This document shows positions 1 through 64,000 of a stretch of DNA of 64,000 nucleotides, piece by piece. Source of the DNA: Cellvibrio sp. KY-YJ-3 (GTDB taxonomy: Bacteria > Pseudomonadota > Gammaproteobacteria > Pseudomonadales > Cellvibrionaceae); the NCBI RefSeq assembly GCF_008806955.1, contig NZ_CP031727.1, positions 496,001-560,000 of the forward strand, written 5' to 3'. The position numbers and the translations under genes are program-made. How positions within the stretch are numbered: position 1 is the stretch's first letter; the number at the start of each line of letters is the position of its first letter. The notes below the pieces were generated by a model. The model saw nothing but the letters and a program-made list of their open reading frames with translations. It was not told the origin of the DNA and did not search any database.

Positions 1-1179
1 TGCGCACAATCCTTTGAACAGCTGGCACTCTTCCGCTTTTTACTCGGATTTGTCGGCGCCGGTTTTGTGATTGGTATTCGCTTGGTGAGTGAATGGTTCC
101 CGGCGCGCCAGGTTGGTTTGGCGGAAGGGATTTACGGTGGCTGGGGTAACTTTGGTGCGGCAGCGGCGGGTTTTACCCTGCCCTTTTTGGCGATCCATGT
201 ATTTGGCGGTGAAGACGGTTGGCGTTATGCAATGGGCACTGCTGCTGTTATCGCGATGATTTATGGTGTGGCTTTTTATGCCAGCGTGCGCAATACCCCC
301 AAAGGCTCTACCTATTTCAAACCGAAAAAATCCGGCGGTTTGGAAGTGAGTAATCGCAAAGATTTTATCTTCTACGTGATTATGAACGTGCCTATGTATT
401 TAATTCTCGCGGTACTCGCGTGGAAAATGTCCCCCACCAATTTGGGCTTGTTAAGCACAGCGACGACTTACATTTTGTATGTGGTGTTGTTTGCCCTGTT
501 TGTATTTCAGTTTTCACAAATTTATCGCGTGAATAAAGACATGCTGCAAAAAGGCAGCGTGGCCGAGCACGACAAGTACGAATTTAAACAAGTGGCTATT
601 TTAAGCTGGGCTTACCTTGCAACCTTTGGTTCAGAGATCGCAGTGGTATCCGTATTGCCCGCGTTTTTCATGACTACCTTTACCGGTTTGAGTGTGACCC
701 AAGCGGCAATGCTCGGTGGCTCCTTTGCGTTTATGAATTTAGTGGCACGCCCTGGCGGCGGTTGGGTGAGTGACAAATTCGGTCGCCGTTTCAGCATGAG
801 TATAATTCTGGCCGGCGTTGCCTGTGGTTATATGCTGCTTGCGCAAATTAACGCTAGCTGGCCGTTATATCTGGCATTCTCTGCGGTATTTATCTGCTCG
901 CTGTTTGTGCAAGCCGGTTGTGGTGCCGTGTTTGCAGTTGTACCCTTAATCAAACGCCGCATGACCGGCCAAATCGCTGGCCTTGCCGGTGCTTATGGCA
1001 ACGTGGGCGCGTTGTTCTTTTTGACCATGAATACCTTTATCGATATTCAAACATTCTTCTGGATGCTTGCCGGTACTGCTGCTATAGGTCTGGTATTTGT
1101 GCAATTCCTGAAAGAGCCAAAAGGCCATGTAGTTGAAGTGAATGAAGATGGTTCACTGCACAAAATTGAAGTGAGTTAA
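1..1179 (+). CDS. Nitrate/nitrite transporter of the NarK/NasA MFS family (5'-truncated by window edge)
   Basis: The reading frame is open to base 1, so the N-terminus lies outside the window; the first in-frame start visible (GTG at 67) is probably internal. The protein is a polytopic inner-membrane MFS carrier. Two glycine-rich stretches stand out: [14 protein letters not shown] (121-162) and [11 protein letters not shown] (about 979-1011). They match in position and character the two nitrate-signature motifs of nitrate/nitrite porters. The MFS loop motif [11 protein letters not shown] is also present. The kinase/phosphatase gene follows 201 bases downstream, an arrangement known next to assimilatory nitrate genes in Pseudomonas, which points to assimilatory nitrate uptake rather than respiratory exchange. 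The assimilatory role is inference; family membership is strong. Confidence 0.88.
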
Positions 1180-1200
1180 TTCAATCGCGATCAGATGCGA

Positions 1201-1307
1201 GTTTGGCGTTGGGGTGTTTGTTTCGAAACCGTCAAGTCAGGGACGACTTGACGGAGCTACAGGGATGTATTCATGCGTTTTCGAAACAAACACCCCAATG
1301 GCAAACG
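1201..1307. repeat. Nested palindrome, REP/MITE-like element
   Basis: Perfect 20-base outer arms (1209-1228 and 1279-1298) enclose a second perfect 10-base hairpin (1229-1238 with 1245-1254, CCGTCAAGTC/GACTTGACGG). An unpaired stretch of about 24 bases lies between the inner hairpin and the right outer arm. The outer pairing continues imperfectly for several bases on both sides. It fills the gap between the nitrate transporter and the kinase/phosphatase gene. It has no T-run of a classical terminator. A dispersed REP or MITE-type repeat is the best guess; no second copy was noticed in this window. Confidence 0.6.
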
Positions 1308-1380
1308 GATTCGTAGCACCTATTTTCCTACGCTAAAATTCTCTTGCGAGAATTTTTTCTTTTTATAGAACTGAAAATTT

Positions 1381-3099
1381 ATGGATCACCTGCAATCAGT
1401 GCTGCAAATTTCCTTCGCGCAAAAAAGTGAGGCGGGACGTAAACCGGAAAATCAGGATACGGTCGGCGCACGCATTCCCGAGGGCAATTTACTCACCACC
1501 AAAGGCATTGCGATTGCGATTGCCGATGGTGTGAGCAGCAGCATGGCCGCGCGCGAAGCGAGTCAAACAGCGATTGCCGGGTTTCTCAGCGACTACTACG
1601 CCACACCCGACACCTGGCGTACCCAGCAATCCGCCATGCGCGTGATTCAAAGTTTAAATTCCAGCCTGTGGGGCCGCAGCCAAAATTCGATTTACGGTGA
1701 AGGTTATCTCACCACTTTTTCCGCGCTGATTTTAAAAGGTGATAGCGGTTTTATTTTTCATGTGGGTGATACCCGCGTTTATCGCCTGCGCGAGAACAAT
1801 CTGGAATTACTCACCCGCGACCACACCCAGCGCATCGACAAACACACCACCCATTTAAGCCGCGCCATGGGCGCCGACCCTTATTTAGAAGTGGATATGC
1901 ACAGCCTGGAATTGCAGCGCGGCGATATTTTTATTTTATCCAGTGACGGTATTCACGAACATATTCCGCCCGCCGAATTAAAAGCGCTGATTTTGGCCGA
2001 GCAACACAATTTGGACAGTCTGGTAAATCAGGCACTACCACTTGCGCTGCAACACCAGAGTGAAGACAACCTGAGTATTCAAGCGCTGCGCATCGACAAC
2101 CTCGGCACCGCCGGGCAAAACGACGCGGTGCAAGTATTGTCGCGCCTGCCCTTTCCGCCGGTGTTTTCACCCGGTCAAAGTATTGATGGTTTGACGATTA
2201 AAAAAATCCTGCACGAATCAACAAGAAGCCAGGTGTATTTGGTGGAGGATGAAAAAAAGAATTTACTGGTGATGAAAACGCCGTCCGAACTCTATCAGGA
2301 CGATAAAGCTTATATCGAACGTTTTGTGATGGAATCCTGGATCGGCGCACGTATTCAAAGTTCTGGGGTGGTACGGGTAATTCCCTCATCTGAATCCCGC
2401 TCCTGTTTGTATTACCTCACCGAATATATTCCCGGCCCTACCCTTACCCAATTATTAAAAGAGCGCGGCGTTTTATCGATCCTCGACGCGGTAGAACTGA
2501 CCGAAAGTTTAATTCGCGGCATTCGCGCCTTTCATCGCAAAGAGACACTGCATCAGGATCTAAAACCGGACAACATAGTGATTAGCGGCAAAGGCCCGGT
2601 GATTGTGGATTTCGGTTCCTGCTGGGTCGCTGGCGTACAAGAAGCAGGTGCCCCCATTGAACGCGACCAGGTGCTGGGCACCCTGGATTATTCCGCGCCG
2701 GAATATCGCTACGGCGGCAGCACCAGCGAAGCCTCGGATCAGTTCTCGCTCGCGGTGTTGCTCTACGAAATGCTCACCGGCAAACAGCCCTACGGCAGCA
2801 CCTACAGCAAAGCCATGGACTTAAAAAATTTCCAGAAACTGAAATATATTTCGGCGATGAAATTTAATCCGCTGGTGCCCTACTGGCTGGATCGCGCGCT
2901 GGAAAAAGCCCTCAGTATCAACCCCAATCACCGCTATCAAGCGCTGTCGGAATGGCTGCAGGATTTAAAACGCCCCAACCCCGATTGGCTGGTACCGCGC
3001 TCGCAGCCGCTACTGGAAACTCACCCGGAGCGGGTGTGGAAAGTATTGGCCATTTGCGGCTGGTTGACGGCGCTGCTGGCATTTATCTTCCCGCGCTAA
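1381..3099 (+). CDS. Bifunctional PP2C-type protein phosphatase / Ser-Thr protein kinase
   Basis: The N-terminal half (about residues 10-240) is a PP2C phosphatase. Metal-binding aspartates are visible in IADGVSS (D49), SSDGIHEH (D189) and SEDNLS (D229), with the GDTRVYRL motif around D130. The second half (about 270-535) is a Hanks-type kinase with candidate ATP lysine K299, catalytic loop HQDLKPDN (D393), DFG at 410-412 and the APEY activation-segment motif. The last 20 residues (WKVLAICGWLTALLAFIF) form one hydrophobic segment that would tether it to the inner membrane. All catalytic residues are present, so both activities are expected. PP2C-kinase fusions of this build sit beside nitrate/nitrite assimilation genes in Pseudomonas, and here the gene follows a nitrate transporter. 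ATG at 1381 has only a weak ribosome site. Confidence 0.9.
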   Translation: MDHLQSVLQISFAQKSEAGRKPENQDTVGARIPEGNLLTTKGIAIAIADGVSSSMAAREASQTAIAGFLSDYYATPDTWRTQQSAMRVIQSLNSSLWGRSQNSIYGEGYLTTFSALILKGDSGFIFHVGDTRVYRLRENNLELLTRDHTQRIDKHTTHLSRAMGADPYLEVDMHSLELQRGDIFILSSDGIHEHIPPAELKALILAEQHNLDSLVNQALPLALQHQSEDNLSIQALRIDNLGTAGQNDAVQVLSRLPFPPVFSPGQSIDGLTIKKILHESTRSQVYLVEDEKKNLLVMKTPSELYQDDKAYIERFVMESWIGARIQSSGVVRVIPSSESRSCLYYLTEYIPGPTLTQLLKERGVLSILDAVELTESLIRGIRAFHRKETLHQDLKPDNIVISGKGPVIVDFGSCWVAGVQEAGAPIERDQVLGTLDYSAPEYRYGGSTSEASDQFSLAVLLYEMLTGKQPYGSTYSKAMDLKNFQKLKYISAMKFNPLVPYWLDRALEKALSINPNHRYQALSEWLQDLKRPNPDWLVPRSQPLLETHPERVWKVLAICGWLTALLAFIFPR

Positions 3100-3295
3100 C
3101 ATCTCGCGCCACGTTTACATCCCATCACACCCTAGCTTCTCACCTCATGGGCACTCAGGCTGTGATTGAATTGGCCGCGCACAGCGGCCTTTTTCTGTTA
3201 GGCTCTCGCCCTGTCTCGATCACCCGTCATAACACCCAAAAACCAATAACGATAGCCACCAAGAATACTAGCGACACCGCAGAGGGATGTTTGTC

Positions 3296-4738
3296 ATGGC
3301 CAGTAAACGTGCACTGATTGTGGATGACTCCACCACCGCCCAATACCGCTTAAAAAAAATGCTCCGTGCCTACCCGCTCGATATCGATATTGTCGACTCG
3401 GGTGAAGCCGCACTGCGCTACCTGGCGCACCACTCACCCGACGTGATTTTTATGGATCACCTGATGCCGGGCATGGATGGTTTTCGCGCGCTGCAAATTA
3501 TTAAATCCCACCCCGAAACCGCGATGATCCCGGTGATTATGTACACCTCAAAAAGTGGCGATGTGTACACCGGCCAAGCGCGTGCACTGGGCGCCTTGGA
3601 TGTGGTCAGCAAAGATCGTATTAACGCCACGGATTTATCGCGGGTGATGGAGACCATTCATATTTATCCCCTGCCCAAAAGCCAAACTCACAGCAACACC
3701 GACGTGGAAAGCCCGGAATTAATTGCAGCGGCCAATAAAGTGAGCGTGGTCAGCGGTTCGGAACTGGAGCGCCGCGCGCCCAATCAAGCGGCGATGGAAC
3801 AGGCGCGCAATATTGAACTGCGCCTCAGCCATATGGAACACAGCCTGGAAGATAACCGCCGCTTTATTACCTCGCGCGTGTCGCGCGAATTGCAGGGGCT
3901 GCGGCAAACCTTGCGTCAGGAATTTAGCAATATTACCCAGCAACAAATTCCGCCCGCCGCACCCGACACAACAGAACCAACGGCACCGGCCAGTAATAGT
4001 CGCTGGGGCATAGGTTTGCTTTTAGTCGCGGGGATAATTGCCAGCGTGTATTTCCTGCTACAAATCAAAACGCAACTTGAACAAAACACTCAGCAGCAGG
4101 ATTTATTAACCGAGCAGCTGCAAGAACTTATGCAGCAAGCACCCTTTCAACAAACATCCGGTCAACAAACACAAGCTCAACCAGCAAACATCACAGCACA
4201 AACGGCGGCTGTTAATCACACTCCCACACTGGCGGCAAACGGAACAACAGCAAACGATTCGATTAATTATTTGGACGATCTGGCCTGGACATTTAATCAG
4301 CAAGGTGCACTCGCCTTTCGCCAATACACCATCGACACCAGCACTGTCTTGCGCCTGCATGAATTATTGCATCGCCTCGCCAGCCGCGGCTTTAAAGGCA
4401 TGGCGGTGATTACTATTTATGTGGGGGATTTTTGTATCGGCAAGGACAAAAACGGTATGGATCAACTCGCTGCCGATGAAGCCAGCCTGAGCAATTGCCT
4501 GCTCTCCAGTGAACTCTACGGCATGGATCGTTTGATGGCCGACTATGTACGCGAAACCGAAATGATTTTGCGCAATTTAACCGGTAGCATTAACAGCACC
4601 CTCACTCTGGATATTCACGCGCTGGAAGGCACCGAGCCCTACCCTGAACGCCTGCCCACTTTTTTTGCCGGCGAATGGAATGCCATCGCGCAAAAAAATA
4701 ATCGCATTGAATTGGTGTTAGTGGCGGAGCGGGAATAA
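3296..4738 (+). CDS. Receiver-domain protein with a transmembrane helix and a C-terminal extracytoplasmic domain
   Basis: Residues 5-120 form a CheY-like receiver with acidic pair D10/D11, phosphoacceptor D54 (FMDHLMPGMDGF), T84 and K106, all intact. A helical, probably coiled-coil stretch follows (about 150-215), then one strong membrane segment near 237-255, a Gln-rich linker and a globular tail of about 165 residues ending in NNRIELVLVAE. The tail looks like a degenerate OmpA-type peptidoglycan-binding fold (the ending resembles NRRVEL), but this is a weak similarity. A receiver on the cytoplasmic side joined directly to a periplasmic domain is unusual, because most receivers work as soluble domains. 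I prefer ATG 3296 over ATG 3287: GAGGG at 3282-3286 abuts the first ATG but is 9 bases from the second. No histidine kinase is adjacent. Confidence 0.75.
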   Translation: MASKRALIVDDSTTAQYRLKKMLRAYPLDIDIVDSGEAALRYLAHHSPDVIFMDHLMPGMDGFRALQIIKSHPETAMIPVIMYTSKSGDVYTGQARALGALDVVSKDRINATDLSRVMETIHIYPLPKSQTHSNTDVESPELIAAANKVSVVSGSELERRAPNQAAMEQARNIELRLSHMEHSLEDNRRFITSRVSRELQGLRQTLRQEFSNITQQQIPPAAPDTTEPTAPASNSRWGIGLLLVAGIIASVYFLLQIKTQLEQNTQQQDLLTEQLQELMQQAPFQQTSGQQTQAQPANITAQTAAVNHTPTLAANGTTANDSINYLDDLAWTFNQQGALAFRQYTIDTSTVLRLHELLHRLASRGFKGMAVITIYVGDFCIGKDKNGMDQLAADEASLSNCLLSSELYGMDRLMADYVRETEMILRNLTGSINSTLTLDIHALEGTEPYPERLPTFFAGEWNAIAQKNNRIELVLVAERE

Positions 4739-4800
4739 ATAAAAGCGTCTTACACTCGATAACAATCAAAGTCATAAAAACTGCACCATAAAATTTATAC

Positions 4801-4842
4801 AACAAAAAAGCGGAGTCTGAATTTCAGCTCCGCTTTTTTGTT
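4801..4842. terminator. Bidirectional intrinsic terminator
   Basis: Perfect 15-base arms (4801-4815 and 4828-4842) have A6 on the left and T6 on the right, and a further CTGA/TCAG pairing in the loop. It sits between convergent genes and can stop both. Confidence 0.9.
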
Positions 4843-4881
4843 GCGCAGATTTTAGTGAGAAAATTTTACAGCAAGGCGCAA

Positions 4882-5649
4882 TTAGCTCTCATCAATATCG
4901 TAAAAATGACTAATCACAAAGCGCGCTTTTGGCAGCAAGCCGTTTTCTTGCGTATTGCTGTAGTAAGCTTGCCAGTGTTTAACGCCACTCCAAAACGTTT
5001 CGGGGGCGGAGAGGTTGGCGTTTACGCCGGGGGCGAGATCGAAGCCGTTGGCGTTATAGAGTTGGTTGAGCATCATCGCCGAGGGGAAACCAATTTGCTG
5101 CATAAGTGGATTGGCGGCATTGCCAGCGCCCCATACAAATGCCAGCCAGGGCAGAATATTTTCTACTGCGTCGTAACTCACCCGTGCTTTTTGATAATCC
5201 GCTAGCGATGCAAGAATTTTTTCCTGCGGCACAGGAATGGCGAGCAGCGCCAGATTGGGAAAATCTTTTTGGCTGGGCAAATACTTTAAGGGCAACTCGA
5301 TTAATCCATTACGGGCGGGTGCATAGCTGGCGTTAGCGGGTTGGAATAGCGGCAAATTAAAAAAGCGCGCTTGGGTAAAATCACCCTGCTCGACTTTTAA
5401 CAGCGCGCAGTCCGACCAGTAGGAAGGCAGCATGTCACCGCGCAAATGGGATTGCGCGACACGCAAGCGAAAGGAGGCTACATCCTTACCTCCGGCCAAC
5501 ACCACAAAACTCCATTGGCTTGCATCCGCCAGCGCAAAACTCTCATAGGCGCGTGGCAGCCATTGCAAATTGCTTTCGCGATTGGTGCGCGCTAGCGGGT
5601 ATACGTCGGTGTGCACTTGGCTTTGGGTTGCGAGGGTTTGTTTGATCAT
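4882..5649 (-). CDS. Unknown protein, partner of the PhoD-like phosphatase
   Basis: I do not recognise the family. The 255-residue protein has no signal peptide or membrane segment and is rich in aromatic residues. It starts 27 bases after the stop of the upstream metallophosphatase gene, so both are probably one operon. The start at 5649 is supported by a strong ribosome site (GAGGAAAGG) 3-6 bases upstream. It ends at the bidirectional terminator at 4801-4842. Its function is presumably linked to that of the phosphatase, but nothing in the sequence shows how. Confidence 0.7.
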   Translation of the reverse strand: MIKQTLATQSQVHTDVYPLARTNRESNLQWLPRAYESFALADASQWSFVVLAGGKDVASFRLRVAQSHLRGDMLPSYWSDCALLKVEQGDFTQARFFNLPLFQPANASYAPARNGLIELPLKYLPSQKDFPNLALLAIPVPQEKILASLADYQKARVSYDAVENILPWLAFVWGAGNAANPLMQQIGFPSAMMLNQLYNANGFDLAPGVNANLSAPETFWSGVKHWQAYYSNTQENGLLPKARFVISHFYDIDES

Positions 5650-5676
5650 GTTCCTTTCCTCAAAAAAATCACATTG

Positions 5677-7134
5677 TTAAAAACTATTTAATTTAAACGG
5701 GCCGCAGCTCTTGCTGTAAGCGCGACGCAATTTTTCATCCGCATCGGTACACACATAATCTACGCTGAATTCAATACCGGCGGGCGTCGCATGAAAGCGC
5801 AGCAGTGCCACATGATCACCGCGCTGACGATGTTTAACACTGAGCCGCAAATTAGAGAACTTCAGTTCATTCACTTCGGCCGCAATCGGATGGCAGGGGA
5901 AGTCCTCGCCCTTACCAAACAAGCTGCGCCAATTATTTCTAACGAGTTTGTATTCATCCACACAGTTGGTATCGATCAAACGCGACGGCGAGGCGATCAC
6001 TTCATAAAAGAGGGTATTGCCGCGCACATTTTTACCCTCGACTATGCGCCCCCAATGCACATCACCGGTGATATAAATCACCGGAATTTCGGCGGCAAAT
6101 AATTCGGCGAGCGCATTGGTAATCAGCGCAAAATCCGTGTAGTTGGGCATTTCCATATCGGCAATTTTGCACGCCCAGGGGCCGGGGGTTTCAATCAATA
6201 GGGCCTGCCCCGAACTGAGCAAACCCACAGCGGCGTGCCCTTGTTGTTTGCGCTGGAGCAAATCGTTTTTCCATTGCCCAATCGCCGCATGAGTTGCGGC
6301 ATTAAACATCTGCACGCCGTCGCCATCGCGCTGGGTGCGCCCATCCAAAAACAGCATGCTTAGCGGCGCAATATCCTGCCGGAAAAAACCCGCTGCTTGC
6401 GCCGGGGAACGCTGGTAGCGCTCATATAAACGATTGGCTAACTCAGCCCAATTGGCACGATCCTGTTCGCAGTGGGTATTGTCCAACTGGGCTTGGAAGA
6501 GCGGAAAGTTATTCCAGAATTCGTGATCGTCCGGCACACAAAGCACTGGGCCTTGGCGCAAAATATTGGCCAACCCCGGCTGTTGCGCGCTGTTGGAAAA
6601 CCAATTGAGTTGATATTTTTTCCCCAGCGTTTTTGCCAACGCCGTTTTGTTACAGGGTAAATCTTGTTGCGAGGGCAGATCCAGATACACCTGATCACCC
6701 GCAAGCACCGTGAAATCCGGCGCGGGCTTAATGTGTTTTATCACATCCGCCAATGCGCGACTTTTATCATTGGGTTGGTAATAACAGGAGGAGAGCAGCA
6801 GGTTAAAACTGGCCGCATTTTTTAGCGGCAATTGTTGTGGTGGTCGGCGGCTACTGAGTGTGGTCACACAGCCATTAGCGCTAACCGTGACCGTGAAACG
6901 CTCAGCGGTATCCGGCCACGCCAATTTAAAAATCCCGCGATAGTTAATCGCTTTGCCGCGCGCATCGCAGACTTCATCACCCAGCGCTTCAAAACCCGGC
7001 GGCAATAATTGTGCGGCCACCGGCTGACCGGCAATTTCAAAAATCACTGACGGCGGAGGGTAAACCGCCAACATGCCGACCCAGATTAATAATTCATCCG
7101 GGCGCCCCACTTGATTGTACGCAAACAGCTGCAC
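5677..7134 (-). CDS. PhoD-like metallophosphatase, probably cytoplasmic
   Basis: This is a calcineurin-like (PhoD/alkaline phosphatase D-type) phosphoesterase of 485 residues. Metal-binding motifs appear in order: LLLSSCYY, PDFTVLAGDQVYLDLP, CVPDDHEFWNN and IPVIYITGDVHWG. These supply the Asp and His ligands of the dinuclear centre. Unlike classical PhoD it lacks a twin-arginine or Sec signal peptide, so it should act in the cytoplasm. Its substrate cannot be read from the sequence. The start is GTG at 7134 with GGGAG about 8 bases upstream. The unknown gene at 4882-5649 follows in the same operon. Confidence 0.82.
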   Translation of the reverse strand: MQLFAYNQVGRPDELLIWVGMLAVYPPPSVIFEIAGQPVAAQLLPPGFEALGDEVCDARGKAINYRGIFKLAWPDTAERFTVTVSANGCVTTLSSRRPPQQLPLKNAASFNLLLSSCYYQPNDKSRALADVIKHIKPAPDFTVLAGDQVYLDLPSQQDLPCNKTALAKTLGKKYQLNWFSNSAQQPGLANILRQGPVLCVPDDHEFWNNFPLFQAQLDNTHCEQDRANWAELANRLYERYQRSPAQAAGFFRQDIAPLSMLFLDGRTQRDGDGVQMFNAATHAAIGQWKNDLLQRKQQGHAAVGLLSSGQALLIETPGPWACKIADMEMPNYTDFALITNALAELFAAEIPVIYITGDVHWGRIVEGKNVRGNTLFYEVIASPSRLIDTNCVDEYKLVRNNWRSLFGKGEDFPCHPIAAEVNELKFSNLRLSVKHRQRGDHVALLRFHATPAGIEFSVDYVCTDADEKLRRAYSKSCGPFKLNSF

Positions 7135-7489
7135 CTGATTTCTCCCTGCAGATATGGCAAGGCAGCACTATATACCCGAATTTGAGCCAGGCAAAATGCA
7201 ACAAAGCCGGCAAGTGCCGGCTTTGTAGAACTAACGCATAACATAGATCAATATTTACATATTGACGATAAGTGCTCATAAGAGCTTGCTGTACGACCAC
7301 AAGAAAGATATTTGAGAAAATACAGGAACTCTATTTGTATTAGCTTCCGAGAGTCTATATTTACAGTTTAATTACGCCATTAATCGACTCGCGGTAAACA
7401 CATGCCATGGAAAAAATTTGATAACAAATGGGTCTGCAATATTCCCCTCTAGGGCAACCATAAATCCGAATTGGGTGCAACTCTCAATA
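7135..7489. other. Intergenic region downstream of the RHS/lipoprotein pair
   Basis: I see no convincing gene in these 355 bases. The region holds a strong hairpin at 7201-7226 and the promoter region of the phosphatase gene. Composition is AT-rich on the cassette side, and short reading frames here are shadows. Confidence 0.5.
7201..7226 (-). terminator. Hairpin terminator after the RHS/lipoprotein cassette
   Basis: Twelve-base perfect arms (ACAAAGCCGGCA / TGCCGGCTTTGT) enclose a 2-base loop. On the minus strand the stem ends in TTTGTTGCATTTT. It is the only strong hairpin between the lipoprotein gene and the phosphatase gene. Confidence 0.65.
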
Positions 7490-8083
7490 TTACCAGGCAA
7501 CCCGTTCCTGCATGACCTCTGTATCTTCCTTCTTAACGCCATCCCATGGTGAAAGCTCTTCATAATTTCTATGATGAACTGTAAATTGCTTCTTTAGACT
7601 TATGTTTCCACATATGCCTTTCCACCCTAGCGGACTTGCTGTTTCCACTACAACACTCAGATCAACAATTATTGTTTCTGCTGTTATCTGCCTAATGATT
7701 AATGTCCCAGATTTAGCAAATCCGAAACACCCTGATTTTCCTGGCAAAAAACTAGACGCAGCGCTATAAAAAAGACGAGTATCAGGCGAAGAAAAATTAA
7801 ATATATCTCCATTTTCTATCTTATCAGGAAGAGAAATCGTTACTTTAGTAAAAGATGGCTCCCTCCCTCTTTCGTAAATCCTATTGGCAATAACCAATCG
7901 GCCAGTTAATGGCACTAGTCTGTGGCATGCAATCTCTAGCTGTTTGGTTTCACTTTTCTCGCACCCCTCAACAATTGATGTATCGTTAACAAAAAAAGCT
8001 GACTCCATTGGAGTTAATTGAGTATTTCCACAAGAAAGCAGGAGGTTAATAATACTTAGAATTACTCCATATTTAAAAAGCAT
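7490..8083 (-). CDS. Small lipoprotein, candidate immunity protein for the adjacent RHS toxin
   Basis: I do not recognise the family. From ATG 8083 the protein is 197 residues and begins with a lipoprotein signal ending LLLSC, giving acylated Cys18, so it should face the periplasm. The longer frame from GTG 8149 puts an unlikely charged leader in front of the signal, which is why I place the start at 8083. The gene overlaps the last 11 bases of the RHS gene, the tight coupling expected of a toxin and immunity pair. It shares the AT-rich composition of the RHS gene and has several cysteines that could form disulfides. The immunity role is inference from position and predicted location only. 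Confidence 0.65.
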
Positions 8084-11000
8084 TTGAATTTCCTTGCATT
8101 TCAGTTCTTCTTTGAGCCTCATCATATACATCTCGATGATCTGCATCACTTTTTACTGGGCCACGATTTTTATGTAAAACTTCGTGAACTATTGTTTCAT
8201 ATAAGTCCTCAATTTGAGCCGGTGATAAATTACTTTCCTCATACAACTTATCCAATTTAAGCTCCCCCAATCCAAATATCCCCAGATGAGTATATTGCCC
8301 CATAATCTTTCTTCCTTTTTCATCATATCCAAGATCCAATATTTTATATTTTTTTGGAAACTTTAAGTCAGGATTAAAATTTCTAGCTCGATTAAAGCAA
8401 TATGCTATGTCCTCTGCTGAAAGCCCCATCGGATCCACAAAACTAATCGGATTACTCCCAACATAAGCATAAGTATTAATCCCACCCGTCAACCCAATCG
8501 GATCACTTTGGATATATCGCCCAATACTCGCATCATAATAGCGGTGCCAGTTGTACCAGAACCCGCTTTCACGATCATAGTACTGCCCCGGAAAACCTAT
8601 ATTGAAGCCAGTATTACCAAAAGAGTTGACCGTCACATGCCGATCAAAAGCTAGGTTGGTCGCCCTCCATACTACAGCTTTAGATGAATTTGTAATGACT
8701 TCTGGCCGCCCTAAGTGATCGTTATGTATTGCAAAAACACTTCCTCCACGAACCATCCCTACAATCTGAGAATCCAAATAGATATAAATTGATTCTATTG
8801 TTCCACTAGATGCAAGATAAGAGTGTTCATACTCCAATAATCCTTCTAATGAATATACATACTTGATGTTTGTAGGTTCGCCACCATTGGCGCTAGCAAG
8901 CCTTAGCTTCTGCACCCTTTGATTTTTTGCATTATAGAAATATTGCACCGGCGCTACACCTACCGTTTGAGAATATGCCATCCGCCCCAAACCATCATAT
9001 TGCGCGTTAAAAGTGGTGGTGTGTGATATGGGACTCCCCTGACCATCAAATGCCCCACTACCGCGAGATATTAAGGAGCCAGTTTCGTCGTATACAAAAC
9101 TACTACCACCGCTTCCCTGATATCGACTGTTCAATCTGTTTTTAGCATCATACTTTAATATAACTGGCGGCGTGTTAACCCGTGTTTGATTGGTTCGATT
9201 CCCATTACCATCGTAAATATAAGTGTCTGTTCCGCTGGATCCATTAGCAGGCAACGTAGATATACGGCCGCCGCCATCATATGTATAGTTCGCGCTAGCT
9301 GAAGGGTTAATCGAATTGGTTATTCCGCTTATATACGAAGTCATAGGCTTGTACGAGTACGACAGGTTTTGTACTGTCGAGCTGATGGTTTTTTGTTTTC
9401 CATCAGTATCAAAATAGCTTTTTGAAACAATTCCGTTTCCAAAAGCAAGCTCCTGATAATTAAAATAGTCTTTACGAATTACTAAACTCTGCCAGACTCC
9501 ACTGACAAAAACCTTCAATTCTTTAATGGTATCTTTGACGTCATAGATTCTTTTTAACTTAACGCCATTGGGGTATGTAGTCTCATCTAACCTTCCATGA
9601 TTATCATAAGTATTACTAACAACAAGATTGACGCCTCCAATCGTCTGCTGTTGTTTTGCAACATTCCCTAATCCAGTATAAGAAAAATTAGTTACCCCAG
9701 ATCCGTCACTAAAACCACAGAGATGCCCACGACCATTTTCACAAGGCAAAGGTGAACTTGGTGCAGCAGCATCAAAATAATAAGAAATATTTTCGTTTCT
9801 ATAAGCGCCTATAGTGCTCACAGATGTGACTCTATTTGAACTATCACGCCCAAAATCTACAGACACGTTATTAGATTTAGTTAAATAATCTAATTGTCCA
9901 TTGTCAGTATAGAGATAAGAAGTTGTTCCGGTTTCAGGGCTAATCATCTCCTCCACTTCTCCGAACCCATTTCTTCGATAATATGTAGATTTATTATTAA
10001 AATCTTTTACTTCAGAAATATAACCCAAAGAGTCATACGTAAATGTAGTAGTTTCTAGACTGCCATTGGTAATAGTTTCAAGCCTGTCGAAACTATTGTA
10101 AGTCCTGCTAGTTACATAACCCTGCGCATCCGTTTCCGACGTTACGTTACCATTTTCATCGTAAAGAACGTTAACAACTTGTCCATTCTGACCTTTTTTC
10201 TGTTTCAGAAATCCCTGCGAATCATAAACGTGATCTTGTGAAACAACTGATAATGTTTGAGGACATGGAGAGGGTGTACATGCTGCCGCCTGTTGCGAAT
10301 AAAGGGAGCTTTTCTGCAAATTATTTAATAAATCATATTCAAGGCGAGTTACCCAAAAACTATATACCTCATCAGGACGAATGATAGTGCCAATACGACG
10401 CGCGGAGTCCAAAGTGTATTGAATATAATTTCCACTTGGGTATGTCACCTTTTTAATTTGGTCATCGCCAAAATAAGTATATGCAGTAACTTTTGCGCTT
10501 CCATCATTAACTGATCGAGTTTTCAAGCGGCCTTTATCATCGTAATCAAAACTGGTTGTTATCTGATTTGCATCAGTTACGTTTCCTATTAATCCAGAGT
10601 TATCCGCTCTTGGCGAAAAAGATGATAAATCACCATTAGCACTGGTCATGCTCGTCAGATCACCAGCACTATTGAATTCAACAATTGATAAGTCATTTGA
10701 CCCGGCAAGAGGACCATCGACCGTTGTTTTTTTCACAATGCCATTTGGATGATACTCATAAGAATATGTATATGTACGTTCAGACGTGTAGCCTGTACTG
10801 TTGTATTTAAGCGCTTTTGCTCGCACATACCGAATACGATTTTTATAATTCGCAGTGGCATCGTACTCATATGTAAGCACTTGAGCGGGGAGTGATCTTG
10901 GTTGCGGACACAAAGCCCCATTTGCGCAAAGAGCATTATTCTTTGCGCCATCCCAAACATTCAGCCCGATCAATCGCCCATAGCTATCCCAAACATGTTC

Positions 11001-12476
11001 CCGAGTGATGCCTTTCTCATACTCGTAGTGCACATCTCCTAAGGATGTATATGTATAGGTCTTCCTATTACCCTTCCAGTCATATTTGAACTCCACTTTA
11101 TTATCGTAAGTATTTTTATACGTTATGCTTGATGCCGCCAATGGGCAAGTGTCAGATCCACTTCGGCTGATACCAGTAAGTCTTTTATTGGCATCATAGG
11201 TGTAGATTTTCACACCTCCCTTTGCGTTGGTTACAGTTGTACCAGTAGCGGAATAAGAAAAATTATCTCGATTTATACCACCAGTGATTCCGCTATATTC
11301 AACTTTTGAATCGGTGGCAGAATATTTATAATCGCCCCACGGCAACGAATCAATTGAATATGATTGTATGCCTTTAACACTTGTGGACTTTGCATAGAAT
11401 TTAATACCCGTATTGCCTGGATAGGTAACCGTTAAATCATCACCATTTGGGGTATAAGCGTAAGAAATTATTTTTCCGCTTGGCAATGTGACTGACGTAA
11501 GGTAATCATTGTAGCTACCCGTTCCACCATTTTTATGCGCCCATGAAAATGTAAGCTCACGACCCGAACTATGTTTAACCTTTTTTAATAGATTATTTTC
11601 ATAAGTGAATGACCACGCAATCCCATTAAGGTTTGTCTTGCTAATCAATTGTCCATATTGAGAGAACCTGTAGATATTCGCATTGTCATCAACATATTCC
11701 CATGCAAGTGGATATTTAGTTGTACCTATATAGATGGGACGAATTAAACTCCGACTATAACTCTGCGCAGATGCTCTTAAGGATCCCCATGGATTATTAC
11801 TAAAAGTTGTTGACGCACCATTTTCTCGTAACGTAACGTTTGCAACTGATTTTGGCGTATCGGATGACCCTGGAAAAATGCCGTTGCACCAACCTGTAGG
11901 TGATTGTCCGTTTCTATGTTCACAGGTGGTATCATCAAGATAATTTATCCTAAGCCCCATAAGCAGCTCTGAGTTCCAACGCTGAGCTACGCCTGTTAGA
12001 GACGTTTCACCTCCCCCCGTATTACTATATGTGCGACGCAGAGTTAAAGGCATTTCACCAGTACCTATGTAGTCGACCTCATCAAATGTTTTTGCTCCAT
12101 TCGCGATAACTACTGGACAATCAGTGGTTTTATCAGAAGAAGGTATTTGTGAATTAATTTGACCACGCGAAGTCATGCCCAAAATATCGGGAATTGAATG
12201 TTGTTTCGGCGATAAAAGATCGCCCAAGATAGTCACGGGGTCTGGTGTAAATTTGCATATAGTATGAGGAGCTGCTGTTGTACTGGGCTCCCCAATTGGA
12301 TTCCCATGTTGATCCACTGCCTGTGTAGTAGTAAATGTATATGTTACTGAGCATTCAAAACCAGCGTAGGTAGAACTGCTAAATATGGAAAGTAAAAAAA
12401 ACGGAATGCAGAAAAAACACTGGGGTATACGCGACATACAGAAATAATTATTTAACATTTTAAATCCTATTAACAT
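8073..12476 (-). CDS. Sec-exported RHS/YD-repeat protein with a C-terminal zincin-like (HEVLH) domain
   Basis: This is a 1467-residue polymorphic-toxin-like protein. A Sec signal peptide near residues 14-38 (core [18 protein letters not shown]) precedes a DUF6531-like region ([12 protein letters not shown]). A long array of YD repeats follows, ending in the RHS core signature [18 protein letters not shown] and DPMGL (ends about 1352). The last 115 residues are the variable tip. They contain HEVLH (H1431, E1432, H1435; bases 8172-8186) inside a helix-like context ([12 protein letters not shown]), the HExxH zinc-protease motif, with H1447 or nearby acidic residues as possible third ligand. There is no PAAR or VgrG-binding domain, so delivery is probably not by type VI secretion. 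Composition is clearly more AT-rich than neighbouring genes, suggesting acquisition by transfer. The first ATG with a plausible signal could also be at residue 7 or 14. Confidence 0.85.
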
Positions 12477-12570
12477 AGTTATTTATATCCATCATTATCT
12501 ATAGTGAAAAATTGGTGCCCGCTTATTTGTATATATCTATTACATAAAAATTACCGTTTATAAAAAATGA

Positions 12571-12602
12571 CTGAGGACAATAACTTTCGTTACCCCTCAG
12601 CC
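12571..12602 (-). terminator. Possible terminator of the alpha-galactosidase gene
   Basis: Read on the minus strand, CTGAGG and CCTCAG flank an inner GTAAC-GAAA-GTTA pairing, followed by CATTTTTTATAAA. The stem has an internal asymmetry, so confidence is moderate. Confidence 0.5.
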
Positions 12603-12625
12603 ACGCTTACTTATTTCACGAAAAC

Positions 12626-13843
12626 TTACTGCGGCATTAAACGCAACACCACCACGCTATGGGCAGCCATGGTCAGGTTTAATTTTTCAGCAGTGGAGCC
12701 CTTGCCGCCATTCCAGATATCGCGCCAGTTGAATTTTTTCTTATCAAAGAAAATCTCATGTTTGCTGATATCGTCTTTCATGTAGTGGAAGCCCCAATCC
12801 AGACTGTAGTTCACTGTGGTATCCGCGCGATTCAAAAAGAGTACGGCGTAGTCGCCTTTCTCCAAGGGTTTGACATAAATTTCGATATCGCCTTCATCAA
12901 TCCATTTCATCGCCTGAATGCCCAATTTGTCCTGATTAATGGCGAGCATGTCTTTGTTGGTGAGAATTTTTTTGGTGGCCTCGCTCATCTTGCGTAAATC
13001 ATTACCGGCGATCAGCGGTGAGGCCATCATCGCCCACAGGGAAAAATGTGCGCGGTCTTCGTCTTCATTCATGCCGTTGCCGACTTCCATCATGTCCATG
13101 TCATTCCAATGGCCGGGGCCCGCGTATTTACGCAAACCGGCTTGTTTATCCAGAATGGGTAATACGCCCCACGACGACCAGGAACCGTGGTTGTGCTCGC
13201 AATTCCAGCAGGGGTAAATGTCACCCGTGGTGCGCCATGAATGACCAACGTCCGTTGCCCACTCCCAAGGTTTGTTATCGCCCCATTCGCAAATACTGAA
13301 TAACATAGGGCGGCCCGCTTTATGAATGGCATCGCGCATGGTGGCGTAAGCAGCTTTGGGGTTGATGTCTTTGGTATCGCACCAATCGTATTTCACGTAA
13401 TCAATGCCCCAACTCGCATAGGTCACTGCATCCTGATATTCGTGGCCGCGACTGCCTGGGCGACCGGCGCAGGTGGTATTGCCCGCGTCAGAATAGATGC
13501 CGAGTTTTAATCCTTTGCTGTGAACATAATCTGCCAGCGCTTTCATGCCCGACGGAAAACTCTTTTTATCGACCTGGATAAAACCTTGTTTGTCGCGCTC
13601 GCCGTGCCAGCAGTCGTCGATATTAATATATTCATAACCCGCGTCTTTCATGCCCGATGCCACCATAGCGTCAGCCATTTCGCGAATCATTTTTTCATTT
13701 ACATCGCAAGCAAAAGTATTCCAACTATTCCAACCAAGCTGCGGGGTTTTGGCGAGATGCTCAAATTTTTGCGCACTGACACTCATGCTGGCAGCCAATG
13801 CAAATCCGAACAGACCAGCGTTTATCAATAGTTTTTTTATCAT
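12626..13843 (-). CDS. aga27A: GH27 alpha-galactosidase, exported
   Basis: It removes alpha-1,6-galactose side chains from galactomannan or its oligosaccharides. The family signature is clear: LGWNSWN near residue 36, YINIDDCWH, GIYSDAGN, nucleophile D153 in YVKYDWCD and acid/base D208 in SWRTTGDI. At 405 residues it is a typical single-module GH27. A Sec signal peptide is cleaved after about residue 24 (SVSA/QK), so it acts in the periplasm or outside. It lies downstream of the mannanase gene, separated by a strong terminator, so it may have its own promoter in 13844-13922. I saw no copy of the GTAA-Y-CG-N-TTAC palindrome there. The arrangement matches galactomannan loci known from Cellvibrio. 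Confidence 0.93.
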   Translation of the reverse strand: MIKKLLINAGLFGFALAASMSVSAQKFEHLAKTPQLGWNSWNTFACDVNEKMIREMADAMVASGMKDAGYEYINIDDCWHGERDKQGFIQVDKKSFPSGMKALADYVHSKGLKLGIYSDAGNTTCAGRPGSRGHEYQDAVTYASWGIDYVKYDWCDTKDINPKAAYATMRDAIHKAGRPMLFSICEWGDNKPWEWATDVGHSWRTTGDIYPCWNCEHNHGSWSSWGVLPILDKQAGLRKYAGPGHWNDMDMMEVGNGMNEDEDRAHFSLWAMMASPLIAGNDLRKMSEATKKILTNKDMLAINQDKLGIQAMKWIDEGDIEIYVKPLEKGDYAVLFLNRADTTVNYSLDWGFHYMKDDISKHEIFFDKKKFNWRDIWNGGKGSTAEKLNLTMAAHSVVVLRLMPQ

Positions 13844-13922
13844 GGTGTTGACCTTTTTTGTCGTGAGGATATCGTTGAATACATCATTATATTAATAATC
13901 TGATAATTTAATACGGCGTCAA

Positions 13923-13952
13923 AAAAAACTGCAATTTTCATTGCAGTTTTTT
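13923..13952 (-). terminator. Intrinsic terminator after the GH130-epimerase-mannanase operon
   Basis: Perfect 12-base arms (AAAAAACTGCAA / TTGCAGTTTTTT) enclose a 6-base loop 19 bases beyond the mannanase stop. The flanking A/T runs would also allow function on the other strand. Confidence 0.85.
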
Positions 13953-13970
13953 ACTGACGCAGCGTGCAAA

Positions 13971-15341
13971 TTATTTCGGCTGAAAACGCGCATTAAACTT
14001 TTTCATAATGGCAATAGTAGATGTATCGGTATCAAACACACCGTACATACCCTGCTCTTCTTGTGGCGGGTCACCCATAAAATCGTCGCCCTCTTGCCAC
14101 CAGTAGTTCGCGCGTGTGGTGCGGCCATAACCATTCCAGGCCCAAATGTTGTAACCCGCACTCGGTTCACCTTGTTCAAGGCTCGCCAGCATCAATTCAA
14201 ATACACCGCGAAAATACATATCGCGATATTCGGTGGTGGAATCCATCGCGTAGGAACCCATATCGCGATCCAAACCAAACTCTTCCAACACCAAGGGTTT
14301 GTTTAATTGTTTGGCAACATCAATGTGCGCGCGCATATAGTTCTGCGCTTTTTCCCACGCCGATGGCCAGGTTTCTGCGGGTTTGGTTTTATCAAACCAG
14401 CTCCAGTTGCGAATCCACATGTGGTAGGTGAGGTAATCGATATCCGGCGTGGCGTGCGCATCAATAAATACTTGCATGTCATTCACTGATCCCATTTCAC
14501 CTTCACTACCACTGCTCACTAAATGATGTGCATCCAAAGTTTTAATATAAGCCGCAGCAGCGTGAACCCAATCGATATAAATTTGTTTTTCTTCCGCCGT
14601 CGTTTGTGAATTACCGGGGCGCGGCTCGTTAGCCAATTGCCAGGACATAATCGTCGCGTCATCCACATAGGCTTTGCCATTAATGCTGTTCACGCGGGTA
14701 ATAATTTTTTCCAGCGTTTTGCGATATTCCTGCTGCGCTTTTTCGCTGCGGTAGAAACTCGCTGACTTGGCCATAAAGGCTTCCCACTCGTTAGTCACGT
14801 TCGGGTCTTGCACTGGCTCACCTTCAATCCAGGCCATGTATTGAGTCATACCGCCCGACCATTGCCAGAAATTATTAAAATACAGCACCACGGTCATATC
14901 GCGTTTAGCGAGTTCAACTAATAAATAATCCAAACCTTGCAGCAAGGTTTCATCGTAGTTGCCAAAACCATTGGTTACTGCCGGTTTTACCGCTGAATTA
15001 ATTTCACTTTTTTCGGATACCGCCAGCACACGCAAATTATTCACGCCCATGGCTTTCAAATTATCCAACTCTTTCGCCAAGCGCTCGCGATCGCCGACTT
15101 CGTTGGGCGCACCAAGATAAGCCGCGTACCACATATTTACGCCGGTAATCACATAGGGTTTACCCTGCAGCTCGAAGTGCCTACCGTTGACGCGCACAAA
15201 ATGTTCGTGGGCAGGCGATGTTGCAACATTGGCCGTAGGTGCAACTGCTGAGTTACTTTCTGCAACGGATGTTTTTTTATCGCAGGCAGCTAACAACAAT
15301 ATGGATACAAATCCGACAATAACAGCAATAATATTCTTCAT
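13971..15341 (-). CDS. man5D: GH5 subfamily 7-type beta-mannanase, surface lipoprotein
   Basis: A lipoprotein signal ending LLLAAC (Cys20) is followed by a short low-complexity linker and a GH5 catalytic domain from about residue 47. Catalytic acid/base E239 lies in WQLANEPRPG and nucleophile E354 in LVLEEFGLDRD. The N-terminal VNGRHFELQGKPY and ITGVNMWYA motifs are typical of the mannanase subfamily. Membrane anchoring suggests that it trims manno-oligosaccharides at the cell envelope, supplying mannobiose to the symporter. It follows the epimerase gene by 12 bases and belongs to the GH130-epimerase-mannanase operon. The symbol is by analogy with the membrane-anchored Man5D of Cellvibrio japonicus. 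Confidence 0.9.
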   Translation of the reverse strand: MKNIIAVIVGFVSILLLAACDKKTSVAESNSAVAPTANVATSPAHEHFVRVNGRHFELQGKPYVITGVNMWYAAYLGAPNEVGDRERLAKELDNLKAMGVNNLRVLAVSEKSEINSAVKPAVTNGFGNYDETLLQGLDYLLVELAKRDMTVVLYFNNFWQWSGGMTQYMAWIEGEPVQDPNVTNEWEAFMAKSASFYRSEKAQQEYRKTLEKIITRVNSINGKAYVDDATIMSWQLANEPRPGNSQTTAEEKQIYIDWVHAAAAYIKTLDAHHLVSSGSEGEMGSVNDMQVFIDAHATPDIDYLTYHMWIRNWSWFDKTKPAETWPSAWEKAQNYMRAHIDVAKQLNKPLVLEEFGLDRDMGSYAMDSTTEYRDMYFRGVFELMLASLEQGEPSAGYNIWAWNGYGRTTRANYWWQEGDDFMGDPPQEEQGMYGVFDTDTSTIAIMKKFNARFQPK

Positions 15342-15353
15342 TATTTTTCCAGA

Positions 15354-16586
15354 TTAAGTTGTGTGTACAGAAGCATCGCCCTGTAAATAACGGATCGCTT
15401 CCATCATGGCGCGGCCATTATGGTAGGGGCATTTCCAAAAACCCACTTTGTAATAGGGTGTGGCGCTGGGCGTGTGCAGCCGCGACAACCACAACCACTC
15501 ACCCGACTCATTATCAATTTGATATTTTTTAATAAAGGCCCACACCGCTTCCGCCGCCGCAAAATATTTTTGCTCGCCACTGACGCTGTAGGCATAAAGA
15601 AAACCCACCAACGCTTCTGCCTGTACCCACCACACGGTGTCGTTATTTACGGTGGCGCTGGAAAAATCATAAGAGTCCACCACCTGCCCCAACTCGCCAA
15701 TACCTTCTTGCAGCGTCACTTCGGCAATACGAATTAATGTCGGTGTCAGTGCGCGCGTATAGGCTTCGTCACCCAGCGATTCCAATGCTTTGGCAATTAA
15801 CCAGCTCGCTTCAATATCGTGCCCGTAGGTATAACCGGGTGAAAAATCCTTCCACTGCAGATCCATAAACATACGCAGATGATGCGTGTTTCTGTCGATC
15901 ATGAAGCGATCAAACATCTCAATATTGTATTGCAGTGCTGCACGAACTTCTGCACTCGGCTGCGCCTGATACAAGGTGGTGTAAGCTTCAAGAATATGCA
16001 GATGGGTATTTTGTGATTTGGGATAATTCAAATCTTTTTCGCTGAGACGTAAATCCTCAATCACACCCCAGTCACGGGTAAACGCTTCAAGGTAGCCTTG
16101 ATTTACCGAGTCGATGGCATGCTGTTCAATTAAATTAAAACATTCCAGCGCACGGGCAAGTGCCTGTGCATCACCCGTGAGTTGGTAGTAAGCGCAGAGC
16201 GCGTAAATAGTAAATGCCTGCGCATAAACTTGCTTTTTGGTATTGATCGGCGCGCCCGCCGCATCCAGCTCCCAATAAACACCGCCGTGCACATCATCAA
16301 AAAAATTCGCACACAAATAATGGTATGCGCGCTCAGCACAATCGCGATACACAGGGTTATTGATTTGCTGCGCGGTTTCACTAAAAAACCAAAGAATACG
16401 CGCATTCAAAATAATGCCTTTACTGGCAGAGGGAACAGGCAGATTGTCTGCACCCACTTCGCCGTAAAAACCACCCTGTTGCTGATCGATAGTATGGGTA
16501 GCCCACCAATCAGCAATAGCGCTAAGTTCTGCGCGAAATTCTTGTTGCAACACAATGGCAGATGAAGAAAGCATGGCGGCGTTCAT
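15354..16586 (-). CDS. AGE-family disaccharide 2-epimerase (mannobiose/cellobiose 2-epimerase)
   Basis: It is predicted to convert beta-1,4-mannobiose to 4-O-beta-mannosyl-glucose in the cytoplasm. The 410-residue (alpha/alpha)6-barrel protein has the conserved arginine in ILNARILW (R63) and the histidines expected of cellobiose/mannobiose 2-epimerases: NTHLHILEAY (H195/H197), YGHDIEASWL (H256) and KCPYHNGRAMME (H389). The glycine-rich GGFYGEV near the N-terminus also fits. There is no signal peptide. Only 3 bases separate it from the GH130 stop, so the two are translationally coupled and act in sequence: epimerase, then phosphorylase. Confidence 0.92.
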   Translation of the reverse strand: MNAAMLSSSAIVLQQEFRAELSAIADWWATHTIDQQQGGFYGEVGADNLPVPSASKGIILNARILWFFSETAQQINNPVYRDCAERAYHYLCANFFDDVHGGVYWELDAAGAPINTKKQVYAQAFTIYALCAYYQLTGDAQALARALECFNLIEQHAIDSVNQGYLEAFTRDWGVIEDLRLSEKDLNYPKSQNTHLHILEAYTTLYQAQPSAEVRAALQYNIEMFDRFMIDRNTHHLRMFMDLQWKDFSPGYTYGHDIEASWLIAKALESLGDEAYTRALTPTLIRIAEVTLQEGIGELGQVVDSYDFSSATVNNDTVWWVQAEALVGFLYAYSVSGEQKYFAAAEAVWAFIKKYQIDNESGEWLWLSRLHTPSATPYYKVGFWKCPYHNGRAMMEAIRYLQGDASVHTT

Positions 16587-16589
16587 GGT

Positions 16590-17771
16590 TTAAACCAAAT
16601 CCTTCATTACTTGCAAATTCGCACTGATTAATTCATTGCGCACCGCAACCGATGCCGCAGAACGCAGGCCATCTTCCGGGGTGTTTTTGCAATAGTCGAT
16701 CAGTTTTTCCACGGTAGACGTTGCCACGTGCATGCGTGTATCCGATGAGGCGTAATAAATAAACACTTCATTTTTTTCGTTTGCAATCCAACCATTTGAA
16801 AACGCCACGTTGGATACGTCACCGACACGTTCAACACCGTGCGGTGCAATAAAATGTCCGGCAGGGCGATGGGTTACTACCCAGGGGCGCTCCAATTCGG
16901 TCATGAACATGTAGAGCACATAACGTAAACCGGCGGCGGTATTACGCACACCGTGGGCGAGGTTCAACCAGCCTTCGGCAGTTTTAATCGGCGCAGGGCC
17001 CTGGCCATTTTTAACTTCTTTAATGGTGTGATAAACCTTGCCATCCACAATCACTTCGGATTTCACTTCGGCTTTGGTCATATCATCCACCAGACCCCAA
17101 CCAATACCACCACCGGCGCCCACGCTGATAAAACCGTCTTGTGGGCGGGTAAACAAACCGTATTTACCGTCGATAAATTCCGGGTGCAATACCACATTGC
17201 GCTGCTGACCGGAGTAGGTCACCAAATCGGGCAGGCGCTCCCAGTTAATTAAATCTTTGGTGCGTGCAATACCACATTGCGCTTCCGCCGCAGAGGTATC
17301 GTTCGGGTGATTTAAATCTTTGCGCTCGGTGCAAAATAAACCGTAGATGTAACCATCCTCGTGATTGGTTAAACGCATGTCGTACACGTTGGTATCGGGG
17401 CGATCTGTTTCCGGCATGGTGATGGGGTAATCCCAAAAGCGGAAGTTGTCGATACCATTTGGGCTTTCCGCAATCGCAAAAAAGGATTTGCGATCCACAC
17501 CTTCTACACGCACCGCTAAAATGTATTTACCGTTCCAATACATTGCACCGGAATTAAACGCGGCATTAATGCCCTGGCGCTCCATTAAATGCGGATTGGT
17601 TTTTTCATTTAAATCGTAACGCCAAAAAACCGGAGCATGTTCGGCGGTGAGAATCGGGTTTTCGTAACAATCGTAAATACCGTTGCCATCGCGTTTTACA
17701 GCATTTTTTTTCGTGATTAGCGTTTCATGTTGTTGCAGTAAGGCTTTTGCTTTTTCTTTAAAACTACTCAT
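16590..17771 (-). CDS. GH130 4-O-beta-D-mannosyl-D-glucose phosphorylase
   Basis: It cleaves mannosyl-glucose with phosphate to mannose-1-phosphate and glucose, saving one ATP equivalent. The 393-residue sequence has the GH130 subfamily 1 character: GNGIYDCYENPIL, NAAFNSGAMYWNGKY, and the catalytic Asp in DTNVYDMRLT at residue 131, the position of the general acid in characterised members. It has no signal peptide, so it is cytoplasmic. It is first in the operon and has a copy of the GTAA-Y-CG-N-TTAC palindrome 73 bases upstream of its start. Together with the epimerase it forms the known mannobiose catabolic pair. Confidence 0.93.
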   Translation of the reverse strand: MSSFKEKAKALLQQHETLITKKNAVKRDGNGIYDCYENPILTAEHAPVFWRYDLNEKTNPHLMERQGINAAFNSGAMYWNGKYILAVRVEGVDRKSFFAIAESPNGIDNFRFWDYPITMPETDRPDTNVYDMRLTNHEDGYIYGLFCTERKDLNHPNDTSAAEAQCGIARTKDLINWERLPDLVTYSGQQRNVVLHPEFIDGKYGLFTRPQDGFISVGAGGGIGWGLVDDMTKAEVKSEVIVDGKVYHTIKEVKNGQGPAPIKTAEGWLNLAHGVRNTAAGLRYVLYMFMTELERPWVVTHRPAGHFIAPHGVERVGDVSNVAFSNGWIANEKNEVFIYYASSDTRMHVATSTVEKLIDYCKNTPEDGLRSAASVAVRNELISANLQVMKDLV

Positions 17772-17843
17772 GTTTCAAATACTCCAATGAGTTTTTCCAG
17801 TGTTTCATTCTGATGAGTGTTTCATCACACATCGAACTTATAA

Positions 17844-17857
17844 CGTAATCGTTTACA
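17844..17857. promoter_or_regulatory. Putative LacI-type operator 1 (CGTAATCGTTTACA)
   Basis: This 14-base near-palindrome with core GTAATCGTTTAC lies upstream of the GH130-epimerase-mannanase operon. The core is shared with five other sites in the window and has the central CG typical of LacI/GalR operators. The probable ligand is the regulator at 20096-21097. Confidence 0.75.
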
Positions 17858-17872
17858 CCCGTAGTTAAAATT

Positions 17873-17903
17873 TTTTGTGCTGCAGAAAAACCGCAGCACA
17901 AAA
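17873..17903 (-). terminator. Hairpin after the symporter gene
   Basis: Eleven-base arms (TTTTGTGCTGC / GCAGCACAAAA) lie just past the symporter stop. There is only a short downstream T-run on the minus strand, so it is a weak terminator candidate. It also lies within the promoter region of the GH130 operon. Confidence 0.5.
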
Positions 17904-17909
17904 TCGCTA

Positions 17910-19781
17910 TCAGGGCTTGCTTAATAAATGCTCGTCGTTAGTACCCTGCAGTGCAGAGGCAGGAATATCCGCCGGATAATCTTCCAGTTTTTGGTACCAG
18001 TTAAACCAGAGGAAAATGCTGGTGATCGCTGCCACAACCATTGCCGCGATAAACTCTGGCCAATGTTTGATAACCATAAAAATCGGCGCGGCGACCAGCG
18101 AGGTTTGCCACACAATCCCCACCAGTACATTGACTGCATCACGGGCAAAGTTTTTGTTGGCGCCCACCTGCGGATAATCTTTTTGCACTTCCGCCAATAC
18201 CGGTGCCCAAAAACCCCAAGGACGCACTTTGGTGTAAAACTTTTTCAGCACTTCCATATCGTCCGGTTTAGTCAACAGCGAACCAATAACGCAGGCAGCA
18301 ATACAGGCGAGGAACATAAAGGGGAAAGCATTGATGGGTGCTATATCGGTAAAAATCAGCGGGAAGGCGATCGCAAAACCGGTCACCATGCCCCAGAAAT
18401 AACCATAGCCATTAAACCGCCACCAGTACCACTTCAATACGTTGGAGGCGGTGTAACCACCGTAAAGTGCACTCACCAACCATTGAATAACCTGATTGAG
18501 GGTGGGAATAAAAAAGCCAATCGCCACACCGAGAATGACAAACAAGACGGAAATGAGGTAACTCATTTTTACGTAGGTTTTTGGTTCGGCATCGGCATTG
18601 ATGTAGCGTTTGTATAAATCGTTAACCACATAAGCCGGTGCAGCATTGACTGTTGCGGCAAAGGTGGACATAAAGGCCGCGAGCAAACCAGCGATTAACA
18701 ACCCCAACAAACCGCTCGGCAAAATTTCACCGGCCAATACCATGGGAAGAATTTGTTCAAAATCGACATTCTCACCCATCGCATTTAAATCACCCATAAA
18801 TAAACCCAGCGCAAGCACCGTTAACCCGGTGATAAGCATGTAGCGCGGAAACATCAATACGACGGTAACAACACCACTCATTTTGGCGGCTTCTTTCGGG
18901 GTTTTAGCGGAGAGCACACGCTGCATGTCGTAAGTGGGTTGTGGGCCGGCCATGCTTTGCAACATGCCTTTAAACAACATCAGCATAAAAAAGATGGCAA
19001 ATAATTCATAACCATCGGCATCAATTTTTTGTTGTGCGGCGGCGAGTTTTTCTGACCAATCCAAATGCAATTCCCAGCTGAATAAAATACTGGTCCAGCC
19101 TTCGGGAATCGCGGCATTTAACATTTCCGGTGAAATGCGCTGCATGGCAATTACCCCCACCGCGATGCAGGCAACAGTCATAATGAAAAATTGCAGCACC
19201 TCGGTAAACACCACACTGAACATACCGCCTTTCACCACGTAAAGTGTGGTGATGGCGGTGATAATCAGCCCATAACAAACATCGTTCATATGTGGGTCTG
19301 CAGCCAATTGCCAAGGCATAAATACCGCTGCAAATTTACCAATACCGATAAATCCGTAAGCAATAAAACCAATCACATTCACCAGCGCAAACAGCACCAC
19401 AATTAAATGTGAGAGGCGTGCGCCCTTACCTTCGCCAAAGCGAAAGGTAATCCATTCCGCACCGGTCATTACGCCTGAGCGACGCAACCAGGCGGAGAGG
19501 AAAACCATCAAAAAGATCTGGTTAAACACCGGCCACAACCAGGGAATAAATACACTGGTGAGACCATACACAAACAGCAAATACACCAGCCACATAGTGC
19601 CGGAAATATCGAACATGCCCGACGCATTCGATAAGCCCAGTTGCCACCAGGACAGTTTATTGCCGCCAAGGAAGTAACTTTTTATATCTTTGGAGGCGCG
19701 ACTGGAAATCCAAAAACCAACCACCAGAGTGGCAATAACGTAAGCGAGAATAATCGCTATATCCAACAGAGGAAGATTCAT
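17910..19781 (-). CDS. Sodium:solute symporter (SSS family), probable manno-oligosaccharide importer
   Basis: This is a 623-residue inner-membrane carrier of the SSS/SGLT family with about 13-15 hydrophobic segments. Typical features are ASKDIKSYFLGGNKLSWW at the end of the first loop and SNASGMFDISGTMWL in the second segment, where Na+ ligands lie. A longer C-terminal extension (about residues 500-623) carries two more hydrophobic stretches. It is encoded between the GH130 operon and the LacI regulator, transcribed divergently from the regulator. Mannobiose or short manno-oligosaccharides are the inferred substrate because the operon beside it has the enzymes for them and no other importer is present. 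Confidence 0.88.
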   Translation of the reverse strand: MNLPLLDIAIILAYVIATLVVGFWISSRASKDIKSYFLGGNKLSWWQLGLSNASGMFDISGTMWLVYLLFVYGLTSVFIPWLWPVFNQIFLMVFLSAWLRRSGVMTGAEWITFRFGEGKGARLSHLIVVLFALVNVIGFIAYGFIGIGKFAAVFMPWQLAADPHMNDVCYGLIITAITTLYVVKGGMFSVVFTEVLQFFIMTVACIAVGVIAMQRISPEMLNAAIPEGWTSILFSWELHLDWSEKLAAAQQKIDADGYELFAIFFMLMLFKGMLQSMAGPQPTYDMQRVLSAKTPKEAAKMSGVVTVVLMFPRYMLITGLTVLALGLFMGDLNAMGENVDFEQILPMVLAGEILPSGLLGLLIAGLLAAFMSTFAATVNAAPAYVVNDLYKRYINADAEPKTYVKMSYLISVLFVILGVAIGFFIPTLNQVIQWLVSALYGGYTASNVLKWYWWRFNGYGYFWGMVTGFAIAFPLIFTDIAPINAFPFMFLACIAACVIGSLLTKPDDMEVLKKFYTKVRPWGFWAPVLAEVQKDYPQVGANKNFARDAVNVLVGIVWQTSLVAAPIFMVIKHWPEFIAAMVVAAITSIFLWFNWYQKLEDYPADIPASALQGTNDEHLLSKP

Positions 19782-20095
19782 TAACAGATTCCAAATTTAT
19801 TATGTGGATCGACACGGGTCGTTTTTCTTATCTGATTGTTACTTCCGTGCATCGCCATACAACCCCTAGCGGGCAGGCTCAGGAAAAACCGCCTAGGTAA
19901 CAGCAGGGAGCAAACCTTTGAAAAAGATATAGCATAACTGACCATAAGCACCTTAACAGCAAGCTAATGTAACCGTTTACATTTTATTTTTCTAGTCTCT
20001 TGTGGTGAGCTGTAGTAAATTTTCAGTCAAATAAGCAGTTTTTCGGACAAATCCATACCCACCCGCCTATCACCGGCACCCTAAGGTCGTTTTTT
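19782..20095. other. Divergent regulatory region between symporter and LacI gene
   Basis: This 314-base gap has no gene. It contains operator 2 (19968-19981) and must hold the divergent promoters; I could not assign -35/-10 boxes with confidence. Confidence 0.6.
19968..19981. promoter_or_regulatory. Putative LacI-type operator 2 (TGTAACCGTTTACA)
   Basis: The near-palindrome with core GTAACCGTTTAC lies 187 bases from the symporter start and 115 bases from the LacI-gene start. It suggests regulation of the symporter and autoregulation of the repressor. Confidence 0.78.
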
Positions 20096-21097
20096 ATGTC
20101 CAATATTCGCGATGTTGCACGCTTGGCTGGCGTATCCGTTGCAACCGTTTCACGTGCCCTGAGCAACCCCGAAAAAGTTTCTGATGAGAGCCTGGAAAAG
20201 GTTCACAAGGCTATCGCCCAAGTGGGCTACCGCCCCAACATGCTGGCACGCAACTTCCGCTCAGCGCGCGCCTACGCGGTGGTAGTGCTGGTGCCCGATA
20301 TAGCCAACCCCTTCTACTCGCTTTTTATTCGCGCCCTGGAAGACCGCGCCCAGCAAAAAGGTTATGCCGTGCTGTTGGGTGATACCCGCGGCACCCCCGA
20401 GCGCGAAATGGAGTACATCCGCCGCGTAGAAACCCGCCTGGCCGATGGCATAGTGCAGCTGCGCCCCAGCTCGGAAAAAAGCCAGAACAACATTCCGCCC
20501 GATATTCCCTGCGTGAATGCCTGTGGCTGCGAATACACCACTGGCCCAGCCATTCGTATCGATAACCGCGCCGCTGCCAAAACCATGGTGAACTATTTGA
20601 TTTCGCTCGGACACAAACGCATCGGCGTTATCTCCGGCTTGAAAGACAACCCCCACGCCATTGATCGCCTGGAAGGCTATAAAGAGGCATTGGCCGAAGC
20701 AGGTATTCCTTTTGAGAGAGACCTGATTGCCGAAGGTGACTTCACCATGTGGTCCGGCCTGAACGCCGCCTTCCAGTTCTGTAATATGAAAGTGCGCCCT
20801 ACCGCGATTTTTTCCATGAATGATGAAATGGCAATCGGCGCTATGCAGACCTTAAAAAATCAGGGCATTCGCATTCCGGAGGATATGTCGGTCACCGGTT
20901 TTGACGATATCGCCTACGCCAAATATTCCGACCCAAGCCTCACCACCATTTCGCAACCGGCGGAAGAGATGGGCAAAATGGCGATGGATATGTTACTGAA
21001 AGTGATTGAAGGCGAACCACTCAGCCAACGCGAATGTGTATTGCCGACGGAATTTATCATTCGCAAAAGTACCGGGCCATTGTTAACTAAAAAGTAA
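20096..21097 (+). CDS. LacI/GalR-family transcriptional regulator of the mannan regulon
   Basis: The N-terminal helix-turn-helix is canonical (IRDVARLAGVSVATVSRALS, residues 4-23), with the hinge YRPNMLARNFRS near residues 46-57. A periplasmic-binding-protein-like sensor domain follows (about 60-330, including GFDDIAYAKYSDPSLTTI). The 333-residue length is standard. The conserved hinge fits minor-groove insertion at a central CG, as found in all six GTAA-Y-CG-N-TTAC sites seen here. The inducer is probably a manno-oligosaccharide or a pathway product, inferred from neighbours. Its gene is followed by a strong terminator at 21181-21226. Confidence 0.93.
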   Translation: MSNIRDVARLAGVSVATVSRALSNPEKVSDESLEKVHKAIAQVGYRPNMLARNFRSARAYAVVVLVPDIANPFYSLFIRALEDRAQQKGYAVLLGDTRGTPEREMEYIRRVETRLADGIVQLRPSSEKSQNNIPPDIPCVNACGCEYTTGPAIRIDNRAAAKTMVNYLISLGHKRIGVISGLKDNPHAIDRLEGYKEALAEAGIPFERDLIAEGDFTMWSGLNAAFQFCNMKVRPTAIFSMNDEMAIGAMQTLKNQGIRIPEDMSVTGFDDIAYAKYSDPSLTTISQPAEEMGKMAMDMLLKVIEGEPLSQRECVLPTEFIIRKSTGPLLTKK

Positions 21098-21180
21098 GGC
21101 TATATTTTTATAATCACCAAAACATACATTATTTAAATATTGTCATGTGTAATAAAAATTTATAGCAACGCAAATCATCA

Positions 21181-21226
21181 AATAAATAAGGCCAAGGGAG
21201 CATTAACTTCCTTGGCCTTATTTATT
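21181..21226. terminator. Bidirectional intrinsic terminator
   Basis: Perfect 17-base arms (21181-21197 / 21210-21226, centre GGCCAAGG / CCTTGGCC) with A/T-rich flanks lie between the convergent LacI gene and the small secreted protein gene. Confidence 0.88.
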
Positions 21227-21240
21227 GATACGAAAAACTA

Positions 21241-21567
21241 TCAGGGTTTTAAGTATACATTCCAGTTGGAGCAAGATCCGTTAGCATAATATGCGGAACT
21301 GCCGGGGTAAAAGGTACAAGTGCGGTTATTCCACCCATTGCTGTAATTGGTATAAACACCAACGACATAAGTGCCCGATGTACATGCAATGCTGTATTCT
21401 TGATAAAGATAATATCCTCCACCAGTACTATATACCTGCGTAAAGGTACAACCTCCATAAGAATTACCGAGGACAGGGTCACCATACTCTGCTACTTTTT
21501 GATCTGCATGCGCAACAGCAGAAAGACCTAATGCCACTACAATAGCCGCCATAAATTTAAACTTCAT
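21241..21567 (-). CDS. Small secreted cysteine-containing protein, unknown
   Basis: The 108-residue protein is not recognised. A clear Sec signal peptide (MKFKFMAAIVVALGLSAVAHA, cleaved near residue 21) is followed by a Tyr/Ser/Gly-rich mature part with four cysteines (about residues 40, 61, 83 and 98). These could form two disulfides, suggesting a compact beta-rich extracellular domain. The start has an excellent ribosome site (AAGGAG, 5-6 bases upstream). It is a single-gene unit ending at the bidirectional terminator at 21181-21226. Confidence 0.75.
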   Translation of the reverse strand: MKFKFMAAIVVALGLSAVAHADQKVAEYGDPVLGNSYGGCTFTQVYSTGGGYYLYQEYSIACTSGTYVVGVYTNYSNGWNNRTCTFYPGSSAYYANGSCSNWNVYLKP

Positions 21568-21692
21568 ATTAACTCCTTGTGTTAACTATTATCGGCCTTG
21601 CCTCATGCTTCGCTCTCGGGTGAGTGATAAATTTGGCCGTTATTTATCGCGATCCTACTCCCTTCCTACCGGAACTTTTTAGCGCACCATTT

Positions 21693-22367
21693 TTATTGAA
21701 AAATGGAATTGCCCTGCGACGAGATATACACAACAAACTCACCTTTTTCCGGATTGGGAAAATAAGTGATGGAATAATTTGAATCTGGATTGTTACTAGC
21801 TAACACCTGCCACAGTGCACGATAAGCCTTATCGGCACTGGCATCATCCTGAGAAGGGATAGTTATTTTGCACGTCACTGACCGGCAACTCATGTGCGTG
21901 GGAATATAAGAGTCGAGCGCAGCGGTATCAGCAAAGATTGACAGTAATTTATTTTCTTCTGTAGCCGCCCATTGGTAATCGACAAGCTCGGCCTCGTAGC
22001 GAAGATTGGATTCTTCAATTAAGAATTTGCTATTTTTTTCATTTGCAAACTGTCTGAGGATATTAATCTGTTGCTGTTGTGCATCACGGGCTTTTACCAG
22101 CGCCTCTATATCTGCTGTTTGGTGTATTACCTGCACAGCTGGGGAAGTTTCATTGGTCGATGCTGTTTTATTTTCAACAACCACGGACTGATCAGGAGAG
22201 AGCGGCGCAGATGCAGGAGGAAATACGGCAAGCGGGATAACATCATCCACGCAAGTATTGGCCGAAAGGTTGGGCGCGATGTAATGATTTTTTGTCACAG
22301 TAAACGTTATATAAAACGTCAATGTGACAGTTATAGCGATTATGCTGACAAATTTAAAATTACCCAT
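21693..22367 (-). CDS. Membrane-anchored protein with periplasmic coiled coil, unknown
   Basis: I do not recognise the family. From ATG 22367 (an upstream GTG at 22376 is also possible) the protein is 224 residues. One N-terminal membrane segment (VSIIAITVTLTFYITFTV) is followed by a Pro/Ser-rich stretch, a helical coiled-coil segment (ALVKARDAQQQQINILRQF) and a C-terminal globular domain with the cysteine pair SCRSVTC. The orientation puts the bulk in the periplasm. No neighbour suggests a function. Confidence 0.65.
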   Translation of the reverse strand: MGNFKFVSIIAITVTLTFYITFTVTKNHYIAPNLSANTCVDDVIPLAVFPPASAPLSPDQSVVVENKTASTNETSPAVQVIHQTADIEALVKARDAQQQQINILRQFANEKNSKFLIEESNLRYEAELVDYQWAATEENKLLSIFADTAALDSYIPTHMSCRSVTCKITIPSQDDASADKAYRALWQVLASNNPDSNYSITYFPNPEKGEFVVYISSQGNSIFQ

Positions 22368-22529
22368 CCGTAGCACCTGTTGTTATTAACAACCCATAAC
22401 AACATGTATACTAGACGACAAATAAAACCGCAAGCACAAAACCTAATTTAGATTTTTTTGGCGCGCAAGTTTCTTTTCATTAGAAAAAGAAATTTTACAA
22501 AGCCAACAGAGAACCATTTTTTATCAATA

Positions 22530-22565
22530 AAAAAGCGCGCAGTAATTTTTTACTGCGCGCTTTTT
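22530..22565. terminator. Bidirectional intrinsic terminator after the second epimerase
   Basis: Perfect 16-base arms (AAAAAGCGCGCAGTAA / TTACTGCGCGCTTTTT) enclose a TTTT loop 16 bases beyond the epimerase stop. Confidence 0.9.
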
Positions 22566-22581
22566 CGCTTCTGGGAAAATA

Positions 22582-23736
22582 TTACTTTTTTGCCACCAAC
22601 TCAAAATGATCAAGCAATTCCATTGCCGCCACAATTAAATGGTACAGCGTACTGGCGGGTGCGACATCTACGACCACTTCATCATTAGCACCGCGTTGAT
22701 CAACATAGGAACCCGGTGTTGATGCGCAGAGATAATAGCTAAATAAGTCATCCACGCCTTTAATCGCAATCGCTTCAGCATCCGAATTTCCCTCACGGAT
22801 CTGCACCAGACTCGCTTTAATTAATTCAGTGATTCCCCAGCACCGTTTGTTGGGGTCAATGATCTCGCCGGTGTAACTCACCGCATCAAATAACAGACCG
22901 GATTTATCCATACCAATTTCCAAACCGCGCGCATACAGCGCGTTGGTATAACGGGAAACCGGGCGACCGGTGCGGCGGTGATACCAGTCGAGCAGCCAGA
23001 CCCACTCCATCATATGACCCGGTTCAACCGTATCGCCTTTGGCATTGGGCAAACGCGTCCAGCTATCGTCAAAAAATTCAAACAAGACACCGTGTTGCTC
23101 ATCAAAAAAGTGGGTTTGGAATAGCGCAAATAATTCGCCCACCCGCGCCAAATATTTTGCATCACCGGTAGCATCGTAGAGCGCAAGAAAGGCTTCAAAT
23201 AAATGCATATGCGGATTTTGGCGGCGACAGGCATAGTCGTAATCACCCTCGATCCAACCACCTACTGCAGAACCAAAAGCGGCATCCAAATGGGCGATTA
23301 ATTTATCGGCCTCCTGAAGATAAGCAGCCTCGTTAAATGCGCGATAACACCAGGCATTGGCGAGCAGGAAAAACGCGTGGTCATAGAGATCCTGTTTGGT
23401 ATCTACCACCACAAAATCTTTGTTCAATAAGTGGGTATATCCCGCGCCTGCGGCAGGGTGTGCCGCTGCTCCATGCACAAACGCCAATAACTTTTTGGCA
23501 ATATCCTTACCCTCCGGGCACCAGCCGCGATGGTAGGCCGCTGCAAAAAAGAAGGCTTGGCGAGCCTGTACCCGCACCCGGGTGCTGGACTCCAGGTCAG
23601 GTACACCCGCGGGTGTCAGGCGCTCGTAGTTAGCGCCGGTTGTAGGCTCTATACCACGCGCTAACCAGAGAGGCAGGGCATCTTGTTTGATCCAGTGTTC
23701 AAGGCGACTGGCCGCCGCACGCAATGCTTGAGACAT
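22582..23736 (-). CDS. AGE-family sugar epimerase/isomerase (second copy; candidate mannose isomerase or epimerase)
   Basis: This is an (alpha/alpha)6-barrel protein of the N-acylglucosamine 2-epimerase superfamily. Active-site motifs are RVRVQARQAFFFAAAY, NPHMHLFEAFLALY, EPGHMMEWVWLLDW and a late histidine in STLYHLIVAAMEL. The pattern RQAFFFA plus EPGHMMEW is closer to YihS/mannose-isomerase-type members than to the disaccharide epimerase at 15354. Interconversion of mannose with fructose or glucose is the likely role, which would use the mannose released from mannan. I place the start at ATG 23736 (MSQALRAAASR): the frame extends to 23898, but the extra 54 residues cross an intrinsic hairpin and resemble no domain. 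Two operator palindromes lie upstream. Confidence 0.83.
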   Translation of the reverse strand: MSQALRAAASRLEHWIKQDALPLWLARGIEPTTGANYERLTPAGVPDLESSTRVRVQARQAFFFAAAYHRGWCPEGKDIAKKLLAFVHGAAAHPAAGAGYTHLLNKDFVVVDTKQDLYDHAFFLLANAWCYRAFNEAAYLQEADKLIAHLDAAFGSAVGGWIEGDYDYACRRQNPHMHLFEAFLALYDATGDAKYLARVGELFALFQTHFFDEQHGVLFEFFDDSWTRLPNAKGDTVEPGHMMEWVWLLDWYHRRTGRPVSRYTNALYARGLEIGMDKSGLLFDAVSYTGEIIDPNKRCWGITELIKASLVQIREGNSDAEAIAIKGVDDLFSYYLCASTPGSYVDQRGANDEVVVDVAPASTLYHLIVAAMELLDHFELVAKK

Positions 23737-23848
23737 AAAGAATCCATTTACCGCCAGATGCGGTTGCTGTGAGTTAAGTGGCGAATGGGGATTATGGCTG
23801 ATTGAGTCGGCATTTTGCGCGGAGCCTTTAACAGGGCGCAAATAAAAA

Positions 23849-23866
23849 GCCCCGGAAAACCGGGGC
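23849..23866 (-). terminator. Leader hairpin with T-run upstream of the second epimerase (possible attenuator)
   Basis: On the minus strand, GCCCCGG-TTTT-CCGGGGC is followed by TTTTTATTT, the form of an intrinsic terminator. It lies 113 bases before the epimerase start and downstream of both operators, so transcription from that promoter must pass through it. Confidence 0.7.
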
Positions 23867-23957
23867 AAAAAACACAACAGCGGGCTATGGCTTAACAATT
23901 AATCACTAACAACTGTCAGCAGCGACGACAGAAAACAATGGATAAAACCACCATAAC

Positions 23958-23971
23958 TGTAATCGATTACC
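23958..23971. promoter_or_regulatory. Putative LacI-type operator 3 (TGTAATCGATTACC)
   Basis: Perfect 12-base palindrome GTAATCGATTAC upstream of the second epimerase, matching the shared core of the six sites. Confidence 0.78.
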
Positions 23972-24023
23972 AACAAATAACCATGAATAAAATGGCCTTA
24001 GCGGGGCTTATTATGGATAAAAA

Positions 24024-24037
24024 TGTAATCGGTTACA
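24024..24037. promoter_or_regulatory. Putative LacI-type operator 4 (TGTAATCGGTTACA)
   Basis: Second copy in the same promoter region, 66 bases from operator 3 centre to centre. The spacing would allow DNA looping by a LacI-family tetramer or cooperative binding. The core is identical to operator 5 upstream of the CBM10 mannanase. Confidence 0.78.
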
Positions 24038-24102
24038 AGTATTTTGTCATGGAAATCATCAAAGGATTACGATTCGCCATCCATCTGACTGACAGGCATA
24101 AA

Positions 24103-24126
24103 AAAACCCCGGCAAGCCGGGGTTTT
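24103..24126 (-). terminator. Intrinsic terminator of the ExbBD/AgmX/TPR operon
   Basis: AAAACCCCGG / CCGGGGTTTT arms enclose a 4-base loop; on the minus strand the stem is followed by eight T. It lies 19 bases past the AgmX-like gene. Confidence 0.9.
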
Positions 24127-24144
24127 ACAAGGAGCGTCAAACGC

Positions 24145-25113
24145 TTACTGCGGTAAAAAGTCGAAGGTTTGATTGATGGTAGTGCGCGCCACATTGGAGG
24201 CAGGAAAACTGATCAAGCGAATGCGCTGCAGGATTTTCCCCTCCAGATCGCTATCGCCCAGTTCGCTGGATACCAATGTTGCCTCAACGATTTTACCGCT
24301 GGGGTCGATCACAATCTTCACCACCATCTTGCCTTCCAGCGCCGCGTTTTGGCGCAGGGCGCGGTTGTAGATCGAATAGATCGCACCTTTGTGCTGTTCC
24401 ATGATCTTGCGGATTTCTTCTTCGCTGCGCGCTGCACCGCCCGCACCATTGCTGTTGCCAGCAGTAGCCTGGGTCGATTTTTTGCCCGCTTCGGCCAAGC
24501 CGCTTTTCACTTTGGTAGTCTCACGCCCCGAGAGCGCCGTGCCGCCGGTATCGCGACTCAATGCCGCGGTATTAATGCCACCACTGGCGGTTTTGGCGCC
24601 ACTGGTAATCATGGCGCGATCCAACTGCGCAGCTTCACCCGTACTATTGGTTACTGTAGTCGCTGCCGTTTCCACCGCCGAGGTCTGCATCATTTCACGC
24701 ATTTCAGCCAGATCGTCTTTAAACTGCATTACACCGGTATTGGCCGCCTGCTCGCGCGCTTTTTCCAGTGCCGCTTTAGGTGGAGCAACAGGTTTTTTCA
24801 CCGGCTCCGGCGGTTTAACGACCGGCTCCGGCTTTTTTTCTTCCACTTTAGGCTCGGGCTTTTTTTCCTCTACCTTGGGTGGCTCGATAGGTTTCGGGGG
24901 CGGTAGCTCTTTCTTTTCCAACACGACCCGCGCCAATTGCGGTGGCAGCTTTTCTTTTTCCGCACGGGTAATCTCAGGCACTTTGCTGAGTGTCACCACA
25001 ATACTAAGCACCAGCAACACCACAAAACTCACAACCAATATTTTGGTAAATCGCTGATCGTCCTCAATCGAGGAGCTCCAGGGCAACTGTAAATTCAACA
25101 GGGGGTTGGCCAT
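24145..25113 (-). CDS. TonB-like energy transducer with AgmX/PglI-type C-terminal domain
   Basis: An N-terminal cytoplasmic stretch is followed by one membrane segment (ILVVSFVVLLVLSIVVTLS, about residues 24-42). Next comes a Pro/Lys/Glu-rich periplasmic spacer with repeated EEKKPEPKVEEKKPEP, a low-complexity Ala/Thr/Gly region, and a C-terminal domain of about 90 residues (EEIRKIMEQHKGAIYSIYNRAL onward, including GKMVVKIVIDPSGKI). This resembles the AgmX/PglI domain of gliding-motility transducers and, more distantly, TonB. It should couple proton-motive force from the ExbB/ExbD-like channel to envelope partners. ATG 25113 has GGGAGG at good spacing and sits 1 base after the preceding stop (TGA-G-ATG); the frame could also begin at 25128. 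It is last in the nine-gene operon. Confidence 0.85.
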   Translation of the reverse strand: MANPLLNLQLPWSSSIEDDQRFTKILVVSFVVLLVLSIVVTLSKVPEITRAEKEKLPPQLARVVLEKKELPPPKPIEPPKVEEKKPEPKVEEKKPEPVVKPPEPVKKPVAPPKAALEKAREQAANTGVMQFKDDLAEMREMMQTSAVETAATTVTNSTGEAAQLDRAMITSGAKTASGGINTAALSRDTGGTALSGRETTKVKSGLAEAGKKSTQATAGNSNGAGGAARSEEEIRKIMEQHKGAIYSIYNRALRQNAALEGKMVVKIVIDPSGKIVEATLVSSELGDSDLEGKILQRIRLISFPASNVARTTINQTFDFLPQ

Positions 25114-25114
25114 C

Positions 25115-25633
25115 TCAACCCTCCCCATTGTTAGCGGGTAATTCTTTTTTGGTTACGGCCAGCGAAATATCGCGATACTCCGCCGCCGCACAAGTCGCCA
25201 TCACTTTCTTCAGTAATTGATAAGGCACCTTTTGGTCAGCCATCACCGTAACAGGGCGCCCGGTGAGTTGATTTTTTTCCGTCAATGGCCCGGCTTTTTC
25301 GGCGTGATATTTTAATTCCTGGGTGAGCGGCGCAAACTGATCGCCTTCAGCGGCCAATAAATCCGCCACCGAGCCCACTGCCCTGCCAGCCACAACCACG
25401 TCGGTTGCACTGATCAATACCAACAAATTTTCTTCCGGAACCTGATCAGACACCGACGCGGGTAACTTGATACTTTTATCCGTTTGCAAAACTTCCACAT
25501 CACCCGAATTCACCAACAGGAAAAATACCAGAATGGTAAAAATATCCATGAGTGAAACCAGGTTTAACTTGGAACCTTGTTTTAACCGGCGATGATGTTT
25601 TGCCATGCGTTTAGCGCGTAGGGATTGCTTCAT
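25115..25633 (-). CDS. ExbD/TolR-type biopolymer transport protein (second copy)
   Basis: A basic N-terminus (KRMAKHHRRLKQG) is followed by a single membrane helix LVSLMDIFTILVFFLLVNS (about residues 25-43) with the aspartate that carries protons in ExbD/TolR/MotB-type proteins, then a periplasmic domain. It is 172 residues, slightly longer than classic ExbD. The start codon overlaps the preceding ExbD stop by 4 bases (ATGA), showing translational coupling. With the paralogue at 25630 it probably forms a heteromeric stator with the ExbB-like protein, as paired ExbD-like subunits do in AglQ/AglS-type channels. Confidence 0.87.
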   Translation of the reverse strand: MKQSLRAKRMAKHHRRLKQGSKLNLVSLMDIFTILVFFLLVNSGDVEVLQTDKSIKLPASVSDQVPEENLLVLISATDVVVAGRAVGSVADLLAAEGDQFAPLTQELKYHAEKAGPLTEKNQLTGRPVTVMADQKVPYQLLKKVMATCAAAEYRDISLAVTKKELPANNGEG

Positions 25634-26181
25634 GGTGTCGCTCCCTGTGCATTGCCACTCACGGCGGAGGTTTGACCACCTGCGGGTGGCGCATCGCCCA
25701 ATGAAATCTCCGGAAACAATTCCGCATCGACCATGCTGGCGGCAACTACCGCTTTGAATGAACGTACGGTATCCATAGTGCTAACCAGGGTTTGATAGTC
25801 GGTATCTTTTTCGGAGAGGATATAAATATCTTTTTTCTGGATACCTTTATCTTCCAACAAGCGTTTGGTTTCCTGTAGCACCGTCGCCAATAATGCGAAG
25901 TCATATTGCCCGTCAGCGGTTTTTTCCACCCACTTTAATTTGATGCCCGCCGGATAATTCACTTCAAATTTATCGGCGCGAATAATCAACTCCAATTGCT
26001 GCGGTGGCTCTTCGGTTTGCGGCGTGCTTGAATCCGCCATGTCCGGCAATTTGAGATCCAGTACGGTGGTGCGCGCGAGCACCATGCTCATCAACAATAC
26101 CGGCACCAATATGATCATCAGATTCATAAAGGAGGTGATATCGAGATCTGGATCCTCTTTAAAACGGCGTTTTATACGCAT
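25630..26181 (-). CDS. ExbD/TolR-type biopolymer transport protein (first copy)
   Basis: Short basic N-terminus, then DPDLDITSFMNLMIILVPVLLMSMVL with the proton-carrying aspartate before the membrane helix (about residues 13-35), and a periplasmic part of about 145 residues. The 183-residue protein is distinct in sequence from the second ExbD copy, so this is not a recent duplication. The gene lies 59 bases after the ExbB-like stop and overlaps the next gene by 4 bases. Confidence 0.87.
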   Translation of the reverse strand: MRIKRRFKEDPDLDITSFMNLMIILVPVLLMSMVLARTTVLDLKLPDMADSSTPQTEEPPQQLELIIRADKFEVNYPAGIKLKWVEKTADGQYDFALLATVLQETKRLLEDKGIQKKDIYILSEKDTDYQTLVSTMDTVRSFKAVVAASMVDAELFPEISLGDAPPAGGQTSAVSGNAQGATP

Positions 26182-26240
26182 AAGATTTTCCCCAATAAAT
26201 ACAACTGCTGATTGCGCAATAACTGCAACGGGCAGTAAGT

Positions 26241-26924
26241 TTATTGAGCGGCTTGCTGTGGTTTAGCGGCCGATTCCGGCGCGCGCGTACGCACACTCAC
26301 TTCACTGGAATGAGCGATAATATTCAGGCACTTCACACCCGCCATTTCCAGGCTATCGATAATCTCGGTAGTTTTACTTTGAATCATGGAGTGAATCAGC
26401 AAGAGAGGAATAGCAGCAATCAAACCAAAGGCGGTGGTGTTCATCGCCACGGCAATAGACGATGACAGGAGCGCAGCTTTTTCAGCGGGGTCAGCGCTGG
26501 CTACGGCGGTAAACGCTTGAATCAAACCGATAATGGTACCAAGCAAGCCCAGCAAGGTGGCGATATTTGCCAATGTTGCCAAATAAGCAGTGCGTTTTTC
26601 CAGGCGCGGCATGGCTTCCATTACACCTTCTTCCATCGCCAACTCAATATCATCGCGACGCGGTGATTGCGCCATGCGAGTAATACCCGCTGCAATAATG
26701 CGCGCAATAGGTGCGCTGCTGGTCTTGCCTAAATTGACCACGCCGTTGTAATCCTTTTTTTGCAGCAGCGGCAAAATACGGTCAAACGCCTGGCGGTTAG
26801 ACGACTTGGCAGACGACAATACCAACCAACGCTCCAATGCAATAGCAATGCCCACTACCAATACAATGGCAATAGGATACATAAAGGCGCCGCCATCCTG
26901 AAAAAAACGAATCAAAGTATCCAT
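26241..26924 (-). CDS. MotA/TolQ/ExbB proton-channel protein
   Basis: This is an inner-membrane proton-channel subunit with three predicted membrane segments (about residues 12-31, 113-136 and 156-178 of MDTLIRFF...). The family signature lies in the second and third helices, with LATLANIATLLGLLGTIIGLI and SIAVAMNTTAFGLIAAIPLLL. I place the start at ATG 26924 (MDTLIRFFQDGG); GTG 26942 would add six residues. It is the motor subunit for the two ExbD proteins encoded directly downstream. Confidence 0.9.
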   Translation of the reverse strand: MDTLIRFFQDGGAFMYPIAIVLVVGIAIALERWLVLSSAKSSNRQAFDRILPLLQKKDYNGVVNLGKTSSAPIARIIAAGITRMAQSPRRDDIELAMEEGVMEAMPRLEKRTAYLATLANIATLLGLLGTIIGLIQAFTAVASADPAEKAALLSSSIAVAMNTTAFGLIAAIPLLLIHSMIQSKTTEIIDSLEMAGVKCLNIIAHSSEVSVRTRAPESAAKPQQAAQ

Positions 26925-26970
26925 AACGTCTATTAACCTCACCAGAGAATGTAATTAAAAAATGAATTGA

Positions 26971-27339
26971 TTATTGCGCAGCGTCAAACTCGCCCGCTGC
27001 TTCCAAATGACGCTGTAATTCATCGCGTTCCAAATGTCCAAACACTGAATCTGCTTCGCTACCCAACATTTCCATTTCCAATTCGGGGCTGAGCGGTGAT
27101 TGCCAGGGCAGAATATACATCACTCGCGGCTGTTCCTGATTACCGGTGACGGTGGTGCGCAAATTAATATTCGCCTCACCGATAGCTGCAGAATTTCTCG
27201 GCGCCGTATTTTCTGTTGGCTGTTGCGGCGACGTTTGTTCTGGAACTGCTTGCTCCTGATCAATTGGCTCTTGAACAGCCTCTTGCGCGATTGTCGCAAA
27301 AGACCAACACATCACTAACGCGAGAAATAATTTATTCAT
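26971..27339 (-). CDS. Small exported protein of the ExbBD/AgmX/TPR operon
   Basis: The family is not recognised. From ATG 27339 the protein is 122 residues with a signal peptide (MNKLFLALVMCWSFATIAQ), a Gln/Pro/Glu-rich segment and a C-terminal half containing MYILPWQSPLSPELEMEML. Its ATG lies inside the last codons of the TPR gene (ATGAATAA overlap of 8 bases), which decides the start; the longer frame from 27453 gives an implausible Arg-rich leader. It lies immediately before the ExbB-like gene, so it is probably a periplasmic accessory subunit. Confidence 0.7.
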   Translation of the reverse strand: MNKLFLALVMCWSFATIAQEAVQEPIDQEQAVPEQTSPQQPTENTAPRNSAAIGEANINLRTTVTGNQEQPRVMYILPWQSPLSPELEMEMLGSEADSVFGHLERDELQRHLEAAGEFDAAQ

Positions 27340-28072
27340 TGCTCTCACCCTCAACCGCTGCCGGAGCAGCCTCCACCGCAGCTTTCGGTTTAGCGGTAAT
27401 ACCCAGGCGACGCTGCAAATCAGCAATCCAACTTTTGGCTTGTTTATCCTCACCGCCGATCAATTCTAAATAGGCCTCATAGTGCGGTAGTGCTTCCGCG
27501 CTTTTACCCAGGTACAAATCGTAAAGTATGGCGATATTTTTATGGCTCTCGGCGTGATAAGGCCAAACGCTCAATGCTTTTTTGTAATTGCTCTCTGCTG
27601 CCGCAAAATCCCCTGACTCGCGCTGCAGGATTGCCAACTGATTGTAGGCATCCAGGTTTGTATGGTTGGCGGCGATTGCATCGCTGAATGCCTGGGCTGC
27701 ACGTTTGTTTTCCTGTTGCGCGCGATACACCAACCCCAAATTCAAATGCGCGCCCGACAGCTTTGGGTTAGCGGTGATAATTTTTTGCAGCAAGCCCTCT
27801 GCCTGTGCCCACTGTTTGTTGCGCATGGCGCGCGTGGCATCGGCAAATTGTTGGTTGATTTCACGACTCACCGAGGGTTTGTTTTGCAAATAAGGATTCG
27901 GCGTAGCGGGGCCCGCCGGCAAAATACTCGCACCAGGCGCGGCGATAGACTCCTCTGCAGCAGATTTACTTTTTCCACCGCTAGATTTTTTTGGTGCAGT
28001 GTTAGAGCAGGCCACCAATAAACTTGCCACGGCGATTAATAACCATGTGCCTGCGTATTTAGTGAATATCAT
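27332..28072 (-). CDS. TPR-repeat lipoprotein
   Basis: A lipoprotein signal ends LLVAC (Cys22) and is followed by a Lys/Ser/Ala/Pro linker. At least three TPR units span about residues 75-200 (AHLNLGLVYRAQQENKRAAQAF, AYNQLAILQRESGDFAAAESNY, SHKNIAILYD motifs). TPR arrays mediate protein contacts, so this is a likely outer-membrane or periplasmic scaffold. It overlaps the upstream TPR lipoprotein gene by 14 bases and the downstream gene by 8. Confidence 0.82.
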   Translation of the reverse strand: MIFTKYAGTWLLIAVASLLVACSNTAPKKSSGGKSKSAAEESIAAPGASILPAGPATPNPYLQNKPSVSREINQQFADATRAMRNKQWAQAEGLLQKIITANPKLSGAHLNLGLVYRAQQENKRAAQAFSDAIAANHTNLDAYNQLAILQRESGDFAAAESNYKKALSVWPYHAESHKNIAILYDLYLGKSAEALPHYEAYLELIGGEDKQAKSWIADLQRRLGITAKPKAAVEAAPAAVEGESNE

Positions 28073-30923
28073 TACTCACCTCCACGCGGGTTTCACTTTT
28101 GTTGTAGCGTGCGGGCAACAGTTTAGCGAGCGCATCAAAACTGCGTTTAACACCATTGTCATAAGTGCCTTTCCAACTGCGCTGCGCATTGGCTTGATGA
28201 ATTTCAATCGCTTTCTCTTCGAAGGGATAAGCCTGCTCTTCCAGCAAAATTTCGTATTGTTCCAAGGCCAATTCATCCAATTCTTTGGGGCGCTGTGAGG
28301 CCATTAAATCGCGGCTGAGCTGCGCATAAATTTCACCGATTTTAAAACTGGCCTCAGTAGTGAATTCAGCCACGCCATAACCCAGCACTTGTTCCTGCGC
28401 TTTGAGTGCTTTTTCCAAGGCCGCGCGTTTGCGCTGCAAACTGTTTTTAAGTGGCAAGGTGAGTTGGATACGCGAGAATTCATCGTAAGCTGGCTGCGCT
28501 AATTCTGCTTGTGCACTGGCCGCCAGATACGTGGAGCGATCGGTTTTGGCACTGCCGGCACGCTGATGGCTATTAATAATATTTTGCAGCCAATAATTAC
28601 GTTTATCGCGTTCACCCGAGGCGCGATACAACTCGGTCAATTTAAATTGCGCTTCTAAATTGTTCGCCAAGGGGCGCGGGTATTCGGTTGCATAACGACG
28701 GTACTGTTCAATCGCCTGCGCGCGCTTGCCGGATTTTTCATACAGCTCGGCCCCCATATAGAGCGACTGGCGTTTAACATCCGGATCGGTGCTGGTGCGC
28801 TCCATGACCACCAATTCATCCGCTGCTTGTTGCCATTTATTTTGATTTTGATAAATCAGCACCATCTTGGCAGGTAAGGTAGCGGTTAGCGAATGACTGG
28901 GATATTTTTTGCGGAAGCCCAAATAAACATTTTCAGCCTGCGCCCATTTTTCCTGCTCAATTAAATACACACCAGCATCGTACTGCGCTTTGGCTGCAAT
29001 CTCGGTATTGGGTGTGAGTTGGGTGATGCGCATTAATTGTGCGATGGCAGAATCTTTATCGCCAAAGGTCAAGCTGGCTTCAGCTTGCTGATAAATACTT
29101 GCGGCAATGCGCTCTTGCACTTGTTGCACACTGGGTGCGCCCGGTTTTTTACCGTAGGCAGGCAAGAGGTTTAACACTTGCATGTAGGCCTGTTCAGCGG
29201 CGGCATATTCTTTGGTTTCAAAACGGCTGTGGCCGAGAATCAGCCAGCTTGAAAACAGCAGCGAACCCTCAGCTGCCGGCTGCCACTGGATTACGCGCTC
29301 GGCAATCAGTTTGGCGTCTTCATAACTATTCTGTTGCAACAAATCATTGGCGGCTTCCGCCAAGACGACGACTGCGCGTGGATCAGTTTTGTACACATCG
29401 GCAAAATTTAATGCATTTTGAATTTTGCGACGCTGCCATTCTTCCTGACGGTTATCCGGCAAACTGCGCGCCGATTGAATTAATTGTTGCGGCAATAAAA
29501 TCGCTGCATAACCGGCATCGGCGCCGCGCAGTTTATCCATATAACCGTAGGCAACCTGCTCATAAGCTTCCATCGCTGCCGGCAAATCGCCCGCTTCATT
29601 TAAACATTCGGCGAGTAAAAACGTCATCTCTGCTACTTGTGCATCCTTGGCAAAGGTTTGCACAAACTCGCGATACCATTTTGCCGCACGCGCAAACGCG
29701 CGCATGGCGTCGCTATTATTTTTGGGTTTTAAGGCTTGTGCTTGCGCGTGTTCAAACTGCGCCAATTCCTGTAATGATTGATGCAAATAGGCAAGTGAAT
29801 TATTGCCTATCACACCTTTGCGGCTAGTCCAATAAAAACTGCTGATGCCATACCGTTCTACAAAATCCTGTTTTGCGGGCAGGATTAAACTGGGGAAATC
29901 GCCTTCCTGATAAACATCAATCACTTTAATACTAAAGCTGGGGGCAAAATCGGAATCGGGATTGTGTTGCACAAAATGCTGATAGGTTTCGGCACTGTCG
30001 GTAAAACGTTTTTGTTCGAGATATAACTGACCTAATTGTTGGTACAACAAATATTCATAGGGACGGCGACCACCTAATTCAGTTTGCAAACTAACGATGG
30101 ATTTTGCACCTTCAAGATACGACAGCGATAACCCCATCACGCGTAAAGTATCTTTCACCAAATTCGCTTTGGAAGCACCAATGTCCCCAAGCACTGCGTC
30201 CACTTGTTCCGGGTTGGCAGCGCTGCCCAATAGTTGATCCAATACCTGCGCAAATGACAAGAGCGCCAGATCGTAATCGCTGCGTTTAAATTGCGCCCAA
30301 CCGCGCATATAAAGTGCATTTTGTTTTAGCTCGGGGTTGCTACCATTCACCACCGCCGCATAATTGCGTTCAGCCGCGGCATAGTCGCCATCGGCAAACG
30401 ATTTTTCCGCGCGCCGAAATTGAGTTTCTGCCATAAAACCGGAATCGGGATTGTTATTAGCCAGTTGATCAAGCACTTGCGCCGCTTCGTCATTACGACC
30501 ATCCAACGATAAGGCTTTGGCAAGCTTGTAACGCAATTGATCAGCGGCAATACCATTAACCGGTTGCGCGCCTTCACTTTGCAATTTAAGTAGCTCGCTG
30601 TACATAGCGACCGGCTTGTCGTAAAAGCGGCGCATGTCGGTAGCATCGAGCTGAGCCTTTTCACTGCGCGCCATTTCCAAATCAGCCAGGCGCACCAAAA
30701 TTTGCTGTCGCAGTTTGGGGTCATCGGCAACTGACAGCGCGCGTTGATAACTTTGTTCAATACGCGCCACATCCAATACTGCAACTTTTGCTTTGCTATC
30801 AGGCAATTTTGCTTCCGGTAAATCGGCCAGGGTTTTACCGCGCCCATCATCGCCCAAGCCAACGTAGCTACAACCCTGCAGTTGCATGCCAGCGATAATT
30901 ATTAATCCAAGCAGTCGCTTCAT
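28059..30923 (-). CDS. Large TPR-repeat lipoprotein
   Basis: The 954-residue protein carries a lipoprotein signal ending QLQGC (Cys18). Tandem TPR-like helical pairs run over almost its whole length (for example FRRAEKSFADGDYAAAERNY, LYQQLGQLYLEQKRFTDSAETY and GAELYEKSGKRAQAIEQY). Such a superhelical scaffold, anchored in a membrane by its lipid, resembles TPR components of gliding-type machines (AglT/GltE type), though the correspondence is inference. It overlaps both neighbours (4 bases upstream, 14 downstream), and the shared order with ExbBD/AgmX genes points to one complex. Confidence 0.82.
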   Translation of the reverse strand: MKRLLGLIIIAGMQLQGCSYVGLGDDGRGKTLADLPEAKLPDSKAKVAVLDVARIEQSYQRALSVADDPKLRQQILVRLADLEMARSEKAQLDATDMRRFYDKPVAMYSELLKLQSEGAQPVNGIAADQLRYKLAKALSLDGRNDEAAQVLDQLANNNPDSGFMAETQFRRAEKSFADGDYAAAERNYAAVVNGSNPELKQNALYMRGWAQFKRSDYDLALLSFAQVLDQLLGSAANPEQVDAVLGDIGASKANLVKDTLRVMGLSLSYLEGAKSIVSLQTELGGRRPYEYLLYQQLGQLYLEQKRFTDSAETYQHFVQHNPDSDFAPSFSIKVIDVYQEGDFPSLILPAKQDFVERYGISSFYWTSRKGVIGNNSLAYLHQSLQELAQFEHAQAQALKPKNNSDAMRAFARAAKWYREFVQTFAKDAQVAEMTFLLAECLNEAGDLPAAMEAYEQVAYGYMDKLRGADAGYAAILLPQQLIQSARSLPDNRQEEWQRRKIQNALNFADVYKTDPRAVVVLAEAANDLLQQNSYEDAKLIAERVIQWQPAAEGSLLFSSWLILGHSRFETKEYAAAEQAYMQVLNLLPAYGKKPGAPSVQQVQERIAASIYQQAEASLTFGDKDSAIAQLMRITQLTPNTEIAAKAQYDAGVYLIEQEKWAQAENVYLGFRKKYPSHSLTATLPAKMVLIYQNQNKWQQAADELVVMERTSTDPDVKRQSLYMGAELYEKSGKRAQAIEQYRRYATEYPRPLANNLEAQFKLTELYRASGERDKRNYWLQNIINSHQRAGSAKTDRSTYLAASAQAELAQPAYDEFSRIQLTLPLKNSLQRKRAALEKALKAQEQVLGYGVAEFTTEASFKIGEIYAQLSRDLMASQRPKELDELALEQYEILLEEQAYPFEEKAIEIHQANAQRSWKGTYDNGVKRSFDALAKLLPARYNKSETRVEVSNDIH

Positions 30924-32878
30924 TCCGGTTGTCTCCGCAATTCCGCGTCATACAAACGCGCGACCGCAAGATGCGCTTGCGACAAATAACTTTTCAAACG
31001 TTTTTCATGGCTCGCCAATTGTTGATCCACCTGCTCGCGCAATACGCGGGTTTGCTGCGCGATTAATTGTTCGGTGGCGTGCAACTGGGTTGCTGTTTCC
31101 TGCTGCAACGTTTGCAGGCGCGCCAATACCGGTTGGATATCCAAACTGGTGGCGGTGATCTCATCGATATGGATTTGGGTTTTGATCACGCTCGCCAGTG
31201 CGCTATCTATTTGTGCAAGTTCCCGCTGCTGCTCCGCCAGGGCGATAGGATAATGCTGCGCGGCTCGCCACAACAAAATTCCGGCAAACATTTTTTGGCG
31301 CTGCGCCAGCTCATCGGTTTGTTGCCCTGCCGCTTGCATGCGCGCGATGGTTTGTCCGGCGCGGGTAACACGCTCCTGCAGTGCACGGGTATCGGCGTCG
31401 GCCAACGCGAGATAGTCATCCGCTGCAATAATTTGCTGCAAACGTGTGGCAAATTGATCGCGGCGCTGCTGTAACTGTTGCGCCTGCAGCGCAAAAGCAG
31501 ATTGGGTTAGCTGTTGCTCTTGGCGACCGCGTAGCGCTTGTTTTTCCAACAACAGTTCACGATAAGCAATCAGTTTTGGCTGCCAGTTTTGCAACAAGCG
31601 CTGTAAACGCAATAAATCGCGCAACTCCAAAACCGCCGTTTGAAAACGGGTTTGTGCAAATAATTCGCTCATGTACGCGGAGCGGGTTTTGATAATGCTG
31701 GTGCCATCGAGCTTCAACCAGTTTTGCCCATCATCAGCAATTACTGCCGAGAGTCCTTGCCCTTCCTCATCGTTTTGCAACGCCTTGCGCGCCTCTTCCG
31801 CGGCCATGGGTTTGGCATCGATTAAAGTGAGCAATTCACCTTCTGTTAGCGTTGCGCGCATATCGCGAATTAATTGAATTTCACGCGCTAATAATTCTTC
31901 CGCCAGTTCATAAGCAGCGACGGCTTCGCCCTGCGCATTTAATTTTTCGTAGGCAAAAGGTAAAGCGAGCAGCGATTCCTGCACCGCGGGATAAATCAAA
32001 CTGCGCGAACGCAATAATTGCCAGGGCTGTAATGCGGTGGTGTACTCTTCTTGCGCCACGGCGGCCCAGCCATAACCCAGCAGCGCTTGATTGGCATAAA
32101 TGCCATCGAGCCGCACTTTGGTAAATTCACGAATCGCCGCCGCGTATTTTTTTTCCGCGAGATAAGAATAACCAAGCGCTGTGGAGGATTTGTCTTGCAG
32201 TGCCCACTGGGTCGCGCGGGTGCGCGGGTCTTTGGCTATATCAATATCCGCCAGCGCATTAAAAAATAGTTGTGCCTGGGTAAAATTACCTTCGCGCGCA
32301 TGCGCTGCACCCAGGTTATACAGTGCGTAAGGATTCCAGCCACGCAGTTCACTCTGCTCAACGGTTTTGGGCGTGAGTTCAGCGTAGCGCTTGTCACGGA
32401 TGCGAATATTGATTTGCAAAGCTTGCAGTTGGGCGCGCAATGCTGGTTTGAAATCGGCACTGACACGATTAAAACTTTGCTCGGCAGCGGCCCAATCGCC
32501 GCGTGTGTAATAGAGTTTGCCGAGATAAAACCAAGCGGCATCGCGCACTGATTGGGGGCGGCGTTCGTCCTGCAGGATTTGACTGAAAACCGATTCAGCG
32601 TGATTTTGCATACCGAAGGCGAGACTGATGCCGCCGGCAATTAACTCCGGATTATCGCTGTGCCCCTGAATGCCGTTGCGCGCATCTGCCACCATTAATT
32701 CGGCGATGGCATTGACGTAATCCTGTTGGTAGTAGTGAAAAAGTGCGACGCCGTAGCGCAAATCGGCTACGGCAGTTTTAGGCTTTTCCTCGGCCGCTAC
32801 GGAAAACGCCGTTGCAAGCAACGGCGATACCAACAGAGCCAGTAATCGACAGCGGAGCAGACGCATTACATCTGCCAT
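30920..32878 (-). CDS. Exported TPR and coiled-coil protein
   Basis: A signal peptide (about residues 8-29, ending SVAA/EE) is followed by TPR-like repeats (about 40-320; for example AAWFYLGKLYYTRGDWAAAEQSF and NLGAAHAREGNFTQAQLFF). A Gln/Leu/Ala-rich region from about 415 to the end at 652 has strong coiled-coil character (LRLQRLLQNWQPKL and QLQQRRDQFATRLQQI). It lacks a lipobox, so it is soluble in the periplasm or associates with its lipoprotein neighbours. It overlaps the genes on each side (13 and 4 bases). Confidence 0.8.
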   Translation of the reverse strand: MADVMRLLRCRLLALLVSPLLATAFSVAAEEKPKTAVADLRYGVALFHYYQQDYVNAIAELMVADARNGIQGHSDNPELIAGGISLAFGMQNHAESVFSQILQDERRPQSVRDAAWFYLGKLYYTRGDWAAAEQSFNRVSADFKPALRAQLQALQINIRIRDKRYAELTPKTVEQSELRGWNPYALYNLGAAHAREGNFTQAQLFFNALADIDIAKDPRTRATQWALQDKSSTALGYSYLAEKKYAAAIREFTKVRLDGIYANQALLGYGWAAVAQEEYTTALQPWQLLRSRSLIYPAVQESLLALPFAYEKLNAQGEAVAAYELAEELLAREIQLIRDMRATLTEGELLTLIDAKPMAAEEARKALQNDEEGQGLSAVIADDGQNWLKLDGTSIIKTRSAYMSELFAQTRFQTAVLELRDLLRLQRLLQNWQPKLIAYRELLLEKQALRGRQEQQLTQSAFALQAQQLQQRRDQFATRLQQIIAADDYLALADADTRALQERVTRAGQTIARMQAAGQQTDELAQRQKMFAGILLWRAAQHYPIALAEQQRELAQIDSALASVIKTQIHIDEITATSLDIQPVLARLQTLQQETATQLHATEQLIAQQTRVLREQVDQQLASHEKRLKSYLSQAHLAVARLYDAELRRQPE

Positions 32879-33414
32879 TGTTTGATTGAAAATTCAGGTT
32901 GCAACTGTGCAGTGGAGTCGACAATTTTTAATTCCAACACCACCGGCTCCTGATTTTTATTGATCGTGATCTTGGCGCCGCGTTTGTAATCCTGCTGCGG
33001 ACCACGGCCGGTAAAAAACGCGCTGATTTCGTGTTCGCCGCTTTTTAAATTACCGATATACAACCGCTGCACCCCGCCGCGAAACAGCGCGTTGGTTTGT
33101 TTGTCGGTGTAGAGCTCACTTGCCACTAACTGATTGTTGATTTCAAGTTTGATGGCATCCAAGGCGAAATACTGGCCCAGATCCATGGAGACATACACCG
33201 CAATTTGGGTGCTGGCCGGGTAGAGCAATTCCTCTTCGAGAATAAGTAAATCGCGGTTTAGCGTCAGCACCGATTCTTTCAGCGATTCAACCTGCCCTGC
33301 CGTTGCTGGCGCTGCTGATTGCGCCCAGGCATTACCCGCGACTAACTGCCCCCAAATTGCCATCAATAAAAATAACCCAGCCATAGCAAGCCTGTGGCGC
33401 AAGAGGTGAAACAT
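32866..33414 (-). CDS. Exported protein, first gene of the ExbBD/AgmX/TPR operon
   Basis: The family is not recognised. A Sec signal peptide (about residues 8-32, ending NAWA/QS) is followed by a short helical segment (VESLKESVLTLNRDLLILEEELL) and a beta-rich domain with SGEHEISAFFTGRGPQ. The 182-residue protein is probably periplasmic. It is the promoter-proximal gene of nine co-oriented genes ending at 24145 and overlaps the next by 13 bases. Confidence 0.75.
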   Translation of the reverse strand: MFHLLRHRLAMAGLFLLMAIWGQLVAGNAWAQSAAPATAGQVESLKESVLTLNRDLLILEEELLYPASTQIAVYVSMDLGQYFALDAIKLEINNQLVASELYTDKQTNALFRGGVQRLYIGNLKSGEHEISAFFTGRGPQQDYKRGAKITINKNQEPVVLELKIVDSTAQLQPEFSIKQWQM

Positions 33415-33733
33415 GGTCTATCTCCGAAGAATGGATGGATGGCCGCTGAGGCGTCACCCGGCAATCAGAAAGCCCTTAGCATTTTGTAGACCAACTGATT
33501 CAACACCGGTAAATGCGCCACATTCTAGAAGCCCGTTCACTTTTTGAATGTGACACCGAGCACAGTTGATCTGGCGCCTCAATTTCTTTTTGGGTTGCAC
33601 GTGTTTCTTTTTTTAATCCACGAGTTACGTTTTATGTCGCCAACTAACAATTTGCGCGCAGGTTGTACAACAACTCGCCACCTGAAAGCCTAGAGCGTTT
33701 TTGCCAGAATGCTAAGTGCTTGCTGGTGCAATT
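33415..33733. other. Intergenic region with promoter of the nine-gene operon
   Basis: I see no gene in these 319 bases. The region should contain the promoter of the downstream operon and the end of the apbE transcript, but no clear terminator or promoter box stood out. Confidence 0.45.
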
Positions 33734-34711
33734 TTATTGGGGATTTTCCAGCCCTTGGCTGTACAGCACTTTGCCCTGACTGGTGATAATTACCGCATCA
33801 AAACCGGGCAATTTATTGATCAATGCCAAGCCTTTTTCCGGCCCCATCACAAACACACTGGTGGAGAGCGGATCGGTATCAAACCCCTGTGGGCCGATAA
33901 TGGTCACGCTGTTGACGCCCGAGGTGGATTTACCGGTGCGCGGGTTAATAATGTGATGGACGCGCTCGCCGCTGTCGGCGATAAAGTAGCGCTCGTAATC
34001 GCCCGAGGTGGACACCGCCACATTGTCGAGCGGCAGGCTGATCGCGACTGCATCGGCGCGCGGATTTTTAATGCCAACCAACCAGGGGCGGCCACGTTTG
34101 TCTCCCAGTACCCGGCTGTCGCCACCAGCGCTGAGGCTGGCGTGCATAACCCCGTGGCTGCGCAAAATAGCGATTCCGCGATCCACCGCATAACCTTTGG
34201 CGATGCCGCCCAAGTCTATGTACAACTGCGGATGTTCAAACCAGAGCGTGCGCTGCTGTTTATCCAGATGAATCAAGCGATAGTTAATTGCCGGTAAGAG
34301 TGCAGCACGTTGTGCCTCGCTCGGCGTAAGCTTTTTGCGGTAATCGTAATAGCGCGCCAGGGAGGCGAAGGTGATATCAAACGCGCCGTCGGTGAGACGG
34401 CTGTAATAGAGGGATTTATCAATCAGACGGGTCAGCTCTGGCGAAATTACCAAGGGTTTATCCGCTGTGGCCAGTACCGCCTGCTGATTGGCGCGCGATA
34501 ACTCGCTCGATGCTATGTAGGGGCTAAAATGCTGGTCGATGCGGTGCATTTCCGCCATTACCGCCGCCAACGCAATTGCGGCTTTGGCGTCATCCTCCAG
34601 CCAGAATGTGAGGCTGACACGGGTACCCATGACATCCTGTGCATCGCTGTGCCATTTGGCCTGGACACTTGAAGCCAAGAGCAGCAGCAGTGGAATACAG
34701 AGGAAACGCAT
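33734..34711 (-). CDS. apbE: FAD:protein FMN transferase (ApbE family), exported
   Basis: ApbE attaches FMN covalently to a threonine of target proteins in the periplasm. The family motifs are visible: MGTRVSLTFW after the signal, HRIDQHFSPY, the flavin-binding IDLGGIAKGYAVDRG, SAGGDSRVLG, and HHIINPRTGKS. The Asp in TDPLSTSVFVMGPEKG is where Mg2+ is bound in the family. An N-terminal Sec signal peptide (ending VQA/KW) lacks a lipobox. I prefer ATG 34711 to GTG 34717. It sits 14 bases after gspN, so it may be transcribed with the secretion operon. No flavinylated partner (such as Rnf or Nqr) is encoded in the window. Confidence 0.9.
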   Translation of the reverse strand: MRFLCIPLLLLLASSVQAKWHSDAQDVMGTRVSLTFWLEDDAKAAIALAAVMAEMHRIDQHFSPYIASSELSRANQQAVLATADKPLVISPELTRLIDKSLYYSRLTDGAFDITFASLARYYDYRKKLTPSEAQRAALLPAINYRLIHLDKQQRTLWFEHPQLYIDLGGIAKGYAVDRGIAILRSHGVMHASLSAGGDSRVLGDKRGRPWLVGIKNPRADAVAISLPLDNVAVSTSGDYERYFIADSGERVHHIINPRTGKSTSGVNSVTIIGPQGFDTDPLSTSVFVMGPEKGLALINKLPGFDAVIITSQGKVLYSQGLENPQ

Positions 34712-34725
34712 AGCCACCGCCAGTA

Positions 34726-35520
34726 TCAGAGGTTCAGATCAACGCGATAATGGGTTTTACCCTGTTCATCAACCCGGTCTTCCTGTGCAAACATGGCGAG
34801 CATATCGATTGCATTGGCCGACTCAAAAAAGGCCTTGGGCGCGGCCACTTCACCATTGATCCGCCCACCACTGGGCGCTGTTAGCTCGACAGCCAAATTC
34901 ACATCCATCGGCCCGGCCAGTTGGAAAAATTGGGCTTTGATACCGTTGTTGCCATTGTCGGACAACTCAGCCGCGTAACTCCCAATATCCAACCAATTAG
35001 AGCCTGTATTCACCCGGGCGCCATTCCAGGTCAGCTTGCCCTTGAGTGCTTGCAATACGTTGCCACGCAATTGCAGTTGATCGATATGGGAGGAAAACTG
35101 ACCCTGAATCGGAATGGGCAAGTAGGTTTGTACCAGTGCCGCTGGCACCAAGATGTCCGCATTGCGCAGCTGCAAGGTGCCGCTCGCGGTCGCACAAATT
35201 TCGCCATCAAACTCTTGTTGCGGCAAGCGGGTAGTCACCTTGGCGCAGGGCGATAACAGCAACAGCGACAGGGGCTGTAATTTCCAGCTCAACTGTCCAA
35301 GCGAATACTCCCTTGTAGGTGTGCGCAGGCTGGCGAGGCTGGCGCGTCCATCCCACAGGGTGCCCGTCACACCACTGAGCGCCAAACCGGTACCACGGGT
35401 GAGGAAATAGCCACCCCAGATGGCCGGAATATTGGCAATCGCAAAGACCAGAAAAAGCGTAACCCCCAGGGGAATCCACAGTTTTTTACGCGACAGCAGC
35501 AGTGCAGTTATACGGCTCAT
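34726..35520 (-). CDS. gspN: Type II secretion system protein N
   Basis: The 264-residue protein has an N-terminal membrane segment (LWIPLGVTLFLVFAIANIPAIWGGYFL) and an AsmA-like periplasmic domain. Motifs such as LSGVTGTLWDGRASL and LQLRGNVLQALKGKLTWNGA are characteristic of GspN. It is the last gsp gene, after gspM, and fits the C-to-N order. GspN is an accessory subunit present in some type II systems only. Confidence 0.9.
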   Translation of the reverse strand: MSRITALLLSRKKLWIPLGVTLFLVFAIANIPAIWGGYFLTRGTGLALSGVTGTLWDGRASLASLRTPTREYSLGQLSWKLQPLSLLLLSPCAKVTTRLPQQEFDGEICATASGTLQLRNADILVPAALVQTYLPIPIQGQFSSHIDQLQLRGNVLQALKGKLTWNGARVNTGSNWLDIGSYAAELSDNGNNGIKAQFFQLAGPMDVNLAVELTAPSGGRINGEVAAPKAFFESANAIDMLAMFAQEDRVDEQGKTHYRVDLNL

Positions 35521-35581
35521 AATTATCTTTTAAGTAGGTGGCAGGCAACTAGCGCTGGCATCAAGCGCAGCGCTGCAGGGC

Positions 35582-36061
35582 TCAAAGTTTTTGCAGGCGC
35601 AGATTGACAGTGACCTGACCGACATCATTAGTTGCGGCAATAGATAGTTCACTCACGCTAATCCCCTGCTTAAACTCCATTTCATACAGCCATTGCATCA
35701 GCGCGTCATAGGGTGCACGCTCCAGCCGCACCCGCACTTCACCATTGGCACCGGGGTTGAAACCGCTCATGCTCAGGCCGTTGGCGCGCAGCGATGAATC
35801 TATCACCCCACTGATATTGGCCGAGCTCGCAGTATTGCCCTGACTGCGCATTTGCTGGATTTGCGCCGCCATGATTTGCACCTTACCCAAGGCCTGGGTA
35901 GAGGCTGTATTAGCCGCCAGCAGTTGATCGCGCTTGTTCTGGATGGGTGTCAGCACTACCAGCCACAGCAGATAGACAGCTACCGCCAACGCACAGGCCA
36001 GCAGCATCATTTGCTCGCGGCGGTTGTATTTATTGAGCAGGGTAAATATCTGGTTCATCAC
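35582..36061 (-). CDS. gspM: Type II secretion system protein M
   Basis: A short cytoplasmic N-terminus and one membrane helix (MMLLACALAVAVYLLWLVVL) precede a periplasmic ferredoxin-like domain with the expected PYDALMQWLYEMEFKQGISVSELSI. Length is 159 residues. GspM binds GspL in the inner-membrane platform. It starts 6 bases after the gspL stop. Confidence 0.9.
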   Translation of the reverse strand: MMNQIFTLLNKYNRREQMMLLACALAVAVYLLWLVVLTPIQNKRDQLLAANTASTQALGKVQIMAAQIQQMRSQGNTASSANISGVIDSSLRANGLSMSGFNPGANGEVRVRLERAPYDALMQWLYEMEFKQGISVSELSIAATNDVGQVTVNLRLQKL

Positions 36062-36067
36062 AAGCCC

Positions 36068-37363
36068 CTAGGGATTTTTACTGACTTTGAGGCGTGCCGA
36101 TTGCACATTGCCTTGGGCATTGGCACTCAATACTTCGGCATTAAGCCCCTGGTCGCGAATTTTTTGGCTCAAGGTTTCAAAGGCCCCAAAAGTATCGGCC
36201 TGAATATTGATGTTCAATTCACCCGTATCACCCGCATAGGAAATCCCTTTGATAGTGACGGTGGGAGCCTCGGCGATTTGCGGCAGAGCTACCGCAAGTA
36301 GCGCCATCACACTGGTTGACTGCCCCACTGGCTGGCTTTGACGCAAAATAGTCGCCAACTGTTTTTCCGCATCCACTACCCGACCTTGCGGAATAGCGAT
36401 GCGCGCGGCAGCTTCGATTTGCTGACGAATTTTCAAATTCTCGGCGCCCAATTTATGGATTTCATACAGCAGGGTGCCCAAGTAAACCGCCACACAAACA
36501 CCGGCAAAAATAGCGATAGAGCGCCACAACTTCCACCAGCGCTCAATGGGCAAACGCTGGGAGAAATCCCCTTGGCAGAGGTCGATAGAGCTATTGCTAA
36601 AATCCAATGCCCAGGGGTCCGCAAGGCTTTGGCTGGCAATTTGCTCATGCAAACCGGCGGGAATCATCTCCACCAATGCGGCCAGATCCTGCTCACTGGC
36701 CGCGCGCAAGTGCAGCGCAGGTAATTGCTCACCGCGCACCTGATCGGCAAGCAACATCTGTAATGCAAGGCGGCCCTGGGCATAGGCGACACTAAAACCC
36801 ATGGTCGGCAGGTAGCGTAAATGCAGCTGGCCTTCAAACAACCCCAAAGTCCAATGATTGCCGGGCTGGGTGATTGCATCCAATGCCAGCGGTTGGGTTA
36901 GCGGTGCACTCCAGCAACGGGTAACTTCAATCCCCAGCGCCGCCAGTTCGGCAAAGGCCGCTTGCAGCCAGGTTTTATCGGCATAGGCGACAACCACTTT
37001 GCCATCGGCAGGTGTGCCCAGCGCAAAGTGCAAGTCTTCCACATCGCCCACCACCGAATCCTCCAGTTGGAACGGCAGGAGGTTGCGCAGATGTTTCTTT
37101 TCTTTATCGCTGTATTCAAGTTGGCGGGTATTGACGCGACTACCGGGCAATATCACCCAGGTACTGAGCGGGCTTACTACCTGACTGCTAACCGCTGCAC
37201 GCAGCGCCTCGCGATCGCCACTGGCCACAGAATCATTCGCTGGCGTACCGTCGGCCGCAAGCCAACACCAACGAAAGCTATCCGCGAGGCTTTTGCCGTC
37301 GTCGGAAGTATTTACGGAGAGCACCAATTGCATGGACATAATTTGCTCTAACTCTGCATTCAA
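36068..37363 (-). CDS. gspL: Type II secretion system protein L
   Basis: The cytoplasmic actin-like domain (about residues 10-260, with LPFQLEDSVVGDVEDLHFAL) would recruit GspE. One membrane segment (about 285-305, SIAIFAGVCVAVYLGTLLYEI) is followed by a periplasmic ferredoxin-like domain containing TVTIKGISYAGDTGELNINI. The 431-residue length is normal for the family. The start could be 37363 or one of two ATGs at residues 9 and 11. Confidence 0.9.
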   Translation of the reverse strand: MNAELEQIMSMQLVLSVNTSDDGKSLADSFRWCWLAADGTPANDSVASGDREALRAAVSSQVVSPLSTWVILPGSRVNTRQLEYSDKEKKHLRNLLPFQLEDSVVGDVEDLHFALGTPADGKVVVAYADKTWLQAAFAELAALGIEVTRCWSAPLTQPLALDAITQPGNHWTLGLFEGQLHLRYLPTMGFSVAYAQGRLALQMLLADQVRGEQLPALHLRAASEQDLAALVEMIPAGLHEQIASQSLADPWALDFSNSSIDLCQGDFSQRLPIERWWKLWRSIAIFAGVCVAVYLGTLLYEIHKLGAENLKIRQQIEAAARIAIPQGRVVDAEKQLATILRQSQPVGQSTSVMALLAVALPQIAEAPTVTIKGISYAGDTGELNINIQADTFGAFETLSQKIRDQGLNAEVLSANAQGNVQSARLKVSKNP

Positions 37364-37384
37364 AAACGGATTATGGATTGCGAC

Positions 37385-38482
37385 TTAATCGACCAACTCG
37401 GTCTTGTCACTGTTTTTGTCCCGCTCATTGCGCACCGAGCTGGGCAACTCAAACACATCATCGCGCTGGATGGCCTTAAGGCTATTATTTTCACCGCGCT
37501 GCATGAGGGTGCGCATACTGCGGCGCTGATCCACCAACTGCACCGTTGCATTGAGCCAAAAGTAATCGGTTTTTACCGTCAGCCCATCCAGTACCAGGTT
37601 GCGACCGGAAAACAACTTGCTCCAGCTTTCACTGATAACCCCAGGCTCGGCAAAACCGGTTTCGGGGCGATCAGCAATAAATTGCTCCGCCTCTGAGGGG
37701 TTCAATGGCTCCAAATTATTGGCGTCATTAAGCGTCAACAACAAGTTGTTGATGCCATCCCCAAACGGGCTGATCGCCTCGATGGTGTTCACATTCATGC
37801 CCACCTTGTCACCCGGCAGGGCGGTGATAAACGGCTGCAAACGCATAACCAGCTGCGGCAGTTCGTTAAAACCGCGCACCAGCCGCAACTCATCGACCGA
37901 CTTAAAGGGTGCATTGGCAGGCAGATAACCGTTTTTCAACCCTTGATAATAATTGGACTCGGCACCGCCCATGCCCGCTTCGATGTCGTCGCCATCAATC
38001 CAATCCAGCACCGCTTCGAGCAGGTACTCGGCTTCATTCTGATTGAGTGGCAGATCGGGAAAAGTCTGCAACAAGCGGATAAAACGGCGCTGCGGTTCCG
38101 AGTAGCGCTCGGCATCGCCGATGGGCTTGTCCGCCACCAGCGGCGTCAGCAAATCATTTAAATTGAACTGTGCGCTCGCATCCACCAGCTGCGCAACCCC
38201 ACTCACCCCATCGTCTTCAATCGGTACTTGAGCGTTCCAGTCTTCGCCGAGAAAATCAATATTGGGGTCGTTATCGGCGACACTGAACATCAGCTTGGCG
38301 ACCTCTTCCGTCCCCTCCAAAAAGGCCCGCGCCTGGGCACCATGCCAACGCGATTCGGCACGCGCCAAACCCAGTTGGTATTGGGCAGCAAATTTCACAC
38401 TCAGCGCCGCCACCAGCGCCACAATCAACAATACCAGCACCAACACGGTGCCGCGCTGCCCATCAACAAGAGTGCGCCGCAT
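37385..38482 (-). CDS. gspK: Type II secretion system minor pseudopilin GspK
   Basis: GspK caps the pseudopilus tip. From ATG 38482 (MRRTLVDGQRG) the prepilin peptidase site lies at GQRG/TVLVLVLLIVALV, with the large inserted alpha domain of this family (LLEAVLDWIDGDDIEAGMGGAE). The frame extends to 38542 but the extra 20 residues overlap gspJ and would put too long a leader before the cleavage site. Like other GspK proteins it lacks the Glu+5 of the major pseudopilin. Confidence 0.92.
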   Translation of the reverse strand: MRRTLVDGQRGTVLVLVLLIVALVAALSVKFAAQYQLGLARAESRWHGAQARAFLEGTEEVAKLMFSVADNDPNIDFLGEDWNAQVPIEDDGVSGVAQLVDASAQFNLNDLLTPLVADKPIGDAERYSEPQRRFIRLLQTFPDLPLNQNEAEYLLEAVLDWIDGDDIEAGMGGAESNYYQGLKNGYLPANAPFKSVDELRLVRGFNELPQLVMRLQPFITALPGDKVGMNVNTIEAISPFGDGINNLLLTLNDANNLEPLNPSEAEQFIADRPETGFAEPGVISESWSKLFSGRNLVLDGLTVKTDYFWLNATVQLVDQRRSMRTLMQRGENNSLKAIQRDDVFELPSSVRNERDKNSDKTELVD

Positions 38483-38510
38483 ACCAATCAACGTGCGCCA
38501 CGCGGCGCGA

Positions 38511-39212
38511 TTATTGTTCTGGCAGGGCAAAGAGACGCACACTGGGCCCTACTCCTTTGATATCGATAGTAATTTCTACCGCCAACGGCAAGCCGCCGGC
38601 ATTTTGTAAACTGCTATCTGGCCACTGCTGTAGCCAATCGTCCGCATATTCGCGCCCTTCGAGCGCACTTTTGCCCTTGGAGGTGATGATCCCCTGATGC
38701 AAAAAACGCAGCTGCAGATCATCGACGTCATTCAGCAACAACTGATGAAAGGCATCGTCTTCCATCTCGATATCTGCCAATGCGCGGTTGTATTCGGGCA
38801 TAAAATCGCGCCACAACTTGCCCTCCACCACACGGTAACTGATTAGCTGTAAATCGCTGCGCGGCAAGTTGGCAAAATTGACCCAACCGCGCCGCTTGAA
38901 AAACAGCACTGGCTGATCGGCATTTTCACCGGAGGAGCGCAGGCTCTCGCCTTGAAACAGCGCATTTTGATCATTGGCCAGCGGCATTTGCACATGGCGC
39001 AAATCGGCAGCAATAATCTGCCAAGCGCGATCGAGACGATTAATTTCATCCAATACTTCATTGGTGCGCTGGGCACCTTTATCCGCCGCATCCAGCGACT
39101 GAAACGCCATTACCGCAATCAGCGCCGAAATAACCAGTGCGATCATCACTTCGAGCAGGGTAAAACCGCGCTGCGCCAAAGGGCGATGTTTACTGCACAA
39201 TTTCAGGATCAC
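38511..39212 (-). CDS. gspJ: Type II secretion system minor pseudopilin GspJ
   Basis: The prepilin leader ends LAQRG/FTLLEVMIALVISALIA with Glu+5 present. The body contains RAWQIIAADLRHVQ and LQLRFLHQG, typical of GspJ. The start codon is GTG at 39212 or a TTG a few codons later; the frame overlaps gspI by about 23 bases. Confidence 0.92.
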   Translation of the reverse strand: MILKLCSKHRPLAQRGFTLLEVMIALVISALIAVMAFQSLDAADKGAQRTNEVLDEINRLDRAWQIIAADLRHVQMPLANDQNALFQGESLRSSGENADQPVLFFKRRGWVNFANLPRSDLQLISYRVVEGKLWRDFMPEYNRALADIEMEDDAFHQLLLNDVDDLQLRFLHQGIITSKGKSALEGREYADDWLQQWPDSSLQNAGGLPLAVEITIDIKGVGPSVRLFALPEQ

Positions 39213-39672
39213 TGATATACCCCGTCAAGCGCGCCAGCGCTGGTTGATCCTGATCCACCATGGCAGAACCGAGCGAAACACCATCGGCAGGCCCCATCAA
39301 ACGCACCGCAATTTCAACCCGTTTAAAGCCCTGCACGGGCAAGGTATCCAGCGCGAGGGTGGTTAACTGCCATTGCCAGCGCAGGCCAGCCAAATCAACC
39401 ACACCGGAATCTTTTTCGGGCAATTGGTAACTCGCTAGTGCCTTTTTCGCTTTTTGCTGTTGCAGCAGGCGCACGCGGGCAAGTTCATTTTCTGCCACCC
39501 AATAGGCGTAGGTTTTATCGCGGATCGCGGCGGAGCCATCCAACTGGGTCATCACCAGCGTGATTAATGCAGGCAGCGCCATAGCCACAATCATCAGCGC
39601 AATCATCGCCTCCAGCAGGGTAAACCCGCGCTCCTGACGAGTGCGAAAAATACGCGTAACAGAAGATTTCAT
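39190..39672 (-). CDS. gspI: Type II secretion system minor pseudopilin GspI
   Basis: The prepilin leader RQERG/FTLLEAMIALMIVAMALPAL has Glu+5, followed by AYWVAENELARVRL and a beta-rich C-terminus with GFKRVEIAVRL. It is 160 residues. Its ATG overlaps the gspH stop by 4 bases. GspI seeds tip assembly with GspJ and GspK. Confidence 0.92.
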   Translation of the reverse strand: MKSSVTRIFRTRQERGFTLLEAMIALMIVAMALPALITLVMTQLDGSAAIRDKTYAYWVAENELARVRLLQQQKAKKALASYQLPEKDSGVVDLAGLRWQWQLTTLALDTLPVQGFKRVEIAVRLMGPADGVSLGSAMVDQDQPALARLTGYISDPEIVQ

Positions 39673-40241
39673 CGCCCACGAGACTCCTCTTCCAGGCGTT
39701 TTTCTTCATTGATCCAGCGCAATTCACCGCTGATATCCAGTTCAAAACGCTGGGTTTCTTCGTCGCCATCGCCTTGCAGTTGATCGACAAACAAACTGAT
39801 TTCAACCACACCAGAGGCGTCGCCACTGGGAAAAAAACCCAGTACCGGTTCCTGGTATTCAAGCTCGGGGTCGTATTCCCACAGCTCTTCATCGATATAA
39901 AACTCGAGCACCAAACCTTCATCAAGACAGTGCTGGGACAACTCAGGTACGGCCTGCCACTGACTGTCGCGCACCCGCTGCCACTGATAACACCACTGCG
40001 CCAGGGCATCAATATCCTGTGGGGCGCGCAGCTCTACAAACAGGCCGTGAGTTTCGCCTTTGAGCACTGATTGCTCAGCGACATAACCGGCCTGCAGCAA
40101 AAACGTTTCCGCCTCTTTTTTACTGCGCTCGGCTAGCGCATTCCCGCCCACGGATATAGAAATCACACTTACCGCCATGCCGATAATAAAGACGACAAAA
40201 ATAATTTCGATAAGGGTAAAACCCTGCTCGTGGCGGCTCAC
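39669..40241 (-). CDS. gspH: Type II secretion system minor pseudopilin GspH
   Basis: The prepilin leader SRHEQG/FTLIEIIFVVFIIGMAVSVI has Glu+5. The 190-residue protein is acidic in its C-terminal half and has the GspH order of elements (LLQAGYVAEQSVLKGETHGLFVE). It lies 27 bases after gspG. Confidence 0.9.
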   Translation of the reverse strand: MSRHEQGFTLIEIIFVVFIIGMAVSVISISVGGNALAERSKKEAETFLLQAGYVAEQSVLKGETHGLFVELRAPQDIDALAQWCYQWQRVRDSQWQAVPELSQHCLDEGLVLEFYIDEELWEYDPELEYQEPVLGFFPSGDASGVVEISLFVDQLQGDGDEETQRFELDISGELRWINEEKRLEEESRGR

Positions 40242-40268
40242 AATTGTCAGATCCGGGGCGCGCGGTGG

Positions 40269-40730
40269 TTACTGCTCATCCCATACACTAATGTCGGCAT
40301 TTTGGCCTTCACCACCCGTCACGCCGTCTGCGCCCAAGCTATAAATGTCGTATTCGCGACCATCTGCCGGGCTCATGTATTGGTAGTCATTGCCCCAAGG
40401 GTCTTTTGACAGCGAATCGATATATCCACTGGACTTAAAGTTGCGCGGCACCGGGGCGATAGACGTCTTGGTGACCAGCGCTTCCAACCCTTGCTCGGTG
40501 GTCGGGAAGTTAAAGTTGTCGATGCGGTAGAGCTTGAGCGCGGTCTGCAGCGAACTAAAATCGGCGCGGGCTTTCTGTACGTTGGCCTTATCCAGGTTGT
40601 CCATCACGTTGGGTACCACAATACCGGCTAGCAAGCCGATAATAATTACCACCACCATGATTTCCACCAGCGTAAAACCCGCTTGGCGCATCCGGTTTTT
40701 CATGGCCATTGGTTGCATTACTTTATTCAT
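40269..40730 (-). CDS. gspG: Type II secretion system major pseudopilin GspG
   Basis: The leader ends MRQAG/FTLVEIMVVVIIIGLLAGI, with Glu+5. The hallmark GspG features follow: LQTALKLYRIDNFNFPTTEQGL and the calcium-loop region DPWGNDYQYMSPADGREYDIYSLGADG. It is the most abundant pseudopilus subunit. Length is 153 residues. ATG 40730 has a good ribosome site (CAGGAG). Confidence 0.95.
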   Translation of the reverse strand: MNKVMQPMAMKNRMRQAGFTLVEIMVVVIIIGLLAGIVVPNVMDNLDKANVQKARADFSSLQTALKLYRIDNFNFPTTEQGLEALVTKTSIAPVPRNFKSSGYIDSLSKDPWGNDYQYMSPADGREYDIYSLGADGVTGGEGQNADISVWDEQ

Positions 40731-40773
40731 ATAACACTCCTGGAATATCGCTTGTTGTTAGTATCACCGGGTA

Positions 40774-42009
40774 TTAACCCAGTTTGGTCATTTCAAAAAT
40801 CGGGGTGAGGATCGCTAATACAATGACGCACACAGCCCCACCCATAAAAATAATCGTGGCCGGTTCCAATAAGCCCATGGCGACCCCCAGCATCATTTCC
40901 AGCTCGCGCTCCTGATCTTTGGAGGCGTTGTCCAGTTGTTGCGGTAAGGTGCCGTTGGTTTCGCCACTGGCCACTAATTGCACCAGCAAGGGTGGAAAAT
41001 GGCCCGTATTTTCCAATGCACGGCTTAAACTCATGCCCTCGCGCACCGCAGCGGCAACTTGGTCGCAGGCCTCTTGCAGAATTTTATTGGTCATCACCTG
41101 GCCGGAAATATTGAGTGCCTGCAACAGCGGCACGCCACTGGCCGATAACAAACTCAAAGTGGCGGCAAAACGCGCCGAGTTGATCTGCTTCACCAACTCA
41201 CCAATTACCGGCAACTTCAATTGCACCACGTGCCAGGCACGCAAGCGTTTAGGGTCGCGCATCAGGTGTTTAATGAAGAAATAGAGCCCGATCAGAGCGA
41301 CAAACAAATAAACACCGTAGTTCAGCAAAAACTCACTGGTGGCGATAAGGCCCTCAGTCAAGGCGGGTAACTCGCGTTTGCCCTGCTCAAAAATTTTAAC
41401 CAGCTTGGGTACTACCAGCACCATCAGCGCGATGATCACGGCGAGACTGACCACCAGCATTACAATCGGGTAGATCATTGCCATTTTGATCCGCTGCTGC
41501 AGCTGCTGACTGGTTTGGGTGTAATCCGCCAACCGCTCCAATACCGGGCTTAAATAGCCTGAGCCTTCACCGGCACGCACCAGTGCGCGATACATATCGT
41601 TAAATGCCACCGGGTTATCGCCCAGAGCCTGCGCCAAGCTAAACCCCTCCAGCACTTTGGTGCGTACCTGCAACACTACCCGTTTTACATTGGCTTTTTG
41701 CGATTGTTTGGCGGTGGCATGCAGGGCTTCATCGAGCGGCAGACCAGACTTAACTAATGAGGCCAACTGGCGGGTGATAAGACTTAATTCGCGTGTACTC
41801 AAGCGACTGGCGCGACGGCGCGACCAGGCTGCAACATCCAACCCGTCACCGGCAGTGGCTTGGGCCTCATTGCCCGCACTGAGCACTTCCAAGGGTTTGA
41901 GCTTTTTAGCGCGCAATTGCGTGCGGATATGCCGTTCGGAATCCCCTTCGAGAATCCCCTTAACGGTTTTACCCTCATCGTTCAGCGCTTTGTAACTGTA
42001 GGCACCCAT
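40774..42009 (-). CDS. gspF: Type II secretion system inner-membrane protein GspF
   Basis: The 411-residue polytopic platform protein starts GAYSYKALNDEGKTVKG and contains two repeated T2SSF domains with three membrane segments (about residues 170-200, 222-245 and 378-402). Conserved GLPLDEAL and SGVPLLQAL mark the two repeats. It lies 10 bases after gspE. Confidence 0.94.
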   Translation of the reverse strand: MGAYSYKALNDEGKTVKGILEGDSERHIRTQLRAKKLKPLEVLSAGNEAQATAGDGLDVAAWSRRRASRLSTRELSLITRQLASLVKSGLPLDEALHATAKQSQKANVKRVVLQVRTKVLEGFSLAQALGDNPVAFNDMYRALVRAGEGSGYLSPVLERLADYTQTSQQLQQRIKMAMIYPIVMLVVSLAVIIALMVLVVPKLVKIFEQGKRELPALTEGLIATSEFLLNYGVYLFVALIGLYFFIKHLMRDPKRLRAWHVVQLKLPVIGELVKQINSARFAATLSLLSASGVPLLQALNISGQVMTNKILQEACDQVAAAVREGMSLSRALENTGHFPPLLVQLVASGETNGTLPQQLDNASKDQERELEMMLGVAMGLLEPATIIFMGGAVCVIVLAILTPIFEMTKLG

Positions 42010-42019
42010 GTTTGCGTCC

Positions 42020-43561
42020 TTACAGTTGTGTCGTCACACGCAGCACTTCTTCAATGCTGGTGATGCCATTAAGGACACACTGACGGCCATCGTCGCTCAT
42101 GGATGGACTGTGTTTACGCGCCTCGGCCAATAGCTCCTGCTCGCCAGCTTGTTCGTGAATCAGGTGACGCAGGCGCTCGCTGATTTCAATCAGCTCATAA
42201 ATACCTTTACGGCCACGATAGCCTTGATGGTTGCAATGCTTACAACCACTCGGCGCCGGACGCCAGATAGAGGTGTCCGCCGGCAGCTTGAGCATATCGC
42301 GCTCCGCATCACTCGGCAGGTAGGTTTCTTTACAGTGTGAACAGAGCACACGCACCAAACGCTGTGCCATCACCACTTCCAAGCTCGATGCGAGCAGGAA
42401 GGGTTCAACACCCATGTCTTTCAACCGCAACACCGCACCGATGGCGGTATTGGTGTGCAGGGTCGACAGCACCAAGTGACCGGTCAAGGATGCCTGAATT
42501 GCAATTTCAGCGGTTTCGCCGTCGCGAATTTCCCCCACCATCACCACGTCTGGGTCTTGCCGCAATATGGCGCGCAGACCGCGGGCAAAAGTCATATCGA
42601 CCTTGGTATTCACCTGGGTTTGGCCGATACCTGGCAACAAATATTCGACCGGATCTTCAATTGTCAAAATGTTGCGACTGCGGGTATTGATGTGGCTCAA
42701 GCCCGCATAGAGCGTAGTGGTTTTCCCCGAACCGGTAGGGCCGGTTACCAGAATAATACCGTGGGGTTTGAGCAAGTTTTTGGTGAGGCGCTCATAGACC
42801 AGTTGCGGCATTTGCAGCTGCTCTAGGCGCAACTGGCCAGCGGCCTGATCGAGCAGACGCAATACGATGCGCTCACCAAAAGCAGAAGGGATTGTCGATA
42901 CCCGGATATCCACCGCGTGACCGGCGAGGCGCACGGTGATACGACCATCCTGCGGCAGACGTTTTTCGGCGATATCGAGGCGCGCCATTACCTTCAAGCG
43001 CGATACCAGTACCGGTGCCAATTCGGCTTTGGGTGAGAGCACTTCGGTCAATACCCCATCGATACGAAAGCGCACAGATACCCGGTCTTCAAAGGGTTCA
43101 AGGTGGATATCGGAAGCGCCTTCACGCACCGCTTGCGAGAGGATGGCGTTTATTAGACGGATAATTGGCGCGTCATCATCGCCTGCGAGCAAGTCAGTGC
43201 GGTCGGCCAAGTCGTCGGCCATGGATGACAAATCAAACTCATTGCCCAAGTCCTCAGCGGCGCGCTGGGCGGCGCCATCTCCGCTTTGGTATTCGCGGGT
43301 CAAACGCTTTTGGAAATCTTCGGCGGGCAATTCTTCAAATTGCAGGGCTGGCCCCAAAATGCGCTGCAGTTCCAGCAATACTTCCAGGGTCAAGCCCGGT
43401 TTGTGCAGGACTCGCGGCAGACCATCGGCCTCAGTCTCATCAAGCATGACGCCGTGGGCAGACGCATAACCGAAAGGTAGGCGCTCATAAACGGCAGGCT
43501 CAGGAACTATGGCCTGCTCATCCAGCGGCAGCGCTTGTTCTAAGTGCTCGTTCACCATCAC
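42020..43561 (-). CDS. gspE: Type II secretion ATPase GspE
   Basis: This cytoplasmic secretion ATPase has Walker A GPTGSGKTT, an Asp box (TIEDPVEY), Walker B VVMVGEIRDGETAEIA, the His box GHLVLSTLHTN and a tetracysteine zinc site (CSHC...CKHC). The region VREGASDIHLEPFEDRV is typical. At 513 residues it is normal length. The first codon is GTG 43561, overlapping the gspD stop; ATG 43558 is equally possible. Confidence 0.95.
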   Translation of the reverse strand: MMVNEHLEQALPLDEQAIVPEPAVYERLPFGYASAHGVMLDETEADGLPRVLHKPGLTLEVLLELQRILGPALQFEELPAEDFQKRLTREYQSGDGAAQRAAEDLGNEFDLSSMADDLADRTDLLAGDDDAPIIRLINAILSQAVREGASDIHLEPFEDRVSVRFRIDGVLTEVLSPKAELAPVLVSRLKVMARLDIAEKRLPQDGRITVRLAGHAVDIRVSTIPSAFGERIVLRLLDQAAGQLRLEQLQMPQLVYERLTKNLLKPHGIILVTGPTGSGKTTTLYAGLSHINTRSRNILTIEDPVEYLLPGIGQTQVNTKVDMTFARGLRAILRQDPDVVMVGEIRDGETAEIAIQASLTGHLVLSTLHTNTAIGAVLRLKDMGVEPFLLASSLEVVMAQRLVRVLCSHCKETYLPSDAERDMLKLPADTSIWRPAPSGCKHCNHQGYRGRKGIYELIEISERLRHLIHEQAGEQELLAEARKHSPSMSDDGRQCVLNGITSIEEVLRVTTQL

Positions 43562-45615
43562 TCCCCTGTAGCCTCAGTGGAATCGGCTTCTGCAGGTAGT
43601 GATTGGCGATAGCGTTCAATCTGTTCTTCCCATTCGGGCAAGACTGGAATGTCGCTATTATTCAGCAACAAGCCTTTGTTGCGACGAGTATCAATTTGCT
43701 TTTCACGAATCGCTTGATACTTCTCGGCAGTCGCGCCGGTTAATACGCGATCATCGCGAATAATGGTTGGGCGAATGAAAATCAACAGGTTAGTTTTTAC
43801 TTTTTTGGAGGTCTGGCTGCGGAATAAATGCCCGAGAACCGGAATGCTGCCCAATACCGGCACACGACTGTTAGAGACCAAAACATCATCTTTAATCAAA
43901 CCACCCAGTACCACGGTTTGGCCATCAGCCGACAGGATTTGGGTTTTTACTTCGCGTTTACTGGTGACGGGGCCATCTTCGGTATTACGCACCACACTGG
44001 AAATTTCCTGTTCAATATCCAGTACCACGCTATCACCTTCATTGATATGCGGAGTGACTTGTAATTTGATACCCACATCTTCGCGGTTGATAGTATTAAA
44101 GGGACTGCTGAAACCAGTATTTCCCGTGGTGCCCGTGTTACCCAAACCAGAATAGGAGCCGGTTCTGAAAGGAACCTGTTCGCCCACCAGAATGGAGGCT
44201 TCGGTGTTGTCGGTAGTCAGTAAATTCGGTGTTGAAAGAATGTTGCTCGAGTCGTCGGTCTGCAGCATTTTCAATACAGCCAAGAAGTCAGTTTTACCCC
44301 CCAAACGACCAACACCAAACAGCTGACCGGGAATACCTGCCACACCGGCGGCCAATTGAACCAATGAGTCTCCGGAAGAGCCGTTTTCTTCAATATCAAA
44401 CGCCGCAGCCCCTACCGAGGCCAACGCACCACTATTGGTAGAACCACCAAAACCAGCATCATCGTTACGGTACATCCATTCAATACCCAGCTCTTTATCA
44501 TTCCCGCTGGATAGCTCAACAATGATTGCCTCCACTAAGACTTGGGCACGACGGATATCCAGGCTATCCACAATGGACAACAAGGTGTCCATTGTGTCGA
44601 CATCAGCAGTGATCAGCACCGAATTGGTTGCTTCATCGGCCTGCACCGCAGGTTGGGCAGCGTTAGCGGGAGCACCCTCCGCTTGCTTGCCCTGACCTAA
44701 ACTTTGCAACATCCCTGAGAGCACCTTGGCCACATCTTCCGCCTTGGCATATTTCAGGTAGAAGACACGAACATTGCTACTTTTGGATTGCGGACGATCC
44801 AGGTCATCGATCAAAAACTTGAGACGCTGACGGGTTAGGTCATCACCACTCACAACAACGGCATTGGTGCGCTTATCGGCAACAATTACCGGTGGTGCGG
44901 TAGTCATACCGCGGTTGGGATCGGGTTTTTCCAGCTGGGTGAGCATCGCCACTACATCAGCCGCATTGGCGTAGCGCAGCGGAATGACATCAGTATGGGT
45001 AATGCCGATTTTATCGAGCTGTACAACCAACTCGCTGATACGCGCCGCATTGGCACGGGTATCGGTAATAATCAGCGCGTTGCTCGGTTCATAGGTGGTG
45101 AGGTGACCGTATTGCGGCACCAGCGGGCGCAATGCGGCGAGAATTTTGGCGGCGCTGGTATTTTTCAGCGGAATCACCTGGGTGATATACAGGTCATCGC
45201 GATCTTTAATGCTATTTTCGGTGGGTATAGCAAACTGGCGGGCATCGCGGTTCATTACCACACGCACAATATTGCCACTCTCCACTGCGGTAAAACCATG
45301 CACATCCAATGAGGCAAGGAAGAGCTCATACAACTCTTTGGCATTCAGTGGACGGGTATTTATCACCTTGATTGGACCGCGTACCTTGGGGTCAATGATG
45401 ATGGTTTTACCGGTCAAGCCCGCGATGGATTTGATCACATCCTGAATATCGGTATCGTTAAAGTTGACCGACCAGCGCATTTCACCCTGACCCTCAACTG
45501 CCTGTACCTGGGCTAGTGAGGTGCCACTCACGCTGATCAACGCCGCAAGCAGCAGGCGCCCCACTGCTTTGCGAAAGATGATCTTGTTATTGTCACGACC
45601 ATGAAACCGGATCAC
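43558..45615 (-). CDS. gspD: Type II secretion outer-membrane secretin GspD
   Basis: A Sec signal peptide (LLLAALISVSGTSLA, about residues 20-36) precedes N0-N3 domains (WSVNFNDTDIQDVIKSIAGL; VIPLKNTSAAKILAALRPL) and the secretin core with DSSNILSTPNLLTTDNTEA, VGEQVPF and the end VPVLGSIPVLGHLFRS. No lipobox is present. Length is 685 residues. The N2-N3 region has a Gln/Ala linker as in other family members. It forms the outer-membrane pore for folded exoenzymes, such as the CBM10 mannanase encoded in this window. Confidence 0.95.
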   Translation of the reverse strand: MIRFHGRDNNKIIFRKAVGRLLLAALISVSGTSLAQVQAVEGQGEMRWSVNFNDTDIQDVIKSIAGLTGKTIIIDPKVRGPIKVINTRPLNAKELYELFLASLDVHGFTAVESGNIVRVVMNRDARQFAIPTENSIKDRDDLYITQVIPLKNTSAAKILAALRPLVPQYGHLTTYEPSNALIITDTRANAARISELVVQLDKIGITHTDVIPLRYANAADVVAMLTQLEKPDPNRGMTTAPPVIVADKRTNAVVVSGDDLTRQRLKFLIDDLDRPQSKSSNVRVFYLKYAKAEDVAKVLSGMLQSLGQGKQAEGAPANAAQPAVQADEATNSVLITADVDTMDTLLSIVDSLDIRRAQVLVEAIIVELSSGNDKELGIEWMYRNDDAGFGGSTNSGALASVGAAAFDIEENGSSGDSLVQLAAGVAGIPGQLFGVGRLGGKTDFLAVLKMLQTDDSSNILSTPNLLTTDNTEASILVGEQVPFRTGSYSGLGNTGTTGNTGFSSPFNTINREDVGIKLQVTPHINEGDSVVLDIEQEISSVVRNTEDGPVTSKREVKTQILSADGQTVVLGGLIKDDVLVSNSRVPVLGSIPVLGHLFRSQTSKKVKTNLLIFIRPTIIRDDRVLTGATAEKYQAIREKQIDTRRNKGLLLNNSDIPVLPEWEEQIERYRQSLPAEADSTEATGE

Positions 45616-45622
45616 AAAAACC

Positions 45623-46627
45623 TCACTTGAGCATTACGTCTAGGTTAACTGTACTGCCACCGCGTCTGATTTCGAGATTCGCTGAGGTGGCACTACCCAT
45701 ACTTTTATATATTTCCATAACCTTGCCTGGCGCGCTGAGCGGCACCCCATTGACAGCCGTCACTATATCGTCAGCCTGCAAGCCCAAGGCATCAAAGAGC
45801 TCCGCATTGCGTCCGGGGCGAATTTTATAACCCACCACCTGACCGCCCTCGCGGTAAATACTCATCGCCACCACATCCGCCAGGGTTTTGGTCACCTGCG
45901 CCATTGAAGGCTCAGCCGCTGCCGACGGCGAATCGTATACCGGGCTTTTATCACCAGTAAGTGACGGCGGCTGGAAGTTGGCTGCACTGTTATCTTGCGC
46001 TGGTGGCGCCGAATAACTGCTGGTTAATTTAGGAGCATTGGGATCATCTTTGAACATCCACAGCGATTCAAAGCTGCCGTTGTTGTTGATAATCACGCGC
46101 ACATCCAACACCTTGGCGAGGGTGACCTTGTTACCCACGGGCAAGGTATCACCTACGGCGTAAACATCGGCTTTATCGCCCGCCACAATAATCGCACGCG
46201 CCGCCGATTCGGTACTGCTGCCAATCACCCCGCGCAACACCAGGTTAAGCTGGGTATCGCTGCTGGCTTCTATGTCGCTCACCACTGCTGGCGCCTGTTC
46301 TACGGGCGGTGCAGCGGCTACATCACCGAAAGGGGCAAGGGATTTTAATTGGGTAATATTGACTGCTTCGGTGGTCGTAGAACCTGTATCCGCTTGGGTC
46401 GCAAGCAGGGACACACTGGCAGGAGGAATTTCGGGTGCTGGCACTACCAGCCACAGCAAGCGCGCAAGGCTGTGGCTTAACCAAATGACTAATAACAGCA
46501 TAACCAGCCATTGCCAGCGCTGCAGGGGGATGCGGTTTAAAAGCGCAAAGAAACGGCGCAGCTGAACTTCCAACTGGGCAGTGCGCTGCTCAAAAACAGC
46601 TCTGTTCGATTGCAATCTATCTTGCAT
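45623..46627 (-). CDS. gspC: Type II secretion system protein C
   Basis: It links the inner-membrane platform to the secretin. An N-terminal membrane helix (QWLVMLLLVIWLSHSLARLLWLVV) is followed by the HR domain (LNLVLRGVIGSSTESAARAII...VGDTLP) and a C-terminal PDZ domain (GLQADDIVTAVNGVPLSAPGKVMEIY). I place the start at ATG 46627 (MQDRLQSNRA); the frame extends to 46699 but the extra 24 residues look unlike a GspC N-terminus. It is first of the gsp operon. Confidence 0.9.
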   Translation of the reverse strand: MQDRLQSNRAVFEQRTAQLEVQLRRFFALLNRIPLQRWQWLVMLLLVIWLSHSLARLLWLVVPAPEIPPASVSLLATQADTGSTTTEAVNITQLKSLAPFGDVAAAPPVEQAPAVVSDIEASSDTQLNLVLRGVIGSSTESAARAIIVAGDKADVYAVGDTLPVGNKVTLAKVLDVRVIINNNGSFESLWMFKDDPNAPKLTSSYSAPPAQDNSAANFQPPSLTGDKSPVYDSPSAAAEPSMAQVTKTLADVVAMSIYREGGQVVGYKIRPGRNAELFDALGLQADDIVTAVNGVPLSAPGKVMEIYKSMGSATSANLEIRRGGSTVNLDVMLK

Positions 46628-46699
46628 GGGTATGACTGAGTCCTTCACGCTGGCTGACGACAGGAATGAGTTGGGAATGGCAATTGTCAGTCGTATCAA

Positions 46700-47176
46700 A
46701 AGCTTAGTGCGTTATGATTATCAAAGCCACGGGATTCTACTCCATCCATATTACAAAAGCGAAATAGTCCTACAAGCCCGTAAAACATGGCGCGATAAGC
46801 CTTTTTGGCCTTAATTGGATAATGAATCACAAAGGAAGTTGCAGGCGAGCGAGAATATGCGACACAGGGCACAAAAATGAAGGGTGAAAACGAAAAACCC
46901 CGACTGCTTAAGGGGGCAATCAGGGCTTTTACAGGATGAAGGCCATACCTTGGCAATACGGGATGCTCTATTCCATTCAACTCCTTGCGACTGTCGCATC
47001 CTGCGACAAACTCCAATGACCGTCATTATTGATGAATGAGGCGTCAGTTTATAGTGGCTAAGCTCTGCAAGTTTTGTAGGAGATATCGCACACGCCTGCC
47101 AGTCAAAACGCCTGCAGTTTTGTGACAGCAGGTTTATAATCCGCCGCCGCCAGCCAATAACCTGCGAGAGAAACAC
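46700..47176. other. Divergent intergenic region between gspC and xseB
   Basis: About 480 bases hold no convincing gene; the two minus-strand frames here lack a domain, a ribosome site and protein-like composition. It must carry the divergent promoters of the gsp and xseB operons. A GC-rich imperfect hairpin near 46895-46922 (CCCC...GGGG) is weak. Confidence 0.45.
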
Positions 47177-47422
47177 ATGCCGCCCAAGAAAAAAAGCATC
47201 GACTTTGAGCAATCGCTCGCCACGCTCGAAAGCCTGGTGGCGCGTATGGAGCAGGGCGATATGACATTGGAAGAATCGCTGCAGGCGTTTGAAACCGGCA
47301 TAGCCCTGACCCGCGAGTGTCAAACCCGCCTCGCCGCCGCTGAACAACAGGTCACCTTACTGATTGAACAACAGGGCAATATCCGCTTGGAAGCCTTTGA
47401 TCGCGATGAAGGCGAGGCCTGA
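47177..47422 (+). CDS. xseB: Exodeoxyribonuclease VII small subunit
   Basis: Eighty-one residues with the family pattern [35 protein letters not shown]. This short helical protein assembles along XseA to form exonuclease VII, which degrades single-stranded DNA. Its TGA overlaps the ATG of ispA (TGATG), the classic xseB-ispA-dxs coupling. xseA is not in the window. Confidence 0.95.
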
Positions 47423-48309
47423 TGGACACGGATTTCAATAGCTTTGCCAGCGCCTGTCGCCTGCGGGTTGATAGCGCCCTTGATCAGTATTTCCCTGCCG
47501 GTAGCGACCCAACCCAACTGCGCGCTGCCATGCGCTACAGCCTGTTTAATGGCGGCAAGCGGGTGCGCCCGATCCTTGCCTACGCCTCGGCACTGGCGAT
47601 AAACCCCAGTATCGAGCTGCCCCTGATCGATCCCGTCGCCTGTGCTCTGGAGTGCCTGCACTCCTACAGTCTGGTGCACGACGACCTGCCCGCCATGGAC
47701 GATGACGATCTGCGCCGCGGCAAACCCACCTGCCATATCGCCTTTACCGAGGCCAGCGCCATTCTCGCGGGCGACGGCCTGCAGACCTTGGCTTTTGACC
47801 TGCTTACCCAAACCGAATTACCCGCCAACACCCAGATCCAGCTGGTGCGCCAACTGGCCGCAGGCTCGGGCGCCGGGGGCATGGTGCTGGGCCAAGCGAT
47901 TGATTTAGCCGCCGTAGATCACCAGCTCAGCCTCGCGCAGCTGGAAACCATGCACAATCACAAAACCGGCGCGCTAATCCGCGCCGCCGTTGCGATGGGC
48001 GCACTCAGCGCCGGTGCCAGCGCGGCACAACTGGCGGCGCTCGATAACTACGCCGCCGCTATCGGCCTGGCCTTTCAGGTGCAAGACGATATTCTCGATG
48101 TCACTGCCGACACCGCCACCCTGGGCAAACAGCAAGGGGCCGATATAGCTCGCAACAAGCCGACTTACGTATCACTACTGGGACTGGATAGTGCCAAAGC
48201 CAAAGCTGCTGAATTACATCAGCAGGCGCAGGCCGCACTGCTGGATTTTGGTGACAGCGCCGTCCATTTGCGCCAACTGGCGCGCTATATAGTAGAAAGG
48301 TCGAACTAG
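47422..48309 (+). CDS. ispA: Farnesyl diphosphate synthase (geranyltranstransferase)
   Basis: This all-helical prenyl synthase of 295 residues makes C15 isoprenoid precursor from IPP and DMAPP. The first aspartate-rich motif is LVHDDLPAMDDDDLRRGKPT, the second FQVQDDILDVT. GGKRVRP near residue 50 binds diphosphate. The gene lies between xseB (4-base-type overlap) and dxs, so precursor supply and chain elongation are expressed together. Confidence 0.94.
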   Translation: MDTDFNSFASACRLRVDSALDQYFPAGSDPTQLRAAMRYSLFNGGKRVRPILAYASALAINPSIELPLIDPVACALECLHSYSLVHDDLPAMDDDDLRRGKPTCHIAFTEASAILAGDGLQTLAFDLLTQTELPANTQIQLVRQLAAGSGAGGMVLGQAIDLAAVDHQLSLAQLETMHNHKTGALIRAAVAMGALSAGASAAQLAALDNYAAAIGLAFQVQDDILDVTADTATLGKQQGADIARNKPTYVSLLGLDSAKAKAAELHQQAQAALLDFGDSAVHLRQLARYIVERSN

Positions 48310-48374
48310 CCAAGCCTCTGCCAAGCTGCCTACAATGGCCGACTGCCACCTGATAACCAGACTGATGACCGCGA

Positions 48375-50285
48375 ATGCATAACGAGATACCCACCTCCCG
48401 CCCGCTCACGCCACTGCTCGATAGCATCGACAGCCCCACTGAGCTGCGCGCCCTGAGCGAAAAGCAGCTGCCGCAACTGGCAGAAGAACTGCGCGCCTTT
48501 TTGCTCTACAGCGTCGGCCAGACCGGCGGTCACTTTGGCGCTGGCCTCGGTGTGGTAGAACTCACTATCGCACTGCATTACGTCTATCAAACCCCGAACG
48601 ACCGCCTAGTGTGGGATGTGGGCCACCAGACCTATCCACACAAAATCCTGACCTCGCGCCGCGAGCGCATGGGCACTATTCGTCAGGGCAGCGGCCTGTC
48701 CGGTTTCCCCAAGCGCGAAGAGAGCGAGTTCGATACCTTTGGGGTCGGCCACTCCAGCACCTCCATCAGCGCCGCCCAAGGCATGGCGATTGGCGCCAAA
48801 ATGGCAGGTATTGAACGCAAAGTGGCAGCGATTATCGGCGATGGCGCCATGACTGCCGGTATGGCATTTGAAGCGCTGAACCACGCCGCGCACACTGAGA
48901 CCGATATGTTAGTGGTACTCAATGACAACAACATGTCCATCTCCCCCAATGTGGGCGGCTTTTCCACTTACCTGTCCAAAATCTGGGCGAGCAAGTTTTA
49001 CAACTCCCTGCGCGAAGGCAGCAAACAGGTGCTGGGCATAATCCCACCCGCCTGGGAGTTTGCGCGCCGCACCGAGGAGCACTTCAAGGGTTTTATGTCG
49101 CCCGGCACCTTGTTTGAAGAGATGGGTTTTAACTATGTCGGCCCCATCAACGGCCACGATCTGGGCGATTTAGTGCGCTGCCTAAGCAACCTGCGCGAGA
49201 TCAAAGGCCCAAAACTGCTGCACATCATCACCCAGAAAGGCAAAGGTTTTGAGCCAGCGGAGCTGGACCCGGTGGGCTATCACGCGCTCAACAAAATCGA
49301 GCCCAAAAAAGCCGAACTGGGTGCGGTGGATGCCCCCAAAAAAGTGAAATATCAGGACGTATTTGGCCGCTGGCTGTGCGATATGGCGGCGCAGGATGAC
49401 AAGCTAATTGGCATCACCCCCGCCATGTGTGAAGGGTCAGGCATGGTGGAATTTGCCGCCCACTTCCCCGAGCGCTTTTACGATGTAGCCATCGCCGAGC
49501 AACACGCGGTGACACTGGCAGCAGGCATGGCCTGTGAAGGCCAGAAGCCGGTAGTGGCGATCTACTCCACCTTTTTACAGCGCGCCTACGACCAGTTGGT
49601 ACACGACGTCGCCCTGCAGAATCTGGACGTCACCTTTGCCATCGACCGCGCGGGTTTGGTCGGCGAAGACGGCCCCACCCACGCCGGCAGTTTTGATATC
49701 AGCTTCCTGCGCTGTATTCCCAATATGGTGATTGCCGCACCGAGCGACGAAAATGAGTGCCGCCAGCTGCTTTACACCGCCTACCACTACCAAGGCCCCG
49801 CCGCTGTGCGCTACCCGCGCGGAACAGGCCCGGGCACAGCGATAGAAAAAACCATGACCGCCCTGCCCATCGGCAAAGGGGTTATCAAACGCGAGGGTAA
49901 ACAAGTCGCCCTGCTCTGTTTTGGGCCGCTGCTGGCTACCGCCCAACAAGTCGCCGAGCAGCATAATTACACCCTGGTGGATATGCGTTTTGTGAAACCG
50001 CTGGATGCACAATTAGTGGAGCAGCTGGCGGGCTCACATCAATTGCTGGTGACCCTGGAAGAGAATACGATTGCTGGCGGTGCAGGCAGTGCCGTGACCG
50101 AACATTTAAATCATATCGGCCTGATTTGCCCGACCTTACAGCTCGGTTTTGGCGATGAATTTGTTGAACACGCCAGCCAGAAACAGCAGCTGGCAAGCCA
50201 GGGGCTGGACGCCAAATCCATCGCCGAGCGTATTAGTTTGCGCCTGAAGGCAACAACAAGCGACGCCAGATCCATAGCACACTAA
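48375..50285 (+). CDS. dxs: 1-deoxy-D-xylulose-5-phosphate synthase
   Basis: First enzyme of the MEP isoprenoid pathway, a thiamine-diphosphate enzyme of 636 residues. Motifs visible: [15 protein letters not shown], the ThDP-binding [17 protein letters not shown]...LNDNNMSIS, the transketolase-type [17 protein letters not shown], and [18 protein letters not shown]. It starts 65 bases after ispA in the same operon. Confidence 0.96.
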
Positions 50286-50361
50286 ACTCGATAGTGAGGC
50301 TGCCAAGCATTACATAGCAGCCTGACTGTTCACCTGATTAACCCGCGAGGAGAGCGCCACC

Positions 50362-51255
50362 TTGTCATCCTCTAAAGCTGATCACTCCCAAGGCCTGCTG
50401 TTGTTTCGCCTGCACAACCAACAGATATTTGGCCTGGGCACACTTAAAATCCAGGAATTGGTTCCCTATCAAGCCGTGACCCCCATGGTCAACCAGCACC
50501 CGGGGATTCTGGGTGCGCTCAATATTCGCGGCCAGACCATGCCCATAGTCGACCTCGCGGCAGCGGTGGGCAAAGGCGCCACCCCGCAAGATGCGCTGGC
50601 CAGTAGTTTTATTATTGTCACCGATGTACAGCGCCAAAAAGTGGGTTTTCTGGTGCGCCAGATCGAGCGTATTGCCGATACTAACTGGCGCGATATCCGC
50701 GCGCCCGATAAATTTTTGGGCAATAGCATTTACATCACCGGCGTAACCCGGGTCGACAACCAGCTGGTACAACTGCTGGATGTGGAAGTGATCATGGCAC
50801 GCCTCTTCCCGCTCGACGCCTCCAAAGCCACCGCCACCATTACCGATGTAGAACGCGAGCAGCTGCGCCCCATGCGTATTTTATTGGTGGACGACTCGCG
50901 CACCGCGCGCAAACAGTTAAGCGATTCCCTCGATGCCATCAATGTGCGCTATCAGGTGACCGATGACGGCCAAAAGGCACTGGAGATTATGCGCGCCGCC
51001 GCCAACAGCGGACAGCCCATCGATATATTAGTTAGCGATATCGAAATGCCGGGGCTGGACGGCTACGAGCTAGCCTTTGCCGTGCGCGACAACAAACAGC
51101 TCGCCAGCGCCTACATCATCCTGCACACCTCACTCTCCAGCAGCATCAGCGTCAGCCAAGCCCGCCAGGTCGGTGCCGACGAAGCGCTCACCAAATTCGA
51201 CGCGCGTGAATTAATTGATGCGATGTTGCGTGGCGCCACCAAAAAAATTCGCTAA
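50362..51255 (+). CDS. cheV: CheV chemotaxis coupling protein (CheW-receiver fusion)
   Basis: An N-terminal CheW domain (about residues 10-155; FGLGTLKIQELVPYQAVTPM, GALNIRGQTMPIVDLAAAVG) is joined to a C-terminal receiver (about 172-295) with acidic DD in ILLVDDSRTARKQL, phosphoacceptor D in VSDIEMPGLDGYELA and lysine in ALTKFDA. CheV couples chemoreceptors to CheA and its receiver tunes adaptation. The start is an unusual TTG at 50362, supported by GAGGAGAG 7-8 bases upstream. It is monocistronic. Confidence 0.93.
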   Translation: MSSSKADHSQGLLLFRLHNQQIFGLGTLKIQELVPYQAVTPMVNQHPGILGALNIRGQTMPIVDLAAAVGKGATPQDALASSFIIVTDVQRQKVGFLVRQIERIADTNWRDIRAPDKFLGNSIYITGVTRVDNQLVQLLDVEVIMARLFPLDASKATATITDVEREQLRPMRILLVDDSRTARKQLSDSLDAINVRYQVTDDGQKALEIMRAAANSGQPIDILVSDIEMPGLDGYELAFAVRDNKQLASAYIILHTSLSSSISVSQARQVGADEALTKFDARELIDAMLRGATKKIR

Positions 51256-51266
51256 CTAGCGCCCAA

Positions 51267-52157
51267 TCAAACCAATGACGCCACCCCACCCGCAAATCGC
51301 TCCGCCAGAAAATCGATAAACAACCGTACCTTGGGCGCCAAATGGCGCTGCTGGGGGTAGACCACCCAGACTCCGGCGTCGTTAAAACGGTAGTCGTCCA
51401 ATACCTTCACCAAGCGGCCATCGGCGAGAAATTCATCCACGTAATAATCCGGTAACTGCGCCAGCCCCAAACCTTTCAGCGCCGCGTCCAGCAGGGCCGG
51501 GCCGGAGTTGGCCTGCCAGTTACCGCGCACCTGTAGATCCTTACGCTGGCCACCGTCACTTAACAGCCAATAACCGCGCGTGCCCACCAAACAATTGTGG
51601 CGCTCCAAGTCTGTGAGTGTTTGCGGCGCCGAAATACGCGCAAGGTAGTCAGGTGAACCGACAATATATTCGCGCCGGTCACACAGGCGTTTGGCGATCA
51701 GGGTGGATTCGCGCATGACCCCCATGCGAATCGCCAGATCAAACCCCTCTTCAATTAACTCCACCTGCCGGTTGCTGAAGTACATCTGTACCTTGAGTTG
51801 CGGGTAAAGCAGTTGGAAGTCGTTCACCAAGGGCGCGATATAACGGTCGCCAAAGGTGGTCGCCGCGGTAATTTTCAGCAATCCCGTAGGCTGGCCTTGA
51901 TGATGCTGCAGCAGCGATTCCGCCTCGCGCAGCCCATCAAACAAATGGCGACAGCTGTCGTAATAGAGTTGCCCCGCATCGGTCAGGCGGATTTGGCGCG
52001 TGGTGCGATAGAGCAATTGGGTGCCCAACTGCTGCTCCAGCTGGCTCACCAGCCGACTCACATGGGAATTGGATACTTGCAGCTCCCGCGCTGCGGCGGC
52101 AAAGCTGCCAAATCGAACTACCGCGATAAATGCCTCTACCCGCTCCCAATGTTGCAT
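51267..52157 (-). CDS. LysR-family transcriptional regulator
   Basis: The N-terminal winged helix-turn-helix (MQHWERVEAFIAVVRFGSFAAAARELQVSNSHVSRLVSQLE pattern, residues 1-45) and the effector-binding domain are standard for LysR proteins (296 residues). It is transcribed away from the class III alcohol dehydrogenase gene with a 103-base shared gap. A LysR protein in this position often controls the divergent gene, so it may regulate the formaldehyde operon; this is inference. Confidence 0.9.
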   Translation of the reverse strand: MQHWERVEAFIAVVRFGSFAAAARELQVSNSHVSRLVSQLEQQLGTQLLYRTTRQIRLTDAGQLYYDSCRHLFDGLREAESLLQHHQGQPTGLLKITAATTFGDRYIAPLVNDFQLLYPQLKVQMYFSNRQVELIEEGFDLAIRMGVMRESTLIAKRLCDRREYIVGSPDYLARISAPQTLTDLERHNCLVGTRGYWLLSDGGQRKDLQVRGNWQANSGPALLDAALKGLGLAQLPDYYVDEFLADGRLVKVLDDYRFNDAGVWVVYPQQRHLAPKVRLFIDFLAERFAGGVASLV

Positions 52158-52176
52158 TGTTGCCCCACAGCAATAA

Positions 52177-53370
<1,194 letters not shown>

Positions 53371-53389
53371 GGGCTACAGGGGCACCGAC

Positions 53390-54250
53390 ATGACCAGTAT
53401 TTTGACCAACATCGCCAGCAACAAAAGTTTTGGCGGCTGGATAAAGCGTTACAAACACCATTCCACTAGCCTCAACTGCGACATGGTGTTTGCGATTTAT
53501 TTACCACCGCAGGCCGAAACCCGCACGGTGCCAGTCTTGTGGTGGCTGTCGGGGCTGACCTGTACCGACGAAAACTTTATGCAAAAAGCCGGCGCCCAGC
53601 GTATGGCAGCAGAACTGGGTATCGCCATTGTGTGCCCGGACACCAGCCCGCGCGGCCTGAACCTACCCGGCGAGCACGACACCTATGATTTCGGCTCCGG
53701 CGCGGGTTTCTACCTGAATGCCACCCAAGCGCCGTGGGATAAACACTACCGCATGTACGACTATTTGACCCTTGAGCTGCCGGAACTGATCAGAGCGCAC
53801 TTTCCGGTGAATGGTCGCGAATCGATCAGCGGTCACTCCATGGGCGGCCATGGTGCGCTGGTGCTGGCGCTGCGCCAACCGGGCCGCTACGCCTCGGTAT
53901 CGGCCTTTGCACCTATCGCCAACCCTGGTAACTGCCCTTGGGGTCAAAAAGCGTTTAGCGGCTATTTGGGCGAAGATCGCAACACCTGGCAGCAGTACGA
54001 CGCCTGCGCATTGATTGCGAGCGGTGTATCAAGCCAGGAGCTGCTGGTGGATCAGGGTGATGCGGATGAGTTTCTAGCACCGCAACTGGGCGCAGACGCC
54101 CTGCAAGCCGCCTGCGCCAAAGCGGGCCAACCGCTGCTTTATCGCACCCGCAGCGGCTATGACCATGGCTACTTTTTTATTGCCAGCTTTATCGACGATC
54201 ACCTGCAGTATCACGCCAAATACCTTTATCCAACGGGTGCTCACCACTAA
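53390..54250 (+). CDS. fghA: S-formylglutathione hydrolase
   Basis: Hydrolyses S-formylglutathione to formate and glutathione. The serine-hydrolase nucleophile is in SGHSMGGHGALV, with Asp in DQGDADEFL and His in SGYDHGYFF. The esterase-D signature WWLSGLTCTDENFMQKAG is present. Start ATG 53390 is decided by AGGGG 8 bases upstream and by the family's MTSI...NKSFGG N-terminus; the same frame runs back to 53237 but only as overlap with frmA. Confidence 0.95.
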   Translation: MTSILTNIASNKSFGGWIKRYKHHSTSLNCDMVFAIYLPPQAETRTVPVLWWLSGLTCTDENFMQKAGAQRMAAELGIAIVCPDTSPRGLNLPGEHDTYDFGSGAGFYLNATQAPWDKHYRMYDYLTLELPELIRAHFPVNGRESISGHSMGGHGALVLALRQPGRYASVSAFAPIANPGNCPWGQKAFSGYLGEDRNTWQQYDACALIASGVSSQELLVDQGDADEFLAPQLGADALQAACAKAGQPLLYRTRSGYDHGYFFIASFIDDHLQYHAKYLYPTGAHH

Positions 54251-54279
54251 ACACCCGCCAACACCCTTATTTGCGCATA

Positions 54280-54306
54280 AAAAAGGGGCTTGCCAAGCCC
54301 CTTTTT
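54280..54306 (+). terminator. Intrinsic terminator after fghA
   Basis: AAAAAGGGGCTT / AAGCCCCTTTTT arms with a 3-base loop (GCC), 30 bases beyond the fghA stop. Confidence 0.9.
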
Positions 54307-54318
54307 CTCGGCTAACTT

Positions 54319-54332
54319 TGTAATCGGTTACA
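54319..54332. promoter_or_regulatory. Putative LacI-type operator 5 (TGTAATCGGTTACA)
   Basis: Same 14 bases as operator 4, in a longer imperfect palindrome (TTTGTAATCGGTTACAAA). It lies 320 bases upstream of the mannanase ATG. Confidence 0.78.
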
Positions 54333-54480
54333 AAACAATTGCCATAGATTTATCGATTATCTTCTGGGCATTCGACACCACAGAATAATAATTTTGTTTT
54401 AATTCAAAGATATACACAAAAACCAGCATTTGTTTGTCTACCGATACAATAGGGATTTTATCTTTTATTAACTGAAAATA

Positions 54481-54494
54481 AGTAACCGGTTACA
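54481..54494. promoter_or_regulatory. Putative LacI-type operator 6 (AGTAACCGGTTACA)
   Basis: Perfect palindromic core GTAACCGGTTAC, 145 bases upstream of the mannanase start and 162 bases from operator 5. The paired arrangement matches that in front of the second epimerase. Confidence 0.78.
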
Positions 54495-54638
54495 GGCAAT
54501 TGATTAATACAAGGGCACAAATAACAAGCAGCCCGCATTACAACAAGGATTGGATGTCAGGAAGAGCGTTTTGACAGTGAGTTGTTCATCGCCTTGGACG
54601 AGGCGCCCGCAAGAATAATCATAACGAGGTTCAACCCC

Positions 54639-55865
54639 ATGAAAGCAACAAAACTCATCAAACCCTTCGCCGCCCTGGTGCTGGCGCTCAGCGCCATCAG
54701 CAGCAGCGCCGGTATTTATGTGTCCGGCAGTACCGTCTATGAAAACAGTTCGCCCTTTGTGATGCGCGGCGTCAATGTCGCCCACGCTTGGTACAACGAC
54801 AAAACCGCCAACTCCCTGAGCGACATAGCTAAAACCGGCGCCAACAGCGTGCGTGTGGTGCTCGCCAGCGGCAAACTCTGGAGCCGCACCCCGGAATCGC
54901 AAGTGGTTAGCATCATCAGTCAGGCCAAAGCCAACAAACTGATTACCGTGCTGGAGGTGCACGACACCACCGGTTACGGCGAACAAACGGCGGCCACCCT
55001 TAATGAGGCGGTGGACTACTGGATCAGCATTAAAAACTCACTGATCGGCCAGGAGGACTACGTCATTATCAATATTGGCAACGAGCCCTTTGGCAATGGC
55101 CAATCCGCCAGCGCCTGGACCGACGGCCACAAAAATGCCATCAGCCGCCTGCGCGCCGCCGGTTTCAAACACGCACTGATGGTCGATGCCGCTAACTGGG
55201 GCCAGGACTGGCAAAACATCATGCGCGACAACGCCGCCAGCGTATTGGCCAGCGATCCGCAAAAGAACGTGATTTTCAGTGTGCATATGTATGAAGTTTA
55301 TGGCAGTGCCAGCAGTATCAACAGCTACATGGCCAGCTTTAAAAACAATGGGTTAGCTTTGGTGGTGGGCGAGTTCGCGGCAGATCATTTTGGTAGCAAT
55401 GTCGATGAAGGCGCGATCATGAGCTACGCCAAACAGTACAACTATGGCTATTTTGGCTGGTCATGGTCAGGTAATGGTTCTGGCTTGGCCTCGCTGGATA
55501 TCGCCCAAAACTTCAACGCCAACACACTAACCACCTGGGGCAATACCCTCATCAATGGCAGCAATGGCATTAAAGCGACTTCCAGACTAGCCAGCATTTT
55601 TGGTGGTAGCGCATCATCCAGCAGCAGCTCCAGTGGCAATAGCTGCGGTACCGCGCCCAATGGCTACCCCTATTGCTGCAGTGCCAGCTCAGCCACCGGT
55701 AATGGTTGGGGTTGGGAGAACAATCAAAGCTGTGTGGTGCGTACCACTAGCAGTAGCTGCAACTGGTATGGCACCAGCTACCCAATTTGCACCAGCGTCA
55801 GTTCCGGCTGGGGCTGGGAAAACAACCGTAGTTGTATCTCCCAAAGCACCTGTAATTCGCAGTAA
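54639..55865 (+). CDS. Secreted GH5 (subfamily 8-type) mannanase with two CBM10 modules
   Basis: A Sec signal peptide (LIKPFAALVLALSAISSSA, cleaved before GIYVSG) is followed by a GH5 catalytic domain (about residues 25-320). Acid/base E lies in IINIGNEPFGN and the nucleophile in LVVGEFAADHFG; the WGWSWSGNGSG stretch is typical of bacterial mannanases. A serine linker (SASSSSSSSG) connects to two CBM10-type cellulose-binding domains, recognisable by NGWGWENNQSC and SGWGWENNRSC with paired cysteines. CBM10 and Ser linkers are a hallmark of Cellvibrio hydrolases. ATG 54639 is chosen over the longer 54582 frame because of the ribosome site and signal peptide. Export through the type II system is likely. 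Confidence 0.92.
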   Translation: MKATKLIKPFAALVLALSAISSSAGIYVSGSTVYENSSPFVMRGVNVAHAWYNDKTANSLSDIAKTGANSVRVVLASGKLWSRTPESQVVSIISQAKANKLITVLEVHDTTGYGEQTAATLNEAVDYWISIKNSLIGQEDYVIINIGNEPFGNGQSASAWTDGHKNAISRLRAAGFKHALMVDAANWGQDWQNIMRDNAASVLASDPQKNVIFSVHMYEVYGSASSINSYMASFKNNGLALVVGEFAADHFGSNVDEGAIMSYAKQYNYGYFGWSWSGNGSGLASLDIAQNFNANTLTTWGNTLINGSNGIKATSRLASIFGGSASSSSSSSGNSCGTAPNGYPYCCSASSATGNGWGWENNQSCVVRTTSSSCNWYGTSYPICTSVSSGWGWENNRSCISQSTCNSQ

Positions 55866-55898
55866 GGCGTTTTCAGGCAACATCCTTTACAGCCCTTT

Positions 55899-55927
55899 GG
55901 CGATGTAGCAATACATCGCCTTTTTTA
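55899..55927 (+). terminator. Intrinsic terminator after the CBM10 mannanase
   Basis: Nine-base arms GGCGATGTA / TACATCGCC with a 4-base loop and a T6 tail. Confidence 0.88.
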
Positions 55928-56253
55928 CGTAGCCGCCAGCCAGTAAATGAAAAAGCGCAATCGGTTCGCGTCAGGGTTTAGCCATAGAGCCCAACAGGGA
56001 GACGTAAAAAGCAGAGCAAAGCGGGAGAGAAGGGAGAAGTTACAGAAGAGAGATGCATGGAAACTCAAGTCCTTTTGAGCCTCACTAAACCACTCACTCA
56101 TTTCATGGTCATGCCGCGCTTTTATACAGCTTGTACTTTTTTAAAACCAACAGCACTAGCCTCTTATGTGATGCAGTTCCCATATTTGTCGCCAAATGTA
56201 ACAACTTATTACAGCGGATTACATTTCGCCTAGTTACAACCTTGTTTTACAGC

Positions 56254-56287
56254 CATTAAAAAAGCGCCCTTAGGCGCTTTTTTAATG
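56254..56287. terminator. Bidirectional intrinsic terminator after the MFS gene
   Basis: Perfect 15-base arms (CATTAAAAAAGCGCC / GGCGCTTTTTTAATG) with a CTTA loop, 21 bases past the MFS stop. Confidence 0.9.
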
Positions 56288-56308
56288 AGGGGTTAATACC
56301 GAACTCAA

Positions 56309-57523
56309 TTACTTGTGTGCAAAACGTTTGCGAATCAAGAACAGGAAACCAAACGCAAAGATCAGGAACAGCGGGAACAGTGCGAGGTTTTGCAATGTCG
56401 CTTGGCCTGCAGTCAACTCTACCGCTTCCGCCGGAACACCACTGGCAATCGCTTCGGCTTTTGCATCATCCAACCAACCGCCAATTACCGGATTCCACAT
56501 ACTCATGGAGAACATACCGGCACCACCTAACAGGGACATCCCCAGCGCACCCGTTTTCGGCTGGTATTCACTGATAAACCCGATCATCGTCGGCCAGAAG
56601 TAGGTAACACCCAATGCAAACACCATCGCTGCAATGTAAATCATGCCGCCGGATGCATTGCTCAACAGGAAGATACCAATGGTGGTCACCACGGCAGACA
56701 TCAACAACACACCCACCGGGTTAAGAGCCTCTACAATCGGGCCAGCAAAGAAGCGGCCCAATGCCATCAGACCAGTTACCAAGGCCAATACCAACATGGG
56801 GTGAGCACCTGACGCACCAAAAATACGGTCAACCCATTGCTGGGTGCCAAATTCAGACGCGGCGGTCACAGTCATGCAGAAGAACATGAAAATAAACAGC
56901 GGCGAGAACAACGCTTTGATATTGGTTTTGGTAGAAGTCTCGGAATTCGCCATGGTTGGGAATGGCTGACCGAAGATCATTACGCCATAAATAATGGTAG
57001 GAATGATCATGATCGCAATTTGCCACTGCCAATCCAGACCCAACTTGGTCATCAGGCTTGACACCAAAGCACCGATCACAATGCCACCGGGGAACCAAAC
57101 ATGGAACTTGTTGAGCATGGCAGTTTTGCGAGTGTGGTAGATATCGGCGATCAAGGGGTTACAGGCGGCTTCAACCGAACCGTTAGCAAAGCCGATGAAA
57201 AAGCTCGATAACAACAGAGTGACAAAACCATTGGCGGTAATTGTCAAAATCAAACCAATCAAGTGGCAGGCAAAAGCCAGATACATCAAGGTGCGTGCAC
57301 CGACATGGTTATAAATCAAACCACCAAACATCATCGCCACCGGAAAACCGAGGAAGGCCATGCCGTTAATCCACCCCAACTGGGTGTTGCTGAAGTTAAA
57401 GTCTGCACTCAGTTGCGTGAGGATACCGGCGCGAATCGCAAAGGTCATTGCGGTCACAATCAGTGCGACGCAGCAGGCGGTAAATAGTCGCTGCGGATTA
57501 ATAGTTGCTGAGGAGCTGGTCAT
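56309..57523 (-). CDS. MFS sugar transporter
   Basis: A 404-residue carrier with 12 predicted membrane segments and the MFS motif GGLIYNHVGARTLMYLA between segments 2 and 3. It resembles the FucP-type sugar-proton symporters in its acidic/aromatic first helices, but the match is not strong enough to name a substrate. It is the last of three co-oriented genes with a dehydrogenase and an isomerase, so it should import or export their sugar substrate. A hairpin separates it from the dehydrogenase gene. Confidence 0.85.
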   Translation of the reverse strand: MTSSSATINPQRLFTACCVALIVTAMTFAIRAGILTQLSADFNFSNTQLGWINGMAFLGFPVAMMFGGLIYNHVGARTLMYLAFACHLIGLILTITANGFVTLLLSSFFIGFANGSVEAACNPLIADIYHTRKTAMLNKFHVWFPGGIVIGALVSSLMTKLGLDWQWQIAIMIIPTIIYGVMIFGQPFPTMANSETSTKTNIKALFSPLFIFMFFCMTVTAASEFGTQQWVDRIFGASGAHPMLVLALVTGLMALGRFFAGPIVEALNPVGVLLMSAVVTTIGIFLLSNASGGMIYIAAMVFALGVTYFWPTMIGFISEYQPKTGALGMSLLGGAGMFSMSMWNPVIGGWLDDAKAEAIASGVPAEAVELTAGQATLQNLALFPLFLIFAFGFLFLIRKRFAHK

Positions 57524-57605
57524 AGGATTTATACCTTTTTATAGGGTTTTATTGTTACTTGGTTTGTTATTGATTGTTGTTGTGAGTTGTTGTTTGACAA
57601 AACCA

Positions 57606-57632
57606 AACTGCCGGGCACAAAACCCGGCAGTT
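57606..57632 (-). terminator. Hairpin between the dehydrogenase and MFS genes
   Basis: AACTGCCGGG / CCCGGCAGTT arms with a 7-base loop, downstream of the dehydrogenase stop and upstream of the MFS start. It may attenuate or end the first transcript. Confidence 0.7.
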
Positions 57633-57639
57633 ATTGACA

Positions 57640-58785
57640 CTACACCAGTGGCGTCCAAACGCCATCCTGCTGCGATGAGGTTAGCACAGCCTGAATGAAG
57701 CGCATGCCCTCCACACCTGTGTCTATATCCGGCACCCAATTTTGTAAAAAGTGCGTCTCACCCTGCTGACGCGCAATCAAAATATCGGCGATATCTTTAT
57801 AGAGATTGGCAAAACCCTCCAGATAACCCTCCGGGTGACCACCCGGTGTACGCATACCCCGCGCTGCAATATCGCTACCTATATCACCGCGACGGGTAAT
57901 ACGTTGACGCGGTTTATTCAACTCGCAGAACCACAGCTCGTTAGGATTTTCCTGCGCCCACTCAATGCCGGCTTTTTCGCCATACACACGAATACGCAAA
58001 CCATTTTCACACCCGGGTGCAACCTGGCTTGACCAGAGCATCCCTTTGGCGCCGCCATCAAAACGCAGCAGAGCATGTACGTTGTCATCTACCGGGCGAC
58101 CATCAACAAAACTGGTCAAATCCGCACTGACGGTTTTCACTTTTTGCTGGGTAATAAATTGCGCAAGCTGGAAGGCGTGAGTGCCGATATCGCCCAAACA
58201 ACCTGCCAACCCAGAGCGCGCGGGATCAGTGCGCCATGAAGCTTGTTTGTTGTCGTCTGCCGCCGCTTCGGTCAGCCACTCTTGTGGATACTCCACTTGT
58301 ACAACACGCAGCTTGCCGAGTTTACCCTGCTCGATAATTTCACGGGCATAACGCACCAAGGGATAAGCACTGTAGTTGTGGGTAAGCGCAAAAAAGCAGC
58401 CGCTTTTTTTCACGATCTGCTCCAACTCCAGCGCTTCTTCCAAAGTGCGGGTCACCGGTTTATCGCAGATCACATCCACACCGGCTTCCAAACAGGCTTT
58501 GGCAACCGGAAAGTGCATATGGTTAGGCGTTACGATAACCACCGCCTGAATACCATCGGCGCGGGTTTTCTCTACCCGCAGCATTTCTTCATAGGAGGTG
58601 TAAGCGCGATCGGCAGCGATATGTAAATCAGCTGCCGAAGCCTGGGCATTTTCGGGATTAGAGGACAGTGCGCCAGCAACCAGTTCAAACCGATCATCCA
58701 TACGCGCCGCAATACGATGCACCGCACCGATGAATGCACCGCGACCACCACCGACCATTGCATAACGAATTCTTGGAGTTGTCAT
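57640..58785 (-). CDS. Gfo/Idh/MocA-family NAD(P)-dependent oxidoreductase
   Basis: The N-terminal Rossmann fold carries YAMVGGGRGAFIG, with AVVIVTPNHMHFPVAKACLEAG and the family lysine in VICDKPVTRTLEEA. The second domain includes GDIGTHAFQLAQFI, in which the catalytic Asp and His lie. At 381 residues it is typical for the family. No signal peptide, so cytoplasmic. It lies 18 bases after the isomerase-like gene; the pair suggests oxidation at a ring carbon followed by isomerisation, but the sugar is unknown. Confidence 0.88.
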   Translation of the reverse strand: MTTPRIRYAMVGGGRGAFIGAVHRIAARMDDRFELVAGALSSNPENAQASAADLHIAADRAYTSYEEMLRVEKTRADGIQAVVIVTPNHMHFPVAKACLEAGVDVICDKPVTRTLEEALELEQIVKKSGCFFALTHNYSAYPLVRYAREIIEQGKLGKLRVVQVEYPQEWLTEAAADDNKQASWRTDPARSGLAGCLGDIGTHAFQLAQFITQQKVKTVSADLTSFVDGRPVDDNVHALLRFDGGAKGMLWSSQVAPGCENGLRIRVYGEKAGIEWAQENPNELWFCELNKPRQRITRRGDIGSDIAARGMRTPGGHPEGYLEGFANLYKDIADILIARQQGETHFLQNWVPDIDTGVEGMRFIQAVLTSSQQDGVWTPLV

Positions 58786-58803
58786 TGTTGAATTCCTAAA
58801 TTT

Positions 58804-59856
58804 TTACAGACCGAGAATTTTGCGATTTTTGGCTTCGTCGATGCCGCTCTTGGCAAAATCGTCAAACGCGCGCTCAGTGACTTTAATGATGTGCTGCTGG
58901 ATAAATTTAGCGCCCTCTTCCGCACCCACTTCCGGGTGTTTCAGTGCACATTCCCATTCCAGCACAGCCCAGCCCTCGTAATCATAAGCGGCGAACTTGG
59001 AGAAGATTTGTTTGAAATCTACCTGACCATCGCCCAATGAACGGAAGCGACCGGCGCGATCCACCCAGCTTTCATAACCGCCATATACACCCTGTTGGGC
59101 GCTGGGGTTAAATTCCGCATCTTTTACATGGAACATTTTGATGCGCGCGTGATAGCGGTCGATAAACGCGAGGTAATCGAGCTGTTGCAATACAAAGTGC
59201 GATGGGTCGAACAAAATATTCGCGCGCGGGTGATTGTTTACCGCTGCAAGGAAGCGCTCGAAGGTAGCGCCATCGTGCAGGTCTTCGCCCGGGTGGATTT
59301 CGTAACACACATCCACACCCGCTTTATCAAAGGCATCCAGAATGGGCATCCAGCGTTTAGCCAATTCAGCAAAACCCTGCTCCACCAAACCAGCAGGACG
59401 CTGTGGCCAAGGGTACAAATAGGGCCAGAGCAGCGCACCGGAGAAGGTCGCATGAGCGGTTAAACCGAGGTTTTTACTTGCCTGTGCCGCCAACATCAAT
59501 TGCTCAACCGCCCAAGCCTGTCGCGCAACGGGGTTGCCACGCACCGACTCTGGCGCAAAGCCATCAAACATTTCATCGTAAGCCGGGTGCACCGCCACTA
59601 ACTGACCTTGTAAATGGGTGGACAATTCAGTCGCCACCAAGCCGTGTTTAGCCAGTGTCGCTTGAAACTCAGCGCAATATTCTGTGCTGGTTGCCGCTTT
59701 TTCCAAGTCAAAAACGCGCGCGTCCCACGTGGGAATTTGCACACCTTTGAAACCTAAGCTCGCCACCCAACCCGCGATGCTATCGAGGCTGTTAAACGGA
59801 GCGGTATCACCTAAAAATTGTGCGAGAAAAATCGCGGGGCCTTTCAGCGTTTTCAT
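58804..59856 (-). CDS. Sugar phosphate isomerase/epimerase family TIM-barrel protein
   Basis: A xylose-isomerase-like TIM barrel of 350 residues. Motifs supplying metal ligands include DVCYEIHPGEDLHDG, ANILFDPSHFVLQQLD, KMFHVKDAEF and GWAVLEWECALKHPEVG. I place the start at ATG 59856 (MKTLKGPAIFLAQFL) because it follows GGAGA at good spacing; the frame from 59907 adds an Arg-rich stretch. First gene of the three-gene unit with the dehydrogenase and MFS transporter. Confidence 0.87.
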   Translation of the reverse strand: MKTLKGPAIFLAQFLGDTAPFNSLDSIAGWVASLGFKGVQIPTWDARVFDLEKAATSTEYCAEFQATLAKHGLVATELSTHLQGQLVAVHPAYDEMFDGFAPESVRGNPVARQAWAVEQLMLAAQASKNLGLTAHATFSGALLWPYLYPWPQRPAGLVEQGFAELAKRWMPILDAFDKAGVDVCYEIHPGEDLHDGATFERFLAAVNNHPRANILFDPSHFVLQQLDYLAFIDRYHARIKMFHVKDAEFNPSAQQGVYGGYESWVDRAGRFRSLGDGQVDFKQIFSKFAAYDYEGWAVLEWECALKHPEVGAEEGAKFIQQHIIKVTERAFDDFAKSGIDEAKNRKILGL

Positions 59857-60078
59857 GGGGGAATCTCCAACAGAACAGGGGCGTAAACCAAGGCGGCGCT
59901 GTCGCAACGAGCCGCTTCATTATTTAAATTGCCGGTACATATATGCAAGATGACTTAAAGTAATCATAACAATAAGCCATACGGAGGCAAGACTTTATTC
60001 CAAGTCGCCAAAACGCGCGACAGAGCAAACAGTTATTTACACTTCCGGCAACGCCTGGAGGCGCCAGCCGGGCATAAC

Positions 60079-62004
60079 TCACGCACCAGCGGCGGCTTCG
60101 ATTAATAAGGAAAAAGAAACACCGGCCAACGCCCCAAACGCAGGGTGGGATTTAAGGCGCGAACGGCTAGTCGCCGGACTGGGCAGTCCACATAAAAACC
60201 GCGCCAATTGTCGCGGCTGCTGCAGTGCTACATGCGCCTCACGCTTCACACCTGCAACCAGCGTTTGCTGCGCGGGGGTGAGCGGTAATACAGGAGGCAA
60301 AGACATAAGCGCTGGCTGCGTATGGCGACAGTGATTGCAGATACCACAGGGCGGCGCGCCCTCTTCACCAAAATAGTACATTAGCTGCTGGCTCAAACAG
60401 GCGGGATTATTGGCAAACGCAAGCACCGCATGAATGCGCTGAATATCCCGCGCCTCCCGCTCGGCAAATAATTGTTCCAGGTAATGATGGAGTTCGGCCA
60501 GCTGATCGACGTTATGCATGGTTTTATTATTTTTATAGCCCTGACGCAAATTGGCGACGGTTAATTCAATCCACCCCTGCTCTGCCAAATAATCCAGCGC
60601 GTTACTGATACGCTCTTTGGATTCCTGCAATTGTTCCGGTACCGTCAACATATCCAGCGACAACCATTTTCTGCCCATACGCCCGGCAGCAAATAAACGC
60701 TGTAAAAAACCAGCGCGGTCAGCATCAAACTGCGCAAGGATAAATGTATGGTCCCGCAAAAAATGTATTTTGTATTCGGTATAAAACGGACTCTGGGCAC
60801 TGATCACACCGCGCAGCTCTAAATAAGTGAGCGCGGTATTCAATACCAGCGGACGTAAATCAAACTGATTGGATAATTCATAAGTCGATATATCAAATAC
60901 ATCGTCAAAAGTGAGCAAGTGCTGCACCAATGCCCGCAAACTTTCTGCTGTGGGCGTATCGCCATAGGTAAAATTTTCCAATACGCGAATATCATCCGCC
61001 ACCGCAAACATTTCACATAATGAAGGCTCGCCATCGCGCCCGGCGCGCCCAATTTCCTGCACGTAGTTTTCAATCGATTTGGGCAAATTAAAATGGTACA
61101 CCGCGCGAATATTACTTTTGTCTATGCCCATACCAAAGGCGATAGTAGCGACAACTATCGGCACCTCGCCGCGCATAAATTGATTTTGCACCTGTTCGCG
61201 CTCGTCATCCGGCAACCCGGCGTGATAATGCACCGCTATTAAACCCGCGGCATTAATTGCCGCCGCCACTTCCTCTGCGGTCTTTTGCAAAGTCACATAC
61301 ACAATGGTGGCAGCGTTGCGCGGATGTTTTTGCAAGCACGACAGAAGTAAATCGATGCGCGCCTCAGCCCCACAAGGTGTGACACGCAATTGTAAATTCG
61401 GGCGCGCAAAACTGGTTTGAATATGGTCCGCCTGGGCGATAGCAAATTGTTTGCAAATATCGGCGGCCACTGCCGGTGTGGCTGTTGCCGTTAAAGCCAA
61501 TACACGCTCAGCGCGCAACGTTTTGGCAAGATCAGCCAGAGTTAAATAATCCGGGCGGAAATTATGCCCCCACTCAGAAATACAATGCGCTTCATCTATC
61601 GCCAACAAACTGATTTTGCAGCGCGCAAGCCGCTGCACAAAACGCTCGTTCTTTAAACGCTCGGGCGAGACATACAATAATTTTATCTGCTGCTGATAAA
61701 TGCCATCGTAGATGGCCTGCACCTCATCTTTGGACAGAGAAGAATCCAAACGCGCGGCCGCAATACCCAGCGCCTGCAATGCATCTACTTGATCTTTCAT
61801 CAACGCGATAAGCGGCGAGACAACCAGCGTTAAGCCGTCGAGCATTAATGCAGGCAATTGATAGCAGAGACTCTTACCTCCGCCTGTCGGGAATACTGCA
61901 AGTGCAGATCGCCCCGCGAGTAGCGCGCTAATCACTTGCTGTTGACCGGGACGAAAGGAGTTAAGTTTAAACGACTGTTCCAGAACAGTATGAGACGATG
62001 ACAT
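60079..62004 (-). CDS. recQ: RecQ-family ATP-dependent DNA helicase
   Basis: 3'-5' DNA helicase of 641 residues. Motif 0 LNSFRPGQQQVI, motif I FPTGGGKSLCYQLPAL, motif II IDEAHCISEWGHNFRP, motif III LTATATP, and motif VI QEIGRAGRDG are all intact. The zinc-binding cysteines follow (CLSQQLMYYFGEEGAPPC and the following GICNHC). No HRDC domain is obvious after them; the C-terminal part ends in a region unlike the canonical E. coli form, suggesting the shorter RecQ-like subgroup. Gene is monocistronic and divergent from nothing nearby. Confidence 0.93.
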   Translation of the reverse strand: MSSSHTVLEQSFKLNSFRPGQQQVISALLAGRSALAVFPTGGGKSLCYQLPALMLDGLTLVVSPLIALMKDQVDALQALGIAAARLDSSLSKDEVQAIYDGIYQQQIKLLYVSPERLKNERFVQRLARCKISLLAIDEAHCISEWGHNFRPDYLTLADLAKTLRAERVLALTATATPAVAADICKQFAIAQADHIQTSFARPNLQLRVTPCGAEARIDLLLSCLQKHPRNAATIVYVTLQKTAEEVAAAINAAGLIAVHYHAGLPDDEREQVQNQFMRGEVPIVVATIAFGMGIDKSNIRAVYHFNLPKSIENYVQEIGRAGRDGEPSLCEMFAVADDIRVLENFTYGDTPTAESLRALVQHLLTFDDVFDISTYELSNQFDLRPLVLNTALTYLELRGVISAQSPFYTEYKIHFLRDHTFILAQFDADRAGFLQRLFAAGRMGRKWLSLDMLTVPEQLQESKERISNALDYLAEQGWIELTVANLRQGYKNNKTMHNVDQLAELHHYLEQLFAEREARDIQRIHAVLAFANNPACLSQQLMYYFGEEGAPPCGICNHCRHTQPALMSLPPVLPLTPAQQTLVAGVKREAHVALQQPRQLARFLCGLPSPATSRSRLKSHPAFGALAGVSFSLLIEAAAGA

Positions 62005-62055
62005 AAAAAGACATTCCGTAATGTTGTAGTTCTTCCATGAACCTAAAGCGGCACA

Positions 62056-62664
62056 CTAAATCGGCGACTTAAAACGTCGCCAACCGAGTATAAACAGGCT
62101 ACTCAACAACAATGCCCATAGACTTGGCTCCGGTACATTATTTATTGGCGTAAAGCTGACCTTGGTTGAGCCATAACCCTCAAAATAATTCACAGGCTCA
62201 AGCAAACTGAATACCACTGAGTTTTCCCACACATCGACTGCTGACTTGAGCGTATGCAAATGATCATCAGGTTTAAAACTGGCTTCCATCCATAAATCAA
62301 ATAAAAAACTGTGGCCTAACTGATTTTTAAACGAACCACGCAGCGCTATGCCGGTATACATATCCGCTACGGATTCTACATCGAGATAATTTTGGGTATC
62401 CAGGTCAAACAAATAGGTTTCACCCGTGCGGTAATTATTGAATTGGCCACCCGCAATCGCACCGTTATAGCGGCCGCGCTCCGGGAGTGCATTGGAGTCA
62501 GCAACTGACTCATCAATAAAAAAACTAATGCTGCCACCAGGCTCCGGTTCACCGGTATCCCAATCGTAAAAAGTGAGGTTATCTATATCCAAACGTACCA
62601 AGCCAGCCATGGCAGAAGGTGCAGCCAGCGCAACTATCAAACCCACTATTGTTATGAATCGCAT
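62056..62664 (-). CDS. PEP-CTERM sorting-domain protein, secreted
   Basis: From ATG 62664 (MRFITIVGLIVALAAPSAMAG) the protein is 202 residues with a clear Sec signal peptide. Its end, VPEPSLWALLLSSLFILGWRRFK, is a canonical PEP-CTERM tripartite signal: VPEP motif, hydrophobic helix, basic tail. Such proteins are recognised by an exosortase, which must be encoded elsewhere. The middle part is beta-rich and of unknown function. The start is chosen because of the GGGAG site 6-7 bases upstream; a longer frame reaches 62700. Confidence 0.85.
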   Translation of the reverse strand: MRFITIVGLIVALAAPSAMAGLVRLDIDNLTFYDWDTGEPEPGGSISFFIDESVADSNALPERGRYNGAIAGGQFNNYRTGETYLFDLDTQNYLDVESVADMYTGIALRGSFKNQLGHSFLFDLWMEASFKPDDHLHTLKSAVDVWENSVVFSLLEPVNYFEGYGSTKVSFTPINNVPEPSLWALLLSSLFILGWRRFKSPI

Positions 62665-62972
62665 AAACGTCTCCCAAAATCCCTCGATAACGAACCTCAA
62701 CCAACGGCAAGATCAGAACTGCCGCGCGCTGCAGCAACCAACTTCTTTTAGCCGATGCAACGCGCTTGCCCAATGGCTCTTCATATTAACTGGAACCTTT
62801 GCCGATAACAGTGAACTTTTTTACAAGAACTGATTTTAGGTGTCGCCATGAGACCAGCGGTTAACAAAACCACTCAAAACTGAACCGACCGTTATAAAAA
62901 AATATTTTTAAAAGATACTTTTTGCATAACTAGCCGGTTAAGCAGTAGCACCCCACTGAAAGCACAGGCTGA
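62665..62972. other. Intergenic region
   Basis: A 308-base gap with no gene seen. It must hold the promoter of the PEP-CTERM gene and the end of the OmpA-family transcript; the AT-rich stretch near 62895-62925 is not a clear terminator. Confidence 0.4.
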
Positions 62973-64000
62973 TCAGCGCAAGCGTTTAACCAATTCAACG
63001 CGGCGATTTTTTTGCTTCCCCGCATCACTGGTATTGCTACTGGCGGGCGCATAAGGGCCAACACCCTGTGCCTGCAGGCGCGCGGCCGCGACTTGATAAT
63101 CTTTTACCAGCCTGGCAACCACCTCATTAGCGCGCTGCCCGGAGAGTGTGACATTGGCGGCACCATCGCCCGTGTCATCGGTATGGCCAACGACGTAGAG
63201 CAGCAAATCCGGATTGCGCTTTAACAGTTCTGCAATCGCATCCAGAGTGGGCTTGGATTCCGTTTTAATATCTGCCTTGCCGGTATCAAAATAAATACCA
63301 TAAATCAGCGCTTTACCTTCAGCATCAAGCTGTTGCTTCAAACTATCGGCATTTACATTCACTAAACCTGTTTCTACCGCTTTTTCTTGCACAATCACTT
63401 GCTGTACACCCACTTGTGATTCATAAGCTCCAATAAATAAAGCGATATACACATTGCCGGTCGGCAAGGATTTTTTAGCCAATAAGTAATAGGAGTTGCG
63501 ATACCAATTATAAACACTCCCAGAGATGGCTAATGCCTCACCCAGCTGACTACTTTGTTTTTCGTTGCCGCACTGCGTTAATTCGCACTGCGAAATAAAC
63601 GCAAAACCAGCGCTGTTTAAGGCATTTTTATAATTTTCATAGACCTTTAAGGTCGAAACATTTTCGATAGTGTAAGTGTGACGGGTTAAATCGCCGGTTA
63701 ATTGCAGTGGCGTTTTTTCTGTTGCATTGATTGCATAAGGAATTGTTACAACTTCCGTATCCACTTTTTTATGTTGTGAAATTTTTGCGCCGGGATAGCG
63801 CGGCAACATCTCATTATCTTTCGCCTTTTCATCTGCCGACAAAGGCTCGGTACTGGTTGGCGCTGCCGCCTGCCCGGCGTAAGCAGCGTCTACTTTTACC
63901 AAACCTGTTTCCAGTGGCTCGGTCTCAAGTATCACCTGCTGCACACTGACCATATCTTCATAAGCGCCAAAAAACCAAGCAGCTATAACTTTGCCTTTCG
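62973..64000 (-). CDS. DUF4892-OmpA family protein (5'-truncated by window edge)
   Basis: The frame stays open to base 64000, so the N-terminus is missing. The C-terminal domain (LIYGIYFDTGKADIKTESKP ... NRRVELVKRL) is an OmpA-type peptidoglycan-binding domain. Upstream is a DUF4892-like domain (LPRYPGAKISQHKKVDTEVV, ENYKNALNSAGFAFISQCEL). Two copies of a short segment (GAYESQVGVQQVIVQEKAVE and GAYEDMVSVQQVILETEPLE) show that this domain is duplicated in tandem, with the first copy running off the window. It is probably an envelope protein attached to peptidoglycan. Confidence 0.85.
   Translation of the reverse strand, partial: KGKVIAAWFFGAYEDMVSVQQVILETEPLETGLVKVDAAYAGQAAAPTSTEPLSADEKAKDNEMLPRYPGAKISQHKKVDTEVVTIPYAINATEKTPLQLTGDLTRHTYTIENVSTLKVYENYKNALNSAGFAFISQCELTQCGNEKQSSQLGEALAISGSVYNWYRNSYYLLAKKSLPTGNVYIALFIGAYESQVGVQQVIVQEKAVETGLVNVNADSLKQQLDAEGKALIYGIYFDTGKADIKTESKPTLDAIAELLKRNPDLLLYVVGHTDDTGDGAANVTLSGQRANEVVARLVKDYQVAAARLQAQGVGPYAPASSNTSDAGKQKNRRVELVKRLR

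Follow-up and report, generated by a model that had tools for sequence, protein, structure and literature searches.

Six palindromic words in a 64,000-nucleotide stretch of the Cellvibrio sp. KY-YJ-3 chromosome (the window) are predicted operators of the LacI-family protein encoded at 20096-21097, which would act mainly as a repressor. We place the probability of this reading at roughly 0.87. The sites at 17845, 19969, 23959, 24025, 54320, and 54482 all read GTAAYCGNTTAC with zero mismatches and all six are intergenic, as a first-pass annotation of this DNA had described. Those at 17845 and 19969 match on one strand only, the other four match on both, and the number of places in the window stays at six when one mismatch is allowed. 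The set was said to lie far above chance, and this holds: 12 strand matches with up to one mismatch were counted, against a mean of 1.18 and a maximum of 5 in 100 shuffles. The 4.49 Mb chromosome carries 29 strand matches at 20 places and 9 matches to a reversed-letter control, whose density of about 0.13 per 64 kb compares with 10 exact strand matches in the window. The sites and the genes around them are as follows.

12626-13843, minus strand: GH27 alpha-galactosidase (Pfam and further database comparison)
13971-15341, minus strand: Man5A-like GH5 exo-beta-mannosidase (PDB 1uuq MAN5A, E 7.5e-298; zero Pfam family matches)
15354-16586, minus strand: EpiA, cellobiose 2-epimerase (NCBIfam NF041848 at 799.2 bits, cut-off 800)
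16590-17771, minus strand: GH130 4-O-beta-D-mannosyl-D-glucose phosphorylase (PDB 3was, E 3.4e-182)
17845-17856, no strand assigned: predicted operator GTAATCGTTTAC, 74 bp upstream of where GH130 starts
17910-19781, minus strand: sodium:solute symporter (SSF; domain search)
19969-19980, no strand assigned: predicted operator GTAACCGTTTAC, in the gap that separates lacI from the divergent symporter gene
20096-21097, plus strand: LacI-family regulator (Pfam LacI and Peripla_BP_3)
22582-23736, minus strand: AGE-superfamily epimerase, start revised to near the ATG at 23736, away from the TTG at 23898
23959-23970, no strand assigned: predicted proximal operator of the epimerase/candidate small-RNA promoter, exact GTAAYCGNTTAC match
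24025-24036, no strand assigned: predicted distal operator of the same promoter, sharing bases with a minus-strand -35-like box
54320-54331, no strand assigned: predicted distal operator of the GH5-CBM10 mannanase, exact GTAAYCGNTTAC match
54482-54493, no strand assigned: predicted proximal operator of the same mannanase, exact GTAAYCGNTTAC match
54639-55865, plus strand: GH5 endo-beta-mannanase with CBM10, start revised, probably to the ATG at 54639

The protein from 20096-21097 is the best candidate to bind these words, judging from gene context, sites before orthologues, co-occurrence over 144 genomes, and the recognition helix. Its Pfam scores, 71.2 bits for PF00356 and 143.8 bits for PF13377, both exceed the cut-offs and place it in the LacI/GalR family. 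Identification as CytR (NCBIfam NF008269, 300.1 bits, equivalog cut-off 436) or as GalR itself (NF008002, 187.6 bits, cut-off 557) was rejected. The operator word is palindromic with a central CG, as in the LacI/GalR family. The helix reads SVATVSRALS here and SVATVSRVIN in GalR, and the GalR-type V-A pair within it is found in one of the seven LacI genes of the genome, that at 20096-21097; the other six carry M-K, F-K, P-I, Q-S, K-S, and E-S at these positions. The first-pass annotation had raised the caveat that another LacI paralogue is the true binder and the local LacI a bystander, which could be imagined in a genome with seven LacI-domain genes, given that LacI-family operators resemble one another. 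This is very improbable because both recognition residues are different in all six of the others; moreover, the GTAAYCGNTTAC place nearest to any other LacI is more than 35 kb away, and motif counts across genomes track the LacI of 20096-21097.

Conservation points the same way. An exact site precedes lacI in 16 of 20 orthologous loci and GH130 in 16 of the 19 that hold it, two of the latter sites being shared with lacI; it is missing before four lacI and three GH130 genes (counts omit L064, 30% identical and from Clostridia). Sites recur before orthologues in six relatives (contigs end at the Gdh3 promoter of G023 and the TBDR_705 promoter of G030, so these two are omitted there, as is L151, a broken copy, among other isomerase loci). 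Paired sites are kept before the GH5-CBM10 mannanase orthologues of G015 and G059, and in G015 both epimerase operators are kept with the epimerase 0.93 Mb from lacI on the circular map (3.65 Mb by contig coordinates). The 55 of 144 genomes that encode this LacI at 60% identity or more have a mean of 15.85 motif strand matches against 8.49 for the control, and the 66 lacking it at E 1e-80 a mean of 4.29 against 6.74. Within genus g22 the two groups separate fully, with 10-20 matches in eight genomes that have the LacI and 1-7 in 24 without. Exceptions occur on both sides: seven genomes without the LacI at threshold hold 8-11 matches and G058 holds 22, while 5 of the 55 carriers have five or fewer and 10 of 55 no more than the control. 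Since the genomes share ancestry, co-occurrence p-values overstate independence. By eye, at least 7 of 70 places examined in relatives lie inside the frames of unrelated genes (eight of nine places were examined in G020, 4157643 being left out).

A chromosome-wide search with gene context, proposed in the first-pass annotation, finds mannan genes recurring beside the motif. Fifteen of the 20 places are intergenic, and the suspicion that the word might be frequent in coding sequence is not borne out: long reading frames hold five places with seven strand matches between them, which does not exceed the control's 9. The intergenic places precede the GH130-EpiA-Man5A-Aga27 operon, the symporter/LacI pair, the epimerase, all three GH26 and both close GH5 endo-mannanase genes found by searches, two TonB receptors, a pectate-lyase locus, a GMC-oxidoreductase operon, and a triosephosphate isomerase-aldolase-FBPase operon (TIM-FBA-FBPase). 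Coverage of mannan enzymes is 3/3 GH26, 2/2 close GH5 endo-mannanases, and the only GH130; five other GH5 matches were 25% identical or covered the C-terminal part only, and distant GH5 such as Man5A escape that search. The idea of a shared mannan regulon stands, but its 37-kb span was set by the window itself, as 14 more places, nine of them intergenic, lie elsewhere. Likewise, a single control over the GH130 operon, symporter, repressor, epimerase, and distant mannanase is supported, with binding predicted from sequence, and is too narrow: TIM-FBA-FBPase, the GMC oxidoreductase, and the pectate lyase are members not specific to mannan, and uxaC is perhaps another. Two intergenic sites, 751166 and 839722, are far from their assigned genes (523 and 486 bp).

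These non-mannan members raise the question of two overlapping regulons, one for mannan and one for pectin and central carbon (TIM, GMC, pectate lyase, uxaA/uxaC), with a second regulator reading a similar word. The core of the word was fixed by the search, and the flanking bases and the conservation before orthologues are independent of it; outside the searched word, T precedes GTAA in 24 of 30 half-sites, giving a symmetric T/A that supports the main, operator reading. The pyrimidine that had been written into the core is strongly preferred, with no GTAARCGYTTAC in three whole genomes where the control gives 1-2 matches per strand, but it is not a rule, as GTAAACGTTTAC is found before two target orthologues, the G019 TIM gene and a G027 TonB receptor. 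Because of these two words in other genomes, the second regulon is kept as an explanation despite the absence of GTAARCGYTTAC. It would also suit the frequent GTAAACG half-sites at non-mannan targets and the places beside uxaA, GH28, GH88, PL1, PL10, and glucokinase genes in G015 and G059. We consider it unlikely: GH130, GH26C, and lacI here share the half-site of the non-mannan targets, and this genome has no second V-A LacI.

The region of the epimerase promoter contains these further features.

23844-24003, minus strand: candidate small RNA of about 160 nt with a folded 5' part, a GCUGUUGU block, and a terminator; ends predicted
23849-23866, minus strand: intrinsic terminator of the candidate RNA, preceding the epimerase start
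24010-24038, minus strand: promoter-like TTGTAA-17-CATAAT, its -35 box under the distal operator
24107-24122, minus strand: terminator-like element, a hairpin with a T run, at the end of the upstream gene (read in the sequence and aligned; not listed by the terminator scan)

The evidence for the promoter at 24010-24038 is its conservation, because promoter-like matches are less numerous in the whole region than in shuffles (6 vs 12.3). All 15 epimerase promoters scanned have a TTGTAA or TTGAAA box overlapped by the distal operator (L051 and L056, with no operator there, are omitted). With up to one mismatch allowed, the proximal and distal operators are spaced 65-66 bp apart in 12 of the 17 epimerase loci (L059 and L061, with epimerase matches of 24-26%, are omitted). 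Promoter prediction at 16 site-gene pairs gave mostly weak matches and was used only where conserved; the site upstream of TBDR 705962 extends over a -35-like box together with its spacer. Both overlaps speak for repression. The protein could instead be an activator or dual regulator, as GalR is annotated to be, and the varying site-gene distances and weak promoter matches near most sites would allow this, yet with these -35 overlaps we think it improbable.

The promoter reads first into the folded segment of about 160 nt, kept in 13 of 17 epimerase loci, and meets a terminator ahead of the epimerase start. Apparently this segment is a candidate LacI-controlled small RNA. Rfam 15 gives no match above gathering score in the window, and up to E 1 its 14 matches in 23700-24150 all fall below gathering. 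Twelve RNAs were folded (L056, with no promoter found, is omitted). A double change is kept in 4 of 38 pairs among seven close sequences, with a slightly unfavourable covariation term, and in 2 of 11 pairs in the 3' part of 13 sequences; it is folding energy, rather than covariation, that supports the structural claim. The segment may be a cis-acting attenuator leader, an appreciable though tentative possibility: in 13 loci it precedes the epimerase and reads in the same direction, with a terminator ahead of the start codon. A free small RNA agrees better with the terminators on both sides of it, with no conserved antiterminator seen by eye, and with no Rfam riboswitch match. The U-rich stretch and terminator are only suggestive of Hfq dependence. 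Among the 15 best of 208 ORF starts ranked by duplex energy with a 25-letter block, in the window plus L021-L036 (266 kb of 4.49 Mb), no convincing mannan-related target appeared, and the 8-letter complement ACAACAGC is near no start in the same 266 kb. Second copies of the RNA were sought in 1.2 Mb (89 loci, not whole genomes) and rejected: of 35 matches 13 were the model's own sequences and the next five, when aligned, rest mainly on terminators. One of these five, L095:444-525 (E 0.002), also has UGUUGU.

We propose that, when mannan is absent, a repressor dimer would occupy GTAAYCGNTTAC words within or close to promoters, blocking RNA polymerase, with lacI presumably being autoregulated through the operator at 19969. 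The inducer would be a sugar derived from mannan, with mannobiose, mannosylglucose, or mannose the likeliest; entering via the TonB receptors and symporter, it would loosen the repressor. This would switch on the secreted GH26/GH5 endo-mannanases, the receptors, the symporter, the GH130-EpiA-Man5A-Aga27 pathway, the repressor itself, and the TIM-FBA-FBPase operon, which would return triose phosphates to fructose 6-phosphate. We see about an even chance that the regulator directly controls both the structured small RNA and this private triose operon, joining polymer breakdown to carbon recycling; on the same reading, the small-RNA promoter has its two operators spaced 65-66 bp, one of them merged with the -35 box, and the response to mannan would extend to post-transcriptional control.

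Cellvibrio serves as a model organism in the study of plant-wall degradation, and the analysis yields a candidate regulator gene, a predicted operator word, and a list of putative targets for its mannan response. If true, control of a small RNA by a LacI protein and an operon devoted to triose recycling would be new layers in matching central metabolism to polymer. The operon here has the same enzymes in the same order as the unkA-epiA-man5A-aga27A cluster of Cellvibrio vulgaris/mixtus, for which no regulator or operators are known to have been described. In C. japonicus, 8 of 10 predicted mannanase genes rise on glucomannan, and the relevant passages of the 2024 review reporting this, including section 11, name no regulator for the rise (PMC10766802).

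By description, the system resembles ManR, a name for LacI-family regulators of mannose and mannosides, which control mannoside genes together with an outer-membrane transporter, a permease, and the regulator (PMC2996990; PMC4052901). Comparative-genomics reconstructions there divide ManR into five orthologous groups (PMC4052901); the term mannan is absent from both main texts, and Cellvibrio from that of PMC4052901. It also resembles, as described in parts of the review, GlyR2 of Clostridium thermocellum, a mannobiose-responsive LacI-family repressor of a mannanase gene, although GlyR2 comes from a different phylum and has one confirmed target (PMC10766802). A further likeness is to Escherichia coli GalR, which is 32% identical over the protein and shares LacI/GalR architecture and the SVATVSR helix; it also has matching operators such as GTGTAATCGCTTACAC and, at some promoters, paired ones (PMC5110547). 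The protein probably works like GalR without being GalR. The candidate small RNA is the newest part and is apparently undescribed. The mannan regulon belongs to an already known kind of LacI-family system, and its targets differ from the GalR regulon in being mannan hydrolysis and uptake, plus the candidate small RNA.

The first-pass annotation had placed six operator words in a mannan regulon under one LacI-family regulator (LacI). Shared control by LacI is supported by site context, conservation, the co-occurrence of motif and LacI, and the recognition helix, but the proposed extent was too narrow, as the regulon reaches beyond the window. The six GTAAYCGNTTAC places of the palindromic word GTAA-Y-CG-N-TTAC are all free of mismatches, and a window scan at one mismatch finds no further place; shuffled windows give a mean of 1.18 strand matches. 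Nor is the word simply common by chance or in reading frames. The chromosome of Cellvibrio sp. KY-YJ-3 (4,489,528 bases, single contig; window at 496001-560000) holds 20 places, whose 29 strand matches compare with 9 strand matches for a reversed-letter control, and 15 of the 20 are intergenic. The other five fall within long reading frames (217090, 2685673, 2982071, 3747558, and 3865421). The binomial probability of at least 15 intergenic places is 2e-13 if the 7.7% of the window not covered by frames of at least 90 aa is taken as the background, and 3e-9 at the 14.9% non-frame share of all the stretches of this genome examined. The Y of the word is a strong preference and not a strict rule: GTAARCGYTTAC has no match in three genomes, whereas GTAAACGTTTAC occurs upstream of target orthologues in two genomes (G019 and G027). 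A T, outside the searched word, precedes GTAA in 24 of 30 half-sites.

Proposed operator sites and the genes beside them (first four lines, window coordinates; remaining lines, chromosome coordinates)
17845: operon of GH130 mannosylglucose phosphorylase, EpiA, Man5A-like exo-beta-mannosidase, and GH27 alpha-galactosidase
19969: between the divergent symporter and lacI (20096-21097, plus strand), serving both
23959 and 24025: upstream of an AGE-superfamily epimerase (22582-23736, minus strand) without known substrate
54320 and 54482: upstream of a GH5-CBM10 mannanase
705962: TonB receptor (TBDR_705), with a tryptophan halogenase gene beyond
751166: TonB receptor at 523 bp
839722: pectate lyase on one side (486 bp), DUF3592 protein on the other
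1100248: triosephosphate isomerase, then class II aldolase and fructose bisphosphatase
1283965: GH26, CjMan26C-like
1338904: GH5-CBM10-CBM2 mannanase
1618078: gluconate-2-dehydrogenase-like subunit (Gdh3), GMC oxidoreductase, and isomerase-like protein
2565679: GH26 with a lipoprotein-like start
4093827: small pentapeptide protein, then CjMan26A-like GH26; uxaC on the opposite side

All three GH26 genes of the genome, its sole GH130 gene, and both close GH5 endo-mannanases carry an operator site, distant GH5 enzymes escaping the search used. EpiA scores 799.2 bits against a profile cut-off of 800. The exo-beta-mannosidase (13971-15341) matches PDB 1uuq over nearly its full length (E 7.5e-298), and a Pfam search assigns it no family. 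A large RHS-repeat protein (8073-12476) adjoins the mannan operon, with a small frame (7490-8149) lacking any Pfam match beside it.

The sites are widely kept in relatives. Among 20 orthologous lacI loci (70-98% identity), an operator lies upstream of lacI in 16; of the 19 loci with a GH130 gene, 16 have one upstream of it. The 70 places examined in six relatives recurrently mark GH26, GH5, GH130, symporter, lacI, epimerase, and TonB-receptor genes, with extra targets in GH134 (G131), GH9 (G059), and phosphoglucose isomerase (G066) genes; at least seven fall within frames of unrelated genes. The TBDR_705 upstream region has an exact site in five of seven judgeable genomes and a one-mismatch site in two. 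A close copy of the triosephosphate isomerase is present in 20 of 21 genus genomes, and the roughly 500 bp upstream of it contain GTAANCGNTTAC in 15, a one-mismatch site in three, and none in two. Other isomerase loci have an operator in none of the nine judgeable cases (of 23 other matches). G031 alone among the 21 is without this copy and alone without LacI (E 1e-80), in a fragmented assembly whose missing genes may reflect gaps. The Gdh3/GMC operon is preceded by an exact site in 10 and a one-mismatch site in eight of 19 judgeable LacI-bearing genomes, and by none in G031. In upstream stretches like these three, the probability of an exact or one-mismatch site arising by chance is about 1.5% under even base use.

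In this genome, the isomerase of the operon behind 1100248 (locus L025, 6476-9651; chromosome 1100475 onward), which is followed by the aldolase and fructose bisphosphatase genes, is a close copy of a second type. Locus L050, from Cellvibrio sp. OA-2007 (also the source of L046), holds a second lacI-GH130 cluster, with LacI at 92% identity and six operator words within the 14 kb examined. In G015 and G059 (L108, L071, L073, L107, and L113), the word also stands beside uxaA, GH28, GH88, PL1, PL10, and glucokinase genes, and from these places pectin and hexose entry may share control with mannan genes.

At the epimerase, 15 loci were scanned, two of the 17 having no operator; in each of the 15 the distal operator (24025) overlaps a TTGTAA or TTGAAA box, and a -10-like hexamer (at least 4/6 matches) follows 16-18 bp after the box in 12; one of the remaining three is cut by the stretch used. 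Where relatives change the operator GTAA to GAAA, the box becomes TTGAAA. This overlap and the joint change favour repression by blocking of polymerase as the predicted mechanism. With one mismatch allowed, 12 of 17 loci have a spacing of 65 or 66 bp between the two operators, a distance that would be compatible with a small loop or with cooperative binding. Both are kept in G015, where 0.93 Mb of the circular chromosome (3.65 Mb in contig coordinates) separates the epimerase from lacI.

A conserved, strongly folded segment (23844-24003, minus strand) separates the operator-bearing promoter from the true epimerase start; it contains a conserved block, AAGCCATAGCCCGCTGTTGTGTTTTTT, with an intrinsic terminator behind it. 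The block is kept despite diverged flanks, G015 included. Of the 17 epimerase loci, 13, from Cellvibrio and Marinimicrobium, carry GCTGTTGT with the terminator; the combination is missing from L051, L057, L060, and L090, and one of the 13 (L056) has no detected operator. In all 12 sequences folded, the segment (112-163 nt) is more stable than its shuffles (z between -2.4 and -5.9); for the 5' part by itself, z is between -1.75 and -5.2. Compensatory changes are few. We read the segment as a candidate LacI-controlled small RNA; an attenuator for the epimerase is the less favoured alternative. The gene upstream of the unit apparently has its own terminator. A covariance-model search of 1.2 Mb of locus sequence gives no convincing second RNA locus, and an Rfam search of the segment returns no family. 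Directly upstream of the unit, on the same strand, is an AgmX/PglI C-terminal-domain protein (24145-25128).

Across 144 family genomes, the motif count follows the presence of LacI (rank test P = 3e-17, shared ancestry left in). Mean strand matches are 15.85 against 8.49 for the control in 55 genomes with LacI at 60% identity or more, 8.04 against 6.52 in 23 with LacI at 42-59%, and 4.29 against 6.74 in 66 without LacI. Within one genus (g22), eight genomes with LacI have 10-20 matches and 24 without it have 1-7. There are exceptions: seven genomes without LacI have 8-11 matches and G058 has 22, five LacI-bearing genomes have five or fewer, and in 10 of the 55 the motif does not exceed the control. 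LacI is 95% identical to its C. mixtus counterpart (GH130 90%, EpiA 73%); its conservation above that of its neighbours would be in keeping with a regulator constrained by many sites.

Among the literature matches listed, in which subscription papers are thinly covered, none describes the Cellvibrio regulon, its operator word, or the RNA. The candidate small RNA and the triose operon would be the surprises to a specialist. Broad induction on glucomannan is reported in C. japonicus (review PMC10766802), and ManR groups are described in PMC4052901 and PMC2996990. The genome has seven LacI-type genes, and both helix residues of the six others differ from those of the window LacI. Its recognition helix reads SVATVSRALS, against SVATVSRVIN in E. 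coli GalR, whose operators include GTGTAATCGCTTACAC (PMC5110547).
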